Below, piece after piece: positions 1 through 64,000 of a stretch of DNA of 64,000 nt (positions within the stretch are counted from its first letter, which is position 1; each line of letters begins with the position of its first letter). Below the pieces are notes generated by a model that searched no databases, was not told where the DNA came from, and saw only the letters and a program-made list of their open reading frames with translations. Both the position numbers and the translations under genes were made by a program. Source of the stretch: an uncultured Dokdonia sp. (GTDB taxonomy: Bacteria; Bacteroidota; Bacteroidia; Flavobacteriales; Flavobacteriaceae); assembly GCF_937910895.1 (NCBI RefSeq), contig NZ_CALEMI010000052.1, forward strand, positions 1 to 64,000, read 5' to 3'.

Positions 1-291
1 GCTATTATCTACCTGAAAGTCTAACGTAACTTCTCTTAAGTTTTCTCGTATAAAATCATCATTAAGAAATTCTAATCGAGTGGTATCGCGTACTGTGATT
101 GTTGCTTCTTGTGTATCTACACTTTCAAAATCTGACGTGTCTAGTGTAAAGAAAATAAGAGATGCATCTACTGTTTGATTGAATACAACATCTTGTGTCT
201 GATCAAAATCTACATCACTTACACAAGAAACACATCCTAAGAATGAGATCATGAACACGACCACAGATATACATCGCTGTACATATTTCAT
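1..291 (-). CDS. Lipoprotein of unknown function, 3' end cut by window
   Basis: Reading the minus strand from the ATG at 291 gives an open frame of 97 codons that runs off the window edge without a stop. The N-terminus is a typical lipoprotein signal: a basic start, a hydrophobic stretch, then two candidate lipobox cysteines (FLGC at residue 20, VSC at residue 23). The visible part after it is acidic and rich in Asp and Thr, with no family I recognise. It lies 54 bp downstream of the HAD hydrolase gene on the same strand and may be the start of another unit. The function is unknown. Confidence 0.6.
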   Translation of the reverse strand, partial: MKYVQRCISVVVFMISFLGCVSCVSDVDFDQTQDVVFNQTVDASLIFFTLDTSDFESVDTQEATITVRDTTRLEFLNDDFIRENLREVTLDFQVDNS

Positions 292-345
292 AGTTTGGGG
301 GAATTTACTAATTTAACTAAAAACGCATATTTGATAAGTATATTG

Positions 346-1032
346 CTATAAATACTTACATATCTCTAACAAATCACGTACTACAACTTGCGTATGGGGC
401 ATTTTTAAATTGTGATAGTTATAACAAATTGTTTTCATATTCATACGCTCTGCTCCCAAGATATCTGCCTCATAAGTATCCCCTATCATCATACTTTTTT
501 CTGGCGTGGTTTGCGCTACATTTAGTGCGATTTCAAAAATACGTGGGTTTGGCTTTTTTGCACCTGCTGCTTCACTAGTCGTTACAGTATCAAAATAAGT
601 ATCAATATTTGAGCTTTTCAATTTTTTCATTTGGACTTCTTCAAAGCCATTTGTGATAATATGAAGTTTATAGTCTTTTTTTAAATAGTCCAAAAGTTCT
701 ATCGTACCATCAAACAAGTGGTTGTGATCAGGTAGATGCAGTATATAATCTTCAGAAAGTTTATCAATAGTATCATCTGTCACTTTCATGTTGAGTGTAT
801 CAAATGTCTTTTTGAATCTACCATAGCGCAACTGAGATTTGGTCACTCTTTCTTCTCTATACCATTTCCAATATTGGAAATTAATAGGAGAATATACTTC
901 TAAAAATCCTTGTAAATCTAACGAAATCTTATTCTTCTCAAATATAGTGGCAAATGCCAATCCTGAATTACGATCAAAATCCCACAAGGTATGATCAAGA
1001 TCAAAAAAAACGTCTGTTATCTCTTTACTCAT
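346..1032 (-). CDS. yjjG: YjjG-family HAD hydrolase (noncanonical pyrimidine nucleotidase)
   Basis: A 228-aa HAD phosphatase of the YjjG type, which in the known family dephosphorylates (non-canonical) pyrimidine nucleoside monophosphates in the cytosol. Motif I is DLDHT with nucleophile D11 and acid D13. Motif II is the Thr of ITNGF, motif III is the Lys of GAKKPNP, and motif IV is GDTYEAD. The length is normal for the family. Its start overlaps the end of the upstream DUF7033 gene by 8 bp, so the two are translationally coupled and probably co-transcribed with radC further upstream. The exact substrate cannot be read from sequence. Confidence 0.85.
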   Translation of the reverse strand: MSKEITDVFFDLDHTLWDFDRNSGLAFATIFEKNKISLDLQGFLEVYSPINFQYWKWYREERVTKSQLRYGRFKKTFDTLNMKVTDDTIDKLSEDYILHLPDHNHLFDGTIELLDYLKKDYKLHIITNGFEEVQMKKLKSSNIDTYFDTVTTSEAAGAKKPNPRIFEIALNVAQTTPEKSMMIGDTYEADILGAERMNMKTICYNYHNLKMPHTQVVVRDLLEICKYL

Positions 1033-2311
1033 TGGTAGTTAATAAGGTTCTAAATATTTTTTTACTGTAGACATTGGTGAAATCTGAATTTGAAAAAGCA
1101 ATCAAAAATAATCCATGTACTTTTTTTACAGCCTCTTTAATTCTTTCTAAGCGTACGCTATCTATGGTTTGCTTATGAGCATCAATAATAGCATTTATGT
1201 GGATACAGAATGGATATATCATCAACGGAGTTTGTATTTCATAATCCAGATCGTAAAATAAAAATGGAGTGCAAGTACTCGCTCTAAAACCAGGAATATC
1301 AGGATATCCCATCGTGTAATCTTCTACGATTTCCTGATCCAAAAGATCCCTATAACTATTGGGCAATATGATTTTACAATCAGTGATTCTAGTTTGCTTT
1401 AAAGGCCTGTTTGTGATATGTTCTATCCGTTTTTTTTCTTCTTTCAAAACGTCTATAGATTGTGATGCGTTTTTAGAGACAAGCAACCCCACATTTGAAT
1501 AGTCTCCTACCATTTTTATTAAGGATTGAAAACTACGTTTACTGTATTTTATATTTTTACTATCGGCGGTATAATCGCCTAGTTCAAAAAATAGCTTAAA
1601 CTGAGATAAGGATTGTTTTTGAACATTGACTAACCAACTAAATATATCAAAAGGATCTTTACGTAATCCTAACAGTACTTGTGTGCGTATGAAATTTCGC
1701 TTTAAGCGAAAATTAATAAAATCATTGGCATACCCACCCACAGTTCGTAAAAATCCTACTTTTCTGTAAGCAAACGCCTGAGGTACGTCAATAATAACTT
1801 GCGTTAAAAATTGAGATTCTTTTAACGTATACTCGGGAAAAGACATCGTTACAATCTCTTTAAAACGCTGTATCCAAATATCGACAACGGGGCGATCTAA
1901 AAAATTATTCTTATAGGCTATACTCTCACTTGCAGGAAAACGCCCTAATGCATCTTTTACGTGTGGTAAGTATTCTTCATACCGACTTAACATATAAAAA
2001 GTAGCACCAAATATATCATAGGGAATTGTTGCATTCGGAACTTTTGAAGCAAAAAAACAAGGTATGCCTTTCCAATCTTGCAATTGAATATCTACATCCA
2101 TAACACCTTGTTCAAAAAGAAGATCGACGGCACTAACATGCAATTCGTTCCCTAATTGTTTGTATGTATACGATAATTTAGGGCCGTCATGCGCTACAAA
2201 ATCTTCTACTTTACTCGTAAAAGACACCTTTATCCCTAATACTCGTGTACATATATGCTTAAAAGTATAGATAACTCTAGGCGTAATTTTATGGGTATAA
2301 ACAAGTAGCAT
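1025..2311 (-). CDS. DUF7033 / polysaccharide deacetylase-like protein, degenerate metal site
   Basis: A 428-aa protein resembling the Bacteroidota family in which a DUF7033 N-terminal half (about residues 20-160, with the landmark MLSRYEEY) precedes a NodB-like polysaccharide deacetylase half. In active relatives the first catalytic motif is an Asp-x-Asp; here the corresponding stretch reads IIDVPQAF (D175), so the second acidic ligand is gone. No signal peptide is visible. It sits between radC (22 bp upstream) and yjjG (8-bp overlap), which suggests one transcript. It contains a TTTCGC/GCGAAA palindrome near 1694. It could be a catalytically dead or altered deacetylase. Family assignment is moderately sure, function unknown. 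Confidence 0.6.
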   Translation of the reverse strand: MLLVYTHKITPRVIYTFKHICTRVLGIKVSFTSKVEDFVAHDGPKLSYTYKQLGNELHVSAVDLLFEQGVMDVDIQLQDWKGIPCFFASKVPNATIPYDIFGATFYMLSRYEEYLPHVKDALGRFPASESIAYKNNFLDRPVVDIWIQRFKEIVTMSFPEYTLKESQFLTQVIIDVPQAFAYRKVGFLRTVGGYANDFINFRLKRNFIRTQVLLGLRKDPFDIFSWLVNVQKQSLSQFKLFFELGDYTADSKNIKYSKRSFQSLIKMVGDYSNVGLLVSKNASQSIDVLKEEKKRIEHITNRPLKQTRITDCKIILPNSYRDLLDQEIVEDYTMGYPDIPGFRASTCTPFLFYDLDYEIQTPLMIYPFCIHINAIIDAHKQTIDSVRLERIKEAVKKVHGLFLIAFSNSDFTNVYSKKIFRTLLTTNE

Positions 2312-2333
2312 TGAAATTGAGAGTAAAAAAGGG

Positions 2334-3032
2334 TTAAATCAAGCCATCATCGGCAAAGCTAAAATACGCCTTTTCGGTTACAATAATATGGTCTAATACT
2401 TTCACATCTAAGCTAGACGAAGCCACTTTTAGCTTTTGAGTCAACTGTATATCGGACTTACTAGGTTTCAGGGTTCCCGAAGGATGATTATGTGCTAAAA
2501 TAATCCCAACTGCATTAAGCTCTAATGCGGTTTTGAGCACCAATCGCACATCGACTAGTGTTCCTGTAATCCCTCCTTTGCTTAATTGTTGTTTTTCTAA
2601 AATCTTATTAGAGTTATTAAGATATACGACCCAAAACTCTTCGTGAGGCAGATCTCCAATAATGGGTTGTAATATTTCAAATACTGTGGAGGAGGATGTT
2701 ATACGCTTTCGCGAAAGCGAATCACCTCCATTTCTCCGTCTTCCAAGTTCGAGTGCTGCTGCAATCGAAACCGCTTTTGCTTCCCCAATTCCCTTGAATT
2801 TCATGAGGTCATTAATGGAACGCTTTCCTAATTCTGAAAGATTGTTTGACGAAGCGGCTAGAATGCGTTTGCTTAAGCCTACAGCGCTGTCTTCTCGATT
2901 ACCTGATCCAATAAGGATGGCTATGAGTTCTGCATCTGAAAGGGCTAATCGACCTTTATTTACTAATTTTTCACGAGGCCTGTCATCCTCCGACCAGTTC
3001 TTGATCGAGAATGAAACTTGTTTTTCTGACAT
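2334..3032 (-). CDS. radC: RadC-family JAB/MPN protein
   Basis: A 232-aa RadC homologue. A helix-hairpin-helix region lies around residues 75-90 (KFKGIGEAKA), followed by the MPN/JAMM-type domain with the HNHPSG motif (H181, H183) and D194, the expected metal ligands. The family was historically tied to DNA repair, but its biochemical role remains unclear. The linker between the two domains (residues 106-110, LSRKR) is encoded by an exact copy of the 16-bp palindrome found throughout this window. It is the first gene of a probable radC-DUF7033-yjjG unit, divergent from the DUF1569 gene. Confidence 0.93.
   Translation of the reverse strand: MSEKQVSFSIKNWSEDDRPREKLVNKGRLALSDAELIAILIGSGNREDSAVGLSKRILAASSNNLSELGKRSINDLMKFKGIGEAKAVSIAAALELGRRRNGGDSLSRKRITSSSTVFEILQPIIGDLPHEEFWVVYLNNSNKILEKQQLSKGGITGTLVDVRLVLKTALELNAVGIILAHNHPSGTLKPSKSDIQLTQKLKVASSSLDVKVLDHIIVTEKAYFSFADDGLI
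2704..2719. repeat. Palindrome CGCTTTCGCGAAAGCG, exact copy inside radC
   Basis: Exact 16-bp palindrome within the radC frame, read as LSRKR in the interdomain linker. Confidence 0.95.
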
Positions 3033-3171
3033 AATTAAACTTATTTTTCTGACCTTACTAAAGTAAAAAAAGTAATTATAAGATTCATAACTTTTACAGT
3101 AAGAATTATTTATAGTAAATTTAATGGGTTACTTTTAGCTATAAATCACGTTTCTAAATTAACATTATCCG

Positions 3172-3615
3172 ATGAAATCACTATTTGACCAAGAAGCATA
3201 TACCGAGATACGCACACGTCTTGATGCCCTTTCAGAAAACAGCGAACGCCAATGGGGTAAGATGACCGCTGGACAAATGTTACATCATTGTCAGGCGCCT
3301 TTAAAAATTATCCTAGAAAAAGAAGATTACGGCTTTAAACCGAATTGGCTGATCAATCTATTATTTAAAAAATCGATGTATGATGATAAGCTTTGGAGAA
3401 AAGGACTTCCAACGGCAAAGGCTTTAAAAGAGACAGTTCCTAGAGTATTTATAGAAGAAAAAAAGGCGCTGGAAGCTTTGCTAGATGAATTTGACAGCAA
3501 ACGAGATCGTGAAGAGTGGCCTATACATCCATCTTTTGGGAAATTTACAAAAGAGCAATATGGTAAGATGCAATACAAGCATTTGGATCACCACTTGAGA
3601 CAGTTTGGGGTGTGA
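3172..3615 (+). CDS. DUF1569 domain protein (DinB-like fold)
   Basis: A 147-aa protein matching the DUF1569 family, which adopts the four-helix DinB/YfiT-like putative metalloenzyme fold. Visible landmarks are MTAGQMLHHC near residues 34-43 and the C-terminal HPSFGKF...QYGKMQYKHLDHHLRQFG with several conserved His that would form the metal site. It is a single gene, divergent from radC (139-bp shared upstream region) and convergent with the next gene. The substrate is unknown. Confidence 0.8.
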   Translation: MKSLFDQEAYTEIRTRLDALSENSERQWGKMTAGQMLHHCQAPLKIILEKEDYGFKPNWLINLLFKKSMYDDKLWRKGLPTAKALKETVPRVFIEEKKALEALLDEFDSKRDREEWPIHPSFGKFTKEQYGKMQYKHLDHHLRQFGV

Positions 3616-3678
3616 ATAAAGTAGACATCAGAAAAACGAAATCTTGAAAAATTTCATTGTAGAGACTATTGAAATCTC

Positions 3679-3704
3679 TTTTTTACATTTAAAAATGTAA
3701 AAAA
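3679..3704. terminator. Bidirectional terminator between convergent genes
   Basis: A T-tract/ACATT stem with loop TAAA and a matching AATGT/A-tract (arms 3679-3689 and 3694-3704). It gives a U-rich tail on either strand, between the DUF1569 gene (+) and the secreted protein gene (-). Confidence 0.6.
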
Positions 3705-3720
3705 ATATACTAAGATTTCA

Positions 3721-4371
3721 CTACTCTATGACAAACGTCTTATTTCTATTAAGAACGTTTATTAAAATACAATAAGACACTACAGAACCATCTAAACGCT
3801 CTGTTAAGGATTCACGAATCAATCCTTTTGGAAATTGATCTCCCCAAGGTAATAAAGAATAATAATCACCGAATCCCACACCAATCATTAAACGATCTAC
3901 ACTTTTATCTACAACTAGGATATGACTCTTTGTAAGATATTGATTACTGCCTTTTGACTTGTTATATGAATATGTATAGACGCTTAACAAAGAATCATGC
4001 GGTGTTACCACAAGATCATAATCACCTATAGATACAGGATTTCTATAGGTATTTCCTTTAAATGTCTTCTTTTTAATACGTAAATCGTTTGCGTTAAGAA
4101 GAGTCTCTTTACTTACGGTTAGTTCTGCAATTTTATCTTTTTGATCATCTCTAAAAATGAGACTATACATACTATCCTTTCTTTGTGTAGCAATGGCCAC
4201 ATAGGAATTATCTTTTGAATTGACAAAATAGAAGCGTTGTTCATTCTTTTTTTGAACTAACTCTTGAGGGTTTGTCACTTCGTATTCTAAGATTTGATCA
4301 AAGACATAGCTGTTTTGACAACAAGCTATCGTATAACTAAAAAATAAAACAAAGCATAAAAAGTATCTCAT
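3721..4371 (-). CDS. Secreted protein of unknown function
   Basis: A 216-aa protein with a clear signal peptide (hydrophobic residues 3-17, ending ...ACCQ). The mature part is rich in beta-strand-like segments and has no motif I recognise. It starts 10 bp after the stop of mpl on the same strand, so it is probably co-transcribed with that murein-recycling ligase and may act in the periplasm. The role is unknown. Confidence 0.6.
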   Translation of the reverse strand: MRYFLCFVLFFSYTIACCQNSYVFDQILEYEVTNPQELVQKKNEQRFYFVNSKDNSYVAIATQRKDSMYSLIFRDDQKDKIAELTVSKETLLNANDLRIKKKTFKGNTYRNPVSIGDYDLVVTPHDSLLSVYTYSYNKSKGSNQYLTKSHILVVDKSVDRLMIGVGFGDYYSLLPWGDQFPKGLIRESLTERLDGSVVSYCILINVLNRNKTFVIE

Positions 4372-4381
4372 ACGTATTGTA

Positions 4382-5734
4382 TCAAATAATCCGCTTCACT
4401 TCCTCAAAATCCAATCCGCCATAATTACCACTACTCATGAGTAGTAAGGCAGTATTCTCAAAAGTTTGACCGAATAAAAACTCTCTAAATTGAGTTGGAT
4501 CGGTATAAATAATAAGGTCGTCTCTTTGAAAAGCCATGGCGATTTGTTGTTCTGTTACTTTTTCTAATTTTTTAATCTCCACCGCATGCGGAGAGTAAAA
4601 TACTACTGCAACATCTGCCGCATCTAGGGCTCCTTGGTATTCTGATAAAAACTCAGCATTGAGACTGCTGTAGGTGTGTAATTCTAAACATGCTACTAGT
4701 GTACGATCTGGATATTGTTCTTTGACGGCATTAGTGGTGGCACTTACTTTGGAAGGGCTATGTGCAAAATCTTTATAAGCAACATTGCTAGTGCTTTCTG
4801 CTATTTTCTCTAAACGCTTGGAGGCACCTTTGAAGGTGGCGATCGCTTCATAAAAATCTTCTTCGACCACGCCCATGTGTTGGCAAATCCATTTCGCGCC
4901 AGCTAAATTATTTAAATTGTGTTTTCCAAACACTTCTATAGGCATTAATCCTTCTGGAGTATCTAATAAGGTCCCCCCTTCTTCAACTTCATAATGAGGC
5001 GTTTCATAGGGATACTTCTTGATATGCGCCGTCGCATTTTCGACGACGTTTACGACTTCTGCATCTTCTGTATTATACACCATCGCACCACCATTCGTCA
5101 TACTATTGACAAAGATTTGAAACTGCTCCACGTAATTTTCAAACGTTGGAAATACGTTAATATGATCCCAAGCAATCCCGCTTAGCAATGCAATATTCGG
5201 TTTATATAAATGAAATTTAGGACGCCTATCTATCGGACTACTCAAATACTCATCACCTTCCAATACAATAAAGTCATTCTCTTCGGTAAGATGCACCATG
5301 GTCTCAAATCCTTCTAATTGTGCGCCCACCATATAATCCACCTCTTTTTCCAAATAATGCATCACATGCAAAATCATAGACGTAATCGTGGTCTTTCCAT
5401 GAGATCCACCTATGACCACTCGGGTTTTATTTTTAGATTGCTCGTATAAGTATTCTGGATATGAATAGACGGTAAGCCCTAATTCTTGTGCTTTATGCAA
5501 CTCTGGATTATCTTCTTTGGCATGCATTCCTAAAATAACAGCATCTAAGTTGGTTGTTATTTTTTCTGGAAACCATCCAAAAGTTTCTGGCAATAATCCA
5601 TACTTCTCGAGACGAGATTTAGACGGATCAAAAATCGTGTCATCACTTCCTGTGACTTGGTATCCCTTATGATGTAATGCTAAGGCTAAGTTATGCATGG
5701 CTGCACCGCCTATAGCTATAAAATGTACGTTCAT
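4382..5734 (-). CDS. mpl: Murein peptide ligase Mpl (Mur ligase family)
   Basis: A 450-aa Mur ligase of the Mpl type, which reattaches recycled L-Ala-gamma-D-Glu-meso-DAP tripeptide to UDP-MurNAc in the cytosol. The N-terminal nucleotide-sugar domain begins with the glycine motif FIAIGGAAMHNLA. The central ATP-binding loop GSHGKTT is at residues 110-116, followed by EGDEYLSS and the GIAWDHINVF segment, both typical of Mpl rather than MurC. The Mur C-terminal domain follows. The length fits the family (about 450 aa). A secreted protein gene follows 10 bp downstream. Confidence 0.88.
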   Translation of the reverse strand: MNVHFIAIGGAAMHNLALALHHKGYQVTGSDDTIFDPSKSRLEKYGLLPETFGWFPEKITTNLDAVILGMHAKEDNPELHKAQELGLTVYSYPEYLYEQSKNKTRVVIGGSHGKTTITSMILHVMHYLEKEVDYMVGAQLEGFETMVHLTEENDFIVLEGDEYLSSPIDRRPKFHLYKPNIALLSGIAWDHINVFPTFENYVEQFQIFVNSMTNGGAMVYNTEDAEVVNVVENATAHIKKYPYETPHYEVEEGGTLLDTPEGLMPIEVFGKHNLNNLAGAKWICQHMGVVEEDFYEAIATFKGASKRLEKIAESTSNVAYKDFAHSPSKVSATTNAVKEQYPDRTLVACLELHTYSSLNAEFLSEYQGALDAADVAVVFYSPHAVEIKKLEKVTEQQIAMAFQRDDLIIYTDPTQFREFLFGQTFENTALLLMSSGNYGGLDFEEVKRII

Positions 5735-5863
5735 ATATCGTTTATAATCAGATTTAAAAATAAGATTAATTATGGAAAAGATGCCTTTTATATTCTGTTT
5801 CCGCTCCTGCCTACCAGTGAGGCAAGTTTACGAAAGCGTAATTAAGAATCTTCCTTATCTGTA

Positions 5864-7375
5864 TTACTGCTTGTAAAAATCATAGGTAGTTTGCTCTACT
5901 TGCGGATCAAGTTTGAGTGTAAACATTTTTACATCCCCATCTACAACTTCAAAAGGGAAAATTGATTGCCCGTAAAGAACATTGCTAAAGGTTGCCAGAA
6001 AGTTATTGTCTTTTGTATGCTTCAACGTCACTTTGAGATCCTTGTGGTGTTCGAAATCTATATGTAAATCCCCTTTTTCTTTTTTAATTTTAATCCAACC
6101 GTATACATCATTTACATACGTTCCTTCAAATTTAGAAAGGGCTACTGCTGGTTTATTTTTTTCCTCAACTTCTTTTAACCAGGCTTCTTTTTGTTTCTTT
6201 TTTTCGTTTTGATTTTTCTCAAAAAAATCATAATATAAATTACTAACTCCTCTATGTGGGTTTTTAAAATATGCATTTAAAATATCATATTTAAGTCCTT
6301 CATAAAGGTAATTACTATCTGTATTTGTTAAAATAACGATTCCTAAATTCTGTTCTGGAACCATTGTAACTGAGGTTAAATACCCATGAATACCACCTGT
6401 GTGCATAATAAGTTTATGCTCACCATACGCTTCAATATCCCACCCTAAACCATATAAACTAAAAGGATATTTAGCAGTACCCACAATAGATCTTGGTGTT
6501 CTCGTGGCTGTAATTGCTTTTACAGGAATGACTTGTTTCCCTTCGTACTTCCCATCTGCTAATAATGCGGTTACCCATTTACTCATATCTGCAATGGAAG
6601 AAGAGATACTTCCAGCAGGAGCCGTTGCATCTATATCTCCATAGTCAATGACCACAGGCTCTCCATCTATAATCGTATGTGCGAGCGTTCTATTATTTGA
6701 CTTCACAATATCCTGAGATAACGCTAGTGAGTTTTGCATCTCTAAAGGCGTAAAAATCTTTTCTTGTAATTGTTCTGCCCAAGTTTTCCCTGTCGCCGAT
6801 TGTATAATTTCTCCAGCAATTGTATATCCCGTATTAAAATATCCCCACGTCTCTCTATATTGATGTGTAGGTGTTATTAATGCAAACTTTCTTATAATTT
6901 GTTCAGATGTAAGCTCATTATCAAAGTTCAAAAAATCTCCTTGAAATGTTTCAAATCCAACTCTATGAGATAATACATCTACAATATCAACTTTCTGAGT
7001 GAGCCATGGATCGTGTAATTTAAAATAAGGCAACCATTTTACAACAGGATCTTTAAGCGAAAATGCATCTTCTTGCTCCAAAGTTGCCATAAGTGTTGCT
7101 GTAAATGCCTTGCTATTACTCCCTATCATAAACAGCGTATTCTCATCTATAGGCGTATTAGACTCATAATCTGTAACTCCATTTGTATACGTTTTGACAA
7201 TTTTGCCATCTTTTATAATCGCAACAGCAAGCGCTGGTATTTTCCATTGCTTTTGTTCTGATTGCAAGTAGGTATCTAAACTATCTTTTATAAAAGAAGG
7301 TAGCGACTCCTGCGCACCGAGAGTTATGCTTATAAAAGCTATAAAAAAACTTAAAACAATTGATTTTGTATTCAT
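5864..7375 (-). CDS. Secreted serine hydrolase, class C beta-lactamase family
   Basis: A 503-aa protein with a signal peptide (about residues 1-21) and a penicillin-binding/class C beta-lactamase fold. The catalytic motifs are S86-N-S-K89 (SxxK), Y179-F-N181 (YxN) and H325-T-G327 in the KTG position. The C-terminal ~110 residues look like the DUF3471-type extension common in these hydrolases. Such proteins are mostly esterases or peptidases rather than true beta-lactamases. It stands alone, with its own upstream and downstream gaps. Substrate unknown. Confidence 0.82.
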   Translation of the reverse strand: MNTKSIVLSFFIAFISITLGAQESLPSFIKDSLDTYLQSEQKQWKIPALAVAIIKDGKIVKTYTNGVTDYESNTPIDENTLFMIGSNSKAFTATLMATLEQEDAFSLKDPVVKWLPYFKLHDPWLTQKVDIVDVLSHRVGFETFQGDFLNFDNELTSEQIIRKFALITPTHQYRETWGYFNTGYTIAGEIIQSATGKTWAEQLQEKIFTPLEMQNSLALSQDIVKSNNRTLAHTIIDGEPVVIDYGDIDATAPAGSISSSIADMSKWVTALLADGKYEGKQVIPVKAITATRTPRSIVGTAKYPFSLYGLGWDIEAYGEHKLIMHTGGIHGYLTSVTMVPEQNLGIVILTNTDSNYLYEGLKYDILNAYFKNPHRGVSNLYYDFFEKNQNEKKKQKEAWLKEVEEKNKPAVALSKFEGTYVNDVYGWIKIKKEKGDLHIDFEHHKDLKVTLKHTKDNNFLATFSNVLYGQSIFPFEVVDGDVKMFTLKLDPQVEQTTYDFYKQ

Positions 7376-7454
7376 AGGACATATAGTGTTTAGGTAAAAT
7401 ACTACATTGAAAAATAATTCCTACTCTTTTACGAGTATGGGTATAAAACGAATA

Positions 7455-8096
7455 TTAAGGAATATTCAAATACTTATGCGTCTGTAAAGAGATTTTCCAT
7501 TTTGGGTTTGCCATCACATAATCTACGATAAGTGGCACCATTTTATCACGCACAGACCATTCTGGTTGGAGATATAAAATACAGTCTTTAGACACTTTTG
7601 TAGCCTGCTCTTCGGCAAAAGAAAAGTCACTTTTGTTATACACAATCACTTTAAGTTCGTGAGCTTTTTGAGACACTTCTTCTTTAGGCAACATTCGTTT
7701 TTTAGGAGAAAGACAAATCCAATCCCACTCGCCAGAAAGATCATACGCTCCAGACGTTTCTATATGGACTTGCAAGCCTCTTTCTTTGAGCAAAGACGTT
7801 AAGGGCTTCATATCCCACATCAGAGGTTCTCCACCAGTGACGACAATCGTATCGCTATATTTGGCGGCATTATCGGCTATCGTAACAGCTTCAGTAGGTG
7901 GATGAATCGCCGCATCCCAACTTTCTTTTACATCACACCAATGGCAACCCACATCACATCCGCCTATTCGTATAAAATATGCGGCGGTTCCTTTGTGATA
8001 TCCTTCTCCCTGAATGGTATAAAACTCTTCCATTAACGGAAGTAATTCTCCTAAATCTACTCGTGATTGTATAGCCTCTTTTGTCATTGCATGCAA
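7455..8096 (-). CDS. queE: 7-carboxy-7-deazaguanine synthase QueE (radical SAM)
   Basis: A 213-aa radical SAM enzyme that converts 6-carboxytetrahydropterin to 7-carboxy-7-deazaguanine in queuosine biosynthesis. The cluster motif is C47-x3-C51-x2-C54, preceded by the family signature EEFYTIQGEG that binds the pterin. The TGGEP stretch and the C-terminal LQPEWS segment also fit. An internal ATG (position 8087, MTKEAIQ) is an equally plausible start. The upstream MFS gene ends 57 bp away on the same strand. No other queuosine genes are visible. Confidence 0.88.
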   Translation of the reverse strand: MHAMTKEAIQSRVDLGELLPLMEEFYTIQGEGYHKGTAAYFIRIGGCDVGCHWCDVKESWDAAIHPPTEAVTIADNAAKYSDTIVVTGGEPLMWDMKPLTSLLKERGLQVHIETSGAYDLSGEWDWICLSPKKRMLPKEEVSQKAHELKVIVYNKSDFSFAEEQATKVSKDCILYLQPEWSVRDKMVPLIVDYVMANPKWKISLQTHKYLNIP

Positions 8097-8153
8097 AGAT
8101 AGGAAGTATTGAATAGTATGTAGCGTATAAAAGGGGCTTTTTGAAAAATGGAG

Positions 8154-9314
8154 TTATCGTCTTTTTAAAAATAGTAGAATTGCCGCTACAAGTGCAATAC
8201 CACTCGCAATTCCCAGTGCTAAATAGCTTGCCCATAAAGAAAATGCATTTGCCAAAGATCCCATAATAGCAGGTCCCGCCATAAACCCTGTAAAGCCCAT
8301 CCCTGCGACGATAGAAATCCCTTGAGAAGAGGTCACTCCTTTTGCTTTTCCCGCCACTCGAAATAATTCTGGAATAATCACAGAAAACCCAATCCCGACA
8401 AGACCAAATCCAACTAAACTGAGACCTTGTGATCGGGATAAAATAGCCATATACCCCACAATCGCGATAAGCAATCCATAAATAATAATACGATAAGAAC
8501 CAATACGAGAACTCACCTCATCCCCAAAAAACCTCCCTATAGTCATGGCAGCACTAAAAATAACAAACCCAAAACCAGCTAGCCATTCCAGAGTTACTCC
8601 AACTACATCTTCAAGATATAGTTTACTCCATTGCTCTAATGATCCTTCACTACCCATAACAATAAAAGAGATAATTGTTAAAGCAAAAAGGGGCTTTAAT
8701 AGTTTTAGCGAAAATCCTGCATTCTCCTTCTCAATTGACTTGTTTGCAATTGCTATAAATTTTTTAGACAATAAAATATTAGTCAGTATAATGACGAGTG
8801 CCACAATAGCGATATGAATAAAAGGAACTGTTACAGCCCCAATAACCAGACTCCCTATTCCTGCACCTAAAACACCTCCTAAACTAAAAAAAGCATGAGC
8901 AGCACTCATAAAATTAACTTCATCTCCCTTTTCTAATTCAGACACAAGGGCATTCATTGCTATATCGGTAAAAGCACTACTCATACCCGCTATAAATAGG
9001 CTTATACACAATAATACCAATGATGGAGCTATGATAGGAAATAAAAAAAGTAACGCAAAAATGACTATACCATACAATGTAGCCTTCCCCACTCCTATAG
9101 CATCGATAATTTTTGAAGAAAAAGTAACTGCAAAAAGCCCCCCAATAGCATAGCAAAATAAAGCAATCCCAATATCTCCATCATCTATAGCCAATTTTTC
9201 TTTCACTCTTGGAATATAAAGTACCCATGTTCCCACCATAATATTGATGGATGCAAACACCCATACTGGAGCAAAATACCGCTTTCGCGAAAGGATTAAA
9301 AACAGAGAATTCAT
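8154..9314 (-). CDS. MFS transporter
   Basis: A 386-aa integral membrane protein with about 12 hydrophobic segments and the GxxxD/R loops of the major facilitator superfamily, closest in feel to the YbjJ-like group. The start codon at 9314 is followed within ten residues by LSRKR, encoded by an imperfect copy of the window's 16-bp palindrome. It is divergent from kynU across 127 bp. The substrate is unknown; the kynurenine neighbourhood is only weak context. Confidence 0.8.
   Translation of the reverse strand: MNSLFLILSRKRYFAPVWVFASINIMVGTWVLYIPRVKEKLAIDDGDIGIALFCYAIGGLFAVTFSSKIIDAIGVGKATLYGIVIFALLFLFPIIAPSLVLLCISLFIAGMSSAFTDIAMNALVSELEKGDEVNFMSAAHAFFSLGGVLGAGIGSLVIGAVTVPFIHIAIVALVIILTNILLSKKFIAIANKSIEKENAGFSLKLLKPLFALTIISFIVMGSEGSLEQWSKLYLEDVVGVTLEWLAGFGFVIFSAAMTIGRFFGDEVSSRIGSYRIIIYGLLIAIVGYMAILSRSQGLSLVGFGLVGIGFSVIIPELFRVAGKAKGVTSSQGISIVAGMGFTGFMAGPAIMGSLANAFSLWASYLALGIASGIALVAAILLFLKRR
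9280..9295. repeat. Palindrome copy (two mismatches) inside the MFS gene
   Basis: CGCTTTCGCGAAAGGA, 14 of 16 bases identical to the repeat consensus, near the 5' end of the MFS reading frame. Confidence 0.8.
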
Positions 9315-9441
9315 AGCGTCAAAACTACTAAATCAGAAAGTATAAAAGTCAAAAAATATTCATCTAGTTACGAAAACGTTTACGTAAATTTCTTTTCACA
9401 TCGCCGTATAATGCGTATTTTTATGGGCATAAGATTTTCTA

Positions 9442-10719
9442 ATGACCACATCCAAAACTACGTATCAAAATACACACGCTTTCGCGAAAGCGCAAGACAC
9501 CCAAGACCCACTTGCTCATTATAGAGATCGTTTTTATCTCCCTGTAGATACAGATGACAATCCGCTTATATATATGTGCGGAAACAGTCTCGGTTGTCAG
9601 CCTAAATCGGTAGCCACGTATATTGAGCAAGAACTCAATGATTGGGCAAACCTGGGCGTAGAAGGGCATTTTGAAGCTGAACATCCTTGGATGCCGTATC
9701 ACGAGTTTCTTGCTAATCAAATGGCAGACATCGTAGGTGCCTTACCCAGTGAGGTCGTTGTGATGAATACACTCACCACCAACCTACACCTTATGATGGT
9801 CTCTTTTTACAGACCCACTCCTACACGTCATAAAATTATTATAGAAAGTGACGCCTTTCCATCAGATCGATATGCGGTGGAGAGTCAGATCAAACATCAC
9901 GGACACGATCCTGCCAAAAGCCTGATTCTATGGAAACCAAGAGAAGGAGAAGATTTATGTCGTTATGAAGATTTAGAAGCATTGGTCAAAGAACACGGAG
10001 AAAGTATCGCGCTCTTTTTAATAGGAAATACTAATTATTATTCTGGACAATGCTACCCTATTGACAAAATCACACAATTAGGACATGCTAATGGTAGTAA
10101 AGTCGGTTTTGACCTCGCACACGGTGTGGGCAATATTATGCCAGATTTACATAAAAACGGACCTGATTTTGCCGTTTGGTGTTCGTACAAATACCTCAAC
10201 AGTGGACCAGGAAGTTTGGGTGGTTGTTTTGTACACGAGCGTCATCACCACGACAAAGAACTCAATCGTTTTGCAGGTTGGTGGGGACATAATAAAGATA
10301 CGCGTTTTAATATGCGACACGGCTTTGACCCCATCCCATCCGCCGAAGGATGGCAATTATCCAATCCTCCTATTTTATCAATGGCGGCGGTGAGAGCTTC
10401 TTTAGACATTTTCGCGGAAGCGGGCATGAAAAACATACGTGCAAAATCAATACAGCTTACAGGCTATTTGGAATACTTACTAGATGATTTAGACAACGAT
10501 CGCATTTCGGTCATTACACCTAGAGATCCTGAGCAACGGGGTTGCCAACTATCGATTCAAGTTCAACATGCCGATCGTAGTTTGCACGATCAATTAACAA
10601 AAGCTGGTGTGATTTCAGATTGGCGAGAACCCGATGTGATTCGTTTGGCGCCTGCGCCTTTGTACACAAGTTATGAAGATGTGTATGAACTTGTACTGCG
10701 ATTAAAACAAATTTTATAA
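9442..10719 (+). CDS. kynU: Kynureninase
   Basis: A 425-aa PLP enzyme that cleaves kynurenine or 3-hydroxykynurenine to (3-hydroxy)anthranilate and alanine. The PLP lysine is K250 in CSYKYLNSGPG, and GFDLAHGVGN carries the aspartate that pairs with the pyridine nitrogen. The length fits the family. An exact copy of the 16-bp palindrome lies at codons 12-17 and is read as AFAKA. It heads a run with a PaiB-like protein, kmo and a RidA-type deaminase, so it belongs to a tryptophan/kynurenine catabolic set. Confidence 0.93.
   Translation: MTTSKTTYQNTHAFAKAQDTQDPLAHYRDRFYLPVDTDDNPLIYMCGNSLGCQPKSVATYIEQELNDWANLGVEGHFEAEHPWMPYHEFLANQMADIVGALPSEVVVMNTLTTNLHLMMVSFYRPTPTRHKIIIESDAFPSDRYAVESQIKHHGHDPAKSLILWKPREGEDLCRYEDLEALVKEHGESIALFLIGNTNYYSGQCYPIDKITQLGHANGSKVGFDLAHGVGNIMPDLHKNGPDFAVWCSYKYLNSGPGSLGGCFVHERHHHDKELNRFAGWWGHNKDTRFNMRHGFDPIPSAEGWQLSNPPILSMAAVRASLDIFAEAGMKNIRAKSIQLTGYLEYLLDDLDNDRISVITPRDPEQRGCQLSIQVQHADRSLHDQLTKAGVISDWREPDVIRLAPAPLYTSYEDVYELVLRLKQIL
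9477..9492. repeat. Palindrome CGCTTTCGCGAAAGCG, exact copy inside kynU
   Basis: Exact copy, in frame as AFAKA near the N-terminus of kynureninase. Confidence 0.95.
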
Positions 10720-10733
10720 AGTAAGATAGTATT

Positions 10734-10750
10734 CTCTCCCTTTGGGAGAG
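10734..10750. repeat. Hairpin repeat CTCTCCC-TTT-GGGAGAG after kynU
   Basis: A perfect 7-bp stem with a 3-nt loop, 14 bp after the kynU stop. It is followed by GATGTCTGCAAGACAGAGAGGG, an imperfect second hairpin. It looks like a dispersed intergenic repeat rather than a U-tailed terminator, and it argues against a start codon for the next gene within it. Confidence 0.6.
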
Positions 10751-10771
10751 ATGTCTGCAAGACAGAGAGGG

Positions 10772-11395
10772 ATGTACATACCAGAAATCTATAAAAACGA
10801 AAACCCAGAACAAATCAGAGCGTTTATAAAAGCGAATAGTTTTGGCATCTTTATTACCAACAAAGATGGGGTTTCACTTGCTACACATATTCCTTTAGAA
10901 TATGCACAAAAAGAAAGTGGTACTGAGATTTTACACGCACACATTTCAAAAGCAAATGAGCAATGTGCACATATTATAGACGGCGGTGAAGTCTTATGTA
11001 TTTTTAATGGTCCACATAGTTATGTCTCTAGCAGTTGGTATGACTTTGAAGAAGTCCCCACCTGGAACTATATTGCCGTGCACGTTCGCGGAAAATTAAC
11101 GATATTAGATCAAGAAGGACTATGGAGTTCTGTAAAGACCTTAATGCAAACCTACGAGGATAAGCAAGAAAACCCTGTGCGTATGGAAAATCTTTCCGAA
11201 GAAACATTGCGGCAAATGAATGGCATCATTGGTTTTGAAGTCGCTATTTCTTCTATAGAAGCAGCGTATAAACTATCTCAAAACAGGGATGATAAAAACC
11301 ATACGGCAGTTGTACACCAATTAAAGAATACGGGATGTCCACAAGAAATTGCGATTGCAGAAGAGATGGAGAAATTGAGGGGAAATAAAAAATAA
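10772..11395 (+). CDS. PaiB-like FMN-binding protein
   Basis: About 207 aa, resembling the PaiB / FMN-binding negative regulator family with a split-barrel flavin fold. Landmarks are the start MYIPEIYK, ANSFGIFIT, THIPLEYA, NGPHSYVSSSWY and PTWNYIAVHVRG. I place the start at 10772, where GAGAGGG precedes the ATG, rather than at 10742, which lies within a hairpin repeat. Its position between kynU and kmo suggests a role linked to kynurenine degradation, but the family function (regulator or flavin enzyme) is not settled. Confidence 0.8.
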   Translation: MYIPEIYKNENPEQIRAFIKANSFGIFITNKDGVSLATHIPLEYAQKESGTEILHAHISKANEQCAHIIDGGEVLCIFNGPHSYVSSSWYDFEEVPTWNYIAVHVRGKLTILDQEGLWSSVKTLMQTYEDKQENPVRMENLSEETLRQMNGIIGFEVAISSIEAAYKLSQNRDDKNHTAVVHQLKNTGCPQEIAIAEEMEKLRGNKK

Positions 11396-11403
11396 TTTAT
11401 AAG

Positions 11404-11423
11404 ATTCCCGCTTTCGCGGGAAT
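11404..11423. repeat. Hairpin repeat ATTCCCG...CGGGAAT before kmo
   Basis: Inverted repeat with 7-bp arms around CTTTCG, lying in the 39-bp gap before kmo. A related, degenerate copy is at 22329-22346 (ATTCCGCTTTCGCCGGGAT). It is a dispersed intergenic hairpin. Confidence 0.55.
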
Positions 11424-11434
11424 GAAAAGAAAAG

Positions 11435-12832
11435 ATGAAAAAACAAGAACACATATTAATTATAGGCGCAGGACTTTGTGGTTCGCTATTAGCACTCCGC
11501 ATGGTACAAAGAGGCTATAAAGTGACGGTGGTAGAAAAACGTCCTGATCCTAGAAAGGTACATCAAGATGCTGGGCGGTCTATCAACCTTGCTTTTTCAG
11601 ATCGAGGAATGACCGGGATTAAACTGGTTGGGCTTGAAAAAGAAGTTCGTAAACTATGCATCCCGATGAATGGGCGTATGATCCACGATCCGAAAGGAAA
11701 TACATTTTTTAGTCCGTATAGTGGGCGTACTGATGAATATATCAATTCGATATCGCGTAGTGATTTGAATGAAATGTTGCTCAATGCCGCTGATCAATTT
11801 GATGATCTTACCATTCATTATAATCTAGCGTGTCAAGAAGTGGATTTAGAAAATGCGACGGCTACGTTTGAAGAATATACGACAAAAGAGATGCATACCT
11901 TTTCTGGAGATGTGATTCTGGGTGCCGATGGTGCTGGATCTTCCGTACGTAAGAGTATGTACTTAAGTAGGAAGTTTTTATTTAGTTTTTCTCAAGAATA
12001 CTTAGGACACGGATATAAAGAACTGTCAATTCCACCAGCAGAAGGTGGTGGCTATCGTACAGAGAAAAATGCCCTTCATATCTGGCCGCGAGGACGTGAT
12101 ATGATTATTGCATTACCAAACTTGGATGGGAGCTTTACCGTGACTTTATTTTTGGACTATGACGATGCGCCAGATAGCTTTGCATCGCTGAACTCCCCAA
12201 AAGCGATTGAAGAATATTTCACACGACAATTCCCCGATGCGGTGGCAATGATGCCAAATTTGATTCAAGAGTTTCAAGATAATCCAACAGGTCCGTTAGG
12301 AACGATTAAGTGTAGTCCGTGGCATTCTTTTGGAAAGACCTGTATTCTGGGCGATGCCGCGCATGCGATTGTTCCGTTTTATGGACAAGGGATGAATGCG
12401 AGTTTTGAAGATGTAGTCGTTTTTGATGCTGTTCTTGACAAATATCATGGCAACTGGGAAACCGTTTTTAAAGAATACGAAAAAGCCCGCAAAAAAGATA
12501 CCGATGCGATTGCTGATCTTGCCGTCGATAACTTCCATGAGATGAAAGAACATACGGCAAACCCAATATTTCAAGAGAAACGAAAATTAGAAACGGCTTT
12601 TGAAAAAGAGTTTCCTAACGACTATTATTCTAAGTATAGTTTGGTCACTTTCAACGAGGCGATAGGCTATAGAGAAGCGATGTTACGTGGGAGAGCACAA
12701 GACAAAGCCATCCTCAGCTTACTAGATGAAGGTGCGCTTCCTGAGGATTTTTCGCTTAAAGCGAAATTAGAAAAAGTAAAACAAGAAACGAATGACATTT
12801 TGCACGATGATGCAATTGTAGAAAATTTATAG
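11435..12832 (+). CDS. kmo: Kynurenine 3-monooxygenase
   Basis: A 465-aa flavoprotein hydroxylase that makes 3-hydroxykynurenine from kynurenine with NADPH and O2. The N-terminal FAD-binding motif is IIGAGLCGSLLA, followed by the acidic residue of VVEKR. The second flavin motif ILGDAAHAIVPFYGQGMNAS is near residues 305-325. The length matches bacterial KMO. It lies between the PaiB-like gene and the RidA-family deaminase gene. A TTTCGC/GCGAAA palindrome near 12750 lies in its 3' part. Confidence 0.92.
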   Translation: MKKQEHILIIGAGLCGSLLALRMVQRGYKVTVVEKRPDPRKVHQDAGRSINLAFSDRGMTGIKLVGLEKEVRKLCIPMNGRMIHDPKGNTFFSPYSGRTDEYINSISRSDLNEMLLNAADQFDDLTIHYNLACQEVDLENATATFEEYTTKEMHTFSGDVILGADGAGSSVRKSMYLSRKFLFSFSQEYLGHGYKELSIPPAEGGGYRTEKNALHIWPRGRDMIIALPNLDGSFTVTLFLDYDDAPDSFASLNSPKAIEEYFTRQFPDAVAMMPNLIQEFQDNPTGPLGTIKCSPWHSFGKTCILGDAAHAIVPFYGQGMNASFEDVVVFDAVLDKYHGNWETVFKEYEKARKKDTDAIADLAVDNFHEMKEHTANPIFQEKRKLETAFEKEFPNDYYSKYSLVTFNEAIGYREAMLRGRAQDKAILSLLDEGALPEDFSLKAKLEKVKQETNDILHDDAIVENL

Positions 12833-12844
12833 ATGGGGTATCGA

Positions 12845-12945
12845 CTAAAGCCTGTCTTGAGCGAAGTCGAAAGGCTCGAACTGACAACATCGATAAATCT
12901 AAATAAAATTCAAATGTCATCTCGAGCGCAGTCGAGAGCTAATTG
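12845..12945. repeat. Two REP-like hairpins between kmo and the RidA gene
   Basis: The first unit (about 12850-12885) reads CCTGTCTTGAGCGAAGTCG followed by AAAGGCTCGAACTGAC; the second (about 12914-12940) contains GTCATCTCGAGCGCAGTCGA. Both have CTCGA/TCGAG-type arms and resemble the dispersed intergenic repeats seen in many flavobacterial genomes. Confidence 0.6.
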
Positions 12946-12974
12946 AATAAAAAGTTGATTAAAATACAAAAACC

Positions 12975-13391
12975 ATGAGCAGTAATTTAGTAGAAGGAAA
13001 AGCGAGTCCGCGAGGAGCCTATCCGCACGTGAAACGTGCAGGCGATTTTTTATTTGTGTCTGGTACCAGCAGCCGACTTCCTGACAATACGTTTGCAGGT
13101 GTCAACAAAATAGATGAAATGGGTACCATGCATCTGGATATTAAAGAGCAAACCCGTGCCGTATTAGAAAACATCAAAGATTATCTCGCGACAGAAAACG
13201 CAACCATGGCAGATGTGGTAGATGTGACTTCGTTTTTGGTGAACATGAATGATTTTGCAGGCTACAATCAGGTGTATGGAGAATATTTCAAAAAGGAAAC
13301 AGGTCCTGCCCGTACAACGGTTGCCGTACATCAATTACCGCATCCGCATCTAGTGGTTGAAATTAAGGTGATGGCATATAAGCCTTTATAA
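12975..13391 (+). CDS. RidA-family protein, probable 2-aminomuconate deaminase
   Basis: A 138-aa YjgF/YER057c/UK114 (RidA) protein. The conserved Arg sits in [17 protein letters not shown], and the N-terminal [19 protein letters not shown] is the usual landmark. In kynurenine pathways a RidA-like enzyme converts 2-aminomuconate to 4-oxalocrotonate, and the N-terminal sequence is of that branch rather than of canonical RidA. The kynU and kmo neighbours support the assignment. Family very sure, exact substrate inferred. Confidence 0.8.
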
Positions 13392-13413
13392 AAACTACTT
13401 AATTTAAAACATA

Positions 13414-13716
13414 ATGCAGATGGAAATTTTAGACTGGATACAGAATTGGTTTAAGGATAATTGTAACGGAGATTGGGAACATAATGGAGGTATCCAAATA
13501 ACCACTTTAGACAATCCAGGATGGGATGTTGAAATTGATATATCCAACACTTCAATAGCTAATATTAATGTAGAATGGATACTTAACGAAAATGGAGCAC
13601 AAGATTGGTATGGTGTAAAAATTGAGAATCAAAAATTTAACGCTGCAGGGGACTCTGGAAAACTAACATTTTTATTAGGCTTATTTAAAGAGATGATAGA
13701 GAAAATCGAAAATTAA
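13414..13716 (+). CDS. Immunity protein 53 (Imm53)-like protein
   Basis: A 100-aa acidic protein. The stretch NGDWEHNGGIQITTLDNPGW matches what I know of the Imm53 family of polymorphic-toxin immunity proteins, including the early Trp pair and the later DWYGVKI segment. No toxin gene lies next to it: the neighbours are a RidA protein and a Cof-type phosphatase. It is therefore an orphan immunity-like gene, perhaps protecting against toxins of neighbours. It may be co-transcribed with the upstream gene (22-bp gap). Confidence 0.65.
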   Translation: MQMEILDWIQNWFKDNCNGDWEHNGGIQITTLDNPGWDVEIDISNTSIANINVEWILNENGAQDWYGVKIENQKFNAAGDSGKLTFLLGLFKEMIEKIEN

Positions 13717-13771
13717 TATAATTTTCTGATTACTATCTTTTAAACGCGTGTTTTAAACTCCTAAACCAAAT

Positions 13772-14602
13772 ATGTACCACCTGATTTGCACAGATATAGA
13801 TGGCACCTTACTCAATACGGATCGGTATTTGAGTAATGCTACTTTAAACGCTTTTGCGAACCTGCCTACCGATAAGGTAGGAGCGAATTTTCCAATTATA
13901 CTCGCTTCATCTCGTATGCCTAGCGCCATGCATTATTTACAAGAAGGATTGGGGATTAAAAACGCATCACTTATTGCATATAATGGAGGGCTTATTTTAG
14001 GTAAAAATGGTGTCTGTATAGAAAGTAATACGATGCCTTTAGACCTTTTGGAAGCATTGCTACCGCATCATACCAAGCACTCCTACAACTTAAGCATTTA
14101 TGCAGATGATGATTGGTATACCGATCAAGAGGATTTTTGGAGCTTACGCGAAATAAATAACACAAGAGTCACCCCTACATATCAATCTGCGTTAAAGAGC
14201 CTAGAAACACTTAACACCACACAGAGAACTCCTCACAAGCTCATGTGTATGGGAGACGCTAAAGAAATAGATAGTATCGTAACACATCTTTCAGGTTTGT
14301 TTGCTGATGTTGTTCATTTATACAGATCTAAAGACACCTATTTGGAGATCACACCAAAACATATAGATAAGGCAAAAGCACTTCGTATTTTATTGAATCA
14401 GGAATTTCACTTTGGAATGGATCGTGTCATCGCTTTTGGAGATAATCATAATGACGAAGAGTTGATTAAACATGCTGGACTCGGCGTCGCGGTAGCCAAT
14501 GCCACCGATCAACTGAAAGCCTTGGCAAATTATGTGAGTCCGTTTACAAATAAAGAAGATGCGGTGGCGAAGGCGATTGAGAAATTTGTGATTGGTAAGT
14601 AA
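13772..14602 (+). CDS. Cof-type HAD phosphatase
   Basis: A 276-aa HAD-IIB (Cof subfamily) phosphatase. Motif I is DIDGTLLNTD near residues 8-17, motif II contains ILASSR, motif III Lys is in HIDKAKALR, and motif IV is AFGDNHNDEELI. Members usually dephosphorylate sugar phosphates or cofactors such as FMN and PLP. A partial repeat (CCTGCCTACC...GGTAGG, about 13860-13880) lies within the frame. Substrate unknown. Confidence 0.85.
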   Translation: MYHLICTDIDGTLLNTDRYLSNATLNAFANLPTDKVGANFPIILASSRMPSAMHYLQEGLGIKNASLIAYNGGLILGKNGVCIESNTMPLDLLEALLPHHTKHSYNLSIYADDDWYTDQEDFWSLREINNTRVTPTYQSALKSLETLNTTQRTPHKLMCMGDAKEIDSIVTHLSGLFADVVHLYRSKDTYLEITPKHIDKAKALRILLNQEFHFGMDRVIAFGDNHNDEELIKHAGLGVAVANATDQLKALANYVSPFTNKEDAVAKAIEKFVIGK

Positions 14603-14822
14603 TTTTTATTGTCTGATAAAAGAGTACAGATCGCTTGGCTTATAGAAAATAGACCATTTCTTATTACGATCTAAACAACTTGAAAAATCACACCTCCCTC
14701 ACCCTCCTTCTTAGAAGAGAAAACTCTTTTCTGAATGGATTTGTACTTAAAATATTATATAAATCTTTGACCAGTATCCAACTAATAATAGCTAATAGCT
14801 TTTGAAGTATCTCTCCTAAAGT

Positions 14823-14853
14823 TTATCTTGAGTTTGTCGAGGGATCAAGATAA
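14823..14853. terminator. Hairpin between convergent genes
   Basis: Arms TTATCTTGA (14823-14831) and TCAAGATAA (14845-14853) around a TTTGTCGAGGG loop. It lies immediately after the stop of the M23 gene. It may serve as a terminator; the CTTGAG/TCGAG core also resembles the REP-like hairpins near 12.85 kb. Confidence 0.45.
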
Positions 14854-15528
14854 TTAATAGATTTTCAACAACAGATTAGGGTCTGGGCAATTCTCTTTGT
14901 AAAAAGGCAACTTATTTTTAGAGCAAACACCTGGATAATCTCCTTTTTTACCTTGCATATCGATGATAATTTGAAAATGTAAATGGGGTGCATAATCGCC
15001 ATTTTCAAAAGGTGCTCCTAACGTTGCAATTTGTTCTCCTGCTTTTACTTTTTTTCCTACTTCTAATCCTTCCAAAGACGTTCTGCTTAAATGCCCATAC
15101 AGCGTATGAAATGTGTCATCTTCCATCTCATGCTTGAGAATAATGGTAGGACCATAATCTCCAAAATTAGTATTCTCTTGAAAGCTATGAATCGTTCCGT
15201 CCAATGGTGCTATAACAGAAGTACCCGCATCACACCATAAATCAATTCCTAAATGGATGTTTCTTTTGTCATCTGGAGTAGCTGCCTGAAAATAATCAGA
15301 ACGATCATATAACTTGCGTTGTTCTAGATAGCCTCCATAGGCTACTTTGGCTTGACGTTCTTTTAAAAAATTAAGCAATTGGGCATGATGCCTTTCAGGA
15401 TCTTTTAAAATCTCTACATTTAGTGTTTTGTTTGTACTTGATAAATCTAAAGGAGTATACGCTGATGAATTGAATTGAGATGAAACTACTGGTGTAAAAT
15501 CTGAAGTTAGGGTTGTTATTAAAACCAT
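14854..15528 (-). CDS. M23-family metallopeptidase (peptidoglycan DD-endopeptidase type)
   Basis: A 224-aa protein with the LytM/M23 fold. The zinc ligands are visible in HLGIDLW (H and D) and in HLHF. The family cleaves peptidoglycan cross-bridges. No signal peptide is apparent at the start MVLITTLTSDF, which is unusual for a wall enzyme. The gene starts one base after the stop of the upstream DUF3857 gene, so the two are translationally coupled. A longer upstream start is not available because the coding sequences abut. Confidence 0.8.
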   Translation of the reverse strand: MVLITTLTSDFTPVVSSQFNSSAYTPLDLSSTNKTLNVEILKDPERHHAQLLNFLKERQAKVAYGGYLEQRKLYDRSDYFQAATPDDKRNIHLGIDLWCDAGTSVIAPLDGTIHSFQENTNFGDYGPTIILKHEMEDDTFHTLYGHLSRTSLEGLEVGKKVKAGEQIATLGAPFENGDYAPHLHFQIIIDMQGKKGDYPGVCSKNKLPFYKENCPDPNLLLKIY

Positions 15529-15529
15529 A

Positions 15530-17482
15530 TTATATTTTTCCTATTTTAATAATGCTATTTTCTTGCAAGCTTACTATTTCAGTATAAAAATTCTTAAGAA
15601 TATCATATTCAGAGGCATAGAAAGAAGTCTTCTTAAGTTGATATCTAAATCTACACGAAATTTTATTACCACTAATATCAAAAAAGACTTTACATTCTCC
15701 TGCTCCATTAGGCAAGATATAATGTTTATTTTTAGGAACATCAAGTATTTGATATATGTCGCTTATCGTAAAATCTATAGCATAAGTGATATCTTTTGTA
15801 TATCCAAAATCAATAGGGTATAGTCTTTCCTCTGATTTAAAAATAGCTTCTTTGAAATTTGTATTCAGAAGAAAAGGATAAATATATAAAGCATTTCCAC
15901 GTACTTCTAGATCAGAAACAAAGGAGTGACTAATAATAAGTGGCTTTTTCACATCATCTAAATTTTCTATAACCTCATTATATAATTCAAAATCCACTGA
16001 TTCTTGCGAGATTGAATTAAGTCCTTCATCACGTATTAAATTTCTTTTAGCATACGCCAATTGTCCAGAGTACATATTCTTTACATCCCCTTCTATTTCT
16101 AAATCTTCATTAATAGATAATTTGACTTCAGTATAGTTGATATTACGTGTTTGAGAATTAATAGGGTACCAATAACTTCCATTTTCAAAATCCATGATCC
16201 TTGCTTTAGTATTAAAAACTTTAAAAGGAAGCACGCCAAAAGATAAGAGCTTATCTGTAGCATCTAGCAAATATGTTTTGTCATCTATTGTTAGATAGGC
16301 TAGCACATAGTTAAACTCTGTTAACACAGGAAATACTGATGAAGGGATTTTATAATCCCGTGTAGAGGATAGTGCTAACTGGGCTTCAATACCTGCGGCT
16401 TTGAGCGTATTGATAAGAGCTAAATTAATCTCTGCGATATTACCCTTACCCTTTTCATAGGCATCTTTCACTCGTATATCAGAAAAAATACGATAATTCT
16501 CATTCCATGTATAATGATCCCTTATAAATCTATATATAGCCGTTGCTTTTTCTTTTTCATTAGATATTTCAAAAATTTCTTGTGGTATTACTTTTTGAAA
16601 ATAGGAAGCATATTTTAATTGTCTCCCCATATCTTTTTCATTGCTAAATTCATTTTCTACATCTTCCCAAGACTTCGCATATTTTTTGATATCGCCATCA
16701 AAATTAATAGTCTGTGTCAGCTGATAAGATAATCTGGAAATATAGTTTTCTTTAGCAAGCATATAAGGTTCTTCTGAATATCTAGGCATATCATACATAG
16801 CATAAACAGAGCTATCACAATCTGCAGCTCCTTTACCTGAAATTTCAAAGCAATTTTTTTTTATTGCAGATTCTTCTATATCTAATTTTTTCAACCCTGT
16901 AATTGATCTGTTGTACATATAAATACCGGGAATATCTGCACTAAACTCACTATACATTTTAGGAATATCTCCTTGAAAATCCCAGTTTCCGAAATTAAAA
17001 ATAAAAGGAGATTCTATTCTATAAGTATATTCTATAATACTGCCGTCCTGAACATCTGGAAATGTAAATCTTTTTTCAGACCATTTTTCAGAAAGATCAA
17101 CATCAAAAATAATTTTTTCATCAATATATTTTTTTTCAGTACCGTTATGGGTAACCGCTTTTATATCAACAACTTTTTCTGATGTTTGTTTTGTGTGATA
17201 ATAGGGGATACTAACTTCTATTCCTTCATATCGGTTGACATCAAAAACTTTAATTTTTTTATAAACAACTTTAACAATTCTGATGTAATTTCCTATAATT
17301 TCGAATGTATTTCTGCCTTTTTCAAAGAGAACCACAGCTGCAGTCGTTGTATCCTTATCATATACCTTCAACGCATAATCTTCTTGCGTAATTTTACCAA
17401 AGCTAGCATCCTTTCGCTCTTTGTTTTGACCAGAAACAGAAAGACTAAAAAACGTAATCAATACTACTAAAAATGACTTCAT
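15530..17482 (-). CDS. Secreted DUF3857 / transglutaminase-like protein
   Basis: A 650-aa protein with a signal peptide (residues 1-18, ending VSGQ). A DUF3857 beta domain lies at roughly 55-220 and a transglutaminase-like domain at roughly 290-400. In the latter, the position normally holding the catalytic Cys reads GKGNIAEINLALI, so it is probably inactive, as in many members of this Bacteroidota family. A further beta-rich C-terminal region follows. The M23 peptidase gene is directly downstream. The role is unknown, probably periplasmic or outer surface. Confidence 0.75.
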   Translation of the reverse strand: MKSFLVVLITFFSLSVSGQNKERKDASFGKITQEDYALKVYDKDTTTAAVVLFEKGRNTFEIIGNYIRIVKVVYKKIKVFDVNRYEGIEVSIPYYHTKQTSEKVVDIKAVTHNGTEKKYIDEKIIFDVDLSEKWSEKRFTFPDVQDGSIIEYTYRIESPFIFNFGNWDFQGDIPKMYSEFSADIPGIYMYNRSITGLKKLDIEESAIKKNCFEISGKGAADCDSSVYAMYDMPRYSEEPYMLAKENYISRLSYQLTQTINFDGDIKKYAKSWEDVENEFSNEKDMGRQLKYASYFQKVIPQEIFEISNEKEKATAIYRFIRDHYTWNENYRIFSDIRVKDAYEKGKGNIAEINLALINTLKAAGIEAQLALSSTRDYKIPSSVFPVLTEFNYVLAYLTIDDKTYLLDATDKLLSFGVLPFKVFNTKARIMDFENGSYWYPINSQTRNINYTEVKLSINEDLEIEGDVKNMYSGQLAYAKRNLIRDEGLNSISQESVDFELYNEVIENLDDVKKPLIISHSFVSDLEVRGNALYIYPFLLNTNFKEAIFKSEERLYPIDFGYTKDITYAIDFTISDIYQILDVPKNKHYILPNGAGECKVFFDISGNKISCRFRYQLKKTSFYASEYDILKNFYTEIVSLQENSIIKIGKI

Positions 17483-17563
17483 ATACTAATTTATTACTTC
17501 AAAAATACTACTTCTTCTGTAACGAGACTCGTAAAAAGACAGTCCTATTACAAAACAACATTT

Positions 17564-18118
17564 ATGAAGCAGCATCTTTGGATTTTAGAACTAACGTGTA
17601 GACTCTATGTATGGTCAAAAATATGGGTGTATGGGATCGGGAAAATAATGGGAGGACAGTTTCACAGAGTAGGAAACCTTCCGGAAGAGATTGCTAAAAC
17701 TCCTATTGCAGATGTGGGAAGTTTTGATTTGGCTTGGACCTTTTTTGGGTTTTCTACAGGGTATATTTGGTTTATAGGAATCTCCCAAATACTAGGTGGC
17801 GGATTGTTACTTTTCAATAAAACAAAAATAATAGGCGTTACTATATTAATCCCAATATTACTCAACATCATTGTCGTTGACGCCTTTTTTGAGATTTCTG
17901 GAGGTGCTATGTTAAGCGCAATCTTGTATTTCCTGATGTGTTGTTATATTCTCTATTACAACAAAAAACAGCTTATAGAAGCTGTAAAAAAAATACTAGA
18001 AATCGCAACGATCTCCAGAACAAAAAAAGCAAGATGGATAGGATATGGGCTTTCTATACTAGCGGTGGGATTACTAACCGTTGTTGAGGTCTTTTTAATA
18101 AATTGGGTAGGTAGGTAA
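17564..18118 (+). CDS. Membrane protein of unknown function
   Basis: A 184-aa protein with four or five predicted membrane helices (about residues 55-85, 88-112, 113-133 and 157-180, plus an amphipathic N-terminus). The overall pattern is loosely like DoxX-type proteins, but I cannot place it in a family. Its stop codon directly abuts the stop of the convergent gene, with no spacer. Confidence 0.55.
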   Translation: MKQHLWILELTCRLYVWSKIWVYGIGKIMGGQFHRVGNLPEEIAKTPIADVGSFDLAWTFFGFSTGYIWFIGISQILGGGLLLFNKTKIIGVTILIPILLNIIVVDAFFEISGGAMLSAILYFLMCCYILYYNKKQLIEAVKKILEIATISRTKKARWIGYGLSILAVGLLTVVEVFLINWVGR

Positions 18119-19840
18119 TTATTTTAATACCACATCACTATACTTTGCTGTAATAGTAATCACATTGGCTGTATTACGAGATTTATGAAAACCATTTACC
18201 ATAGAAGTCTTATTACTCTTTATGGTCTTCGTTTCTAATTGGCGTGGTACTAAAAACTCATTAAGCTCTCCACTAAAATTAAAATTAAAAGCGCTATCTG
18301 GTAAATTCAACACAAGATCACTATTTTCAAGAATAATAGTCAATGATCCGAAATCATCTACTACTTGTGGAATTGATAATTGCCCAAAGGAACCTGAAAA
18401 AAGACCTGCGCCAGAAAGAGTATTTATAATAACATTACTAGAGTTTGAAGTCAATGCAATATCTTTTGCATTTGCAATCGTACATTGTTTTACGTGACTC
18501 GCCTCTAGGGAACCTCCATTCCAAAAGCCTATATTGATAGGGCTATATGAAACGTTGATGGAGGTTTTCCCTCCATCAACGTTTGTAGCAGCAAAGCTAC
18601 CGTGCGATATCATAGCTTTAGGATTGTATACTGCAGCCATTTTTACTTTTCCATAACGTACATTAAGATCTAATGCTGCCTTTTTAGGCATTTTAATAAT
18701 AATGGTACGCTTTACATCACGACTAGGTTTACGGTCGGTATCGTAATTAAAATGAAAGCTAGAACTCTTATTTCCGTGCTCATCTTCCGTATGACGCTCT
18801 TCCCAGTCAGCTTCATGCTTTTCTGCCCACTTCTCTACTCTTTTACCTAGCTCTTCTCCCCATTTCTCCATGTCTTTTCCAAAGTCTTCACCCCAGTTTT
18901 CCATCGCTTTTTCTATAGACTCACCAAAGTTTTCTCCCCAATCTTCCATTGCTTTTTCAAAACCTTCCATTTTGATTTCAAAGTCTTCTCCCCATGCTTC
19001 CATGTCGCTTTCAAAAGCATCTCCCCATTTTTCCATGTCTTCTAACCAAGCATCTACTTCTCTTACTTTTACGTTGGTATCATACTTTCTATTTAACTTA
19101 TTGACATAATCTTGTTTGTCTTTACGATACTCATTGTCATTAAAGTTCATATTCCCTGTATCTCCAAATGGCCATCTAGGAATATCCATAAGACCACTTA
19201 AGGCTCCTCCTAAAAATCCTTTTTCAGAAAAATTATTTTCTTTTTCCCACTTCTCTATGGCTTTGTCAAATTCAGGACCAAAACTCTTCTCCATCTCTTT
19301 TTCATAACGCTTTAAATACGCTCTTCCTTCTTTACGATATGCCTCGTGATCAAATTTTGTTTTTCCTAATTCTTCATAAAACTCTACAGGTAATGGTGCT
19401 CCCATAAGCCCTTCTAGGACAGGTCCAACAATACCCTCTAGTACAGGCTCTACAATACTTAATGTCCCGCCTACTAATTCTTCTAAGTTCAAGTCTAGAT
19501 TAATATTATCCAGATCATCTAGATGAATCACGGTATCATCACCTCTATATCCACTAGAGCTACTTATGCGTATGCGATCGCTATTTCCATTTACAGATAG
19601 ATTCCAATCTTTTAATGCCTGGTCTGTATTTTTCCCTTCTACAAACGCTTCAACAGAAACTTCATTTTTATTCCAAGTTTCAAAAATCACATCTACATAG
19701 CGTGTGTCTACTTCTATTTCAACATCCTTGTTAGTGTTAAAACGTTCATTTAACTTTTCTTTTTTGGCTTGTGCAAGTACACTTCCTGATAGCATCATGC
19801 AGACGGCTATAAGAAACCAATTTATTTTTGTTGTCTTCAT
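18119..19840 (-). CDS. Secreted adhesin-like protein with Trp/Glu repeats
   Basis: A 573-aa protein with a signal peptide (about 1-23). Beta-strand regions at both ends resemble DUF4097-type putative adhesin domains. Between about residues 255 and 350 is a charged segment with repeated WGEDFEKxMExFEKAMED-like units of 10-13 residues, probably a long helix with regularly spaced Trp. It is the last gene of an operon with an ECF sigma factor and a single-pass regulator, an arrangement in which the secreted protein may be a target or an envelope-stress sensor. Function inferred only from context. Confidence 0.65.
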   Translation of the reverse strand: MKTTKINWFLIAVCMMLSGSVLAQAKKEKLNERFNTNKDVEIEVDTRYVDVIFETWNKNEVSVEAFVEGKNTDQALKDWNLSVNGNSDRIRISSSSGYRGDDTVIHLDDLDNINLDLNLEELVGGTLSIVEPVLEGIVGPVLEGLMGAPLPVEFYEELGKTKFDHEAYRKEGRAYLKRYEKEMEKSFGPEFDKAIEKWEKENNFSEKGFLGGALSGLMDIPRWPFGDTGNMNFNDNEYRKDKQDYVNKLNRKYDTNVKVREVDAWLEDMEKWGDAFESDMEAWGEDFEIKMEGFEKAMEDWGENFGESIEKAMENWGEDFGKDMEKWGEELGKRVEKWAEKHEADWEERHTEDEHGNKSSSFHFNYDTDRKPSRDVKRTIIIKMPKKAALDLNVRYGKVKMAAVYNPKAMISHGSFAATNVDGGKTSINVSYSPINIGFWNGGSLEASHVKQCTIANAKDIALTSNSSNVIINTLSGAGLFSGSFGQLSIPQVVDDFGSLTIILENSDLVLNLPDSAFNFNFSGELNEFLVPRQLETKTIKSNKTSMVNGFHKSRNTANVITITAKYSDVVLK

Positions 19841-19855
19841 TATATTTAAAATTTT

Positions 19856-20464
19856 TTAGATCGTTTGAATCGCATCTTCTTGAGATGCTTTTATTTCGGT
19901 TAACTTTCGTTTCAGTTTTGATAGTAATTCTGCACGTAATTTTAAGTTATCAATCATGGCAGTTACCATCTCTTCACTGATTCCGCTTTCTGTAATCTCT
20001 TTGTTTAGTCGTTTGTATTCTTCATCCAGCGCACTCAATTGTTTTAAGAAAGCATCGATTAATTCTTGATTCTCATCATTAATTTCTAATCTTGCTAACT
20101 CTACATTGATACTCGCGAGGTAGTAATCTTCTACTTTTTTAAAGTCTGGAGAAAGATCACTTAACTGTAATACTCTTTCTTCTTTTGGTAACTCTTTTGT
20201 TTCTGTAGAAACGAAGGTGGGTTCTGTGTCCGCTTTCGCGAAAGCGTACTTAGCCACTCCCCAAATAATACCACTAGCTACCAGAAGCATCGCTGCTATT
20301 TTCATAAAAAAGAAAATACCTTTTTTAGAACCGCCATGGGTCTCATCCTGTGGTGGTAATGCTTTTGTAAGACGGTCTTCAAAACGAGATTGATGTCCTT
20401 CTCTTAATTGCATGGTATGCTCTTCTTTTGCTTGCTTTAGCATTTTTCTAAGATCCTGTGCCAT
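19856..20464 (-). CDS. Single-pass membrane protein, probable anti-sigma partner
   Basis: A 202-aa protein: a cytoplasmic N-terminus (about 1-45), one membrane helix (about 50-72, FFMKIAAMLLVASGIIWGVAK), then a long helical, Glu/Lys-rich C-terminal part likely outside the cytoplasm. The start overlaps the sigma factor gene by 17 bp, the classic position for an anti-sigma factor. I see no zinc-binding HxxxCxxC motif. An exact palindrome copy just after the membrane helix is read as AFAKA. Confidence 0.65.
   Translation of the reverse strand: MAQDLRKMLKQAKEEHTMQLREGHQSRFEDRLTKALPPQDETHGGSKKGIFFFMKIAAMLLVASGIIWGVAKYAFAKADTEPTFVSTETKELPKEERVLQLSDLSPDFKKVEDYYLASINVELARLEINDENQELIDAFLKQLSALDEEYKRLNKEITESGISEEMVTAMIDNLKLRAELLSKLKRKLTEIKASQEDAIQTI
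20231..20246. repeat. Palindrome CGCTTTCGCGAAAGCG, exact copy inside the anti-sigma-like gene
   Basis: Exact copy read as AFAKA just after the membrane helix. Confidence 0.95.
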
Positions 20465-21023
20465 AGCTTTCTTTTTTTAATTGTGCTTGTAACTTTTTCT
20501 TACCGCGGTGCACCATGGTTCGAGAAGCTACTTCTGTTATATGTAAAATTTCTGATATTTCCTGATGATCGTATCCTTCAATAAGGAATAGCATAAGCGG
20601 ATAGCGATATTTTTCAGGTAACTCAGCGATTGTTTTCTTGACGTGATCTACCGTTACATGATCATCTACATCCCAATCTTCGGTATCATCGTCTACTTTG
20701 CCTATCACTTCTTCATTAAGCGGAATCAGGGTTGCTTTTTTTGCCTTAATCATATCGAGACTTTTATTGATCACGATACGTTTTAACCAGGCTCCAAAAG
20801 TCACATCTCCTGTAAACTGATGTAGTTTTGCAAAGGCATTTATAAATCCCTCATGCATCGCCTCTTCTGCTTCAAATGTATTTTTCAAAAATCGAAAAGC
20901 CACGTGGTACATACCATCACAGTATTTATTGTACAGTTGCAACTGCGCCTTTCGATCGTTGCGTTTACATTGTTCTATGATATCAGTTGTAAGCAAAGTA
21001 TTGGTTTTGGTTAGTGTTGACAC
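20448..21023 (-). CDS. ECF RNA polymerase sigma factor
   Basis: A 191-aa sigma-70 family protein. Region 2 is at about residues 20-90 (LYNKYCDGMYHVAFRFL, EEAMHEGFINAF, FGAWLKRIVINKSLD) and region 4 at about 125-180 (LPEKYRYPLMLFLIEGYDHQEISEILHI). It is first in an operon with a membrane regulator and a secreted repeat protein, and divergent from meaB. Confidence 0.9.
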   Translation of the reverse strand: MSTLTKTNTLLTTDIIEQCKRNDRKAQLQLYNKYCDGMYHVAFRFLKNTFEAEEAMHEGFINAFAKLHQFTGDVTFGAWLKRIVINKSLDMIKAKKATLIPLNEEVIGKVDDDTEDWDVDDHVTVDHVKKTIAELPEKYRYPLMLFLIEGYDHQEISEILHITEVASRTMVHRGKKKLQAQLKKESYGTGS

Positions 21024-21199
21024 CTATACGAAATAGGTATTTTATATTTGCTATTCGTTCTAAAGACGATACTAAATATATGATGTTGCAAAAAAAGTTA
21101 AAAAAGTTTAGCCACTTGAAATTTAGTACCTTTACTTTATAGTAAATTTAGTGTATTTACAGGAGCTTCCTTCATATACATTCATCCATAAAATAACTA

Positions 21200-22258
21200 T
21201 TGAATACTGATAAAGAACATAAAAAAATTAGTAAAGGAATCAATCCTGCCTTTGCAAAAGGAACTACTTCAAGAGTAAAACGTTCTCTGGACACTGATCA
21301 ACTAGCTCAAGAAATCATTGAGGGTAATCACACTGCATTATCCAAAGGAATCACTTTAGTAGAAAGCACGGTGGTAAAACATCAAGAGCTGGCACAACTT
21401 CTTATTGAAAAATGTCTTGTGCATGCAAATCAATCTATACGTATAGGAATCACAGGAGTTCCCGGCGTAGGTAAAAGCACCTTTATAGAATCGTTTGGGA
21501 GTTACCTTACAACACTTGGTAAAAAGGTTGCGGTACTCGCTGTAGATCCATCCAGTTCTTTATCCCACGGAAGCATTCTTGGAGACAAGACCCGAATGGA
21601 CACCTTATCTTTAAACAAAAATGCATTTATCAGACCCTCTGCTTCTGGGAATTCTTTAGGTGGTGTGGCTCGTAAAACACGTGAGGCTATTATTTTATGT
21701 GAAGCCGCAGGATTTGATACCATTATTATAGAAACCGTAGGCGTAGGTCAGAGTGAAACCGTGGTGCATTCGATGGTGGATTTCTTTTTACTTTTAAAAT
21801 TGGCTGGCGCTGGCGACGAACTTCAGGGAATCAAAAGAGGAATTATTGAAATGGCAGATGCGATCGTGATCAACAAAGCCGATGGTAATAATGAAAAACC
21901 TGCAAAATTGGCAAAGACCGCTTTCGCGAAAGCGTTACACTTATATCCCCCAAAAGAGAGTACATGGATCCCTAAAGTAAGTACGTGCAGTGCTATAGAG
22001 CATAAAGGGATTTCTGAAATTTGGAAGGCTATTGAATCGTATAAAGCGCTTACGCAAGAAAATGGGTATTTTACCAAAAAACGCTACGAGCAAAATACGT
22101 ATTGGTTACTACAAACCGTCGAAAATAGTTTGAAAGAGAACTTTTATAGAGATCCAAACGTAAAGAAACGCTTACCCATGTTATTAGAACAATTATCGAA
22201 AAACAAGATATCGCCATTTAGTGCCGCACAGGAACTATTATCTCTAAGAAAAAAATAA
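21200..22258 (+). CDS. meaB: MeaB-family GTPase (methylmalonyl-CoA mutase chaperone)
   Basis: A 352-aa G3E GTPase of the MeaB/ArgK type, which protects and reloads methylmalonyl-CoA mutase with adenosylcobalamin. The Walker A is GVPGVGKS at residues 86-93, followed by AVDPSS, the ETVGVGQSE segment, and NKADG for guanine recognition. The start is TTG at 21200, with no ATG before the conserved region. An exact palindrome copy within the frame is read as AFAKA. The mutase genes are not in the window. Confidence 0.9.
   Translation: MNTDKEHKKISKGINPAFAKGTTSRVKRSLDTDQLAQEIIEGNHTALSKGITLVESTVVKHQELAQLLIEKCLVHANQSIRIGITGVPGVGKSTFIESFGSYLTTLGKKVAVLAVDPSSSLSHGSILGDKTRMDTLSLNKNAFIRPSASGNSLGGVARKTREAIILCEAAGFDTIIIETVGVGQSETVVHSMVDFFLLLKLAGAGDELQGIKRGIIEMADAIVINKADGNNEKPAKLAKTAFAKALHLYPPKESTWIPKVSTCSAIEHKGISEIWKAIESYKALTQENGYFTKKRYEQNTYWLLQTVENSLKENFYRDPNVKKRLPMLLEQLSKNKISPFSAAQELLSLRKK
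21919..21934. repeat. Palindrome CGCTTTCGCGAAAGCG, exact copy inside meaB
   Basis: Exact copy, in frame as AFAKA. Confidence 0.95.
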
Positions 22259-22412
22259 AAAGTATTAAACCCAAAGCAAGCTCTAGATACTAAAAATCGA
22301 CTCAAGGGTCGAGGTATTAAACCATAGATTCCGCTTTCGCCGGGATTAGCTCAACTACCTATTTTGTATGCGTCTTTTCAGACTTTACAAAATAGTGTTT
22401 CACTAAAAAACA

Positions 22413-22436
22413 AATGGCTCGCAAATGCGAGCCATT
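22413..22436 (-). terminator. Rho-independent terminator for the 81-aa gene
   Basis: An 11-bp perfect stem (AATGGCTCGCA / TGCGAGCCATT) with a 2-nt apex. On the minus strand it is followed by TTGTTTTTTAG, so it terminates the gene that ends at 22443. It may also stop readthrough from meaB on the plus strand. Confidence 0.8.
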
Positions 22437-22442
22437 GTATAT

Positions 22443-22688
22443 TTAAGCAGTATCTGGACGTCCTTTGAGACGCTTTTCTATCTTACGTTTTTTTTCTGTA
22501 AGCCTCTTCATCATATCCATCAACTCCGGTTCTTTTGTTTCCTTGTAAATGTCATTAATTGCTAAAATAAGTCGCTTCGCTTCTCTTGAAGCAACCACTC
22601 GATCACTTGTTGACATATGACTCATTTTGGAATTTTCAAAAGCTTCCGCTTCAGTTAAAATATCCATAGTTATTTTTGTTTGTTTCAT
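22443..22688 (-). CDS. Small helical protein of unknown function
   Basis: About 81 aa if started at MKQTKITMD (22688); an upstream ATG at 22721 would add 11 residues but is less likely. It is charged, Lys/Glu-rich and apparently all-helical with no Cys, ending in KKRKIEKRLKGRPD. It has its own strong terminator. No family recognised. Confidence 0.5.
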   Translation of the reverse strand: MKQTKITMDILTEAEAFENSKMSHMSTSDRVVASREAKRLILAINDIYKETKEPELMDMMKRLTEKKRKIEKRLKGRPDTA

Positions 22689-22721
22689 GTTGTTTGAAAG
22701 TCGGTAAATGTAAATAAACAA

Positions 22722-23052
22722 AATTTATTAGACAAAAAAGATCTATTGATTATGTTTATGTTAACATTTTGTTTATATAGCTTATTATTTGATAGGTAGG
22801 TAAAATACAAATAAACACCTAAAAAACAACACACTAACTACTTTATATTTGTTTTACAGCACGCTATAAGTAGCTCTCAAACTTTTAGTATTGCATACAA
22901 AAAGAAGCTAATTTCAATACATACATGCGATATATCACTCATTATATGTAGACTTTATTAGATAATTACTACGAGTAGTAGGTTTATACGCCACAAGAAA
23001 AATGCTTAAAAGACACATCTCCCTATGATTGAGAAAGAGAGAAACTATGCTT
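22722..23052. other. 331-bp gene-free stretch
   Basis: No reading frame or RNA gene recognised. It contains one orphan -7-like box, TATATTTG at 22844-22851 on the plus strand, with no gene behind it on that strand until 23550. Confidence 0.4.
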
Positions 23053-23274
23053 TTAAGAAGTTTTTTTTACAAAAAGGTAATAGCTATTCACTAATAAAAT
23101 AGCAATATTGGTAATGATAATTGGAATACTCATCAATAAGATTCCATACGCCACAAAAAGAGCACATCCTATTGAGTTGACCACTCGAAGTTGTCTAATA
23201 TCTTTTCTAAAGAAAGATAGTAATACAAACAAACTAGCTAGATACCCTACAACTTCTACTGAATTAAATTCCAT
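23053..23274 (-). CDS. Small three-helix membrane protein (SemiSWEET/YgjV-like)
   Basis: A 73-aa protein with three predicted helices (about residues 5-22, 30-48 and 50-68) separated by a short basic loop, FRKDIRQLR. Size and helix layout resemble the SemiSWEET or YgjV-like small membrane proteins common in Flavobacteriia. A sugar-transport role would be an inference only. It is a lone gene upstream of, and divergent from, the biosynthetic cluster. Confidence 0.5.
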   Translation of the reverse strand: MEFNSVEVVGYLASLFVLLSFFRKDIRQLRVVNSIGCALFVAYGILLMSIPIIITNIAILLVNSYYLFVKKTS

Positions 23275-23500
23275 GTATTTATTTTTAAAGCAGCAAAGCT
23301 AAGCATCCTAAAGCGATGTAGTGTATAGGAGTCCTGTATTTATCTTTATTTTAAAATACATAGGCTCGCTTAACGTGATAGTAATAAAGGCGTAAAATAC
23401 TATAACCTTAAAATACAGATTATTGCTTGCTTAGATATAGGTATTTACACCTATTAATTGTTGCCGTATAAATACGCATAAATCTACCTTGATACATCTT

Positions 23501-23508
23501 TAATTTTG
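23501..23508 (+). promoter_or_regulatory. -7 box upstream of the biosynthetic cluster
   Basis: TAATTTTG matches the Bacteroidota -7 consensus TAnnTTTG, 42 bp before the start of the first cluster gene. I see no convincing -33 TTG at the usual spacing, so the promoter may need an activator. Confidence 0.4.
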
Positions 23509-23549
23509 GGGTACAGTTAGTTATATATTAACCAAAAAACTCAAAAAAA

Positions 23550-23852
23550 ATGAAGTTTCTTGTAATCAGTAGACCAAATGGTCAGGATCACGGCTTAGCC
23601 AGTGGTTACGATCGCGTAGACAACATTAGCGATCACAACAAAGCCTTGAAAGGCTTATTAAAGGACAACACTGTAGAGAATGCGTATGCATTTATCTCAG
23701 GGGGTTCTGCAGTAGTTATCAATGCAGATTCTACTAAAGAATTGGCGATCAAAGTTCGTCACAATCCTTTATTTAAATCAAGTAACACAGAAATCATCCC
23801 AATTGCAGATGCAATTGATTTTCTTGATGGCGTGGTTGACCACCTATCTTAA
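23550..23852 (+). CDS. Small cluster protein, paralogue of the 86-aa protein at 34.6 kb
   Basis: A 100-aa protein with no signal or membrane segment. It shares MKF-VIS-P at the start, SGG then INA-S in the middle and a VR---L motif with the 86-aa protein at 34625-34885, so the two are paralogues. The size and alternating beta/alpha pattern are those of small dimeric alpha-beta-barrel proteins (YciI- or cyclase-like), a guess I cannot verify. It has the cluster's only recognisable -7 box, and a hairpin follows it before the giant synthase gene. Confidence 0.6.
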   Translation: MKFLVISRPNGQDHGLASGYDRVDNISDHNKALKGLLKDNTVENAYAFISGGSAVVINADSTKELAIKVRHNPLFKSSNTEIIPIADAIDFLDGVVDHLS

Positions 23853-23870
23853 AAGATTAAGTGTTTAAAA

Positions 23871-23905
23871 AAGACTGTGGCATTTTAATAAGATGTCGCA
23901 GTCTT
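23871..23905 (+). terminator. Imperfect hairpin between the small gene and the giant synthase
   Basis: Arms AAGACTGTGGCAT and ATGTCGCAGTCTT pair over 13 bp with two G-U pairs, followed by AATTTCTTGTTTATTTTC. This is a leaky terminator shape, so the first gene may be made in excess of the synthase. Confidence 0.55.
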
Positions 23906-23945
23906 AATTTCTTGTTTATTTTCTCTTTAACACTCCTTTGAAACG

Positions 23946-26900
23946 ATGAAAACCGTATTGAACAATTTTGAAATATTAGCCTATACTCCTTGTGGGTTTT
24001 CTAATAATCATCAAGTGACAGCACTTTCAAAATCTGGTGCGACTGGCATCTTTGATCTTGTCTATTGTCATGTATCGCATCGTGATTCAATTATCAATAC
24101 GCTAAAGCATACAAAAGCATTTTTGAAAAAAGAAGCACCTATTGGAATACGAGTTTCTAAAGAGACCGAAGGTTTAGTTCCAGAACTGCTAACCCTTTTA
24201 AAGGGTTTTAAAGTCACCATTATTTATAGTCAGTGGCATGAAACTACGATCAAAAAAGTAGTACAAACCATACGCAAAAACCCAACACAACGCTTATTGC
24301 TCGAAGTCGTTGATTTACAAATTTTAGAAAATACACTACACCTTATAGATGAGCTCGCAACTGATCAAAAAGGAATTATACTTTGCGGACAAGAAGCGAG
24401 TGGATATGTAGGAGATACGGCTAGCTTTTTAATGCTGCAGAAAGCATTACAATTTCCTAACCAACGTATATACTTAAGAGGAGGTATAGGAACACATACA
24501 GCTTCTGCATGCTATGCACTAGGATTGGCAGGAATTGTTCTTGACGACCAATTACTTCTTTTTAAAGAATCACCTTTGGATGCTCCTTCAAAAAGGATTT
24601 TAGAAAAAATTGAAGCAAGAGACACGCTTGTTTATGGAGGCTCTTTTACCACTACGTGTAGAGGTGTTTCGCATCCACTATTTCCAAAAAGTAAAACGCT
24701 TCAAAAAGAAGCCGATGCGCTAGAAGCAGTCTCAACTAGTAAAAATTCCAAAGAGTGGGATGCACTTCTTACTAAAAACATAGGTTGGGGAAATACCAAC
24801 ACTTCAATATGGCCTATCGGACAAACCATAGAATTAGCAAAAAAATATGCTGACCTCTATAAAACAACGGGAAGATTTTTACAAAGTTTTAAGAAAGAAA
24901 TCATTCGTATTTCTACACTTATTGCCACTCATAAAACAACACTGTCTGCAAATGCACCACTAGCCCAAACACACCAAACAACATATCCTATTGTTCAGGG
25001 ACCTATGACACGTGTAAGTGATACTCCTGAATTTGCAGAAGCTATCGCAACAGGTGGTGGACTTCCCTTTATTGCAGTAGCATTAAAGAAAAAAGAAGAT
25101 TTACACATACTATTAAAAAACACAAAAGTAACCTTAAAAGAAGCCGCTTGGGGAGTAGGTTTATTGGGATTTATAGACCCTACCTTATATAAAGATCAAT
25201 TGGCGTGTGTATTAGAGCACAAACCTTCTTTTGCCTTAATTGCAGGAGGACAACCTAATCAGGTAAAAGAACTTGAAGATCAAGGTATTTCAACCTACTT
25301 ACATGTACCCTCTGGAGGATTACTAAAGAACTTCATTAGTCAAGGGATTCGCAAATTTGTCTTTGAAGGAAGAGAATGTGGCGGTCATGTAGGTCCGATG
25401 CATTCATTCCCGCTTTGGGAAAGTGCTATAGAAATTCTTACAAATGAAATTCCAGAAGCAGAAAAATCAAAAGTACAGATCCTTTTTGCGGGTGGGATTC
25501 ACGATCAATACTCAGCCGCCATCATTACCGCTCTTACAGCCGAATTGCAAGACCAAGGAATGCAATCTGGAATATTAATGGGAACTGCATATCTCGCTAC
25601 TAAAGAAGCTGTCACTACAAAAGCCATCACCCCTTCTTTTCAAGAACTTGTTGTCAAACAGAATACCTCTGTGCTACTTAATAGTGCTGTAGGTCATTCC
25701 AATAGATGCGTGAAAAGTGATTTTACAGATGAGTTCAATGCAAAAAGAAAAGAATTACTACAAAAAAATACCGATCCAGATACGATTAGAGAACAACTAG
25801 ATGGTTTGCTTCTAGGAAGATTACGAATCGCCTCTAAAGGAATTCAACGAGATGAAAAGGGAACATTTGTTCAGGTATCAAAAAAGGAGCAAAAGGAATC
25901 TGGAATGTTTATGTCTGGTGATATCGCAAAGTTTATAAGCGGAGTACAAACCATTCAGGAATTACACGAGCAAATTGCGAGTGGCACGACACTCTTAAAA
26001 GATATAAAAACATCTAAAAAAGTAACTCCCCAAAAAGCAAATCCTGTAGATGTTGCGATTGTGGGTATGAGTGTTCATGTACCTGGCTCTAGAGAACTCA
26101 ATGACTTTTTTGAACAAATTATTGAGAAAAAATCAAGCATTACAGAAATCCCTCTGGATCGTTGGGACTGGAGACTATACTACAGCCCAGACAAGAATGA
26201 TCCTGATAAAATTTATTCTAAATGGGGAGGTTTTATAGACGAAATTTTATTTGATCCGCTTGAATATGGGATTCCTCCAAAGTCTATTCCTCATATAGGC
26301 GTAGCTCAATTATTAAGTTTAGAAGCTGTAAAAAGTAGTCTAACAGATGCTGGATATACACCAGATGAACTTGACAAAGACAATGTGTCTGTCATTTTTG
26401 CTGGTTCTGATGCTGCTGGTTTTTTTGGAAATGAATTAGTTCTCAGAAGTACGTCTCATCTATTTTCAGCGACCGAAAGAGAAGCTATTAACAAACGATT
26501 ACCTGTGTGGACAGAAGAAACATTTCCTGGCACAATTACAAATGTAGTCGCTGGAAGGGTTGCGAATCGTTTTGATTTTGGTGGAAGTAATTATACGGTT
26601 GATGCTGCGTGTGCATCTTCTATTGTTGCCTTAAATAATGGTGTAAGAGAGTTGACTAGTGGTCGAAGTAATGTGGCCATCGTTGGGGGAGTTGAAATGG
26701 GACAAACTCCACATGGATATATGAGTTTTAGTAAGACTCAGGCTTTGTCTGAAAAAGGACAAAGCATTCCTTTTGATAAAGATGCAGATGGGATTGTCAT
26801 CAGTGAAGGACTTGCTGTTGTTGTTCTGAAAAGACTTGAAGATGCAGAACGTGATGGAGATACGATATATTCAGTCATCAAAGGTGTCGCTGGTTCTAGT

Positions 26901-29900
26901 GATGGTAGAGCGATGGGAATGACTGCACCAAGACCTGTCGGACAAAAACGAGCGCTAGAACGTAGTTATCAAGAAGCTGGGTTCAGTACTTCGAGTATCG
27001 ATTATTATGAAGCGCATGGTACTGGAACTGCGGTAGGAGATCAAGCAGAACTTACCTCTATTTCTGAAGTTTTAACATCACTTAACACCCCTGCAAAATC
27101 AATCTCCATAGGGTCAATTAAAAACCTTATAGGACATACAAAAATAACAGCAGGTCTTGTTAGTACTGTAAAAACAGCATTGGCATTACACCATAAAATA
27201 TTGCCTCCCCAAGGAGGTGTCTCAACACCTAGAGCTATTATTAACACAGCAGATTCGCCATTAAGCATCCAACAAAAGGCGACATACTGGCCAAAACCAC
27301 AATATCATCCAAGAAGAGCAGGTGTTTCTGCCTTTGGATTTGGAGGTACAAATTATCATGCGGTATTAGAAGAATATGTTACTCCGCAAACAACGTATGG
27401 ATCGAAGAAACATCCCGCAGAACTCTTTGTATTTAAAGCAAAAAACAAAGAACAACTCACCCAACAATTAACCGATTGGGTAACCGTTCTTGAAACCCAT
27501 ACGGATATTGCCTTACGGAATCTTGCCTATACCGCTTATATAAATAGTACTTCTAAAAATGATACTTGTAAACTCACCCTTATCTGTACGGATGCTATCC
27601 ATTTGAAAGACAGTATACACAGTGCCTTAAAACATATAGAAAATCCTGATCAAAACGAGTTGGCAACAAACTGTAGGATTTCTTTTGACAAAAAAGAAGT
27701 TATTGGAAAAACAGCGATCCTTTTTCCTGGACAAGGAGCCCAATATCTAAACATGGGACAAGAGTTAGGACTTTATTTTGCACCGTTTGGAAACAATACA
27801 GATCTAATGCACCAAACCATAGGCAATCATTACGAAACACTTCCTTTTAGGGTCATAAATCCTCCTGCTAGTTTTGATCTAGATACCACAAAAAATCAAG
27901 AAGTAGCCATCAATAACACACATCTGGCACAACCCGCTATTGGATGGTCTTGTAAAAGCTATTTTGATGTATTTACAGATTTTGGTCTTCAATACGATTG
28001 TTTAGCAGGTCATAGTTACGGAGAATATACAGCACTACACGCGGCTGGCGTGATATCCCAAGAAGACTTCTTTGTCCTATCAGAAGTGAGAGGAAGACTT
28101 ATGGCAAAAAGTGATAATGGTGTAGGTGGCATGGCTGCTATTTTGGATTCACGCAAAAATGTAGAAACTTATCTTAAAGAACATACGTATGATGCTATTG
28201 TTTTAGCAAATCATAATCATACGCAACAAGTAGTTATTTCTGGTCAGAAGACAGAAGTTGAAAAAGTGGCTAGCCATTTTAAGGCATTAGGAAAATCTGT
28301 TTTTATGCTCCCAGTTTCAGGGGCGTTCCATTCATCATTGATGGAAGAAGCGCAGGCTCCTTTAGCGAAAGCGATCAAAAAAATCACATGTACAAGTCCT
28401 AGAAAGCCTGTTTATAATAATACCACGGCAAAACCATATCCAACAGCAGGCTCTAAAATTCAACATCAGTTACAAAACCATCTTCTTAAACCTGTAGAAT
28501 TTGTTGCTCAAATAGAACAAATGTATAGGGATGGAGTTCAAAATTTTATTGAATTAGGTCCCAAAAGTATACTGACCAAGTGTGTCAAGGATATCTTAAA
28601 AGACCAACCGCATCAAGCGTATGCTGTTGAAGAACATGGTAGGGATTTTAATAGCTTTTTACAATTTATTGTCACGCTATGGACAGAAGGCTATATTACA
28701 AATACAGCACCTTTATATGACACCAGAGATTGTGAGTTTATCGCTATTAACCGTTTAAAAAATACGCCTAAAAAAGAGCCAAAACCGACTAGTTGGATCA
28801 TTAACGGAACTCGATCTACGCCAATAAGCGCTAGTTTTTTAGAAAAACGTGAAACTCCTTTATTGACCTTAGAAAACATAGAAAATCAAAAAAGCAAACA
28901 GCAAATATCTGTAGTTCATAAAGCTGCAAACCCTGCCTCCACCCCACTTATGACACCTGAAAAACTACCTGTACGTACAAGTACTCCACAAACTACAAAT
29001 GGCATGATGGATGCGTATGAAGCCTATCAGAATACTATGACACAGTTCTTAAAAACACAAGAAACGGTCATGCAATCCTTCTTACAGGCTTCAAATACAG
29101 CTGGAATTCAAATACCTATCCCACAACCAACTATTGACACGAAAGAAGCGGTTATACCGACTCCAAAGGCAGTTCCTATTGCTGATACGCAACCAACTGT
29201 TGAGAAAAAAGAAACTATAGAAGCACCGTCACAAAAATCTAAAAATATACAAACCCGTCTCATAGAAATCATCTCTGAAAAAACAGGATATCCTGAAGAT
29301 ATGCTTTCTGTAGATTTAGATATAGAAGCAGAGTTAGGCATCGATTCTATAAAACGTGTTGAAATCTTTGACGAGATGCTTAAAACACTTTCAGCAACTG
29401 CTGTACAGAATATAAAGCAGCATAGTCAAGATATTATACAGACCAAATATCTCAAAGGGTGGATTGACTTATTTGAAAAATATAATGAAGAAGAAGTCAG
29501 TATATCGCTTGATACCCAGAAAACAGTAGTTACTTCTCAATCGACTATCTCAAGAGAAAGCATACAGCAAAAACTCATCAACATCATCTCCGATCATACG
29601 GGATATCCAATAGATATGATTGACCCTGATCAGGATATAGAAGCCGAGCTGAGTATCGATTCTATAAAACGTATCGAAATCTTTGACACCTTCTTAAAAA
29701 AATTAGAACATCCATATCAAAATAACATTCAAAAGTCGGCTGAAAAAATAGTCCGTCATAAGAAGATTTCTGATTGGACTTCTATGATTATAGAAACGCT
29801 TGATATTCCATCTATTAGTGAACCGACAGCAGATACGAATACCGTAAACGTGACTGTACAGATGGTACCGGAAGTGTTACAAAAAACACTTATCTCAATC

Positions 29901-31823
29901 ATTTCAGAACACACGGGATATCCTGACGAAATGATTGATCCTTCACTGGATATAGAAGCCGAGTTGAGTATTGACTCTATAAAGCGCATCGAAATCTTTG
30001 ATACTTTTATAAAGACGCTAGCTAACTCTCAGCAAGAAAAAATCAAAAAAGAAGCAGAAAAAATAGTACGCCACAAAAGAGTTTTAGATTGGATACAAAT
30101 GATTGTAGCTGTCTTAGATACTACTTCACAAACAGAGACACCTGTCGTTCTGGAAGTTTCTAAAGAAGTGGATGTTCGCTTTACGCGAAATAATATACTG
30201 GACGCGATACAAGAAGATGCGGATTCGCCTCGGTATATGATGAAGGCTATCGAACAAGAACTTCCAAATTTTAGAAGAAAATTAATTACTGGGCTTTATC
30301 TTATTGTTCCCGATCAATTACACATCGCCGATCGTGTCTCTAGCAGATTAGAAGAAGTAGGTGCTTGCTCTGACATTATCCCCATTGAAAAATGCAAGGA
30401 TTATGATACGTTAGAAGCACATATATCTGAGCTTAGAATGCTTTTTGGCCCTGTACAAGGCATCATTCACTTAGGGGCATTGATGAATCCTGAAAATATA
30501 AATCACAAAAACTGGAGATCAGAAGTAGACTCGATCTCTAAAACCTTATTCAATCTTATAAAAATTTGTGATGCAGATTTTAAAAATACACAAATATCTG
30601 GTGCTAAAACTATTATAGCAGTCACTAATTTTGGAGGTTTTTACGGTAGAGATTTAACTTCAAAACATACATCTCCTATTGGTGGAAGTCATCAAGGATT
30701 GCTAAAATCTTTAGAATATGAATGGGAACAAATGCTCCCAAAGACCATAGATTTTGAAACAACAGTGCATCCCAATCAGGCAGCACTAGCTATCTTTAAG
30801 GAAATACAGTCACCAAGTAGTCACTTTGAAGTAGGCTATAAAAACGGAAAACGATTTATTTTTAAAGCAGAGCACACCCCTTTACTTCCATTACAAACAC
30901 AGCAATTATTACTCCCTCAAGCAGACTGGGTAATTCTTATTACAGGCGGTTCAAGAGGTATTACTGCTGAGGTTGCTAAACAATATGCAGTGCCAGGAGT
31001 TCGATTTATTTTAGTTGGGAATGGCTCTTGGGGAGATTTTTCTAGTAAAGATGACACCACAACGATGGATGTCTCTCAACTTCGAAAACATCTCATTACG
31101 AAACACAAAACTTCAGGATCAAAAATCACACCCGCACAAATAGAAAAGGAGATCAAGCATATTTTAAGAGATCGAGAAATTACTAAAAATATAAGCTACC
31201 TGAGAAGCAAAGGCGTACTAGTAACGTATGAACAATGTGATGTTTCAAACACAGTAACCTTTGGGAAATTAATAGATACGATCTATCAGAAATACAATCG
31301 TATTGATATGGTGATTCATGGCGCAGGAATGATTGATGATAAATTCATTTCTGAAAAAACCAAGGACTCTTTTGACAAAGTCTTTAATACAAAAGTAAAT
31401 AGTAGTATGACTTTATATCAAAAACTACGTCTTGACAGCCTCAAATGTATTGCATTCTTTAGCTCAACGGCTGGACGTTTTGGAAACAAAGGTCAAACGG
31501 ATTACGCCGCTGCCAATGAAATCCTGAATAGACTCGCTTGGAAAATAAAAAGTGAGTACCAAGATATGATTGTAAAGTCATTTAACTGGGGCCCATGGGC
31601 GCACATTGGAATGGCGAGTGCGGTTGTAAATGAACAATTTATAAAACGAGGGATTATTCCGATAGAACCCGAACAAGGCGCAGCTTACTTCGTACAGGAA
31701 TTAAACAATACAAACCTATATGATGTTGAAGTCATTTTTGGACAAGGGACTTGGGATGATCGAATTACACATCCGATAGAAGCGTTGTTTAACGAAGAAT
31801 TTTCAACCATAACATTAAACTAA
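23946..31823 (+). CDS. Giant iterative synthase: NPD-NPD-KS-AT-ACP-ACP-ACP-KR
   Basis: A 2625-aa PfaA/PfaD-like type I synthase. In order: two tandem nitronate-monooxygenase/PfaD-type enoyl-reductase barrels (about 1-320 and 345-650); a ketosynthase (about 702-1140) with C889 in DAACASS, H1024 in EAHGTGT and H1064 in NLIGHT; an acyltransferase (about 1250-1560) with S1357 in GHSYGE; a low-complexity linker; three carrier domains with phosphopantetheine serines S1801, S1906 and S2011, spaced exactly 105 residues; and a ketoreductase (about 2100-2600) with GGSRG at 2334 and Y2520. The first barrel has SGY (Y154) where the second has GGH (H481), so it may be inactive. It likely builds a reduced acyl chain on its own carriers together with the DH of the 1359-aa protein. 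The product is unknown. Confidence 0.88.
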   Translation: MKTVLNNFEILAYTPCGFSNNHQVTALSKSGATGIFDLVYCHVSHRDSIINTLKHTKAFLKKEAPIGIRVSKETEGLVPELLTLLKGFKVTIIYSQWHETTIKKVVQTIRKNPTQRLLLEVVDLQILENTLHLIDELATDQKGIILCGQEASGYVGDTASFLMLQKALQFPNQRIYLRGGIGTHTASACYALGLAGIVLDDQLLLFKESPLDAPSKRILEKIEARDTLVYGGSFTTTCRGVSHPLFPKSKTLQKEADALEAVSTSKNSKEWDALLTKNIGWGNTNTSIWPIGQTIELAKKYADLYKTTGRFLQSFKKEIIRISTLIATHKTTLSANAPLAQTHQTTYPIVQGPMTRVSDTPEFAEAIATGGGLPFIAVALKKKEDLHILLKNTKVTLKEAAWGVGLLGFIDPTLYKDQLACVLEHKPSFALIAGGQPNQVKELEDQGISTYLHVPSGGLLKNFISQGIRKFVFEGRECGGHVGPMHSFPLWESAIEILTNEIPEAEKSKVQILFAGGIHDQYSAAIITALTAELQDQGMQSGILMGTAYLATKEAVTTKAITPSFQELVVKQNTSVLLNSAVGHSNRCVKSDFTDEFNAKRKELLQKNTDPDTIREQLDGLLLGRLRIASKGIQRDEKGTFVQVSKKEQKESGMFMSGDIAKFISGVQTIQELHEQIASGTTLLKDIKTSKKVTPQKANPVDVAIVGMSVHVPGSRELNDFFEQIIEKKSSITEIPLDRWDWRLYYSPDKNDPDKIYSKWGGFIDEILFDPLEYGIPPKSIPHIGVAQLLSLEAVKSSLTDAGYTPDELDKDNVSVIFAGSDAAGFFGNELVLRSTSHLFSATEREAINKRLPVWTEETFPGTITNVVAGRVANRFDFGGSNYTVDAACASSIVALNNGVRELTSGRSNVAIVGGVEMGQTPHGYMSFSKTQALSEKGQSIPFDKDADGIVISEGLAVVVLKRLEDAERDGDTIYSVIKGVAGSSDGRAMGMTAPRPVGQKRALERSYQEAGFSTSSIDYYEAHGTGTAVGDQAELTSISEVLTSLNTPAKSISIGSIKNLIGHTKITAGLVSTVKTALALHHKILPPQGGVSTPRAIINTADSPLSIQQKATYWPKPQYHPRRAGVSAFGFGGTNYHAVLEEYVTPQTTYGSKKHPAELFVFKAKNKEQLTQQLTDWVTVLETHTDIALRNLAYTAYINSTSKNDTCKLTLICTDAIHLKDSIHSALKHIENPDQNELATNCRISFDKKEVIGKTAILFPGQGAQYLNMGQELGLYFAPFGNNTDLMHQTIGNHYETLPFRVINPPASFDLDTTKNQEVAINNTHLAQPAIGWSCKSYFDVFTDFGLQYDCLAGHSYGEYTALHAAGVISQEDFFVLSEVRGRLMAKSDNGVGGMAAILDSRKNVETYLKEHTYDAIVLANHNHTQQVVISGQKTEVEKVASHFKALGKSVFMLPVSGAFHSSLMEEAQAPLAKAIKKITCTSPRKPVYNNTTAKPYPTAGSKIQHQLQNHLLKPVEFVAQIEQMYRDGVQNFIELGPKSILTKCVKDILKDQPHQAYAVEEHGRDFNSFLQFIVTLWTEGYITNTAPLYDTRDCEFIAINRLKNTPKKEPKPTSWIINGTRSTPISASFLEKRETPLLTLENIENQKSKQQISVVHKAANPASTPLMTPEKLPVRTSTPQTTNGMMDAYEAYQNTMTQFLKTQETVMQSFLQASNTAGIQIPIPQPTIDTKEAVIPTPKAVPIADTQPTVEKKETIEAPSQKSKNIQTRLIEIISEKTGYPEDMLSVDLDIEAELGIDSIKRVEIFDEMLKTLSATAVQNIKQHSQDIIQTKYLKGWIDLFEKYNEEEVSISLDTQKTVVTSQSTISRESIQQKLINIISDHTGYPIDMIDPDQDIEAELSIDSIKRIEIFDTFLKKLEHPYQNNIQKSAEKIVRHKKISDWTSMIIETLDIPSISEPTADTNTVNVTVQMVPEVLQKTLISIISEHTGYPDEMIDPSLDIEAELSIDSIKRIEIFDTFIKTLANSQQEKIKKEAEKIVRHKRVLDWIQMIVAVLDTTSQTETPVVLEVSKEVDVRFTRNNILDAIQEDADSPRYMMKAIEQELPNFRRKLITGLYLIVPDQLHIADRVSSRLEEVGACSDIIPIEKCKDYDTLEAHISELRMLFGPVQGIIHLGALMNPENINHKNWRSEVDSISKTLFNLIKICDADFKNTQISGAKTIIAVTNFGGFYGRDLTSKHTSPIGGSHQGLLKSLEYEWEQMLPKTIDFETTVHPNQAALAIFKEIQSPSSHFEVGYKNGKRFIFKAEHTPLLPLQTQQLLLPQADWVILITGGSRGITAEVAKQYAVPGVRFILVGNGSWGDFSSKDDTTTMDVSQLRKHLITKHKTSGSKITPAQIEKEIKHILRDREITKNISYLRSKGVLVTYEQCDVSNTVTFGKLIDTIYQKYNRIDMVIHGAGMIDDKFISEKTKDSFDKVFNTKVNSSMTLYQKLRLDSLKCIAFFSSTAGRFGNKGQTDYAAANEILNRLAWKIKSEYQDMIVKSFNWGPWAHIGMASAVVNEQFIKRGIIPIEPEQGAAYFVQELNNTNLYDVEVIFGQGTWDDRITHPIEALFNEEFSTITLN

Positions 31824-31828
31824 AAAAG

Positions 31829-32896
31829 ATGGCAACAACTATGACACAACAGCAAATTATGTTCTTTTTATCTCTTAGTGCAAATGCGGGAAGTGATATT
31901 AAAGGAGCAGGAATAGGATCAAAAGTAAATGTAGAAACTGAAAAGAATATTAAACAATTAAATGCTCAATCTGGAGAAAACTGGCGTATAGTATGGGGAG
32001 CAGGGTTATATCAAAAAACAGTAGGAGGCGTTATTGACAACCTCATGTATGCTTTTTTCAATCCAGATTATATGGGAAAACCTACCTATTATATATCTGT
32101 TGCTGGGACAAATCCAACTTCAATTTTTGATTGGCTTACCGAAGACTTAGAGGTTTCGTCTACTGTACAATGGCCTTATAACACTCCAAAAGCAAGAATT
32201 TCTAAAGGAATTTCTATTGGGCTACATAAACTAGTGGAGATGCAACCCGAAGCAGGATTACCTGGTGCAGGGATGACGTTAAACGAATTCTTGAGTAAAA
32301 ACCTATCAGAATGTGATGAATATACACTCATTACTGGAGGGCATAGTTTAGGAGGTGCTCTATCACCACTTGTAGCACTTTGGTTAAAAGATACACAATC
32401 AGCTTGGGATAAAAATGCTAAAGTTACCGATTTCCAATCGTGGCCTTTTGCTGGACAAAGTCAAGGCTTAGAAAGTTTTGCAACCTATTATAACAGTAGA
32501 ATTCCCAATACGCATCGTACGTTCAACTCGTTAGATTTGGTACCACGTGCCTTTAACAAAATAACATTAAAAGCGGGTGAGACACAGTATGCACCAGAAA
32601 TCACATCAGATACAATAGACCTATTAATTTATCTAAGACTCTATCAAATAGGATCATTAGAATACACTCAAATTGCAGATACTTCCAATGAGCTAACAGG
32701 AGAGCTAAACAAAAAAATCATCACCTCTATTTTTGGTGCTGTAAATTATTTTAAGCAAATGATTTATCAGCATGTTGAAGCATACATAGTTCTTTTGGAT
32801 GTTAATTATGATACCGTCCAAATACAAAAAGATGCAGATGTGATTCTAAGAAAATTAATAGCGTATGCAAAAAAACATGCAAAAGATCTCTCATAA
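31829..32896 (+). CDS. Class 3 (fungal-type) lipase
   Basis: A 355-aa alpha/beta hydrolase of the lipase-3 type. The nucleophile elbow is GHSLGG with S173, preceded by the ISVAGTNPTSIFDW segment typical of the oxyanion region. No signal peptide, so it is probably cytosolic. It starts 5 bp after the synthase stop, which implies co-transcription and a role in releasing or transferring the acyl chain. Whether it acts as thioesterase, acyltransferase or lipase is open. Confidence 0.75.
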   Translation: MATTMTQQQIMFFLSLSANAGSDIKGAGIGSKVNVETEKNIKQLNAQSGENWRIVWGAGLYQKTVGGVIDNLMYAFFNPDYMGKPTYYISVAGTNPTSIFDWLTEDLEVSSTVQWPYNTPKARISKGISIGLHKLVEMQPEAGLPGAGMTLNEFLSKNLSECDEYTLITGGHSLGGALSPLVALWLKDTQSAWDKNAKVTDFQSWPFAGQSQGLESFATYYNSRIPNTHRTFNSLDLVPRAFNKITLKAGETQYAPEITSDTIDLLIYLRLYQIGSLEYTQIADTSNELTGELNKKIITSIFGAVNYFKQMIYQHVEAYIVLLDVNYDTVQIQKDADVILRKLIAYAKKHAKDLS

Positions 32897-32907
32897 AAAT
32901 CAATGGT

Positions 32908-33885
32908 ATGAAAACAGAAACATTACACCCGTCATTTGGAATCCTTGTACAAGCAGACAAAGGAGAGCAGTTTAAAGATCTTTCTATTCAAGAAATAGAA
33001 TCTTTATTTAAAGAGCATCGTACTATTCTTTTTAGAGGTTTTGAAACGGACATTTCACGTTTCAAGGCGTTTACACAACAATTTACAAGTGAGTTTTCAG
33101 ATTATAAAGGAGGAGGCTCTCGATGGAAAATGATTGATAGAAAAAGTGTAGGCAATGACAAAACTGTGATGACTACTACGGGAGCCAATCAAAGCTTTGA
33201 AATTCCGTTGCATGGAGAAATGTATTATATGGACTCACCGCCAGAACACATCTGGTTTTATGGTGACGTAGCCCCTACTGAGGGCGGGCAAACAACGATT
33301 TGTGACGGCATCACCTTATTTGAAAACTTAGAAGAAGAGGTGCAGTCATTTTTCTTAAATAATCAAATTCAATACCAGCGATTCTTACCTGATGGGGTTT
33401 GGCAAGACACCTTCTTAACCAAAGATGTAGAAGAAGCCAAAGCATTTTTAGCTTCAAAAAAGAACAACGCCGTGTATGATGCTACTGACAAATCATTTAA
33501 AGTAACCTACAATTGTCATCCATTGGTCGAACATACGCTTTCGCGAAAGCGTGCATTTATCAACAATATTTTATACATCTACATGGCTGAGTGGGCGTTT
33601 ACATCTGGCTGGATTAAAGGGCATCTTAATGACACTACGACACAAAGTCCCATTGTTGTGAGACAAGGTGATGGTTCTAAAATACCGTATAGCATTATAG
33701 AATCTGTGATGAAAACAGCCGCTAAAATTACCTATAATATTGACTGGCAACAGGGAGATCTTGCGATGATTGACAATACAAGTGTACTTCACGGAAGAAG
33801 AGAAACTGTAGATGGTGTCCCTCGTAATATTTTAGTTCGTATGGGAGACCCTGTTCATAAAAACCAAGTGGCGGCATCTGTATGA
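32908..33885 (+). CDS. TauD/TfdA-family Fe(II)/2-oxoglutarate dioxygenase
   Basis: A 325-aa non-haem iron oxygenase. The metal triad is visible as H102-G-E104 and the distal H295 in DNTSVLHGRR; the 2-oxoglutarate-binding Arg is probably the RGR-adjacent one near 297-305. The HxE variant of the usual HxD is known in part of the family. It probably hydroxylates or desaturates the lipid or an attached amino acid. An exact palindrome copy within the frame is read as LSRKR. The next gene starts inside its stop (ATGA). Confidence 0.82.
   Translation: MKTETLHPSFGILVQADKGEQFKDLSIQEIESLFKEHRTILFRGFETDISRFKAFTQQFTSEFSDYKGGGSRWKMIDRKSVGNDKTVMTTTGANQSFEIPLHGEMYYMDSPPEHIWFYGDVAPTEGGQTTICDGITLFENLEEEVQSFFLNNQIQYQRFLPDGVWQDTFLTKDVEEAKAFLASKKNNAVYDATDKSFKVTYNCHPLVEHTLSRKRAFINNILYIYMAEWAFTSGWIKGHLNDTTTQSPIVVRQGDGSKIPYSIIESVMKTAAKITYNIDWQQGDLAMIDNTSVLHGRRETVDGVPRNILVRMGDPVHKNQVAASV
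33536..33551. repeat. Palindrome CGCTTTCGCGAAAGCG, exact copy inside the TauD gene
   Basis: Exact copy, in frame as LSRKR. Confidence 0.95.
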
Positions 33886-34628
33886 AATCAAATCCTTTCA
33901 TAGAAAACACGCTTTTTCATACGCATCCGTCTATTGTACATGCGCATGGAAGTCATTCGTATAAACCTAATTGGCAACCCATTCTAGACAGTTTTTTCAG
34001 CACGCCAAAACAAACCATAGGTGCTAAAAAAAACCTTACCATTATTACGTGTAATAATGGACATCCAGCTATGGGATTGTTGGAACGCAGTTTAGATCAT
34101 TTAGGAGTGCCTTATCAGGTCTATGGGAAATCCTACACGCCATGGGTAAATAGCATTCATAAACCTCTTGCTATTGCAAATGCATTGGATGAAGTAACAA
34201 CACCTTATGTTTTATATGCTGACTCCAGAGACGCCATTTTTGTAAATGACCCATCTTCTATTATGGAGCTTTTCGAAAAGGAATTTGATTGTAAACTACT
34301 TTTTGGTGCGGATCGGCTTAATTGGCCTCCAGTAAAAGAATTTGAACGTTTTGAAAATGATATGGCGAGCACCTATCCAGGAGATTTTAATTATTTAAAC
34401 GGAGGGCTTTGGATTGGAGAAACCTCATTTTGTAAAGCCTTTTTTGAAGAATCAAAAAAGACAGCAGGCGTTGAAAAAGCAGCAGAGTCTGAACAAGGAA
34501 TTCTTAAAAAATTATTTATGAAATACCATCCAGAAGTACAACTAGACTACACCTGTAAAGTATTTCAAAACATTGGTTTTGTAGCCACACCAATTTTTAA
34601 ATATCAACAAGAACTAAGCGCATTATGA
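33882..34628 (+). CDS. PLOD-like glycosyltransferase
   Basis: A 248-aa protein that looks like the glycosyltransferase domain found in procollagen lysyl-hydroxylase (PLOD) type proteins. The presumptive metal/nucleotide-sugar motif is YVLYADSRDAIFV near residues 106-118, and YLNGGLWIG near 170 is the usual acceptor-side landmark. It overlaps the TauD gene by 4 bp and the next small gene by 4 bp, so it is tightly coupled. The sugar and acceptor are unknown. One of two glycosyltransferases in the cluster. Confidence 0.7.
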   Translation: MKSNPFIENTLFHTHPSIVHAHGSHSYKPNWQPILDSFFSTPKQTIGAKKNLTIITCNNGHPAMGLLERSLDHLGVPYQVYGKSYTPWVNSIHKPLAIANALDEVTTPYVLYADSRDAIFVNDPSSIMELFEKEFDCKLLFGADRLNWPPVKEFERFENDMASTYPGDFNYLNGGLWIGETSFCKAFFEESKKTAGVEKAAESEQGILKKLFMKYHPEVQLDYTCKVFQNIGFVATPIFKYQQELSAL

Positions 34629-34885
34629 AATTTTTTGTCATAAGTAAACCCATAGCAACAAACCATCAGTCTACGACACTGGAACGAGTGAAGAAGCAGA
34701 AGGACACGATCACAAAGCTAAAAGAAGAAGGAATTCTTGATGAATGCTACACCATCGTTTCAGGAGGAACTGTGTATATCATTAATGCAGAATCCTATAA
34801 CGTCATACACCAGATGGTGCGTAATAGTAGTCTTGGCACCACAAATAAAATTGACATTTATAAAATAGAAGAACGTGTATCCTAA
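34625..34885 (+). CDS. Small cluster protein, paralogue of the first cluster gene
   Basis: An 86-aa protein sharing the MKF-VIS-P start, SGG, INA-S and VR---L pattern with the 100-aa protein at 23550-23852. It overlaps the glycosyltransferase gene by 4 bp. No catalytic residue stands out. The two paralogues could form a heterodimer or act at two different steps. Function unknown. Confidence 0.6.
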   Translation: MKFFVISKPIATNHQSTTLERVKKQKDTITKLKEEGILDECYTIVSGGTVYIINAESYNVIHQMVRNSSLGTTNKIDIYKIEERVS

Positions 34886-34894
34886 ACATCTAAA

Positions 34895-36019
34895 ATGATC
34901 TACCAAGGCACAAATATCGACGGACCTTCACTGACCCCTGAACAACTCAATATCAGAGGTAGGAACTTAGCGGACTTAATTAAGGATTGTTCTTATCTAG
35001 AAGCAGTTCATCATATCATCACGGGTAAAATTCCTTCAAAAGAGGAGCTTCAACAACTAGATCATTTTTGTAATCAATCGCTTTTTGCTGTTGCCAATAA
35101 CGCACAGGCCATTTCTTTATTAAATGCACAAGCTGTACTATCCAGAGATACTGTAAAAACTAGTATACAAGGATTACTCATTGGTTTTGAAAAGGAATTT
35201 GAATTCCTTTTTTCTAGCACAAAAACAGCGTACGATAAAGACACTGCGTATGGGATTTTCTTAATGAGTGCCACGTCTTTATTTGCTTATATATCATTGC
35301 AGGAAACAGGAGCATCAACACCTGAAACAGATACGTCCATTATAGATATGGATCGTCCATTTATCGAAAATGTGTTTGTCTTATTCTTTGGAAGATCAAA
35401 CGCTTCTAAAAATGAAATCATTCTTTTTGAAAGTCTTCTTGTTGCATGGCATGCTGGCTTTGGACACCTCACTCCTAGCGTGATGGGACCTCGGGTTGCC
35501 GCAGGTACTTTTGCTCCTATGAATTTGATTCTAATCACAGGCTATACTTGTTCTGGACCGTTTCATATTGGTGCTTCTCAGTTTGCGCTGGATTTTCTGC
35601 TAAAAATGAGTGCTAATGGGTATGAACATATTGAAGACACCATTCAAAAGCGATTAGATACTAATGAACGAATTCCTGGATTTGGGCATCCTTTATTTAA
35701 GAAAGATCCCCGAAATGAGGTCCTACAAGATATTTGGAATGCAACCACTACCGATAAAAAACATATTAACGCATACATTTCTATTTGTCAAAAAATTAAA
35801 ATAGAAAAAGAGATACATCCTAATATTGACTTTATAACGGCAGGTATTCTTTGTGAATTGGGCGTATCACAACCTACCCTTGCGCCGAGTATTGCGCTTT
35901 TTTCAAGAACATCAGCGATACTAGCACATGCCAAAGAAAAAAAGGAGAAACCACCATTTGGTTCAAAAAGTACAGATGCCCGCAAACATTTAGACCAATT
36001 ATCCATGGAATGGATTTAA
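34895..36019 (+). CDS. Citrate-synthase-family enzyme
   Basis: A 374-aa homologue of citrate synthase/2-methylcitrate synthase. The catalytic triad is preserved: H224 in GPFHIGAS, H265 in GFGHPLFKKDPR and D312 in NIDFITAG. The family condenses an acyl-CoA enolate with oxaloacetate or a related oxoacid. Its place in a lipid-synthase operon, not with TCA genes, suggests a specialised Claisen condensation such as joining an acyl thioester to oxaloacetate (alkylcitrate formation), or citryl-CoA-lyase-like cleavage. The substrate is inferred only. Confidence 0.8.
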   Translation: MIYQGTNIDGPSLTPEQLNIRGRNLADLIKDCSYLEAVHHIITGKIPSKEELQQLDHFCNQSLFAVANNAQAISLLNAQAVLSRDTVKTSIQGLLIGFEKEFEFLFSSTKTAYDKDTAYGIFLMSATSLFAYISLQETGASTPETDTSIIDMDRPFIENVFVLFFGRSNASKNEIILFESLLVAWHAGFGHLTPSVMGPRVAAGTFAPMNLILITGYTCSGPFHIGASQFALDFLLKMSANGYEHIEDTIQKRLDTNERIPGFGHPLFKKDPRNEVLQDIWNATTTDKKHINAYISICQKIKIEKEIHPNIDFITAGILCELGVSQPTLAPSIALFSRTSAILAHAKEKKEKPPFGSKSTDARKHLDQLSMEWI

Positions 36020-36031
36020 ACTATAACAGTT

Positions 36032-36697
36032 ATGAAAGACATCAATCTTAAAAATATCATGCCTGCTACAGAATATGAAGCATACACCTCTAAGTATTTA
36101 AAACCTTGGGACGCGATGATTCTTAAAAGATGTGCTGAAGAAAACAACCAAAAATCGGCTCAAGGAACCTTACTGGATGTTGGAACAGGAACTGGTGTTC
36201 TCTTGGAAGAGCTACATAAAATACAGGGTTTTGAAAACTATAGACTCATAGGTATTGATTATTATCAAGATAATGTGATAGAAGCAACTGCTAAGTTCAA
36301 AGAACGCTCTCTAGACAACTACATAACCGTTGTACAAGGCGATGCGCATGCACTTGATTTTAGTGATGATACTTTTGATATGGTCATCAGTCGTGCTACC
36401 ATTCATCATCTGGTAGATCCTGTAAAAGCATTGCAAGAAAAATATAGAGTTTTAAAACCCAATGGGGTCTGTCTCATTCACGATATGCGTCGTGATGTAC
36501 CGATAGAAATTCTCGAAAAATTTAATGCCTTACGCGCAAAAGCAAATTATCCACCTACCAAAGTGCATGAAAAATATACCGTGTCAGAAATGAGAGCCTT
36601 TCTTGATCAAGCAGGACTTTCAGATTGCTCTTATGTATACGCAGAAGACAACGGGATGGCTGCATTAGGATATGAAGTTAAAATTTGGAAAAACTAA
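36032..36697 (+). CDS. Class I SAM-dependent methyltransferase
   Basis: A 221-aa Rossmann-fold methyltransferase. The SAM motif is LLDVGTGTG near residues 48-56, with DVVQ-type and DTFDMVIS downstream motifs and ATIHHLVDP in place of the usual acidic post-motif. It is part of the tightly packed operon (13-bp and 16-bp gaps). It probably methylates an O, N or carboxyl group of the cluster product. Confidence 0.85.
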   Translation: MKDINLKNIMPATEYEAYTSKYLKPWDAMILKRCAEENNQKSAQGTLLDVGTGTGVLLEELHKIQGFENYRLIGIDYYQDNVIEATAKFKERSLDNYITVVQGDAHALDFSDDTFDMVISRATIHHLVDPVKALQEKYRVLKPNGVCLIHDMRRDVPIEILEKFNALRAKANYPPTKVHEKYTVSEMRAFLDQAGLSDCSYVYAEDNGMAALGYEVKIWKN

Positions 36698-36712
36698 TTT
36701 AGATACGATACA

Positions 36713-39700
36713 TTGGAATCAAGAATAGATCATAACGCTACGCAAGTTCAACTCCCTATACATGGCTTATCGTATATAGGCAGTAAAGGTCATGGGATAC
36801 AGGCTTTTTGGCAACATTCGCTTCAAGAGCAAACCCTAGTTCCTACTACAAAACAAACTATAGAAAACATATTTGATATTGCGATAAAAGACATTTATTT
36901 ACAATGTCCTTCTATTTTCAAAACTGCATACGATCTTACAATACTTCTTCAAAAAGACACTTCAAATACTGATGTACCATCTGTAAAGAATACTGTTGAA
37001 AATTCTTCTTTATATACAGCAGCATGCACCCTGAAAATTGTGCAAATTTCAGAAGAAGATCAGCTTGTACAGCGGCTTGAAAAATCACAAAGTAATACAC
37101 CAACTATTCTTGCTGTTTTACAAGAAAAAGAAGGACAAACAGAAGCTATATTCTTTGTTTTTAATGTGCCAGAAGTAGCGCCCAAAGCTATCATTACAGA
37201 AATTTCAGCAAATAGTTCTTTAGCTAATTGGTCTTTATCTTCACAAACTGCAAAATATATTGATGTTGTCCAACAAGATCAAATACATACCGAATTCTAT
37301 CAAGAAACCGTTGCTACTAATAGCTTACACGATTTTAAACATTTCCATTGGAGTGTTGCGACATGGTCGTTGTTTGGTTCTTGTGAGTCTTTATTAAGAG
37401 CTGTTCTGGCTACCTATTCTGAAATTATCCCTCCATCTGAAATCGCTTCAGATGATACTGTAAAGCATTATAAAGAAGCATTTCCTTGGTTTCATAGTCT
37501 CCCACATAGCAAACGTAAAAGCATCAGTTGTTTTGCCAATCAAAACACTTTTCACACCATTACGGTAGAGGAAGCTACAGAAAAAAATGACAGTTACTTA
37601 TTTCAACCAGACAAACCACAATTATTAGTATTCAGTGCTCCAAGTCAGCGAGCATTGCAAGGTGTTATACAAACGGCACTTGATCAACTTACAAATTTTG
37701 AAGAGGACGTGTATACGCTTTCGCGAAAGCTAAACAAACAACACCACCAATCATACCGACTGGCATGTAGTGTAGCTCCAGACACTATTGAAAAAAAACT
37801 ACAGGATGCTATTTCTTTACTTGAGGAAGCACCCATGTCTAGTTCTACATCTAAAAAAGGAATTACGTATGGTATTTGTGAGACTGCACCTAAAATAGCG
37901 TTTACCTATCCTGGACAAGGATCTCAATACACCGGAATGTTACAGGATTTGGCATTACATTTTCCTGAAATGCGTTCTAGTATTTCTGATCTTGATCAGG
38001 CATTATACGGTATCAATAAACTTCCTAATAGTACCATTGTATATCCACCTGAAGGCAACTTGACTACACAAGAGAAAACGATGCTTCAGCAAGAGTTGTA
38101 TAATATGGAAGGTGGGGCTACAAATATTGTTATTTCTAGTGTTGCCGTATTTGATTTACTTAAAAAATGTGGGGTCTTGCCAGAGGTACACTTAGGACAC
38201 AGCCATGGAGAAAATACCGCTTTAAATACTGCTGGAATTCTCTCTAGTGATCGAAATGCTTTTTTTGAGTTGGTTACAGAAATCAGCAGACGTGGTTCTG
38301 ACGGAATCGAAGAAGGACAGATTCCTGTGGGAAAATTTATATCTGTTGCCTTATTCCAACAGAATATAGATCACATTTTAGAAGCCTATAAGGATGACAT
38401 TTATATAGCGATGGATAACTGTCCACATCAATTTGTGGTCTTTGGAAAAAATGAAATTATAAAGGAATTTCAAAAAGCGATTAGTGATTTGGGTGCCATC
38501 TGTATTTCGCTACCTTTTGACAGAGCGTATCATACGCCATTTTTTGAAAGAGAAATGCGTTTTATACAACCTATTTACGATAGCATTACATTATATCGTC
38601 CTACGGCAAAAGTTTTTAGCTGTATAGATCTTGACTATTTTTCCGAAGATCCTATTCAGATAAAATCTAAACTTGGAAAACAGTGGACAAACTGTGTACG
38701 TTTTAGAGAAGCCATTGATATTTTATATAAAGATGGCATTACTCGTTTTATAGAAGTAGGTCCTGGAAGTACACTTACTGGTTTTACTAACGATACCTTA
38801 CACGGTAAAGATTTTAAAGCATTATCATGTGACGTCAAACAAAAAAGCAGTCTTAAACAGTTACAATTTATACTCGCAAAGCTTTTTGTAGATGGTGTTG
38901 CTATTCAAACGGATATTTTTCTTAAAAAAGAAGTTCCTGCTATTGAAGTGATTCATGAAAGAAAATCACATAAATTAAAATCTACTGAAACTTCCATTCA
39001 AGCAGAAACAACAACGCAAAAACAGATTGTAACGCGACATTTTGAATTGATGAATCAGTTTTTAAAACAACAAGAACAGATCTCTAAACAATTTTTTGAA
39101 GGGCAAATTTCAGTATCTCAAGAAACGAATACTACTCAGGAACTCCCGCCACTTTTAGATGGTATTGTTGAGGTCTCTACTACAGAAGTCGTTTTTGAAA
39201 AAACACTCCTTATTGATCAAGATATATTCCTAAAAGATCACACATTAGGACGATTTTCCGAAGGAGACAACACAGGATATCCATTACCCGTAATGCCTTT
39301 TGTAACCACGATGGAACTCATTGCCGAAGCCGCATCCTATTGGGCTACCGATAATTTGTTAGTGACCAAATTGAAAGACATCCGAGGTCATAAATGGATT
39401 GCATTAGACCAAGAATCATTGCGCCTATTAATTGTTGCCAAAAAAGAAAATAATCAAACCATAAAAATACAGGTCTTTACAGATCAAGTACATCCCACAC
39501 ATATTGTTGCAGAAGGTACTGCGATATTATCTGAGCATTATGCACTGCCTCCTGAATTACAAATCTCTGAGATGAAGTGTAAAGAAAACCCTATTTGGGA
39601 TGCAAAAGACTTTAATGAAACCTGTCTTTTTCACGGTCCTTCTTTTACGAGTATGGAAAGCTTAATCGACGTAGGCGATACAGGAATTGTTTTAGAACTT

Positions 39701-40792
39701 AAAAACCCTTCTCAACAACAATTTTTGGCACATAAAGAAACGACTCATTTTAAAACACCTGGTGCTATTCTAGATGCTTCTGGTCAAATGGTTGCCTACT
39801 GGCTGGTTGAACAAGGTGAAACTCATTTTGGATCTTTCCCATTTTATGTAGCCTCTTTTGAACTTTACGACCATCCACGATTAGCGGAAGGTCAAAAGAT
39901 TAAATGTGCTGCCAGCTTTGAAAAAAATAACGATATCCTTATAGGTGACTATCAGTTTTATGATCAAGACAAAGTGTTATTTAGTATTGAAGGACTCCAT
40001 TCTAAATACTATGATTTCCCCAAGGAGTTTTTAAATTGTCTGTATTGGGAAGGCAGAGGCTCTTATCTATCACAACCACTGTCTATTGACACTAACCTTC
40101 CTGTTCAACTAAGACGTATTGCTGATATACCCAATGGCTTTTTGGATCAAGGAGGTGCCATCTGGCTAAGAGCCCTAGCCCATATAATGCTTTCTAAAGA
40201 GGAGAAAGATACTTGGTATGCACTTTCTGACAAAGGAACTCGCAGGAAAGAATGGCTCCTAGGAAGAGTTGTTGAAAAAGAAGCTGTTCGTTCGTATGCA
40301 GATCAATATTATAGTTTAATCTTATCTCCCAGAGACATAGAAGTTATACCCTCAGCATTAGGAAAACCTATGATAATATGTGACGCATTAGCAAAAAAGA
40401 ATGCACTCCCTGATATTTCTATCTCACATTCTTTAACTACTGCCATTGCCGCAGTGGTGCCAAAAGGGATGACCGTAGGAATAGATCTTGAATTAATACA
40501 TAAAAAAGAAGAAAGTTATAACGTAGGACTTGTTTTTGACCAAGAAGAAAAAGAGCTATTACAGGGACGCAGTTTACTTCCTTTCTTCTGTGCAAAAGAA
40601 GCCGCTGCCAAAAGTTTAGGAATTCCGTTTTTAGGAAGTTATACGGCTTGGAAAATAATAACAATTACCAATGATATTGTGACCATACAACATGAACACA
40701 CACTTCTTGATGTCTATGTATACACAGACGCTACAGAAGTAACTGCTGTATGTGTGCATACACGTAAAGAGAAACAATTATTAAATCATTAA
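36713..40792 (+). CDS. Synthase: degenerate KS - AT - DH - phosphopantetheinyl transferase
   Basis: A 1359-aa protein with a TTG start. Residues about 1-370 look like a decayed ketosynthase (PWFHSLPHSKRKSIS where an intact KS has PWIH...RRAGVSSFG; no active-site Cys or His). The acyltransferase (about 385-700) has S497 in GHSHGE. A coiled linker leads to a hot-dog dehydratase (about 815-1110) with H843 in DHTLG and D1021 in LDASGQ. The C-terminus is a phosphopantetheinyl transferase (about 1210-1350) with D1258 in GIDLE and K1295-E1296 in CAKEAAAKS. It combines the equivalents of PfaB, the dehydratase of PfaC and PfaE, so the synthase can activate its own carrier domains. Confidence 0.85.
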   Translation: MESRIDHNATQVQLPIHGLSYIGSKGHGIQAFWQHSLQEQTLVPTTKQTIENIFDIAIKDIYLQCPSIFKTAYDLTILLQKDTSNTDVPSVKNTVENSSLYTAACTLKIVQISEEDQLVQRLEKSQSNTPTILAVLQEKEGQTEAIFFVFNVPEVAPKAIITEISANSSLANWSLSSQTAKYIDVVQQDQIHTEFYQETVATNSLHDFKHFHWSVATWSLFGSCESLLRAVLATYSEIIPPSEIASDDTVKHYKEAFPWFHSLPHSKRKSISCFANQNTFHTITVEEATEKNDSYLFQPDKPQLLVFSAPSQRALQGVIQTALDQLTNFEEDVYTLSRKLNKQHHQSYRLACSVAPDTIEKKLQDAISLLEEAPMSSSTSKKGITYGICETAPKIAFTYPGQGSQYTGMLQDLALHFPEMRSSISDLDQALYGINKLPNSTIVYPPEGNLTTQEKTMLQQELYNMEGGATNIVISSVAVFDLLKKCGVLPEVHLGHSHGENTALNTAGILSSDRNAFFELVTEISRRGSDGIEEGQIPVGKFISVALFQQNIDHILEAYKDDIYIAMDNCPHQFVVFGKNEIIKEFQKAISDLGAICISLPFDRAYHTPFFEREMRFIQPIYDSITLYRPTAKVFSCIDLDYFSEDPIQIKSKLGKQWTNCVRFREAIDILYKDGITRFIEVGPGSTLTGFTNDTLHGKDFKALSCDVKQKSSLKQLQFILAKLFVDGVAIQTDIFLKKEVPAIEVIHERKSHKLKSTETSIQAETTTQKQIVTRHFELMNQFLKQQEQISKQFFEGQISVSQETNTTQELPPLLDGIVEVSTTEVVFEKTLLIDQDIFLKDHTLGRFSEGDNTGYPLPVMPFVTTMELIAEAASYWATDNLLVTKLKDIRGHKWIALDQESLRLLIVAKKENNQTIKIQVFTDQVHPTHIVAEGTAILSEHYALPPELQISEMKCKENPIWDAKDFNETCLFHGPSFTSMESLIDVGDTGIVLELKNPSQQQFLAHKETTHFKTPGAILDASGQMVAYWLVEQGETHFGSFPFYVASFELYDHPRLAEGQKIKCAASFEKNNDILIGDYQFYDQDKVLFSIEGLHSKYYDFPKEFLNCLYWEGRGSYLSQPLSIDTNLPVQLRRIADIPNGFLDQGGAIWLRALAHIMLSKEEKDTWYALSDKGTRRKEWLLGRVVEKEAVRSYADQYYSLILSPRDIEVIPSALGKPMIICDALAKKNALPDISISHSLTTAIAAVVPKGMTVGIDLELIHKKEESYNVGLVFDQEEKELLQGRSLLPFFCAKEAAAKSLGIPFLGSYTAWKIITITNDIVTIQHEHTLLDVYVYTDATEVTAVCVHTRKEKQLLNH
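37716..37731. repeat. Palindrome copy (one mismatch) inside the AT-DH-PPTase gene
   Basis: CGCTTTCGCGAAAGCT, read in frame as LSRKL. Confidence 0.9.
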
Positions 40793-40803
40793 AATTCAAA
40801 ATT

Positions 40804-41076
40804 ATGAAACTCACAAAAGAAGAAACAGAAGGTAAAATCATTCACATCCTAGAAAACTTTGTGGAAGATTGGGATTTAGATGAAGAGATCAATAGAGATA
40901 CAAAACTTAATGAAGATTTATGTTTTACTTCTGTAAACATGATTCATTTTATGGCAAACATTGATATGGAATTTCAGAAAAAATTCCCATTTGAGCAACT
41001 CATTATGAAGGAAGGTTCTTTCAAAAACGAACTTGAAGTAGATCAACTAGTGGATTATATATACCAAAATCAATAA
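40804..41076 (+). CDS. Free-standing acyl carrier protein
   Basis: A 90-aa acidic, four-helix protein with a carrier-protein layout. S43 in DLCFTSVNMIHF is the likely phosphopantetheine site, a variant of the DSL motif. It is separate from the three in-line carriers of the synthase, so it may hold a different substrate, for example the chain handed to release or tailoring enzymes. Gaps of 11 bp on each side. Confidence 0.8.
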   Translation: MKLTKEETEGKIIHILENFVEDWDLDEEINRDTKLNEDLCFTSVNMIHFMANIDMEFQKKFPFEQLIMKEGSFKNELEVDQLVDYIYQNQ

Positions 41077-41087
41077 GCTATCCATTT

Positions 41088-43022
41088 ATGAAACATCTCG
41101 TTTTCTATAGTCATTATCATTATGGACTTGGGCATGTCTCACGTACCACAGCTATCATCAATGCTGTTCTTGAGCAAGATCCAAATGTAACCTGTACTTT
41201 ACTTACAGACACTTTGCATAAAGTGGACTTCTATATCCATCCAGATATAGAAATTGTGGAGTTACCTAAAGTCCCTAGAAATTCAAAAGACTTTACGTTA
41301 ATCAGAACAAAGATTTTAGAACGTACAGAAAAGATTATAGCCTATTTTAATACACATACAGTAGATGTTTTTTTATCGGATCATATTCCCTTTGGAGTGT
41401 ATGGAGAATTAACAGATGTTTTTAAAAACATACTTCGTAAAAAACAACATACACAATGTGTTCTGGGAGTTCCATATCCACATACCAAAGGACTTATCCC
41501 TCGGAATCCATATTTGAGAGACTTATTACAAATATATCAACACGTATTATTGTATTCTGACCAAGATTGGTACCCTTTTAACATTGATTACTCTGGCGGT
41601 CATATCATAACAAAATACACAGGTATTGTGACCAGACCGACTACATTTCAGGTAAAAAGTGATGAAGAACGTGCATCATCGTCTCAAAAATGCATTGCTG
41701 TATCTGTAGGAAGTGGTGTGGTAGGACTCGAATTATTTAAAAAAATATTGGATGCCACGAGAGAATTCAGAGCACAAAACATCTTATTAAAATGGGTGAT
41801 GGGACCGCTTGGAGATCAAAAAAAGTATGCAGAATTAAGTGAAGGAGAGCAGAATGTCTCATTACTGACCCATGCTAGTTTACAAGAACTCGTAGCAGAT
41901 GCAGATGTTGTTATTGCAAGAGTAGGTTATAACTCAGCATTTACATTAGCAAAAACTAGACTCCCTATCATATTCATTCCGTATTTAAGCCAAGATACAG
42001 AGCAAGAAATAAGAGCGTATAAGTTATCTGAATCTATAAATAACATTTGGAGATTAAAAGAGACAAAACCTCATTTTAAAACAAAGCTTAAAGACCTTAT
42101 TACAAAAGGACTCCAGACGCCATTAAGAACCGAAGAACTCTCATTTGACACAAACGGAGCAGTAGCTTCTGCTACTTACCTTTTACACCTCGCTTCTAAA
42201 AAGATAAAAGATCTCGACACCTTAAAATCAAAAAAAATACTCACGATCCATGCAGATGATCTAGGGCTTACAGATGGTGTGACCAAAGGAATTACTAACT
42301 CCATTACACAAGGAATTGTGACAGATACCGCCGCTATGGTTTGTATTGAAGGAGCAAAAGAGCACATCCTTAAAGTACAGCGTACATTAAAAAACAAAAT
42401 AGGACTCCACTTACAACTTACTGGAGGCACTCCATGTTTAGATAGCGCACAAATATCTACCCTTGTCACAGAAGATGGCACATTCCCATCTAAGAGATTT
42501 CAACTCTCTACAAAACTAGATATCTCTCAAGTAGAAAAAGAATGGGAAGCGCAATTACAACGTCTACAAAGTTGGGGAATCCAGCCTGCTTATGTAGATA
42601 GTCATCACAATGTACACTTAAAGCCAAAACTACTGCCTTTGATAGCAAAATTTGCTAAAAAACATCAATTATACGTGAGATCTGGCGACTCGGTATTAAT
42701 ACATCACTATTTTAAAAGTCAAGGGGTTATATCACCTGCCTTTACGGTAAGAAAATTTTATGGTGATCAATTGAGCAAAGCCTCTTTACTTGAATTGATT
42801 GACAACGGATTTAAACAAATAAATAACGAAGGTATTCTCGAAATTGCCTGTCATCCAGGATATTCAGATACAGAATTAGAACAGATATCTGATCATAACA
42901 TACATCGAGAAACCGAAATAAAGATCCTCACAGATAAAGAGCTTCCAGAACTCTTAGCAGAGAGAGGAATCTCGTTGATGTCAACACACGAGATTACGCA
43001 ACAATTAGCAACACCTGTTTAA
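41088..43022 (+). CDS. Glycosyltransferase - YdjC/ChbG deacetylase fusion
   Basis: A 644-aa two-domain protein. Residues about 1-370 form a GT-B, MurG/MGT-like glycosyltransferase (HYHYGLGHVSRTTAI at the start; ADVVIARVGYNSAFTLA in the donor-binding half). Residues about 383-640 form a YdjC/ChbG carbohydrate deacetylase with H388-A-D390-D391, VDSHHNVHL and EIACHPGY as metal and active-site motifs. The fusion suggests that an N-acetylated sugar is attached and then N-deacetylated by one polypeptide, as BshA and BshB do separately in bacillithiol synthesis. Confidence 0.82.
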   Translation: MKHLVFYSHYHYGLGHVSRTTAIINAVLEQDPNVTCTLLTDTLHKVDFYIHPDIEIVELPKVPRNSKDFTLIRTKILERTEKIIAYFNTHTVDVFLSDHIPFGVYGELTDVFKNILRKKQHTQCVLGVPYPHTKGLIPRNPYLRDLLQIYQHVLLYSDQDWYPFNIDYSGGHIITKYTGIVTRPTTFQVKSDEERASSSQKCIAVSVGSGVVGLELFKKILDATREFRAQNILLKWVMGPLGDQKKYAELSEGEQNVSLLTHASLQELVADADVVIARVGYNSAFTLAKTRLPIIFIPYLSQDTEQEIRAYKLSESINNIWRLKETKPHFKTKLKDLITKGLQTPLRTEELSFDTNGAVASATYLLHLASKKIKDLDTLKSKKILTIHADDLGLTDGVTKGITNSITQGIVTDTAAMVCIEGAKEHILKVQRTLKNKIGLHLQLTGGTPCLDSAQISTLVTEDGTFPSKRFQLSTKLDISQVEKEWEAQLQRLQSWGIQPAYVDSHHNVHLKPKLLPLIAKFAKKHQLYVRSGDSVLIHHYFKSQGVISPAFTVRKFYGDQLSKASLLELIDNGFKQINNEGILEIACHPGYSDTELEQISDHNIHRETEIKILTDKELPELLAERGISLMSTHEITQQLATPV

Positions 43023-43041
43023 AAGGGAGTGATGCTATATA

Positions 43042-43057
43042 CGCTTTCGCGAAAGCG
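43042..43057. repeat. Palindrome CGCTTTCGCGAAAGCG, exact copy between cluster genes
   Basis: Exact copy in the 97-bp gap, extended on both sides (20 bp with flanking TA/TA) and by outer imperfect arms ATGCTATA/TATATAAA. It can fold as a strong hairpin in the transcript between the two cluster segments. Confidence 0.9.
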
Positions 43058-43119
43058 TACACAGCATATATAAAAGCTGTATGGTCAATAGAAAATAAGA
43101 ATTAAAAAAATAGAGTATC

Positions 43120-44211
43120 ATGGAAATAATCAATCACGCAATCGTAGGTTGCGGAAGAATAGCACCAAACCACGTAGATGGTTTTACTCGCATAGACAAT
43201 GTAAAAATAACTTATGCGGTAGATAAAGATATTGAAGTCGCCAAAGCATTTGCAGAACGTTTTGATATAGAAAATTACACGTCAGATTATCAAAAAGTAC
43301 TGAGCGATCCTTCTGTGCATAGTATCTCTCTAAATGTTCCTCATGATCTTCATGGAGTTATGGCACAGCAAGCCGCTGAAGCAAATAAACACGTTTTGTT
43401 AGAAAAACCCTTTGTCATTGACCCAAAAGAAGGAGAAAAGCTCGTACAAACGGCCAGAGAGCGTGGCGTTACTGTGATGCCTATCGTACAGCATCATTAT
43501 GACTTGCTACTAATCAAGATCAAAGAAATGATAGATTCAGGAGCAATGGGAACGATTAGTATGCTGCGAGGACATCTAGAATGTAATCGTCCGCCATCCT
43601 ACTATTCTGAAAGCGAATGGCGCGGGAGCTTACAACGAGAAGGAGGATCTGTGCTGATTAATCAGGCATATCATATTTTAGACTTAATGGTATGGCTATC
43701 TGGTCCTGTACAAAATGTAACAGCACATCAACACACCACAAACCGTGAAGTGATGGAAACCGAAGATGTATTTACAGCGTCACTGAAATTTAAAAATCGT
43801 GCCCTAGCATCACTAAGCGTATGTGGCGCAGGAGGTTCTTCTTGGAGAAATATGATCGAAATCATAAGTGATCAGGGCGTTATTGGTTTTGACATCTCTC
43901 ACCCCAATCAATTACTTCGTTTTGAGTTGAAATCAAAAAGAGAAATGAAACTCTGGAGAAAACAGTTTGCAGAAATTATAGAAGCGGTACAACCATCATC
44001 TGCAGGGACAGATTATTATGGGATCTCACACAGACCGCAAACAAAAGCATTTATAGACGCCATACGAGGCACTATAGACGTTAAAGAAGATCAACAACAC
44101 GCTTTACATATTGTACATACCATAGATGCTTTATACACGTCTTCCAGACAACAAAAAAATAGGGACGTACAAGAAATAACTATTAATTCTGAGAGCTATG
44201 CAACTACATAA
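43120..44211 (+). CDS. Gfo/Idh/MocA-family sugar dehydrogenase
   Basis: A 363-aa NAD(P)-dependent oxidoreductase. The Rossmann motif is AIVGCGRIAPNH near residues 7-18 and the catalytic Lys is in LLEKPF near residue 95. A conserved His is near 180 (AYHILDLMVWL). Family members oxidise a sugar hydroxyl. Its stop overlaps the start of the DegT aminotransferase, a pair that often converts a nucleotide sugar to an amino sugar (C3 oxidation then transamination, as in NtdC/NtdA or WlbA/WlbE systems). Confidence 0.85.
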   Translation: MEIINHAIVGCGRIAPNHVDGFTRIDNVKITYAVDKDIEVAKAFAERFDIENYTSDYQKVLSDPSVHSISLNVPHDLHGVMAQQAAEANKHVLLEKPFVIDPKEGEKLVQTARERGVTVMPIVQHHYDLLLIKIKEMIDSGAMGTISMLRGHLECNRPPSYYSESEWRGSLQREGGSVLINQAYHILDLMVWLSGPVQNVTAHQHTTNREVMETEDVFTASLKFKNRALASLSVCGAGGSSWRNMIEIISDQGVIGFDISHPNQLLRFELKSKREMKLWRKQFAEIIEAVQPSSAGTDYYGISHRPQTKAFIDAIRGTIDVKEDQQHALHIVHTIDALYTSSRQQKNRDVQEITINSESYATT

Positions 44212-45364
44212 TAACTGGCAAGGCCACTACACAGAAATCCAAGAAGAAGACAAACTATCTGTGCTAAAAACGATAGACGAGAACCAATTATCTATTGTCT
44301 CTGGCGGGCTTATGGCACGTTTTGAAAAACGATTTGCCAAGTTTGCAGCAACTAACTATGGTGTTGCTTTTAACAGCGGAACTTCCTCTATACTAGCAGC
44401 ACTATGGGCAATAGGCGTCCGTCAAGGAGATGAGGTGATTGTTTGTTCTTATGGTTTTGAAGGCACGATTGCTCCTATGCTTACCTTAGGAGCTACTATT
44501 GTTCCTTGTGATATGAACGCGGACACCTTTACCATAGATCCAGAGAGTATCAAAAATGCAATTACAGAAAAGACCAAAGCTATTTTTGTGCATAATCCTT
44601 GGGGAGTTCCTGCCGACTATGATGCCATTAAGGAAGTAACTGCACTTCCTCTGATCGCCGATGCTGCGCATGCACACGGAGCAACTTATAAGGGCGAACC
44701 TCTTGCAAAAGCTGTTGCTATTGCCTGTTATTCATTAGGGTTAAACAAACTTATTACAGGAGGAGAATTAGGATGCGCCGTCACAGATAGCCTTGAGTTA
44801 CGAGATGCTATGATATTGTATGGACACATCAATCGCGCTCCTATGGATCTTAAAACAAATGAATGGACTGGAAATGCGGTAGGATTAAAACTACGTCCGC
44901 ATCCTTTTGCGATGGCATTAGCAATGCCACAAATAAAAAGATATGATGAGAAGAAAATACTGCTTGTTGAGACCTGTCAAGCGATAGAAACTATTTTTGA
45001 AAAACACGGGTTTATAGCACAAGCCGTTCCAGAAAATTCAACACGAGTATATTGGCGTATTGTTTTAAAAATAGAAGAGACGGTATTTAAAGGTGTCACT
45101 ACAGATAGTATAGAATCATTCTTAAAAGAACACGGGATTCCAGTAGAAAAAAATCACTATTGGCCATTACTAGCCGATCGTAAAATATTTGATTGGGAAG
45201 ATAATCAATCCCTTGTCAGAAAAACTAATACCCCAACAGCAACAGCAGTTGTCCCTCGTACCATTACTCTTCCTGCTCCTGTAGTACTCCCTTCTGAGGA
45301 ATTACAACGTATAGAAAATATCCTTTCTAAAATACATACCCTTACAGAAAATATCGCTGTATAA
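44198..45364 (+). CDS. DegT/DnrJ/EryC1-family sugar aminotransferase
   Basis: A 388-aa PLP aminotransferase of the sugar type. The PLP lysine is K184 in YSLGLNKLITGGELG, and DAAHAHG near 153-159 contacts the cofactor; FNSGTSSILAAL near the N-terminus is the phosphate cup. It overlaps the Gfo/Idh gene by 14 bp, so the two enzymes most likely act in sequence. It is the last gene of the cluster, followed at once by a strong terminator. Confidence 0.87.
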   Translation: MQLHNNWQGHYTEIQEEDKLSVLKTIDENQLSIVSGGLMARFEKRFAKFAATNYGVAFNSGTSSILAALWAIGVRQGDEVIVCSYGFEGTIAPMLTLGATIVPCDMNADTFTIDPESIKNAITEKTKAIFVHNPWGVPADYDAIKEVTALPLIADAAHAHGATYKGEPLAKAVAIACYSLGLNKLITGGELGCAVTDSLELRDAMILYGHINRAPMDLKTNEWTGNAVGLKLRPHPFAMALAMPQIKRYDEKKILLVETCQAIETIFEKHGFIAQAVPENSTRVYWRIVLKIEETVFKGVTTDSIESFLKEHGIPVEKNHYWPLLADRKIFDWEDNQSLVRKTNTPTATAVVPRTITLPAPVVLPSEELQRIENILSKIHTLTENIAV

Positions 45365-45367
45365 ATT

Positions 45368-45402
45368 GAAATTGCATCTAGTCAACAATTAGATGCAATT
45401 TC
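45368..45402 (+). terminator. Rho-independent terminator of the biosynthetic cluster
   Basis: A 13-bp perfect stem (GAAATTGCATCTA / TAGATGCAATTTC) with a 9-nt loop, followed by TAAATTTCTTTTCTTTTTTT. It starts four bases after the aminotransferase stop and closes the cluster. Confidence 0.9.
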
Positions 45403-45427
45403 TAAATTTCTTTTCTTTTTTTGATAT

Positions 45428-45471
45428 GTAACTATTGTTACTGTATAGAAACATGAGTCATTTTACTTTTG
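45428..45471 (+). promoter_or_regulatory. Crp/Fnr-type operator plus -7 box for the first Crp/Fnr gene
   Basis: Inverted repeat GTAAC-TATT-GTTAC (45428-45441), with TACTTTTG (45464-45471) as -7 box. The centres are 33 bp apart, which puts the site near -41.5, as in class II activation. It precedes the regulator gene by about 220 bp, so autoregulation is likely. Confidence 0.7.
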
Positions 45472-45693
45472 TTGAAATACATCTAAATATGCTAAGAAGA
45501 GGGATGAAAACATATAGTATTCCTAATACAAACTATTCTCTAGGTCACGCAGTGAAATCTCATAGAAGGTCCTTCTATCAGTTCAATCTATTGGACATGG
45601 CATCTGAAAATTATGAGAAATGTGAGATTCAACGCCCTCTATTTTTTACTTACAAAGAGTGCAATCCATCTATAAACATTGTAAATTCACAAG

Positions 45694-46326
45694 ATGATTC
45701 AAGAATTAAAAAATAGTTACGGACATCTTTTTGAAGATGCGCTACTTGAAGAAATAAGTCGTGTCGGAACGTTTAAGGAAATTCCTGAAGGTTTTAAGAT
45801 GATAGAAATTGGTCAGTATGTAAAATCAATGCCTTTACTGATAAGTGGTGCTATCAAGATTTTAAGAGACGATGCCGATGGAGATGAGTTGTTGTTATAC
45901 TTCCTAGAAAAAGGAGATACGTGTGCCATGACACTAGGATGCTGTCTTGGAGAAACAAAAAGTGAGATACGCGCTATTGCAGAGACAGACGCAAAACTCA
46001 TCATGATTCCTATAGAAAAGATGGAAACTTGGACGGTCACCTATAAAAGCTGGAGAAACTATGTTTTTAAGAGTTATCATACCCGTCTTATGGAAATGTT
46101 AGAAACCATAGATAGTATTGCTTTCTTAAAGATGGACGAACGTTTACTTAAATATCTTAAGGACAAATCAAAAGTAAACGATACCCATATCATTCAGAGT
46201 ACACATCAGGAGATTGCCTATGAGTTACACACCTCCAGAGTGGTTGTGTCTCGACTTTTAAAAAATCTAGAAAATCAAGGCAAGATAGAATTACACAGAA
46301 ATAGTATTCACATAAAGTCACTTTAG
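45694..46326 (+). CDS. Crp/Fnr-family transcription regulator
   Basis: A 210-aa regulator with a cyclic-nucleotide-binding-type beta barrel (about 20-125) and a C-terminal helix-turn-helix (THQEIAYELHTSRVVVSRLLKNLE near 167-190). It lacks the N-terminal Cys cluster of FNR, but has a Cys-rich spot, CAMTLGCCLGE, in the barrel. It is likely to recognise the GTRAC-N4-GTYAC repeats in this region, including the one upstream of itself. The signal could be a reactive sulfur species or redox state (inference). Confidence 0.85.
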   Translation: MIQELKNSYGHLFEDALLEEISRVGTFKEIPEGFKMIEIGQYVKSMPLLISGAIKILRDDADGDELLLYFLEKGDTCAMTLGCCLGETKSEIRAIAETDAKLIMIPIEKMETWTVTYKSWRNYVFKSYHTRLMEMLETIDSIAFLKMDERLLKYLKDKSKVNDTHIIQSTHQEIAYELHTSRVVVSRLLKNLENQGKIELHRNSIHIKSL

Positions 46327-46386
46327 CCCATCTCAAATACCGATGAATATACTTACTTTTATAACAAACCCTTCTACTAATTAGTC

Positions 46387-47187
46387 ATGGATATTACCCA
46401 AATTTTAGGTTACGTTGGTGCTTTATGTATTGGTATTGTCTTAGGACTTATAGGTGGTGGGGGTTCTATACTAACTGTTCCTATTTTAGTATATCTTCTA
46501 TACCTCAATCCAGTGACGGCTACTGCATATTCTCTTTTTGTGGTTGGCGCATCTGCTCTTGTTGGTGCTATACAGAATATCAGAAAAGGGCTTGTCGATT
46601 TTAGAACAGCTATAGTCTTTGCTATCCCTGCATTGATCGCTGTGTATTCGACAAGAAAATTTATTGTACCCAATATTCCAGACAAACTGTTCTCTATAGG
46701 AGATTTTATAGTGACAAAGGACATAGGGATTATGGTCTTTTTTGCCATCATTATGTTATTGGCTTCTATCTCTATGATACGTGATAAAAGTAAAGATGAA
46801 GACAAAGAAACTACTGTAAAGTACAATTACCCAATTATCCTTATAGAAGGTATTGTCGTTGGCTTTTTAACGGGTATTGTAGGTGCAGGAGGCGGTTTCC
46901 TTATTATTCCTGCCTTAGTCTTACTGGCAAAGCTTCCTATGAAAAAAGCAGTTGCCACCTCATTATTAATTATTGCTATAAAATCATTAATAGGTTTTAT
47001 AGGTGATGTTGAAAATTTAACCATAGATTGGACATTTCTTTTGACGTTTACAGGCCTCTCTATTGTAGGGATCTTTATTGGGATCTGGTTGACCAACTTT
47101 ATTGACGGGAAGAAATTAAAAAAAGGCTTTGGTTGGTTTGTACTCGTGATGGGAGTCTATATCATTATTAAGGAGTTTACTAAATAA
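46387..47187 (+). CDS. TauE/SafE-family (TSUP) transporter
   Basis: A 266-aa membrane protein with about eight helices and the repeated glycine-rich halves of the sulfite-exporter family (LGLIGGGGSILTVP near residue 22 and GIVGAGGGFLIIPAL near 162). Its place between a Crp/Fnr regulator and a persulfide dioxygenase-rhodanese gene suggests export of sulfite or a related sulfur anion. It follows the regulator by 60 bp without its own visible operator. Confidence 0.82.
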   Translation: MDITQILGYVGALCIGIVLGLIGGGGSILTVPILVYLLYLNPVTATAYSLFVVGASALVGAIQNIRKGLVDFRTAIVFAIPALIAVYSTRKFIVPNIPDKLFSIGDFIVTKDIGIMVFFAIIMLLASISMIRDKSKDEDKETTVKYNYPIILIEGIVVGFLTGIVGAGGGFLIIPALVLLAKLPMKKAVATSLLIIAIKSLIGFIGDVENLTIDWTFLLTFTGLSIVGIFIGIWLTNFIDGKKLKKGFGWFVLVMGVYIIIKEFTK

Positions 47188-47191
47188 CTAT

Positions 47192-47235
47192 GTAACTTAT
47201 GTTACTGCTTACTAGATAGAAGCATACTAATTTAG
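47192..47235 (+). promoter_or_regulatory. Crp/Fnr-type operator plus -7 box for the persulfide dioxygenase operon
   Basis: Perfect inverted repeat GTAAC-TTAT-GTTAC (47192-47205) and -7-like TAATTTAG (47228-47235), centres 33 bp apart. The palindrome at 47234 overlaps the box and the expected start site. Confidence 0.72.
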
Positions 47236-47249
47236 CTTTCGCGAAAGCG
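47234..47249. repeat. Palindrome copy (one mismatch) in the leader of the persulfide dioxygenase gene
   Basis: AGCTTTCGCGAAAGCG, overlapping the -7 box and expected transcription start. Confidence 0.9.
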
Positions 47250-47268
47250 TAATTAAAAAATTTATATT

Positions 47269-48681
47269 ATGAAAATTGAACAAATTTATACAGGATGCCT
47301 AGCACAAGGCGCATATTATATTGAAAGTAAAGGAGAAGTAGCCATTATAGATCCTTTGCGAGAAACACAACCTTATTTAGACAAAGCAAAGCAAGCAAAT
47401 GCAAAGATCAAATATATTTTTGAAACCCACTTTCACGCCGATTTTGTAAGTGGTCATATTACCTTGTCTAAGCAAACGGGTGCTCCCATTATTTACGGTC
47501 CTAATGCCAATCCAACTTTTGATGCCATCATCGCGACAGATGGGCAAGAATTTAAGCTTGGTGATATCACATTGGTCGCTATTCACACCCCAGGACACAC
47601 CATGGAAAGTACTACCTATCTTTTAAAAGATGCTACAGGAAAAGACCACGCGATTTTTAGTGGTGACACCTTATTTTTAGGAGATGTGGGTCGTCCTGAT
47701 CTAGCACAAAAAGCAGCTTCGATGACTCAAGAGCAATTGGCAGAAACACTATATGATAGTTTACGTAATAAAATAATGCCACTTGCAGATGATGTGATTG
47801 TATACCCAGCACATGGAGCAGGTTCTGCTTGTGGAAAGAACCTGAGCAAAGAAACTGTAGGAACTATAGGAGGTCAAAAACAAAATAATTATGCGCTGAG
47901 AGCAGATATGACAAAAGCCGAGTTTGTCAAAGAAGTTACCGATGGCTTGCTACCTCCTCCTCAATATTTCCCACTGAATGTGAAGATGAATAAAGAAGGG
48001 TATGAAGATATAGACACGGTCATTAAAAGAGGATCTCATGCACTAACACCAAAAGAATTTGAAATCGCTGCCAATGAAACGGGAGCCATTGTACTAGATG
48101 TACGTCATCAAGATGAGTTTGCGGCAGGGCATATCCCACGTTCTATTTTTATAGGCTTGGATGGAGGTTTTGCTCCTTGGGTGGGTGCTTTAATAGGAGA
48201 TGTAGCCCAGCCTATACTATTAATCACTCCTGAAGGGCGTGAAGAGGAAACAATCACTAGATTATCAAGGGTAGGATTTGATCGTACTATAGGATATTTA
48301 AAAGGAGGTTTTGACGCTTGGAAAAAGGCTGCGATGGAGTACGACACCGTCACTTCTATCCCTGCGACTGAATTTAAAACCATTCTCGAAGAAAAAGAAG
48401 TACCCGTTTACGACGTACGTAAGGAAGGAGAATACACATCAGAGCATATTGAAAATGCACATCACACGCCTTTGAGTTCTTTAAATGATTACCTAGATAC
48501 CTATCCTAGTGATGCTAACTTTTATGTCCATTGCGCAGGAGGATACCGAAGTATGATTGCCACATCTATATTAAAAAGCAGAGGTATTCATAATATTGTA
48601 GATATTGCTGGAGGATTTAAAGCCATTAAAGAAGCTCAAATTCCAGTAACAAATTATGTGTGTCCTACGACTTTAAAGTAA
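47269..48681 (+). CDS. Persulfide dioxygenase-like MBL domain fused to two rhodaneses
   Basis: A 470-aa fusion. The metallo-beta-lactamase domain (about 1-250) has THFHADFVSGH, HTPGHT and SGDTLFLGDVGRPD, the pattern of ETHE1-type persulfide dioxygenases, which oxidise glutathione persulfide to sulfite. The first rhodanese (about 265-355) has ITPEGREEE where the active Cys should be and is probably inactive; the second (about 365-460) has C in VHCAGGYRS and is probably active. It presumably detoxifies sulfide-derived persulfide. It heads a four-gene run with a rhodanese, a methyltransferase and a regulator. Confidence 0.87.
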   Translation: MKIEQIYTGCLAQGAYYIESKGEVAIIDPLRETQPYLDKAKQANAKIKYIFETHFHADFVSGHITLSKQTGAPIIYGPNANPTFDAIIATDGQEFKLGDITLVAIHTPGHTMESTTYLLKDATGKDHAIFSGDTLFLGDVGRPDLAQKAASMTQEQLAETLYDSLRNKIMPLADDVIVYPAHGAGSACGKNLSKETVGTIGGQKQNNYALRADMTKAEFVKEVTDGLLPPPQYFPLNVKMNKEGYEDIDTVIKRGSHALTPKEFEIAANETGAIVLDVRHQDEFAAGHIPRSIFIGLDGGFAPWVGALIGDVAQPILLITPEGREEETITRLSRVGFDRTIGYLKGGFDAWKKAAMEYDTVTSIPATEFKTILEEKEVPVYDVRKEGEYTSEHIENAHHTPLSSLNDYLDTYPSDANFYVHCAGGYRSMIATSILKSRGIHNIVDIAGGFKAIKEAQIPVTNYVCPTTLK

Positions 48682-48693
48682 TGTTTTAAATAC

Positions 48694-49068
48694 ATGAAAA
48701 ATATATTTTTTGTACTATTATTGATAGTCTCCATCTCTTGCCATGGTCAGGAAAGCATAGGCGTATATGCAATTGACCTCCAAACACTAAAAGCAGAAGT
48801 GATTGGTAAAGATGTTCAGCTAGTAGATGTACGATCTGAAAAGGAATATAGTCAAGGTCATATAGACGATGCAATCAATATCAATATTGCCGATAAAGAA
48901 AATTTTAAAACCGAAATTCAAAAATTAGATAAAACAAAACCTATCTATATGTATTGCCACGCTGGCGTACGAAGTCGGCGAGCTAGTCAACTCATCACCG
49001 AATTAGGATTTACACGTGTTTATGATTTTACTGGTGGTTGGAGCGCTTGGAGGCAGCAACAAGAGTGA
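48694..49068 (+). CDS. Exported single-domain rhodanese
   Basis: A 124-aa protein: a hydrophobic signal (residues 3-15) ending in SISC (Cys16), so a lipoprotein or secreted form, then one rhodanese domain with DVRSEKEYSQGHI and the active-site loop CHAGVRS (C near residue 88). It would transfer sulfane sulfur outside the cytoplasm. It starts 12 bp after the dioxygenase fusion. Confidence 0.85.
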   Translation: MKNIFFVLLLIVSISCHGQESIGVYAIDLQTLKAEVIGKDVQLVDVRSEKEYSQGHIDDAININIADKENFKTEIQKLDKTKPIYMYCHAGVRSRRASQLITELGFTRVYDFTGGWSAWRQQQE

Positions 49069-49078
49069 GCTATAGTAT

Positions 49079-49660
49079 ATGGAGTTTAATAGTGATTATT
49101 GGGAAAACAGATATCTAGAAGAGACTACGCGTTGGGATTTAGGAACCGTTTCTCCTCCCATAAAAGAATATATAGATCAGCTAGAAAATAAAGAGTTAAG
49201 AATAGCCATTCCAGGAGGTGGCAATTCTTATGAAGCAGAGTACCTATTTAAAAATGATTTTACAAACGTATCTGTCATCGATATAGCAGCTTCACCTCTT
49301 GAAAATATTCAACATAGAATTCCCGGTTTCCCAAAAGACCGACTCATCCAAGAAGATTTTTTTAATCTAGATATGACGTTTGATCTTGTAATAGAACAAA
49401 CATTCTTTTGCGCCCTCCATCCTAATCTAAGGTCCGCTTACGCGAAAAAAATACATAGTCTACTAGCTACCGAAGGAAAGATCGTAGGGCTATTATTTGA
49501 TGCGCCTTTATATGAAGATCACCCTCCTTTTGGTGGAAATAAAAAAGAATATCAAAAACTATTTACGCCTTATTTTGATATCGAGATTATGGAAACCGCT
49601 ACCAACTCGATAGAAAGTAGAGCAGGAAGGGAATTATTTATAAAAATGCTTAAAAAATAG
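49079..49660 (+). CDS. Thiopurine/thiol methyltransferase (TPMT) family protein
   Basis: A 193-aa SAM methyltransferase of the TPMT group. The landmarks are YWENRY-x-RWDLG near residues 7-21, IPGGGNSYEAEYL (SAM loop), and EQTFFCAL near residue 110. In this sulfide operon it could methylate sulfide or a small thiol, a role known for some members (inference). It sits 10 bp after the rhodanese gene and 5 bp before the second regulator. Confidence 0.8.
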   Translation: MEFNSDYWENRYLEETTRWDLGTVSPPIKEYIDQLENKELRIAIPGGGNSYEAEYLFKNDFTNVSVIDIAASPLENIQHRIPGFPKDRLIQEDFFNLDMTFDLVIEQTFFCALHPNLRSAYAKKIHSLLATEGKIVGLLFDAPLYEDHPPFGGNKKEYQKLFTPYFDIEIMETATNSIESRAGRELFIKMLKK

Positions 49661-49665
49661 AGAGT

Positions 49666-50298
49666 TTGATTTCAGAATCTTTAGATACCTACTTCCCTAA
49701 ATTGGCGATGATGCCAGAACTTAAGAAAGACATCATGACGATAAGTAAGATGATCAAGATAGAGGCGGGAACGGTTATCCTAAAGCAGGGAGCTTATATA
49801 AAAATCATTCCGTTACTTATTTCAGGGCTTGCCAAAGTGTTTAAAGAAGATGAAGATGGTCACGAAGTGCTTGTGTATTATATCAAACCTGGAGAAAGCT
49901 GTGTCATGTCGGTTACTACTCTAGTTCATCATGGAGTAAGCCAAGTAAAAGCGGTTATAGAAGAAGATGCAGAAGTTGTGGTGATCCCAGCAGATAAGGC
50001 AATGATGATTGCCAAGAAATATCCACAGTGGAATGAGTTTATGTATGATCTTTTTAATATAAAGTTTGAAGAACTACTTACGGTTATTAAGATTCTTACA
50101 TTTTCTAATAAAGACATACGGTTATTGGAATATCTAAAAAAGGAAGCTATTCTCAAAAAGAGTTCTATACTACATACGACTCATCAACAAATAGCCTACG
50201 AATTAGGGTCTTCTAGAGAAGTGATCTCTAGATTACTTAAAAAACTAGAGAGTGAAGGTGCTATTGCTTTACAACAGGGTAGTATTCAAGTTTTGTAA
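49666..50298 (+). CDS. Second Crp/Fnr-family regulator
   Basis: A 210-aa regulator with a TTG start, paralogous to the one at 45694. The effector barrel contains DEDGHEVLVYYIKPGESCVMS and the helix-turn-helix is THQQIAYELGSSREVISRLLKKLE, whose REVISR recognition helix is closer to the classic Crp type. It is the last gene of the sulfur operon. It may share operators with the first regulator. Confidence 0.85.
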   Translation: MISESLDTYFPKLAMMPELKKDIMTISKMIKIEAGTVILKQGAYIKIIPLLISGLAKVFKEDEDGHEVLVYYIKPGESCVMSVTTLVHHGVSQVKAVIEEDAEVVVIPADKAMMIAKKYPQWNEFMYDLFNIKFEELLTVIKILTFSNKDIRLLEYLKKEAILKKSSILHTTHQQIAYELGSSREVISRLLKKLESEGAIALQQGSIQVL

Positions 50299-50306
50299 AA
50301 CGAATA

Positions 50307-51188
50307 TTACTCATTATCCTTTTTAGTGAAACCATAAGTGTTTTGTCCTACAAAATCTTTTGGAAATGTGTCATCTCCTTTAAAACCTAACGTAATACGT
50401 CCACTATCTTCAGGGATGTAATTTGTTTTAAAAAGATAATCCCAAACACTTAAACTAATTCCAAAATTAACGCCATATTTTCCTTCTGGTAGATCATAAG
50501 CATGATGATACAAATGCATTACGGGGTTGTTGATAATATATTTTAATGGACCCCAAGTAAGTTTAATATTTGAATGGTTAAAATGCCCAATAACAATAGC
50601 TATAAAATGAACAATATAGGCTTGTTCTGGTTCAAAGCCTCCTAAAATCATAACTCCAAATGTCTTTAGAGGTTTATAAAGTACATTTTCCATCCAGTGA
50701 TATCTTAAATGCGCGGCAAACCCCATTTCCTTGACACTATGATGCACTTTATGAAATCTCCAGAGTAATGGATACTTATGAAGCAAGGTGTGTGTAAACC
50801 ATTGTACAAAATCCAGTACAATAAAAAACACTAAGAGTTGTACCCACAATGGCCATGCTGACGAATCTACAATAGCAAGACTCTCTGTTGTAATAGAAAT
50901 ATCACTAAAGATCACTTCTAATACTTTATAAAAGCCGCTAATTACAATAGAAAAAACAAAAAAATTAAAGAACATATAAAAACCGTCTAACCAAAAGTCT
51001 TTTCTAAAAATGGCCTGCTCTTTTCTCCAAGGAAATATAATTTCTAGCCCCCATATTACTAAAGAGATGAGGATGAGTCCGTAAAAATAATTGGTATACC
51101 ACGGTACTTCAAACAACATAGACTCCCAAGTCCATCGTAGGGTTCCTAAAAAAGCGTCTTTAAATGCATCTATATACTTCATCATCAT
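50307..51188 (-). CDS. Sterol desaturase / fatty acid hydroxylase family protein
   Basis: About 293 aa if started at the run of three Met codons (51188-51180), which follows AAAAGGATTG; the longer start at 51209 would overlap the upstream gene. Membrane helices alternate with the di-iron His motifs HTLLHKYPLLWRFHKVHH, GHFNHSN and HLYHHAYD of the fatty-acid hydroxylase family. It follows the lipoprotein gene in a unit controlled by a Crp/Fnr-type operator. Substrate unknown. Confidence 0.82.
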   Translation of the reverse strand: MMMKYIDAFKDAFLGTLRWTWESMLFEVPWYTNYFYGLILISLVIWGLEIIFPWRKEQAIFRKDFWLDGFYMFFNFFVFSIVISGFYKVLEVIFSDISITTESLAIVDSSAWPLWVQLLVFFIVLDFVQWFTHTLLHKYPLLWRFHKVHHSVKEMGFAAHLRYHWMENVLYKPLKTFGVMILGGFEPEQAYIVHFIAIVIGHFNHSNIKLTWGPLKYIINNPVMHLYHHAYDLPEGKYGVNFGISLSVWDYLFKTNYIPEDSGRITLGFKGDDTFPKDFVGQNTYGFTKKDNE

Positions 51189-51196
51189 CAATCCTT

Positions 51197-51667
51197 TTAA
51201 AAAGTACATCCATTAGGAAGTGGTGCTTGATCTACTAATTCATTTGCAAAACCTTCTGGAATTGTATACTCAGAAAATCCATTAGCTACAGAACCTCTAT
51301 ATCCTTTTGTGCTATATCCTGTCGTATTCATATGAACTCTAATGATCACTTCTTGGGTTGGGACTAGGGTAACACTCCCAGATCGCACAAAAGGTTGTTC
51401 ATTTACGTGACTATGTGCTAAAATTCTTCTATAGATAAGGAATCCATCTTCAGAAACGATTTCCCACCAGTTTGCATATTGATCACATCCTTTATCAGGA
51501 CTTGAAATACCTACATTAAATACATAAGCATCTCCTGACTGAGATGCAGTCACACTCACCACCGATGCTGGATCTTCTGCCACTGTCACTTCTGAAACCG
51601 TAGTGGTTTCATCTTGATGACAAGCACCTAAATAGAACAGAGAAATTATAAATACGATTATTTTCAT
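51197..51667 (-). CDS. Lipoprotein of unknown function
   Basis: About 156 aa if started at the ATG at 51667; the upstream GTG at 51679 lies too close to the predicted transcription start. The signal peptide ends in the lipobox LGAC (Cys16). The mature protein includes DKGCDQYANWWEI and a C-terminal NGCTF, with two Cys that may pair. It precedes the sterol-desaturase-family gene and follows a Crp/Fnr-type operator. Function unknown. Confidence 0.65.
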   Translation of the reverse strand: MKIIVFIISLFYLGACHQDETTTVSEVTVAEDPASVVSVTASQSGDAYVFNVGISSPDKGCDQYANWWEIVSEDGFLIYRRILAHSHVNEQPFVRSGSVTLVPTQEVIIRVHMNTTGYSTKGYRGSVANGFSEYTIPEGFANELVDQAPLPNGCTF

Positions 51668-51691
51668 TTTTCTTAGCACGTAATTTTAATT

Positions 51692-51735
51692 CAAAAATAC
51701 TCATTAGTCATCAAGTTCTATGTAACAAAAGTCAC
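51692..51735 (-). promoter_or_regulatory. Crp/Fnr-type operator plus -7 box for the lipoprotein/desaturase operon
   Basis: Inverted repeat GTAAC-AAAA-GTCAC (51722-51735; one arm mismatch) and, on the minus strand, -7 box TATTTTTG (51692-51699), centres 33 bp apart. The ATG at 51667 follows the predicted start at a normal distance. Confidence 0.68.
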
Positions 51736-51802
51736 CTTGATGGGTTATTACCTGCGGAATAGTCGAAAAAGCAGCCGCTACATTTCTTAATTTTTATGCA
51801 AC

Positions 51803-51847
51803 TGTGACTTATGTCACAAAAATTGATGATGCTCCTTACTACATTTG
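51803..51847 (+). promoter_or_regulatory. Crp/Fnr-type operator plus -7 box for the small membrane protein/DUF2892 unit
   Basis: Perfect 16-bp inverted repeat TGTGACTTATGTCACA (51803-51818) and -7 box TACATTTG (51840-51847), centres 33 bp apart. Confidence 0.75.
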
Positions 51848-51869
51848 TTCTTACTACGATATTAATATC

Positions 51870-51956
51870 ATGAAAAAAAGCATAAAACTGCTACTAGTCT
51901 GTATTATATGCATAGGCATATTTACAGTAGCGTATTTTGTATTAGAAAACATATAA
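51870..51956 (+). CDS. 28-aa single-pass membrane peptide
   Basis: Begins MKKSIKLLLVCIICIGIF and ends VLENI before a TAA. One hydrophobic helix after a basic N-terminus; two Cys in it. It is the first frame after the -7 box and lies 18 bp before the DUF2892 gene, so it is probably a real small protein. Function unknown. Confidence 0.5.
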   Translation: MKKSIKLLLVCIICIGIFTVAYFVLENI

Positions 51957-51974
51957 TCAATAAACACACATATT

Positions 51975-52193
51975 ATGAAAAAAAACATGGGTACTATAGA
52001 CCGCACCATACGAATCATAGTTGCGGTTGTAATCGGAGTCTTATACTGGCAAAATATCATAAATGGTACACTAGCCTACATACTCCTGGCTGCTGCCGCT
52101 ATATTTCTTCTTACAAGTTTTATTAGTTTTTGTCCGCTATATGCAATGGTTGGTTTAAAAACGAATAAAGAAGCTTCAAAAGACAAAGCTTAG
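51975..52193 (+). CDS. DUF2892 (YgaP-type membrane) protein
   Basis: A 72-aa two-helix membrane protein with the family landmarks MGTIDRTIRI at the start and FISFCPLYAMVGL near the end. In known cases such domains are fused to rhodaneses or occur in sulfur gene sets, consistent with the neighbours here. It is followed by a terminator hairpin. Confidence 0.82.
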   Translation: MKKNMGTIDRTIRIIVAVVIGVLYWQNIINGTLAYILLAAAAIFLLTSFISFCPLYAMVGLKTNKEASKDKA

Positions 52194-52215
52194 GATGCAT
52201 CCATCCATCTGGTAT

Positions 52216-52252
52216 TATAAAAGTTCGTACTCTGTATAAACGAGCTTTTATA
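52216..52252 (+). terminator. Terminator-like hairpin after DUF2892
   Basis: Arms TATAAAAGTTCGT and ACGAGCTTTTATA, 13 bp with one G-U pair, 11-nt loop. It closes the small membrane protein/DUF2892 unit; no long U-tail follows. Confidence 0.5.
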
Positions 52253-52265
52253 GTACCTTGTTATC

Positions 52266-52724
52266 ATGAAACTACAAACAGCCGATCGTATTTTTGTCCT
52301 GATTCAATGTATATTGTTTTTTCTGTATATTCTTGAAATACCACGGCTACAGTTTACAATTCCAAATGGAATCGCTATAGCTGGGATTCTTATAGCGATC
52401 ATAGGTTTTGCTACAATACTTATTACTTTACTACAACTCAATAAAAATCTTTCGCCTTTCCCAACTCCTAAATTGGGATCACAACTTATTCAAAACGGAC
52501 TTTACACATACATAAGACATCCTATCTATACAGGTATTTTACTACTCTTTTTAGGCTACGGTCTTTATGTGGCATCTGGCTACAAACTATTGATTACCCT
52601 ACTTCTAGTTGTCCTATTTACATACAAGTCACGTTATGAAGAAAAGAGATTAGCCCTTGTTTTTAAAGACTATTCAAATTATAAAAAAAAGACAGGTCGT
52701 TTTTTGCCAAAAATAAACGTTTGA
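52266..52724 (+). CDS. Isoprenylcysteine carboxylmethyltransferase-like membrane protein
   Basis: A 152-aa membrane protein with four helices and the C-terminal pattern YIRHPIYTG...EEKRL...YKKKTGRFLP typical of ICMT/PEMT-type methyltransferases. Its own upstream region has no visible Crp/Fnr operator. Substrate unknown. Confidence 0.78.
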   Translation: MKLQTADRIFVLIQCILFFLYILEIPRLQFTIPNGIAIAGILIAIIGFATILITLLQLNKNLSPFPTPKLGSQLIQNGLYTYIRHPIYTGILLLFLGYGLYVASGYKLLITLLLVVLFTYKSRYEEKRLALVFKDYSNYKKKTGRFLPKINV

Positions 52725-52769
52725 TTTTTAGTTGGTGATCATACTTCAAGGTGGCTTTCATTTTTTATA

Positions 52770-52785
52770 CGCTTTCGCGAAAGCA
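52770..52785. repeat. Palindrome copy (one mismatch), intergenic
   Basis: CGCTTTCGCGAAAGCA in the gap before the YeeE operon, 45 bp after the stop of the ICMT-like gene. Confidence 0.9.
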
Positions 52786-52885
52786 TAACCCATATACTTC
52801 AAAATACTATTTCCTCCTATTTCTTTTTAAGCTTTTACCATTCATTGCTCTAAGCAATAAAAATTCTAATACAGAATTAAGATAT

Positions 52886-52929
52886 GTAACTTAGGTTACC
52901 AACTACCTGCTTTAAAATGTGTTCTTTTG
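52886..52929 (+). promoter_or_regulatory. Crp/Fnr-type operator plus -7 box for the YeeE/YedE pair
   Basis: Perfect inverted repeat GTAAC-TTAG-GTTAC (52886-52899) and -7-like TTCTTTTG (52922-52929), centres 33 bp apart. This supports a start at 52947 and not the upstream ATG at 52917, which lies within the promoter. Confidence 0.7.
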
Positions 52930-52946
52930 CCAAAAATACTTTGTAT

Positions 52947-53504
52947 ATGAACTGGATATATGATCCTTGGCCCTGGTATATAGGTGGCCCCATGATTGCT
53001 TTGATTCTATTTTTACTACTTATGGTAGGGAAAAACTTTGGAATGTCATCAAATTTAAGAACGCTATGTACTTTATGTGGTGCCGGAAATGCGACATCCT
53101 TTTTTAAATTTGATTGGAGAGCACAACGATGGAATCTTATCGTAGTGATAGGAGCTATTATAGGAGGATATATAGGGGCTCATGTGCTATCAAAAACTGA
53201 AACAGTTGTTATTGATACAGACACCGTTAACGAACTTCAAGCAATGGGATTTCAGAGTGCTGGTAATGCGTATCTCCCGACAGAAATATTTGGGAATTCA
53301 GTATTTACAGATCCCAAAGCACTTCTTTTACTTGCTATAGGAGGGTTACTTGTAGGATTTGGAGCTAGATATGCGGGAGGATGTACTTCTGGGCATGCCA
53401 TCTCTGGATTGAGTAATTTACAGCTCCCTTCTTTAATTGCTGTGATAGGATTCTTTATGGGAGGCCTTGTCATGATTCATCTTATTTTCCCTTTATTATT
53501 TTAA
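52947..53504 (+). CDS. YeeE/YedE-family sulfur transporter subunit
   Basis: About 185 aa started at MNWIYDPWPWY. Four or five helices, with the family motif GARYAGGCTSGHAISG near residue 145; the conserved Cys of that motif is thought to relay sulfur compounds such as thiosulfate. It is paired with the next gene (3-bp gap), a split two-subunit arrangement. Confidence 0.85.
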   Translation: MNWIYDPWPWYIGGPMIALILFLLLMVGKNFGMSSNLRTLCTLCGAGNATSFFKFDWRAQRWNLIVVIGAIIGGYIGAHVLSKTETVVIDTDTVNELQAMGFQSAGNAYLPTEIFGNSVFTDPKALLLLAIGGLLVGFGARYAGGCTSGHAISGLSNLQLPSLIAVIGFFMGGLVMIHLIFPLLF

Positions 53505-53507
53505 GCT

Positions 53508-53921
53508 ATGAGAACAGTTATTTATTTAGGTATTGGAATCTTGTTTGGTATTACCATGTACAAATCTGAAGCGGCTTCTTGGTTTCGGATTTACGAAATG
53601 TTTACTTTTGAATCCTTTCACATGTATGGGATCATAGGCGCTGCACTTATCATTGGAGTTACGATCACACAACTTATAAAACGTTTTAATATCTCTTCTT
53701 TTTATGGAGAAAAAATAAACTTCATCCCTAAAGAAAAAGGATGGAAACGCTATCTTATAGGAGGTGTTATTTTTGGGTTAGGTTGGGCATTAGCAGGGGC
53801 TTGCCCCGGACCGATGTTTACGCTTATTGGTGCTGGATTTTTACCCATCTTGGTCGTTATTGCTACTGCAATTTTAGGAACTTTTTTATATGGTGTCTTT
53901 AAAGACAAGCTACCACATTAA
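53508..53921 (+). CDS. DUF6691 / YeeE-family membrane protein
   Basis: A 137-aa membrane protein, the second half of the split YeeE pair, with the motif GWALAGACPGPMF near residue 95 carrying the conserved Cys. It probably forms one transporter with the preceding protein. Confidence 0.85.
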   Translation: MRTVIYLGIGILFGITMYKSEAASWFRIYEMFTFESFHMYGIIGAALIIGVTITQLIKRFNISSFYGEKINFIPKEKGWKRYLIGGVIFGLGWALAGACPGPMFTLIGAGFLPILVVIATAILGTFLYGVFKDKLPH

Positions 53922-53945
53922 AATTATTTATAAAAAGGTTTGGTA

Positions 53946-53961
53946 CGCTTTCGCGAAAGCG
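53946..53961. repeat. Palindrome CGCTTTCGCGAAAGCG, exact copy between convergent genes
   Basis: Exact copy, extended to a 22-bp perfect palindrome (53943-53964), centred in the 68-bp gap between the YeeE pair (+) and the CHAT gene (-). It could form a hairpin in either transcript. Confidence 0.95.
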
Positions 53962-53989
53962 TACTCAGAAAGATATGAACGGTAGAAAA

Positions 53990-56755
53990 CTATCTTTTAA
54001 ATTTTAGTATCAGCATACGTACGCTTATAAAGAATATGATAGCTATGCCTGCAAAAAGCAACCACTTAGTATACGAAAACGAGTCATAGAGGGCTTCATC
54101 ACTCCCTACCAATGTAATAGCACTCCAATAATAAGGGCTTGCTTCGCTTGTATTTGCATGATTTTTTAAATAGGTGAGTTTTGCTTTTTGTAGTGCTTTT
54201 GATTTACGATCTCCTTGCTTAAGATTTCTATAAAATTGAGTTGTAATTTCTAAACTTGACTTTTCATTGATGTTCCATAAAGATCCTATCACACTCTTGG
54301 CACCTGCATTTGTAAACCCTCGCATAAGATTAAATACACCTTCTCCTTTTTGGAATTTCCCAGACAAGGTTTTGCAAGCATTTAATACCACAAGATCCTT
54401 TTGGTTTTTTAAGAAATAAAGTTCATTAAGAAATAAACGCTCGTCATACAGAGCGAGCCATGGACCTTCTGTACTCACGCCTCCATGCGTAGATATATGA
54501 ATAATTGAATGATCTTCAAATGCTTTCATAAATGCGTTCTTATTTGCCGACTCCTGAGTGAATAATCTGTCTTCTAAAAAAGGAGTCATTTGCGCTAATT
54601 CATCGGCACTTTGCACTAATGGTTCTTGATAATTATCTTTGAATATAGATGGAATAATCCCTACAATGCTTTTTTGCTCTGGGGGTCTTAATAATTGTAA
54701 TTGACTCTCTACAGAGAGAGAATATTTATATGAAATTTCGCTTTTCGTTATAAAATAAGACGCTGACAATGGTAGTTCTTTTGAAACGGATAGTGCTTCA
54801 AATGGTAAAGCGTGTAGATTTCCATCTGGAATAATAAAGATTCTTTTATCAAAAAGTACCGCATCCTTATTCTCAAAAGGAAACAGAATATCATATAGAT
54901 TTTTAGCATTATTTTGATAGGCTACCCTATCTGATTGCTTATCAAAAGGCCTCTCTAATTGTTTCCGAAATGTTGTGATTCTATTGGTTAGCTCTGGAGT
55001 AGAAATTGTTAGCTTTTGTAGTACGATAGTCTCTTTGGTTACTAATAAAGCATAAGATAGGCTATCGCCTACGGCATAAGAAACGATGACTTCATTGTCT
55101 TCTAGGTCTTGTCTAATTTCAGAAATGGAAGGAATAGACAATCCTTGTTTATAAGAAAAATATGCAGGATATCTTTGCTCCAGAGAATCTATTAATGCTC
55201 TATAGTCTCTTTTAAGAGAAAACACCTCATTTTTAATTCGATCCTTATTTGTAAGATCTATTGTTTTTGACGATCCACTTATGAGATCGGTCTCTAGCTC
55301 TTTAATACTTCTCAATAAGCGATATTCTTTATCTATAACAGACGAAGGAATATTTGCTTTTTGTCGTGCAGATACATTTGTAATATTTTCTAGGAGTACT
55401 AATCCTTTATTTTTTTCTATATAATACAATGCCAGATCTGGCGTATTTAATTCATGAGCAATGTAGACGCCATTTAGGTATAAATTTGATGATTTTTCTC
55501 TCCAAGAAAGCTTGGATAGTTCTTCTCGGCTTTCTAAAAAGATATCATCTACTAAAGCATCTGCTAGCGCAATAATTTCTTTTGCTTTTACAATCGTATG
55601 TAACTCACGTGTTTTTTGATAATTAGCTATTAGGGCATTAGACAGGTCATTTAAGTATCCAAATACAATTGTTTTATAAGGTGAAATAGCTATGTTCTCT
55701 TGAGTGAGATAAGCATCTGGATGTACATTTGGAGCTACTCCTTCTATGGTTTGTAATGCTTTATAATAATAATTTAATGCTTTTTCAAGATTTCCTTGTT
55801 CTTGATACAAATCGGCAAGATTATTGGCAATAATACTTTTGTTAAGTGGATCTTTTTTTGAATATTTTTCTGCCTGAGTAAACGTAACTTCTGCTTTTTT
55901 ATACTCCTTTTGTGCTTTATAAATAACTCCCAAAAGGTTATATGAGTTAAAAAGATGTACGGTATCTCTAGCTTCTTTGAGTAAGGTAATAGCTGCTTCT
56001 GTAGTCTGAAGCGCAATTGCATTACGTTTTTGAAAATGACGTATATACCCAATATTACCTAGCAACATTCCTTTTTGTTTTTTTGAGAATAAACTAGTAT
56101 CTATCTGTTGTATCTTCAATAAATTTTTCTCAAAATCATCTACATACATACTATCATTAATACTCACATACGTACCTGAAATATTAATAAGTGTTTTTAG
56201 TTGAAGATCTGACCGATCTATTTCTTTAAAGATGTTTTCAGAAAACGAATAGTTTTCTAAAGCTCTTTGAAAGTCTCCAAGTTTATCATAAATATCTCCC
56301 CGCTCGCGATATGCGTTTCCTAGTCTAGACTCGTTTTGTGATGTTAGTGTTATTAATGTATCAAAGTATGCTAAGGCATTATCATATTCGGGATACTTAG
56401 AATAATGATGCATATATCCTAAGTTGTAGAGATTTCGTTTTATCTCTATAAGATTTTTTTCTTGACCTATTTGTTTACGTAAGTCATATTCTTTCTTAGC
56501 ATAAAACTTAGCACTTTCCTTATCTTTAAGCATGGACCAATTCCATTTAGAAAATTCATAATAATAAGAGGCTAACTCTAGAGAATCAAAATTAGATTGA
56601 TTTTCTAGAAACTGTTCTATTAATTTACTCTTTTGACTATTTTCTACAGGTAGAGATAGTATAGAATCATAAAACCCTAATTTCTTTTCCTGTCCATAGA
56701 GCGTAAACACAAGAAGTGATACTCCTATCGTAAGTATATTTTTAAGTTGTGACAT
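53990..56755 (-). CDS. CHAT-domain (caspase-like) protein with TPR repeats and membrane anchor
   Basis: A 921-aa protein: signal peptide (about 1-21), a long helical TPR array (about 60-400), a helical linker, then a CHAT protease domain (about 600-885) with the dyad H757 in ISTHGG and C794 in NACKT. A single C-terminal membrane helix (about 897-914) with a basic tail follows, so the bulk faces the periplasm. CHAT proteases are caspase relatives. It is the last of three same-strand protease genes, behind a subtilisin and a trypsin-like protein. The targets are unknown. Confidence 0.85.
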   Translation of the reverse strand: MSQLKNILTIGVSLLVFTLYGQEKKLGFYDSILSLPVENSQKSKLIEQFLENQSNFDSLELASYYYEFSKWNWSMLKDKESAKFYAKKEYDLRKQIGQEKNLIEIKRNLYNLGYMHHYSKYPEYDNALAYFDTLITLTSQNESRLGNAYRERGDIYDKLGDFQRALENYSFSENIFKEIDRSDLQLKTLINISGTYVSINDSMYVDDFEKNLLKIQQIDTSLFSKKQKGMLLGNIGYIRHFQKRNAIALQTTEAAITLLKEARDTVHLFNSYNLLGVIYKAQKEYKKAEVTFTQAEKYSKKDPLNKSIIANNLADLYQEQGNLEKALNYYYKALQTIEGVAPNVHPDAYLTQENIAISPYKTIVFGYLNDLSNALIANYQKTRELHTIVKAKEIIALADALVDDIFLESREELSKLSWREKSSNLYLNGVYIAHELNTPDLALYYIEKNKGLVLLENITNVSARQKANIPSSVIDKEYRLLRSIKELETDLISGSSKTIDLTNKDRIKNEVFSLKRDYRALIDSLEQRYPAYFSYKQGLSIPSISEIRQDLEDNEVIVSYAVGDSLSYALLVTKETIVLQKLTISTPELTNRITTFRKQLERPFDKQSDRVAYQNNAKNLYDILFPFENKDAVLFDKRIFIIPDGNLHALPFEALSVSKELPLSASYFITKSEISYKYSLSVESQLQLLRPPEQKSIVGIIPSIFKDNYQEPLVQSADELAQMTPFLEDRLFTQESANKNAFMKAFEDHSIIHISTHGGVSTEGPWLALYDERLFLNELYFLKNQKDLVVLNACKTLSGKFQKGEGVFNLMRGFTNAGAKSVIGSLWNINEKSSLEITTQFYRNLKQGDRKSKALQKAKLTYLKNHANTSEASPYYWSAITLVGSDEALYDSFSYTKWLLFAGIAIIFFISVRMLILKFKR

Positions 56756-56875
56756 GAATTAGGCTTAGTATGCTAAAGATAGTATATATAAGGGAAGGAA
56801 TCCAAAGACTCCCTCCCCTGAGTTTGAAATAAATAGCTTACCTAAACCTAATTACTCAAACCTTACTATACATAA

Positions 56876-58138
56876 CTAATCGATATATGATTGATACTTT
56901 AACATAGATAAATTACTATTGTGAGTAGCACTTTCTAAAATGTTACTTATCCATTTTTGAGGTGTATTTTCTATATCAAACAACGTACCTGCATACGCAG
57001 CGGTGTATGCGCTAGAATATGAAGTCCCATTTACTAATAGGTATTCTCCCAGAGCTATTTGAAAAGGAACATCTTGTCCAAGAGCTGCAATATCTACAGA
57101 ATTTGGTCCAAAATTAGAAAAATGAGCAAGTCCAACGTCTAAAGGATTCGTATTTAGAGAGGCAACAGACATTAGATTATTTACTGGATATGAAGATGGA
57201 AAATGAGGAATCTCATCATTATTTTGATTTACATTTCCAGCAGATGTTGTAAGCAAAACTTTTTCTTGAGATTCTTCCATAAATCTATCTAAGATCTCTG
57301 TATTTGAATTGTTGTACCATCCAAAACTCATATTAATCATATCTACTTCTGGATTATTTAAAGCATATTTAAATCCGCAAAGGATATCAAAATAGTTGCC
57401 TTTTCCAGATTGGTCAAATACTTTAACAGGTAAGATTTGAAAGTTTATATTCTCGTCCATCAATTTTTCATAAATAAGACTAGAAATGACTGTTCCATGC
57501 CCGAAATCATCAAAAGGATCATTATCTTGATTTACAAAGTCCCACCCTATATAATCTTCATACCCATTATCATTACAACTAGTACCACTTACGGTTGTAT
57601 TAAATAAGAAAGGTTGTGTAAATCCAAAATAATTATAATCAATTCCTGTATCTAAAATAGCAATAGTCAACTCATTATTACTAGCGACTTGTTTTGTTAA
57701 ACCTATCGAAACATCTGCAGCACCGAATGCCACTCCCAGCTTTTGAGCAGTATGTTCTATCAAATTATTAAACTCTATTCCTTCTAATCCTGAGTTATCT
57801 TTATTTCCTAATACAACTTCTTCTATATGTATGCCTTCTGGAATATATCCGTTCTTATCTATTTCAAATTCCCATAGTTCAAGTGTCGGATCTGCACATT
57901 CACATTTTTTAAAAGATGTTACGTTATTAAGTGCTCGCATTTCTTGCTTTTGTAACTCAGAAAGTGATGTATCGTATTGAATAACTATCTCATTATTAAA
58001 AGATCCATATTTAGGGCTTTTATTTTTATTGGTATCTATAGATACGTTTTCACTTTCTATAGCTTCTTCATTAATTTCTTCAACTTGACAACTAACAATT
58101 AGGGTCGCCACTGTCATTAGCGTGAATAATTTTTTCAT
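56876..58138 (-). CDS. Subtilisin-family (S8) lipoprotein protease
   Basis: A 420-aa serine protease. The lipobox is VSCQ (Cys17), so it is probably anchored to the envelope. A propeptide-like region precedes the S8 domain, with the triad D163 (LDTGID), H214 (GHGT) and S373 (GTSYSS). It lies between the CHAT gene and the trypsin-like gene, with 120-bp and 87-bp gaps, and may process one of them. Target unknown. Confidence 0.87.
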   Translation of the reverse strand: MKKLFTLMTVATLIVSCQVEEINEEAIESENVSIDTNKNKSPKYGSFNNEIVIQYDTSLSELQKQEMRALNNVTSFKKCECADPTLELWEFEIDKNGYIPEGIHIEEVVLGNKDNSGLEGIEFNNLIEHTAQKLGVAFGAADVSIGLTKQVASNNELTIAILDTGIDYNYFGFTQPFLFNTTVSGTSCNDNGYEDYIGWDFVNQDNDPFDDFGHGTVISSLIYEKLMDENINFQILPVKVFDQSGKGNYFDILCGFKYALNNPEVDMINMSFGWYNNSNTEILDRFMEESQEKVLLTTSAGNVNQNNDEIPHFPSSYPVNNLMSVASLNTNPLDVGLAHFSNFGPNSVDIAALGQDVPFQIALGEYLLVNGTSYSSAYTAAYAGTLFDIENTPQKWISNILESATHNSNLSMLKYQSYID

Positions 58139-58178
58139 AATTTTTTGTTTTAATAATTAGGTTTAGGATTTTTTAAAA

Positions 58179-58207
58179 AATGGGTTCAAGACAAGCTTGA
58201 ACCCATT
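58179..58207 (-). terminator. Rho-independent terminator after the trypsin-like gene
   Basis: A 12-bp perfect stem (AATGGGTTCAAG / CTTGAACCCATT) with a 5-nt loop. On the minus strand it is followed by TTTTTTAAAAAATCC, so it ends the trypsin-like gene before the S8 gene. Confidence 0.82.
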
Positions 58208-58225
58208 GATATAATTATATGACAA

Positions 58226-60664
58226 TTAATTTTTAACAATAACTTTCTTTGAAATTACTTGTGTATCTGTTTTAAAAGTTATAAAATAAATTCCAGTTTT
58301 TAATGTTCCTGCAGCATTCCATTGAGCTGTTGCTTCTAGGTCTCTCTTTGAATTTATAGTAAATGAATGAATTTTTGTTCCGTAAACATTATAAACTTCT
58401 ACACTAACTTGTGTATCTAAACTTGTTTCTACTGTAAAATTCATATCGCCTCTGTTAGGATTTGGAGAAATTGCAACGTTTACAAAATTATCATTTTCTA
58501 GTGCTTTTATTGGATAGAAACATTGTGAGAATGATGCTTGAGATTGTGTACCGTCTTCACAAAAGGCAGTTACTCGCCAAGCAAAACATCTACTCTGTAA
58601 ACCATCTGGTACAACAACACTGTTTGTTGATGTTGTTATAGGCACAATAGATACTGGTTTAGTACATTCACAAAAAGGTTGTGGCTCACCGCCGGCTGGA
58701 GAACTTACGATGTAGTATGCTGCACCTGGCACAGGATCCCAAGTTAAGGTATCAGCAACAACTTGAAGATTTGAAGGTGTCGCCAACTCTTCACATTTTG
58801 GCAAAATCTCTTCTAAAAAACTACAATCGATTTCAGCGGCTTTTACATTGGCATACTCCTCTGGACTTTTACCTTCTTTTTGATATTGTACTTGTGCATA
58901 ACATATCTCTCCACATTCGGTAATTACTTTATGTACTATTGTATAATATAAATCAAATGATGCATCATTATATAATAGGAATGTATTATCACCTGTTGTG
59001 GTTACTTGGCTTTCTAACGTATAAGGACCTCCTTCTTCGTTAGGGCTTGAAATTACATACCATTCATGTGTTGCGTCTAAAAACTCATACCCTTCATAAT
59101 TTCCTATCCAGAAATTATAATTAAAGTCTACTCCTAATGAAAAATCAGCTTCATTAAAATCTTCACAACAATCTATAATTTCAAAATTATGCTGTAATGA
59201 TACCCAACCACAATTAGGATCATTGATCGCTAGTTTTACAGAATACGTCTCGCCTACCTGAAAGGTAACAGGGTTTTCAGGATCATTTTCAAATAGATCA
59301 GTGATATTTACAAAATCTGGAGAGCCAGAAATCCATCCTGCTCCAGAAATCCAGTCATACTCTCCGTTACTATCTACAATCCAGAGATCCATAAAGTAGT
59401 TACTCGTATTTAAAGTTGCACTCCCATTTACAAATACATCTTCTCCTATACAAAATTGAGTTTTGTCATTTCCATTTTCATCTTCATAATGATATGCAAC
59501 AGAGTCTGGCTCTATAATCGTAAAGTTATGTTGTAATGATACCCAACCGCAATTAGGATCATTGATCGCTAATTTTACAGAATACGTCTCGCCTACTTGA
59601 AAAGTTACAGGATGCTCTGGATCATTTTCAAATAAATCTGTGATGTTTACAAAGTCTGGAGAGCCAGAAATCCATCCTGCTCCAGAAATCCAATCATACG
59701 CTCCGTTATCATCTACGATCCAGAGATCCATAAAATAGTTGTTTGTATTAAAGGTATTACTACCGTTTACGAATACATCTTCTCCTAGACAAAACTCTGT
59801 TTGGTCATTACCATTTTGATCTTCATAATGATAATCTACAGTATCTGAACAGCAATCATTTACATTAATATTAGTATCTATAAAACCAGAGAGGTTACGC
59901 ACATTGGCATAGATTGTAGGGAAATCATCCCTATCACATCCTCCCCAACTAGAGACTCCTATAAGTACTGCATCACCACCGCGACCTAATACTGCGGGGC
60001 CTCCACTATCTCCAGGACCTGCTGCAATTCCTTGTTGCCAAAATGCAATCATAGAGTTGCCCACAGCTGTATTATTAGTAGGACCACAGCCATTGCTATT
60101 ATCTCCCATTAAAATTCCTGCTGTAGCATTATCAATAATTGGTAGTGACGCACCAAGAAGGTTATTATTACAGCAACCACCACCCGAATCTCCCCAACCT
60201 GATATAAATCCAGTCTCTCCAGCCGCAACATCTGCTGCAGTGGTATTTGTGGGTGTGGCGTACTCTATGACACGTACGTCTTCATTTAGCTCTAGTGGTC
60301 TTTCTAAGCGTAGTAAGGCTATATCATTCACCAACACCCCATTAGCTACTCCAAAATTTGGATGAATAATAATTTCTGCAACATCAATTCTTTGCCCGAT
60401 ACCATTATTAGTTTGGTTTGTAGCACCAGCATGTACAACTAAATCTGCTGGATTTGTGTTATCATCTACACAATGACCTGCCGTTACAATCCACTCACAA
60501 TCAATAATAGTTCCTCCACAGCCGTGACCTCCGTTTATTTCAATAGAAACTTGATAAGGTGCATCTCCTATGTCTATAGCTTGTCCACCAAATATTCTTT
60601 GATCTTGAGCATATAATTGTAGTGATGCAATTAAAAACCCGATTACAATAATAATTTTTTTCAT
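58226..60664 (-). CDS. Trypsin-like (S1) protease with tandem repeat and T9SS sorting tail
   Basis: An 812-aa secreted protein. Signal peptide about 1-20; an S1 protease domain (about 23-265) with zymogen-like site R23-IFGG and triad H64 (TAGHC), D114 (NDIALL) and S220 (GDSGGP). Two nearly identical domains follow (about 278-385 and 391-498). Then comes a fibronectin-like region and a C-terminal T9SS type A sorting domain (SPNPNRGDM ... KKVIVKN). It would be exported across the outer membrane. It is divergent from the ECF sigma gene. Confidence 0.88.
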   Translation of the reverse strand: MKKIIIVIGFLIASLQLYAQDQRIFGGQAIDIGDAPYQVSIEINGGHGCGGTIIDCEWIVTAGHCVDDNTNPADLVVHAGATNQTNNGIGQRIDVAEIIIHPNFGVANGVLVNDIALLRLERPLELNEDVRVIEYATPTNTTAADVAAGETGFISGWGDSGGGCCNNNLLGASLPIIDNATAGILMGDNSNGCGPTNNTAVGNSMIAFWQQGIAAGPGDSGGPAVLGRGGDAVLIGVSSWGGCDRDDFPTIYANVRNLSGFIDTNINVNDCCSDTVDYHYEDQNGNDQTEFCLGEDVFVNGSNTFNTNNYFMDLWIVDDNGAYDWISGAGWISGSPDFVNITDLFENDPEHPVTFQVGETYSVKLAINDPNCGWVSLQHNFTIIEPDSVAYHYEDENGNDKTQFCIGEDVFVNGSATLNTSNYFMDLWIVDSNGEYDWISGAGWISGSPDFVNITDLFENDPENPVTFQVGETYSVKLAINDPNCGWVSLQHNFEIIDCCEDFNEADFSLGVDFNYNFWIGNYEGYEFLDATHEWYVISSPNEEGGPYTLESQVTTTGDNTFLLYNDASFDLYYTIVHKVITECGEICYAQVQYQKEGKSPEEYANVKAAEIDCSFLEEILPKCEELATPSNLQVVADTLTWDPVPGAAYYIVSSPAGGEPQPFCECTKPVSIVPITTSTNSVVVPDGLQSRCFAWRVTAFCEDGTQSQASFSQCFYPIKALENDNFVNVAISPNPNRGDMNFTVETSLDTQVSVEVYNVYGTKIHSFTINSKRDLEATAQWNAAGTLKTGIYFITFKTDTQVISKKVIVKN

Positions 60665-60914
60665 AATACCTTGTTAGTTTCGTTTTCCCTACTCTTTTTA
60701 GGCTTTTCGGATGACGCCTCTAAGAATCGATTCAACTTAAAGAGCATGATTTAAAAAAGTGTTACCCCTATTTTTTAAGAAATTTTTATGAAGTTCTGAG
60801 ACTAAAACAACTCAACTATGTTTCTAATATGTAATAGGCATCAACTTTTATAAATTTTGGCGCCTATTTTTTTTTAAGTAAATTTAATCGATCCACAACA
60901 GGGGGATTTATTTT

Positions 60915-61469
60915 ATGAAAAAAACAAATGATCCGTTTATTCAAGATTTCTTACAAGGAAATCCAAGTGCCTTCAAAAAAATATATACCGAATCTTTTCC
61001 TAAAATACAACGCTATATCATAAGCCGAAATGGCTCTAAAGTAATTGCCGAAGATATTTTTCAAAATGCATTGACATTGCTTTTTGTGAAATTGAAAAAT
61101 GAGGAATTACAGATACAGTCTTTTGAAAATTATCTTTTTACTATTTGTAAAAATCTCTGGAGAAGAGAATGTTCAAAAAACAGGGTAACAAATCATCCTT
61201 TAGATACTCTCGTAGATGAAAGTGTAGATCTCGCTATGTTTTCTATAGAGCAAAATCAGTGGGATTTATATAAAGAAAAGTTTAGGGAGCTATCTGATAA
61301 TTGTAAAAATTTATTAAATAGCGTATTTAATAAAATAGCCTATCGTGATATTATGATAGCATTAGGATATGCCTCCGAAGGAGTTGTAAGACAACGTGTC
61401 TTTAAATGTAAATCTAAACTGATAAAGCTCATTAAGAAAGATAAAAGATATAGACGCCTCAAACAGTGA
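60915..61469 (+). CDS. ECF-type RNA polymerase sigma factor
   Basis: A 184-aa sigma-70 family protein with region 2 (about 8-75; FIQDFLQGNPSAFKKIY, AEDIFQNALTLLF) and region 4 (about 110-165; NCKNLLNSVFNKIAYRDIMIALG). It is divergent from the trypsin-like gene and coupled to a TPR-bearing membrane protein gene downstream. A target at the protease genes is a reasonable guess. Confidence 0.87.
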   Translation: MKKTNDPFIQDFLQGNPSAFKKIYTESFPKIQRYIISRNGSKVIAEDIFQNALTLLFVKLKNEELQIQSFENYLFTICKNLWRRECSKNRVTNHPLDTLVDESVDLAMFSIEQNQWDLYKEKFRELSDNCKNLLNSVFNKIAYRDIMIALGYASEGVVRQRVFKCKSKLIKLIKKDKRYRRLKQ

Positions 61470-61471
61470 TT

Positions 61472-62275
61472 ATGGAGAAAGACGAATCAGAATATGAACT
61501 TATAGCACGCTATTTTAATAATGGCATGACAAGCGAGGAGCAGCTTTCTTTTGAAGAACGCTTACAAAACTCTTCTTCTCTTCGAGAGTGGGTAGAAATT
61601 TATAAAGACTTAGATCGTGTGCATGATGAAAAAGACTGGATATATTTTAAGGGGGATCCTGAGGTGTTAAAAAAAGAACTCGCTCTATTTCAATCTAAAG
61701 AAGCCAAGGTGTTTTCTAATCGATTAAAAACATGGAGACAAGAACAAAAAGAAGATACCTCTAAGATCAAAAAATATTGGTTGAGACCATTAATCACTGC
61801 GGTAGCGGCTACCTTACTAATTGCTGTTTTTTTGCTGTATCCTAAAAATGATGACCTACCTTCTTTATATAATCAATATAATAATTGGAATGATTTACCT
61901 TCTCTTACTGTAAAAGGAACAGATAAAAATACAGTGGCTCAATTAGAACGTAGTTTTAAATCTGAAGATTATCGAGATGTTATAAAACGTGCACAAGTCT
62001 TGCTAAAAACTCCAAATAATGCAACTCCCCAAATACGTTTATACCAAGGAGTCTCTTATATAGAAGTAGCATCTTATGATGAAGCAATAGCGACTTTCAA
62101 TGCCTTAATACAAAGTGATGCTATAGATTTTCATAAAGGATATTGGTATAAAGCTTTGGTATTTTTAAAACAAGGACAAAAAGAGAATTGCCAGAAGGTT
62201 TTAGAGATTATAGTCGCAAATCCTACCTATTTCAAGCATCAGGAAGCCAAACGTTTATTGAAAAAACTAAATTAA
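61472..62275 (+). CDS. Membrane protein with TPR-like C-terminus, probable anti-sigma partner
   Basis: About 267 aa from the ATG at 61472, two bases after the sigma factor stop; the GTG at 61466 is less likely. A cytoplasmic N-terminus (about 1-105) with an anti-sigma-like acidic start is followed by one membrane helix (about 108-124) and a helical, TPR-like outer part (about 150-265; YQGVSYIEVASYDEAIATF). The gene order and topology suggest an anti-sigma factor sensing an envelope signal. Confidence 0.65.
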   Translation: MEKDESEYELIARYFNNGMTSEEQLSFEERLQNSSSLREWVEIYKDLDRVHDEKDWIYFKGDPEVLKKELALFQSKEAKVFSNRLKTWRQEQKEDTSKIKKYWLRPLITAVAATLLIAVFLLYPKNDDLPSLYNQYNNWNDLPSLTVKGTDKNTVAQLERSFKSEDYRDVIKRAQVLLKTPNNATPQIRLYQGVSYIEVASYDEAIATFNALIQSDAIDFHKGYWYKALVFLKQGQKENCQKVLEIIVANPTYFKHQEAKRLLKKLN

Positions 62276-62341
62276 AATATTGTTTTTACAATACGTCGAT
62301 TAATTAGATATATAATAGATGTCTGGTAAATCTCTTTTTTA

Positions 62342-62357
62342 TGCTTTCGCGAAAGCG
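62342..62357. repeat. Palindrome copy (one mismatch), intergenic
   Basis: TGCTTTCGCGAAAGCG, 66 bp after the stop of the TPR membrane protein gene. Confidence 0.9.
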
Positions 62358-62401
62358 TATATCTTACCATACAACAATAGTGAACATTTCTATAAACAAA
62401 A

Positions 62402-62450
62402 AAACTCACACCTACAAACTCCAAGTTTTGGAATTTGTAAATGTGAGTTT
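62402..62450 (-). terminator. Terminator hairpin after the PPTase gene
   Basis: Arms AAACTCACA / TGTGAGTTT plus an inner TACAAA/TTTGTA pairing and an apical CCAA/TTGG step. On the minus strand it is followed by TTTTTTTGTTTATAG, so it ends the PPTase gene. Confidence 0.78.
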
Positions 62451-62475
62451 CTCATTATACACAATGTGCTACTGC

Positions 62476-63204
62476 TTAAAATACCACACGCATTTCTTGT
62501 ACTTTTTTTAATTTATTTTTTGACGTTATGGAGCAATATTTATTATCCATTTTAAAGCTTTTTGTATACCAAGTGTCATCTTCATACCTAGTGGACTCTT
62601 GACGAATCTCTATTTCTCTAAGCGGAATAGACATTCCTTTACCCACTGCTTTAATGACAGATTCTTTTTTGGTCCAATACTTATAAAAAGTATCCAACCC
62701 TTGATTTTCAATATCTTCTAGTTCATCATGCGTAAATACATCTTTAAATAGGTCGAACTCAATATCGTTAATCTCTTCAATATCTACACCTATTTCTTGT
62801 TTGCTAAATACGCAGACAACGGTATTACCGCTATGAGAAATATTAAAGTTAAAGTTACTATCTACCATATATGGTTTCCCATAATTATCCTTAAGAATCT
62901 TCTCAAACATAAAAGCATTATACCCAAATAGGTAGGACCCCATGTAGACCATAAGTTTGCCAAAGAGACAGTTATAGCGGTCATCCCATCTTCTGTATTT
63001 AAGGACTTCTTCTTTAAATTTTTGAGGTAAGAATTCTAAGTAGTACTTTAAAATATCCTGACCTATATTTCCATCTGCCGAATATTGAAATAAATAATAC
63101 TCATCTTCTCTCAAATCTATCTGGGGAATAGATTTAAAATCACTAAAAGCTACGTTGTATGTTGTGTTTTGTGTGATCATGATAAATACGTGTAAGAAAA
63201 CCAT
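62476..63204 (-). CDS. Sfp-type 4'-phosphopantetheinyl transferase
   Basis: A 242-aa (the internal MITQNTTYN start would give about 235) Sfp-family PPTase that transfers phosphopantetheine to carrier proteins. Landmarks are RYNCLFGKLM, YGKPYM...FNISHSG, VGVDIEEI (Mg-binding Asp and Glu) and YWTKKESVIKAVGKGM. It is a second PPTase in the window besides the domain in the 1359-aa synthase, so it likely serves another carrier system, possibly just beyond the window. The 129-aa gene lies upstream on the same strand. Confidence 0.87.
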   Translation of the reverse strand: MVFLHVFIMITQNTTYNVAFSDFKSIPQIDLREDEYYLFQYSADGNIGQDILKYYLEFLPQKFKEEVLKYRRWDDRYNCLFGKLMVYMGSYLFGYNAFMFEKILKDNYGKPYMVDSNFNFNISHSGNTVVCVFSKQEIGVDIEEINDIEFDLFKDVFTHDELEDIENQGLDTFYKYWTKKESVIKAVGKGMSIPLREIEIRQESTRYEDDTWYTKSFKMDNKYCSITSKNKLKKVQEMRVVF

Positions 63205-63420
63205 TCCTGTAAGAATATGCCCTTATGGTGTGGTTTTGTATTAAACTTTTTCAAAATGTTATATTTCTTTTTCAATACTTACAAATAAAGGTATTGAAGA
63301 CTAATAGCACTGACTATTCTTAAGTATAGACTGCCAGCGTATTTATTTATTGCTATGAATTTACATAGCAACTCTATCGGTATTATTGGGTAATATTATA
63401 TGGGATAATATATGCTTATA

Positions 63421-63810
63421 CTATAATAAGTTTTTGATGTAGGCACCTTCTATTTCCATATACTGGATTAATGTTGTTATATCATAAATACAATTACTCA
63501 CCTCAAGTTTGGTAAGGATCTTTTCAAGTGTATTTCTAATTTTAATGCTTGCGTCTGTATGACCAAATTGCCCTTTGGACTTATGTACTGCTACATGAAC
63601 AAAAGCAAAATTCCAGAGTAATTGAGTAAACTTAAAAGAACTTGATTCATCTAGTAGTATGTTATTAATTCTTTTAAAGTTGCCCTCCTCATCTATTAAT
63701 ACTAAAAAATGGTTTCCTAGGATATTAATATGATCTTGTTTAATTTCTAAAATTTCTGGAATTACTTCTCTTACTATAATTTCTGGCGCATATTCTAAAT
63801 CAACATTCAT
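63421..63810 (-). CDS. Protein of unknown function (129 aa)
   Basis: A soluble, mixed alpha/beta acidic protein without signal peptide or membrane helix; notable segments are HFLVLIDEEGNF and LLWNFAFVHVAVHKSKGQFG. No family recognised. It precedes the PPTase gene on the same strand across 216 bp and may belong to a natural-product locus continuing past the window edge. Confidence 0.45.
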   Translation of the reverse strand: MNVDLEYAPEIIVREVIPEILEIKQDHINILGNHFLVLIDEEGNFKRINNILLDESSSFKFTQLLWNFAFVHVAVHKSKGQFGHTDASIKIRNTLEKILTKLEVSNCIYDITTLIQYMEIEGAYIKNLL

Positions 63811-64000
63811 AGTGTTATGGTTTTATTATATTATTATTTCATAATAGGAAGATCGTTTTAGTGAAAATTTTTAAAAAAGATATTTAGATATTATAAGATA
63901 ATATCTAGGCGTATTGAAATAACTTCACTAAACGCATACCTTCTCTGTGTTTATCTTGATCGTATTCGCCATTGGTAAAATACTTTTACCAGATTTACGT

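Follow-up and report, generated by a model that had tools for sequence, protein, structure and literature searches.

The closest characterized bacterial counterpart of the citrate synthase-methyltransferase gene pair considered here comes from AFC-BC11 and bolagladin biosynthesis, in which AfcS and AfcT are reported to be homologous to BolR and BolS (PMC12186527, in the portion available to us). As described in the available portions of the published accounts, BolR condenses acetyl-CoA and oxaloacetate to citrate, and deletion of bolR, bolS, afcS or afcT leads to loss of the citrate-derived part or of its O-methyl group. The same portions report that loss of the FAD oxidoreductase of the AfcF/BolE type has, for AFC-BC11, the same effect as loss of AfcS. 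For the acyl chain synthase, a fused pfaDA + pfaBC-PPTase architecture has already been described (PMC13291983), by the available part of that account in Renibacterium too. Type P phenolic-lipid synthases are represented here by Beijerinckia indica (pBIND02) and Methylosinus, their product being known for Azotobacter and not for Beijerinckia (PMC3098273).

The window analysed here is the whole stretch of 64,000 nucleotides of contig NZ_CALEMI010000052.1 from an uncultured Dokdonia sp. ORF analysis of the window identified a compact operon of 13 open reading frames, all in one direction, at 23550-45364 (Table 1). Ten of the 12 junctions overlap or measure at most 15 bp, the remaining two being 93 and 97 bp. 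The initial annotation had listed 14 co-directional genes, mostly with gaps under 20 bp or overlaps; direction and spacing agreed with this, and the count was corrected to 13 because the GT28 and deacetylase domains are encoded by a single fused frame. Pfam matches were obtained for an NMO-type ER, KS, AT, ACP, KR, class-3 lipase, TauD, GT_PLOD, citrate synthase, SAM-MT, a second AT, GT28-YdjC, Gfo/Idh and DegT. All the tailoring enzymes named at the outset (lipase, TauD, glycosyltransferases, deacetylase, citrate synthase, methyltransferase and amino-sugar pair) were found in this way; in the Pfam search the free ACP (40804), YC1 and YC2 gave no match. The operon had also been said to close with a strong terminator. 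The perfect 15-bp stem was confirmed, the remaining 12 terminator-like sites in the scan having stems of at most 9 pairs, but only a modest T-run follows, and the 13 sites slightly exceed the count in shuffles (9.7, sd 3.1). No weight was given to the Bacteroidetes -7 motif TAnnTTTG at 23501, which has 35 plus-strand matches in the window. The operon goes beyond chance because the gene set and much of its order recur in other genomes, and because the block is a delimited insertion.

Table 1. Features of the cluster and its surroundings, with positions in the window.
Feature	Position	Strand	Basis
Insertion of about 22.1 kb holding the whole cluster	about 23310-45424		blastn against three congeners
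YC1, small muconolactone-isomerase/YciI-fold protein, putative SYN1 partner	23550-23852	+	AF2 model, Foldseek, neighbourhood
SYN1, ER(NMO/FabK-like)-KS-AT-ACPx3-KR iterative synthase	23946-31823	+	Pfam/NCBIfam, motifs, KS trees
Class-3 lipase-like hydrolase, GHSLG nucleophile elbow	31829-32896	+	PF01764, motif, 39.7% Bizionia homologue
TauD-type Fe(II)/2-oxoglutarate oxygenase	32908-33885	+	PF02668, HGE...H motif, 42-47% homologues in four other clusters
GT1, GT-A glycosyltransferase, DSRD motif (PLOD-GT-like)	33882-34628	+	PF25342; in all six clusters
YC2, YC1 paralogue	34625-34885	+	27% identity to YC1
CS, citrate-synthase homologue, AfcS type	34895-36019	+	PF00285, tree, citrate-synthase fold
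MT, SAM methyltransferase, AfcT type	36032-36697	+	Pfam, specific Burkholderia/SC52 matches, cluster homologues
SYN2, (degenerate KS remnant)-AT-DH-PPTase	36713-40792	+	Pfam, NCBIfam, motifs, homologues
Free acyl carrier protein	40804-41076	+	Motif; homologue in 6/6 clusters including the window; no Pfam hit
GT28-type glycosyltransferase fused to YdjC-type carbohydrate deacetylase	41088-43022	+	PF04101 + PF04794
Gfo/Idh/MocA sugar dehydrogenase	43120-44211	+	Pfam, NCBIfam, solved relatives; 52-54% Bizionia homologue
DegT/DnrJ sugar aminotransferase, GLNK lysine motif	44198-45364	+	Pfam, motif, solved relatives; 53% Bizionia homologue
Likely terminator, perfect inverted repeat with 15-bp stem	45368-45402	+	Terminator-like site scan

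The insertion site is empty in the three congeners, with flanks 66 bp (G200), 50 bp (G213) and 92 bp (G211) apart. Alignment of the congeners to the window stopped at 23307-23309 and restarted at 45424-45425. At the right border the matches were short only (53-104 columns, 80-85% identity, E 4e-9 to 5e-20), and another variable stretch lies beyond it, up to 45663-45674. The longest direct or inverted repeat at the insertion ends was 11 bp, which is chance-like. At 37.1%, the GC content of the block differs little from that of the window (35.8%), so composition gives no sign of a foreign donor. Five other organisms proved to carry related clusters. One is an uncultured Bizionia possessing every one of the 13 gene families, three are Rhodobacterales, of which two have nearly identical clusters, and one is a Verrucomicrobiota MAG (UBA4506). 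The synthase, ACP, GT1 and GT28 are present in UBA4506, and CS, MT and TauD were not seen on the contigs read. The block is thus rare, and its relatives are scattered over a few unrelated bacteria.

A Pfa-like iterative synthase of two giant proteins plus a free ACP had been proposed for the locus, and domains, motifs and homologues bore this out. SYN1 contains three ACP repeats by motif, which Pfam reports as one stretch. The Pfam scores of the SYN2 DH (23.0 vs 27) and PPTase (24.8 vs 25) fall under the cut-offs; the motifs of both are nevertheless intact, and the SYN2 homologues of SC52 and UBA4506 exceed the PS-DH and ACPS cut-offs. The capacity for full beta-carbon reduction, likewise part of the initial annotation, is supported by KS, KR, DH and an NPD-type ER, the DH by its intact motif and homologues. 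SYN2 has no intact KS/CLF; the KS is missing from this protein in five of five clusters and present in six of six relatives compared. The KS phylogeny that had been called for placed the cluster synthases in a clade of their own (100/99), outside the PfaA clade, and PfaA-, N/M- and P-like representatives of the secondary-lipid Types A-T of PMC3098273, where Type O is that of Dinoroseobacter, all fell outside the cluster clade (the types are our own labels). Nearest to them in the tree were the two-protein synthases found in Streptomyces, in Rhodobacterales and in genomes belonging to the window's order. The synthases of G631, G708 and G738, genomes of the family of Roseicyclus, fell outside the clade and that of G761 was its sister; CS, TauD, MT and GT1 were not found around these four in the stretches read, which for G738 was one 10.5-kb contig. 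By these sequence comparisons the synthase falls in a separate clade among two-protein synthases of the Pfa-like kind. Of 199 family genomes searched with SYN2, 196 gave a match, full-length in its own genome only; a broad spread of SYN2 was rejected, most being AT-domain matches (query about 395-693) in proteins of FabD size, as judged by position and frame length. Neither the pfaABC-like loci of G202, G205 and G076 nor the PfaA-like genes on short contigs of G003 and G051 were accompanied by any other cluster gene, and across the 13 stretches compared the sole further match was a 24% Gfo in L049.

The two-protein layout, the ER ahead of KS-AT-ACP-KR and the PPTase ending the second protein are shared with the Renibacterium type and with Flavobacteriales clade VI, the latter likened by description in the available part of PMC13291983. 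In contrast to these fused relatives, the window synthase has its own KS clade, its SYN2 lacks a KS, the cluster contains no NRPS/PKS modules, and its CS-MT-TauD-GT1 set was not found in the stretches of the relatives read. The claim that the cluster is undescribed applies to the whole cluster, for which the literature searched gave neither a description nor a known product, and not to the synthase architecture. In Type P systems one protein resembles SYN1 and matches 97% of it, and DH and PPTase are on a second protein, but the latter lacks the AT found in SYN2, the KS forms a separate clade, and type III PKS-type genes are adjacent. The window cluster has no type III PKS by Pfam, and its KS is not in the ArsA-like clade.

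CS is distinct from a separate housekeeping citrate synthase in the organism's own genome (G000:C167). Its best matches in plasmids were in B. cenocepacia (150 bits), B. arboris (148) and the SC52 cluster (143), while the other 57 of the best 60 of 117 plasmid records scored at most 81 bits. For MT the same three gave 160-164 bits and the next 66 (best 20 of 158 records). The two genes adjoin in both Burkholderia records and in five of the five clusters having them (window, SC52, Fluviibacterium, Roseicyclus and Bizionia). Beside the B. cenocepacia pair lie AMP-ligase, AurF, KAS III and PLP-decarboxylase genes, in line with the published afc locus, and one of the two Burkholderia loci matches the AFC-BC11 cluster. 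Five cluster and two Burkholderia CS were separated from nine other citrate and methylcitrate synthases by a branch of 100/100, in a tree of these 16 sequences, for which the program warned of long end branches (own gltA, Bizionia) and odd composition. The five cluster CS did not form a clade, the Burkholderia rows being nested within them, and holding the five together gave a p-AU of 0.269. CS shares only 29% identity with its Burkholderia counterparts, and the canonical oxaloacetate-binding segment is partly altered in the family. The window CS keeps GPxH, GFGH and PNxD, whose residues we take to be the catalytic His-His-Asp of citrate synthase; in the Bizionia CS, Glu replaces the catalytic Asp. 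As far as their sequences tell, the window CS and MT are specific relatives of the adjacent Burkholderia pair, here identified as AfcS/AfcT; the Burkholderia records are unannotated, and these gene names are our own identification.

The likeness to the AFC-BC11/bolagladin systems lies in a CS of one clade with a specific adjacent MT. A TauD gene also stands beside the pair in the Burkholderia records, but it is only distantly alike: TauD was not supported as a third specific link, since the window protein and this Burkholderia TauD share 23% identity and several of the other TauDs listed score higher. The AFC-BC11/bolagladin chain comes from primary FAS (myristate) and is joined to a peptide, whereas the window combines a dedicated type I iterative synthase with glycosylation. 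No FAD oxidoreductase like AfcF/BolE was found by Pfam among the 13 cluster proteins. The bolagladin locus includes a TonB receptor in the available part of its description; Pfam detected neither a transporter nor a receptor among the 13 cluster genes.

The best explanation, to which we assign a probability of about 0.5, is that the block is a horizontally gained biosynthetic operon and that its product would be a citrate-tailed bolaamphiphilic glycolipid, whose long acyl chain would have a methoxy-citrate-type terminus and, opposite it, an amino sugar. The citrate tail is proposed because CS and MT are specifically related to the Burkholderia pair whose deletions remove the citrate-derived or O-methyl parts. 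From the gene set we infer the following substrates and order of steps. A long and mostly reduced acyl chain would be assembled by SYN1 and SYN2 together with the cluster's PPTase and free ACP. CS would provide the citrate-derived unit, most simply as a citryl starter loaded by the second AT, and MT would O-methylate the citrate hydroxyl. The TauD enzyme may hydroxylate the chain or the acid, and the lipase-like hydrolase is a candidate for chain release or acyl transfer. GT1, for which no solved relative was found at E 0.01, and GT28 would add sugars, and the YdjC domain would remove an N-acetyl group. GT28 and YdjC are separate genes in Bizionia, and the nearest solved relatives of the fused protein are UPF0249/YdjC and a chitooligosaccharide deacetylase. 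The Gfo/DegT pair would supply an amino sugar, probably a 3-amino sugar; neither protein reached NCBIfam cut-offs, and the nearest solved structures are 3q2k/3q2i for Gfo and 7b0m for DegT. The AF2 model of YC1 has a pLDDT of 75 and its best Foldseek match was 3znu_A (E 1.6e-5). YC1 adjoins SYN1 in Bizionia and UBA4506 as well, and YC2 has a 27% Bizionia homologue in the same relative place. A role for YC1 as a citrate-lactone enzyme, suggested by its fold, was not supported, since UBA4506 carries YC1 as well but no CS was seen there. The oxidized amino-sugar lipid originally envisaged fits the gene set, but it had been missed that CS and MT are a matched pair, which suggests a citrate-derived, O-methylated part, and are not miscellaneous tailoring enzymes.

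The citrate unit could instead arise at the carboxyl end by alkylcitrate release, with CS joining the alpha carbon of the finished acyl thioester to oxaloacetate, TauD oxidizing the citrate part and GT1 and MT decorating it. Fungal clusters (ctr, squalestatin, maleidrides) combine a FAS or hrPKS with an alkylcitrate synthase and with 2OG oxygenases, of which some are TauD-like, and the hydrolase added in maleidride clusters completes a resemblance to the synthase, CS, TauD and lipase of the window (PMC13178491, PMC8851701, available portions). The likeness is one of gene content, and glycosyltransferases, present in the window, are absent from the published gene lists as far as available. This reading dropped from first to second place because the Burkholderia CS-MT pair was found, this closest characterized bacterial pair being described, in the available accounts, as building its citrate unit on the omega end of the fatty chain; we consider alkylcitrate release unlikely. 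It is also rather improbable that the product is an oxidized amino-sugar lipid lacking a citrate unit, with CS being a lyase or using a different oxo-acid and MT methylating the sugar or chain. The NCBIfam matches of CS, all below cut-off, comprise methylcitrate/citrate synthases and citryl-CoA lyases, and the contigs of UBA4506 that were read have the synthase, ACP, GT1 and GT28 but neither CS nor MT nor TauD, so that this synthase clade may not always require the citrate unit; against this stand the constant CS-MT adjacency and the kinship of both proteins to the Burkholderia pair.

That the sugar genes (YdjC, Gfo, DegT) act for lipid A or another glycan, to which the acyl part is attached, is very unlikely. 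ArnB and WbpE are among the solved relatives of DegT, and the nearest Gfo structure, 3q2k, is presumably the nucleotide-sugar enzyme WlbA, but the sugar genes are co-linear with the synthase within one insertion and cluster with it again in Bizionia. A polyunsaturated fatty acid synthase, for which the SYN1 score of 1097.2 against TIGR02813 PfaA (cut-off 1010.1) would speak, is made extremely unlikely by the position of the KS outside the PfaA clade, the loss of the KS from SYN2 and a PKS-type DH in place of a FabA-type DH/isomerase, none of which was found in the window, SC52 or UBA4506 proteins while a PfaC-like control of a congener (L041) showed two FabA stretches.

Under the citrate-tailed glycolipid reading, a further and more tentative step is that a type I iterative synthase primed by a citryl (O-methylcitryl) starter may define a new class of bolaamphiphilic amino-glycolipids, shared horizontally between Bacteroidota and Pseudomonadota and possibly with a citrate-free version in Verrucomicrobiota. 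For bolagladin and AFC-BC11, the literature in its available portions leaves open whether citrate is attached as a starter unit or by late coupling at the omega end. With a related CS-MT pair and a complete self-activating type I synthase in one operon, this question would become testable with few purified proteins. The cluster points to an undescribed glycolipid, possibly surface-active or metal-binding, in environmental bacteria, and its distribution shows such modules moving across phyla.

Thirteen ORFs, all running in one direction, form the operon, and 10 of its 12 intergenic junctions are overlaps or gaps of at most 15 bp. A hairpin with a 15-bp stem lies 3' of the last gene. The co-direction and tight spacing described in the initial annotation were retained, its closing terminator is likely, and its count of 14 genes was corrected; the additional gene is probably the YdjC half of one fused ORF. 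Based on Pfam, the gene order is YC1, SYN1, lipase, TauD, GT1, YC2, CS (citrate synthase homologue), MT (methyltransferase), SYN2, ACP, GT28-YdjC, Gfo and DegT. The Pfam search gave no match for YC1, YC2 and ACP. Motifs were intact in the KS, both ATs, the three ACP repeats, KR, DH and PPTase of the synthase, and in the lipase, TauD, MT, YdjC, Gfo and DegT. The genome is a 4.81-Mb draft of 169 contigs, and a separate housekeeping citrate synthase is present elsewhere in it. We take the organism for a flavobacterium, given the protease with a type IX tail (58226-60664) and the Bizionia host of the most complete related cluster.

Positions of the operon, its borders and other features (window coordinates unless a genome is named)
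Feature	Position	Remarks
Kynureninase and FAD-binding monooxygenase-type genes	9442-12832	One ORF between; likely kynurenine branch
MeaB gene	21200	Flanks the block
End of first matched flank	23307-23309	G200, G213, G211
Operon	23550-45364	
Restart of match	45424-45425	G200, G213, G211
End of further variable stretch	45663-45674	
Sulfur-type set	45694-50298	Crp-like regulator, TauE exporter, MBL-rhodanese, rhodanese, TPMT-like, second Crp-like regulator
MBL-rhodanese gene	47269	Flanks the block
TPR-CHAT domain protein	53990-56755	
Subtilase	56876-58138	Adjoins TPR-CHAT gene
Trypsin-like protease	58226-60664	Por-secretion (type IX) tail
Large multi-KS PKS region	G593:C3:158635-195401	Bizionia genome; another region
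Three adjacent KS-bearing synthases	G021:C1:3393000-3432800	L050, L051; window's family

The MeaB and MBL genes are no more than about 3 kb apart in 3 of 17 congeners (G200, G213 and G211). These match the window, with gaps, on both sides of the insertion, and 66, 50 and 92 bp, respectively, separate the two matched flanks; the right border consists of short matches only (53-104 columns) and is followed by a further variable stretch. The remaining 14 congeners were uninformative on the site, the two genes being far apart or on separate contigs, or MeaB not being found (G209). Among 18 genomes of the genus, 199 of the family and a sample of 392 from the phylum, full-length SYN2 was found in the window's own genome only, and therefore the cluster was either gained at this site or lost elsewhere, gain being the simpler reading. 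A sister-type SYN2 protein occurs in three further genomes of the phylum sample (n=392). The GC content of the block is 37.1%, compared to 35.8% for the window. Repeats longer than 11 bp were not found at the insertion ends, nor was a transposase found by Pfam among the ORFs of the block. The sulfur-type set just past the insertion aligns in three congeners to about 49.1 kb, where the compared stretch ended.

Related clusters were sought in 84,980 species with two short peptide patterns from the GT1 alignment, a scan blind to any cluster that lacks GT1 or differs in sequence at these positions. The patterns matched 44 stretches, four of which encode a GT1 relative (uncultured Bizionia, Opitutia UBA4506, Roseicyclus marinus and Fluviibacterium aquatile). 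An additional cluster from the plasmid collection, in Rhodobacteraceae bacterium SC52, is nearly identical to that of Fluviibacterium (98.7-99.7% across four proteins) and brings the total to six, the window counted. SYN1, SYN2, ACP and GT1 are present in all six. TauD, CS and MT are present in five, none of them being seen on the UBA4506 contigs read from a broken assembly. YC1 and GT28 occur in three clusters each, and the lipase, YC2, YdjC, Gfo and DegT in two each. SC52 and Roseicyclus share the order SYN1-TauD-GT1-CS-MT-SYN2-ACP, which is the window order minus the extras, as does Fluviibacterium, where a contig end interrupts SYN1. The Bizionia cluster is the most complete relative and holds every gene family; its SYN1 is split ahead of KR, an extra MT is present, and the sugar genes, ACP and SYN2 lie on the opposite strand. 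The cluster is rare: among 295 genomes from the family of Roseicyclus, SC52 GT1 was detected in Roseicyclus alone. In UBA4506 (L086, L087), the Verrucomicrobiota member, one contig has YC1-SYN1 and, after it, genes for a glycosyl transferase group 1 protein and for a polysaccharide deacetylase; the other carries SYN2-ACP-GT28-GT1.

In plasmid tblastn searches the window CS matched B. cenocepacia (150 bits), B. arboris (148) and the SC52 cluster (143), the other matches reaching at most 81 bits (57 of the best 60 of 117). MT matched the same three at 160-164 bits, with the next at 66 (best 20 of 158). The CS and MT genes are adjacent in both Burkholderia records and are followed by a TauD gene. 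The Pfam scan of upstream neighbours covered the B. cenocepacia record only and revealed AMP-ligase, AurF, KAS III, PLP-decarboxylase and AMP-binding genes, a set matching the afc cluster as described in PMC12186527. The names AfcS, AfcT and AfcU for the Burkholderia genes are our own identification, the records being unannotated, and BolR/BolS are tied to this pair solely by the homology stated in PMC12186527.

Five cluster and two Burkholderia CS proteins were separated from nine housekeeping enzymes with 100/100 support. The Burkholderia rows were nested within the cluster rows; a constraint keeping the five together was not rejected (p-AU 0.269). In all seven, GFGxxxP[ST] replaces the HExNAST segment, H[IVL]G stands instead of HGG and (K/R)PxFG instead of RPR. 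Only the window protein has a His within the altered segment, and in Bizionia Glu replaces the catalytic Asp. An AF2 model (four rows; pLDDT 74, pTM 0.81) predicted a citrate-synthase fold.

According to PMC7756342, BolR forms citrate in vitro, deletion of bolR gives a product minus C3H4O2, and deletion of bolS removes the O-methyl. For AFC-BC11, PMC12186527 describes the same truncated tail after afcS and afcF deletion, and a loss of 14 Da after afcT deletion. Both texts leave open whether citrate acts as the primer or joins the chain at a late stage.

A KS-domain phylogeny, suggested as a check in the initial annotation, placed SYN1 in a clade of its own, apart from PfaA. Two trees were built (20 and 28 rows, without Fluviibacterium because its SYN1 is cut); midpoint rooting was applied to the first, and four distant synthases served as the root of the second. 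The KS domains of five SYN1 proteins, which span three phyla, grouped with 100/99 support, subject to a long-branch warning. Their sister is the G761 synthase from the family of Roseicyclus (100/98). More distant branches, which have weaker support, hold the two-protein synthases found in Streptomyces NBC_00984 and in three genomes from the order of the window, other synthases of the Roseicyclus family, and those of Beijerinckia and Methylosinus; PfaA lies beyond them.

SYN2 has no KS cysteine motif in any of the five cluster members compared, and all six compared relatives have it (Fluviibacterium, G631 and G738 excluded). A PfaC-like control protein has two FabA stretches; none was found in SYN2 of the window, SC52 and UBA4506, which have a PKS-type DH instead. 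These two features of SYN2 count against a PUFA product, and because of them we read the product as a saturated or hydroxylated long chain.

Sister-type clusters (L060, L061 and L063 in G470, G450 and G416; L105 in Streptomyces sp. NBC_00984) hold SYN1, a KS-AT-DH-PPTase protein, ACP, an alpha/beta hydrolase and a glycosyltransferase, and next to these two condensation-type acyltransferase look-alikes (window's order) or a methyltransferase (Streptomyces); small genes were assigned by eye, save those of the annotated Streptomyces record. Two of the G021 synthases are about 2,600 aa long with near-equal match scores, as if duplicated.

In the proposed pathway CS would provide a citrate-derived starter or terminal unit, MT would O-methylate, and SYN1, SYN2 and ACP would build the acyl chain. 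TauD would perform an oxidation and the lipase would release the chain. Sugars would be added by GT1 and GT28, YdjC would de-N-acetylate, and Gfo/DegT would form a 3-amino sugar. The nearest solved structures are 3q2k (WlbA) and 3q2i for Gfo and 7b0m for DegT, with WbpE and ArnB among the matches. A muconolactone-isomerase-like fold was predicted for YC1, of which YC2 is a paralogue; a role of YC1 in chain processing is a guess, made because it adjoins SYN1 in three clusters.

The whole model, a citrate-derived, O-methylated, glycosylated long-chain lipid, is given a probability of about 0.5. It is set no higher because the operon has no detected AfcF/BolE counterpart or transporter, CS identity to the Burkholderia proteins is low, TauD ties the cluster to AFC only weakly, and the UBA4506 relative is possibly citrate-free. 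A literature search, with most subscription journals outside its coverage, found no description of this gene combination. Bolagladin logic is called 'fundamentally different' from that of Pfa-like pathways in PMC13291983, and a cluster uniting the two would therefore be notable.
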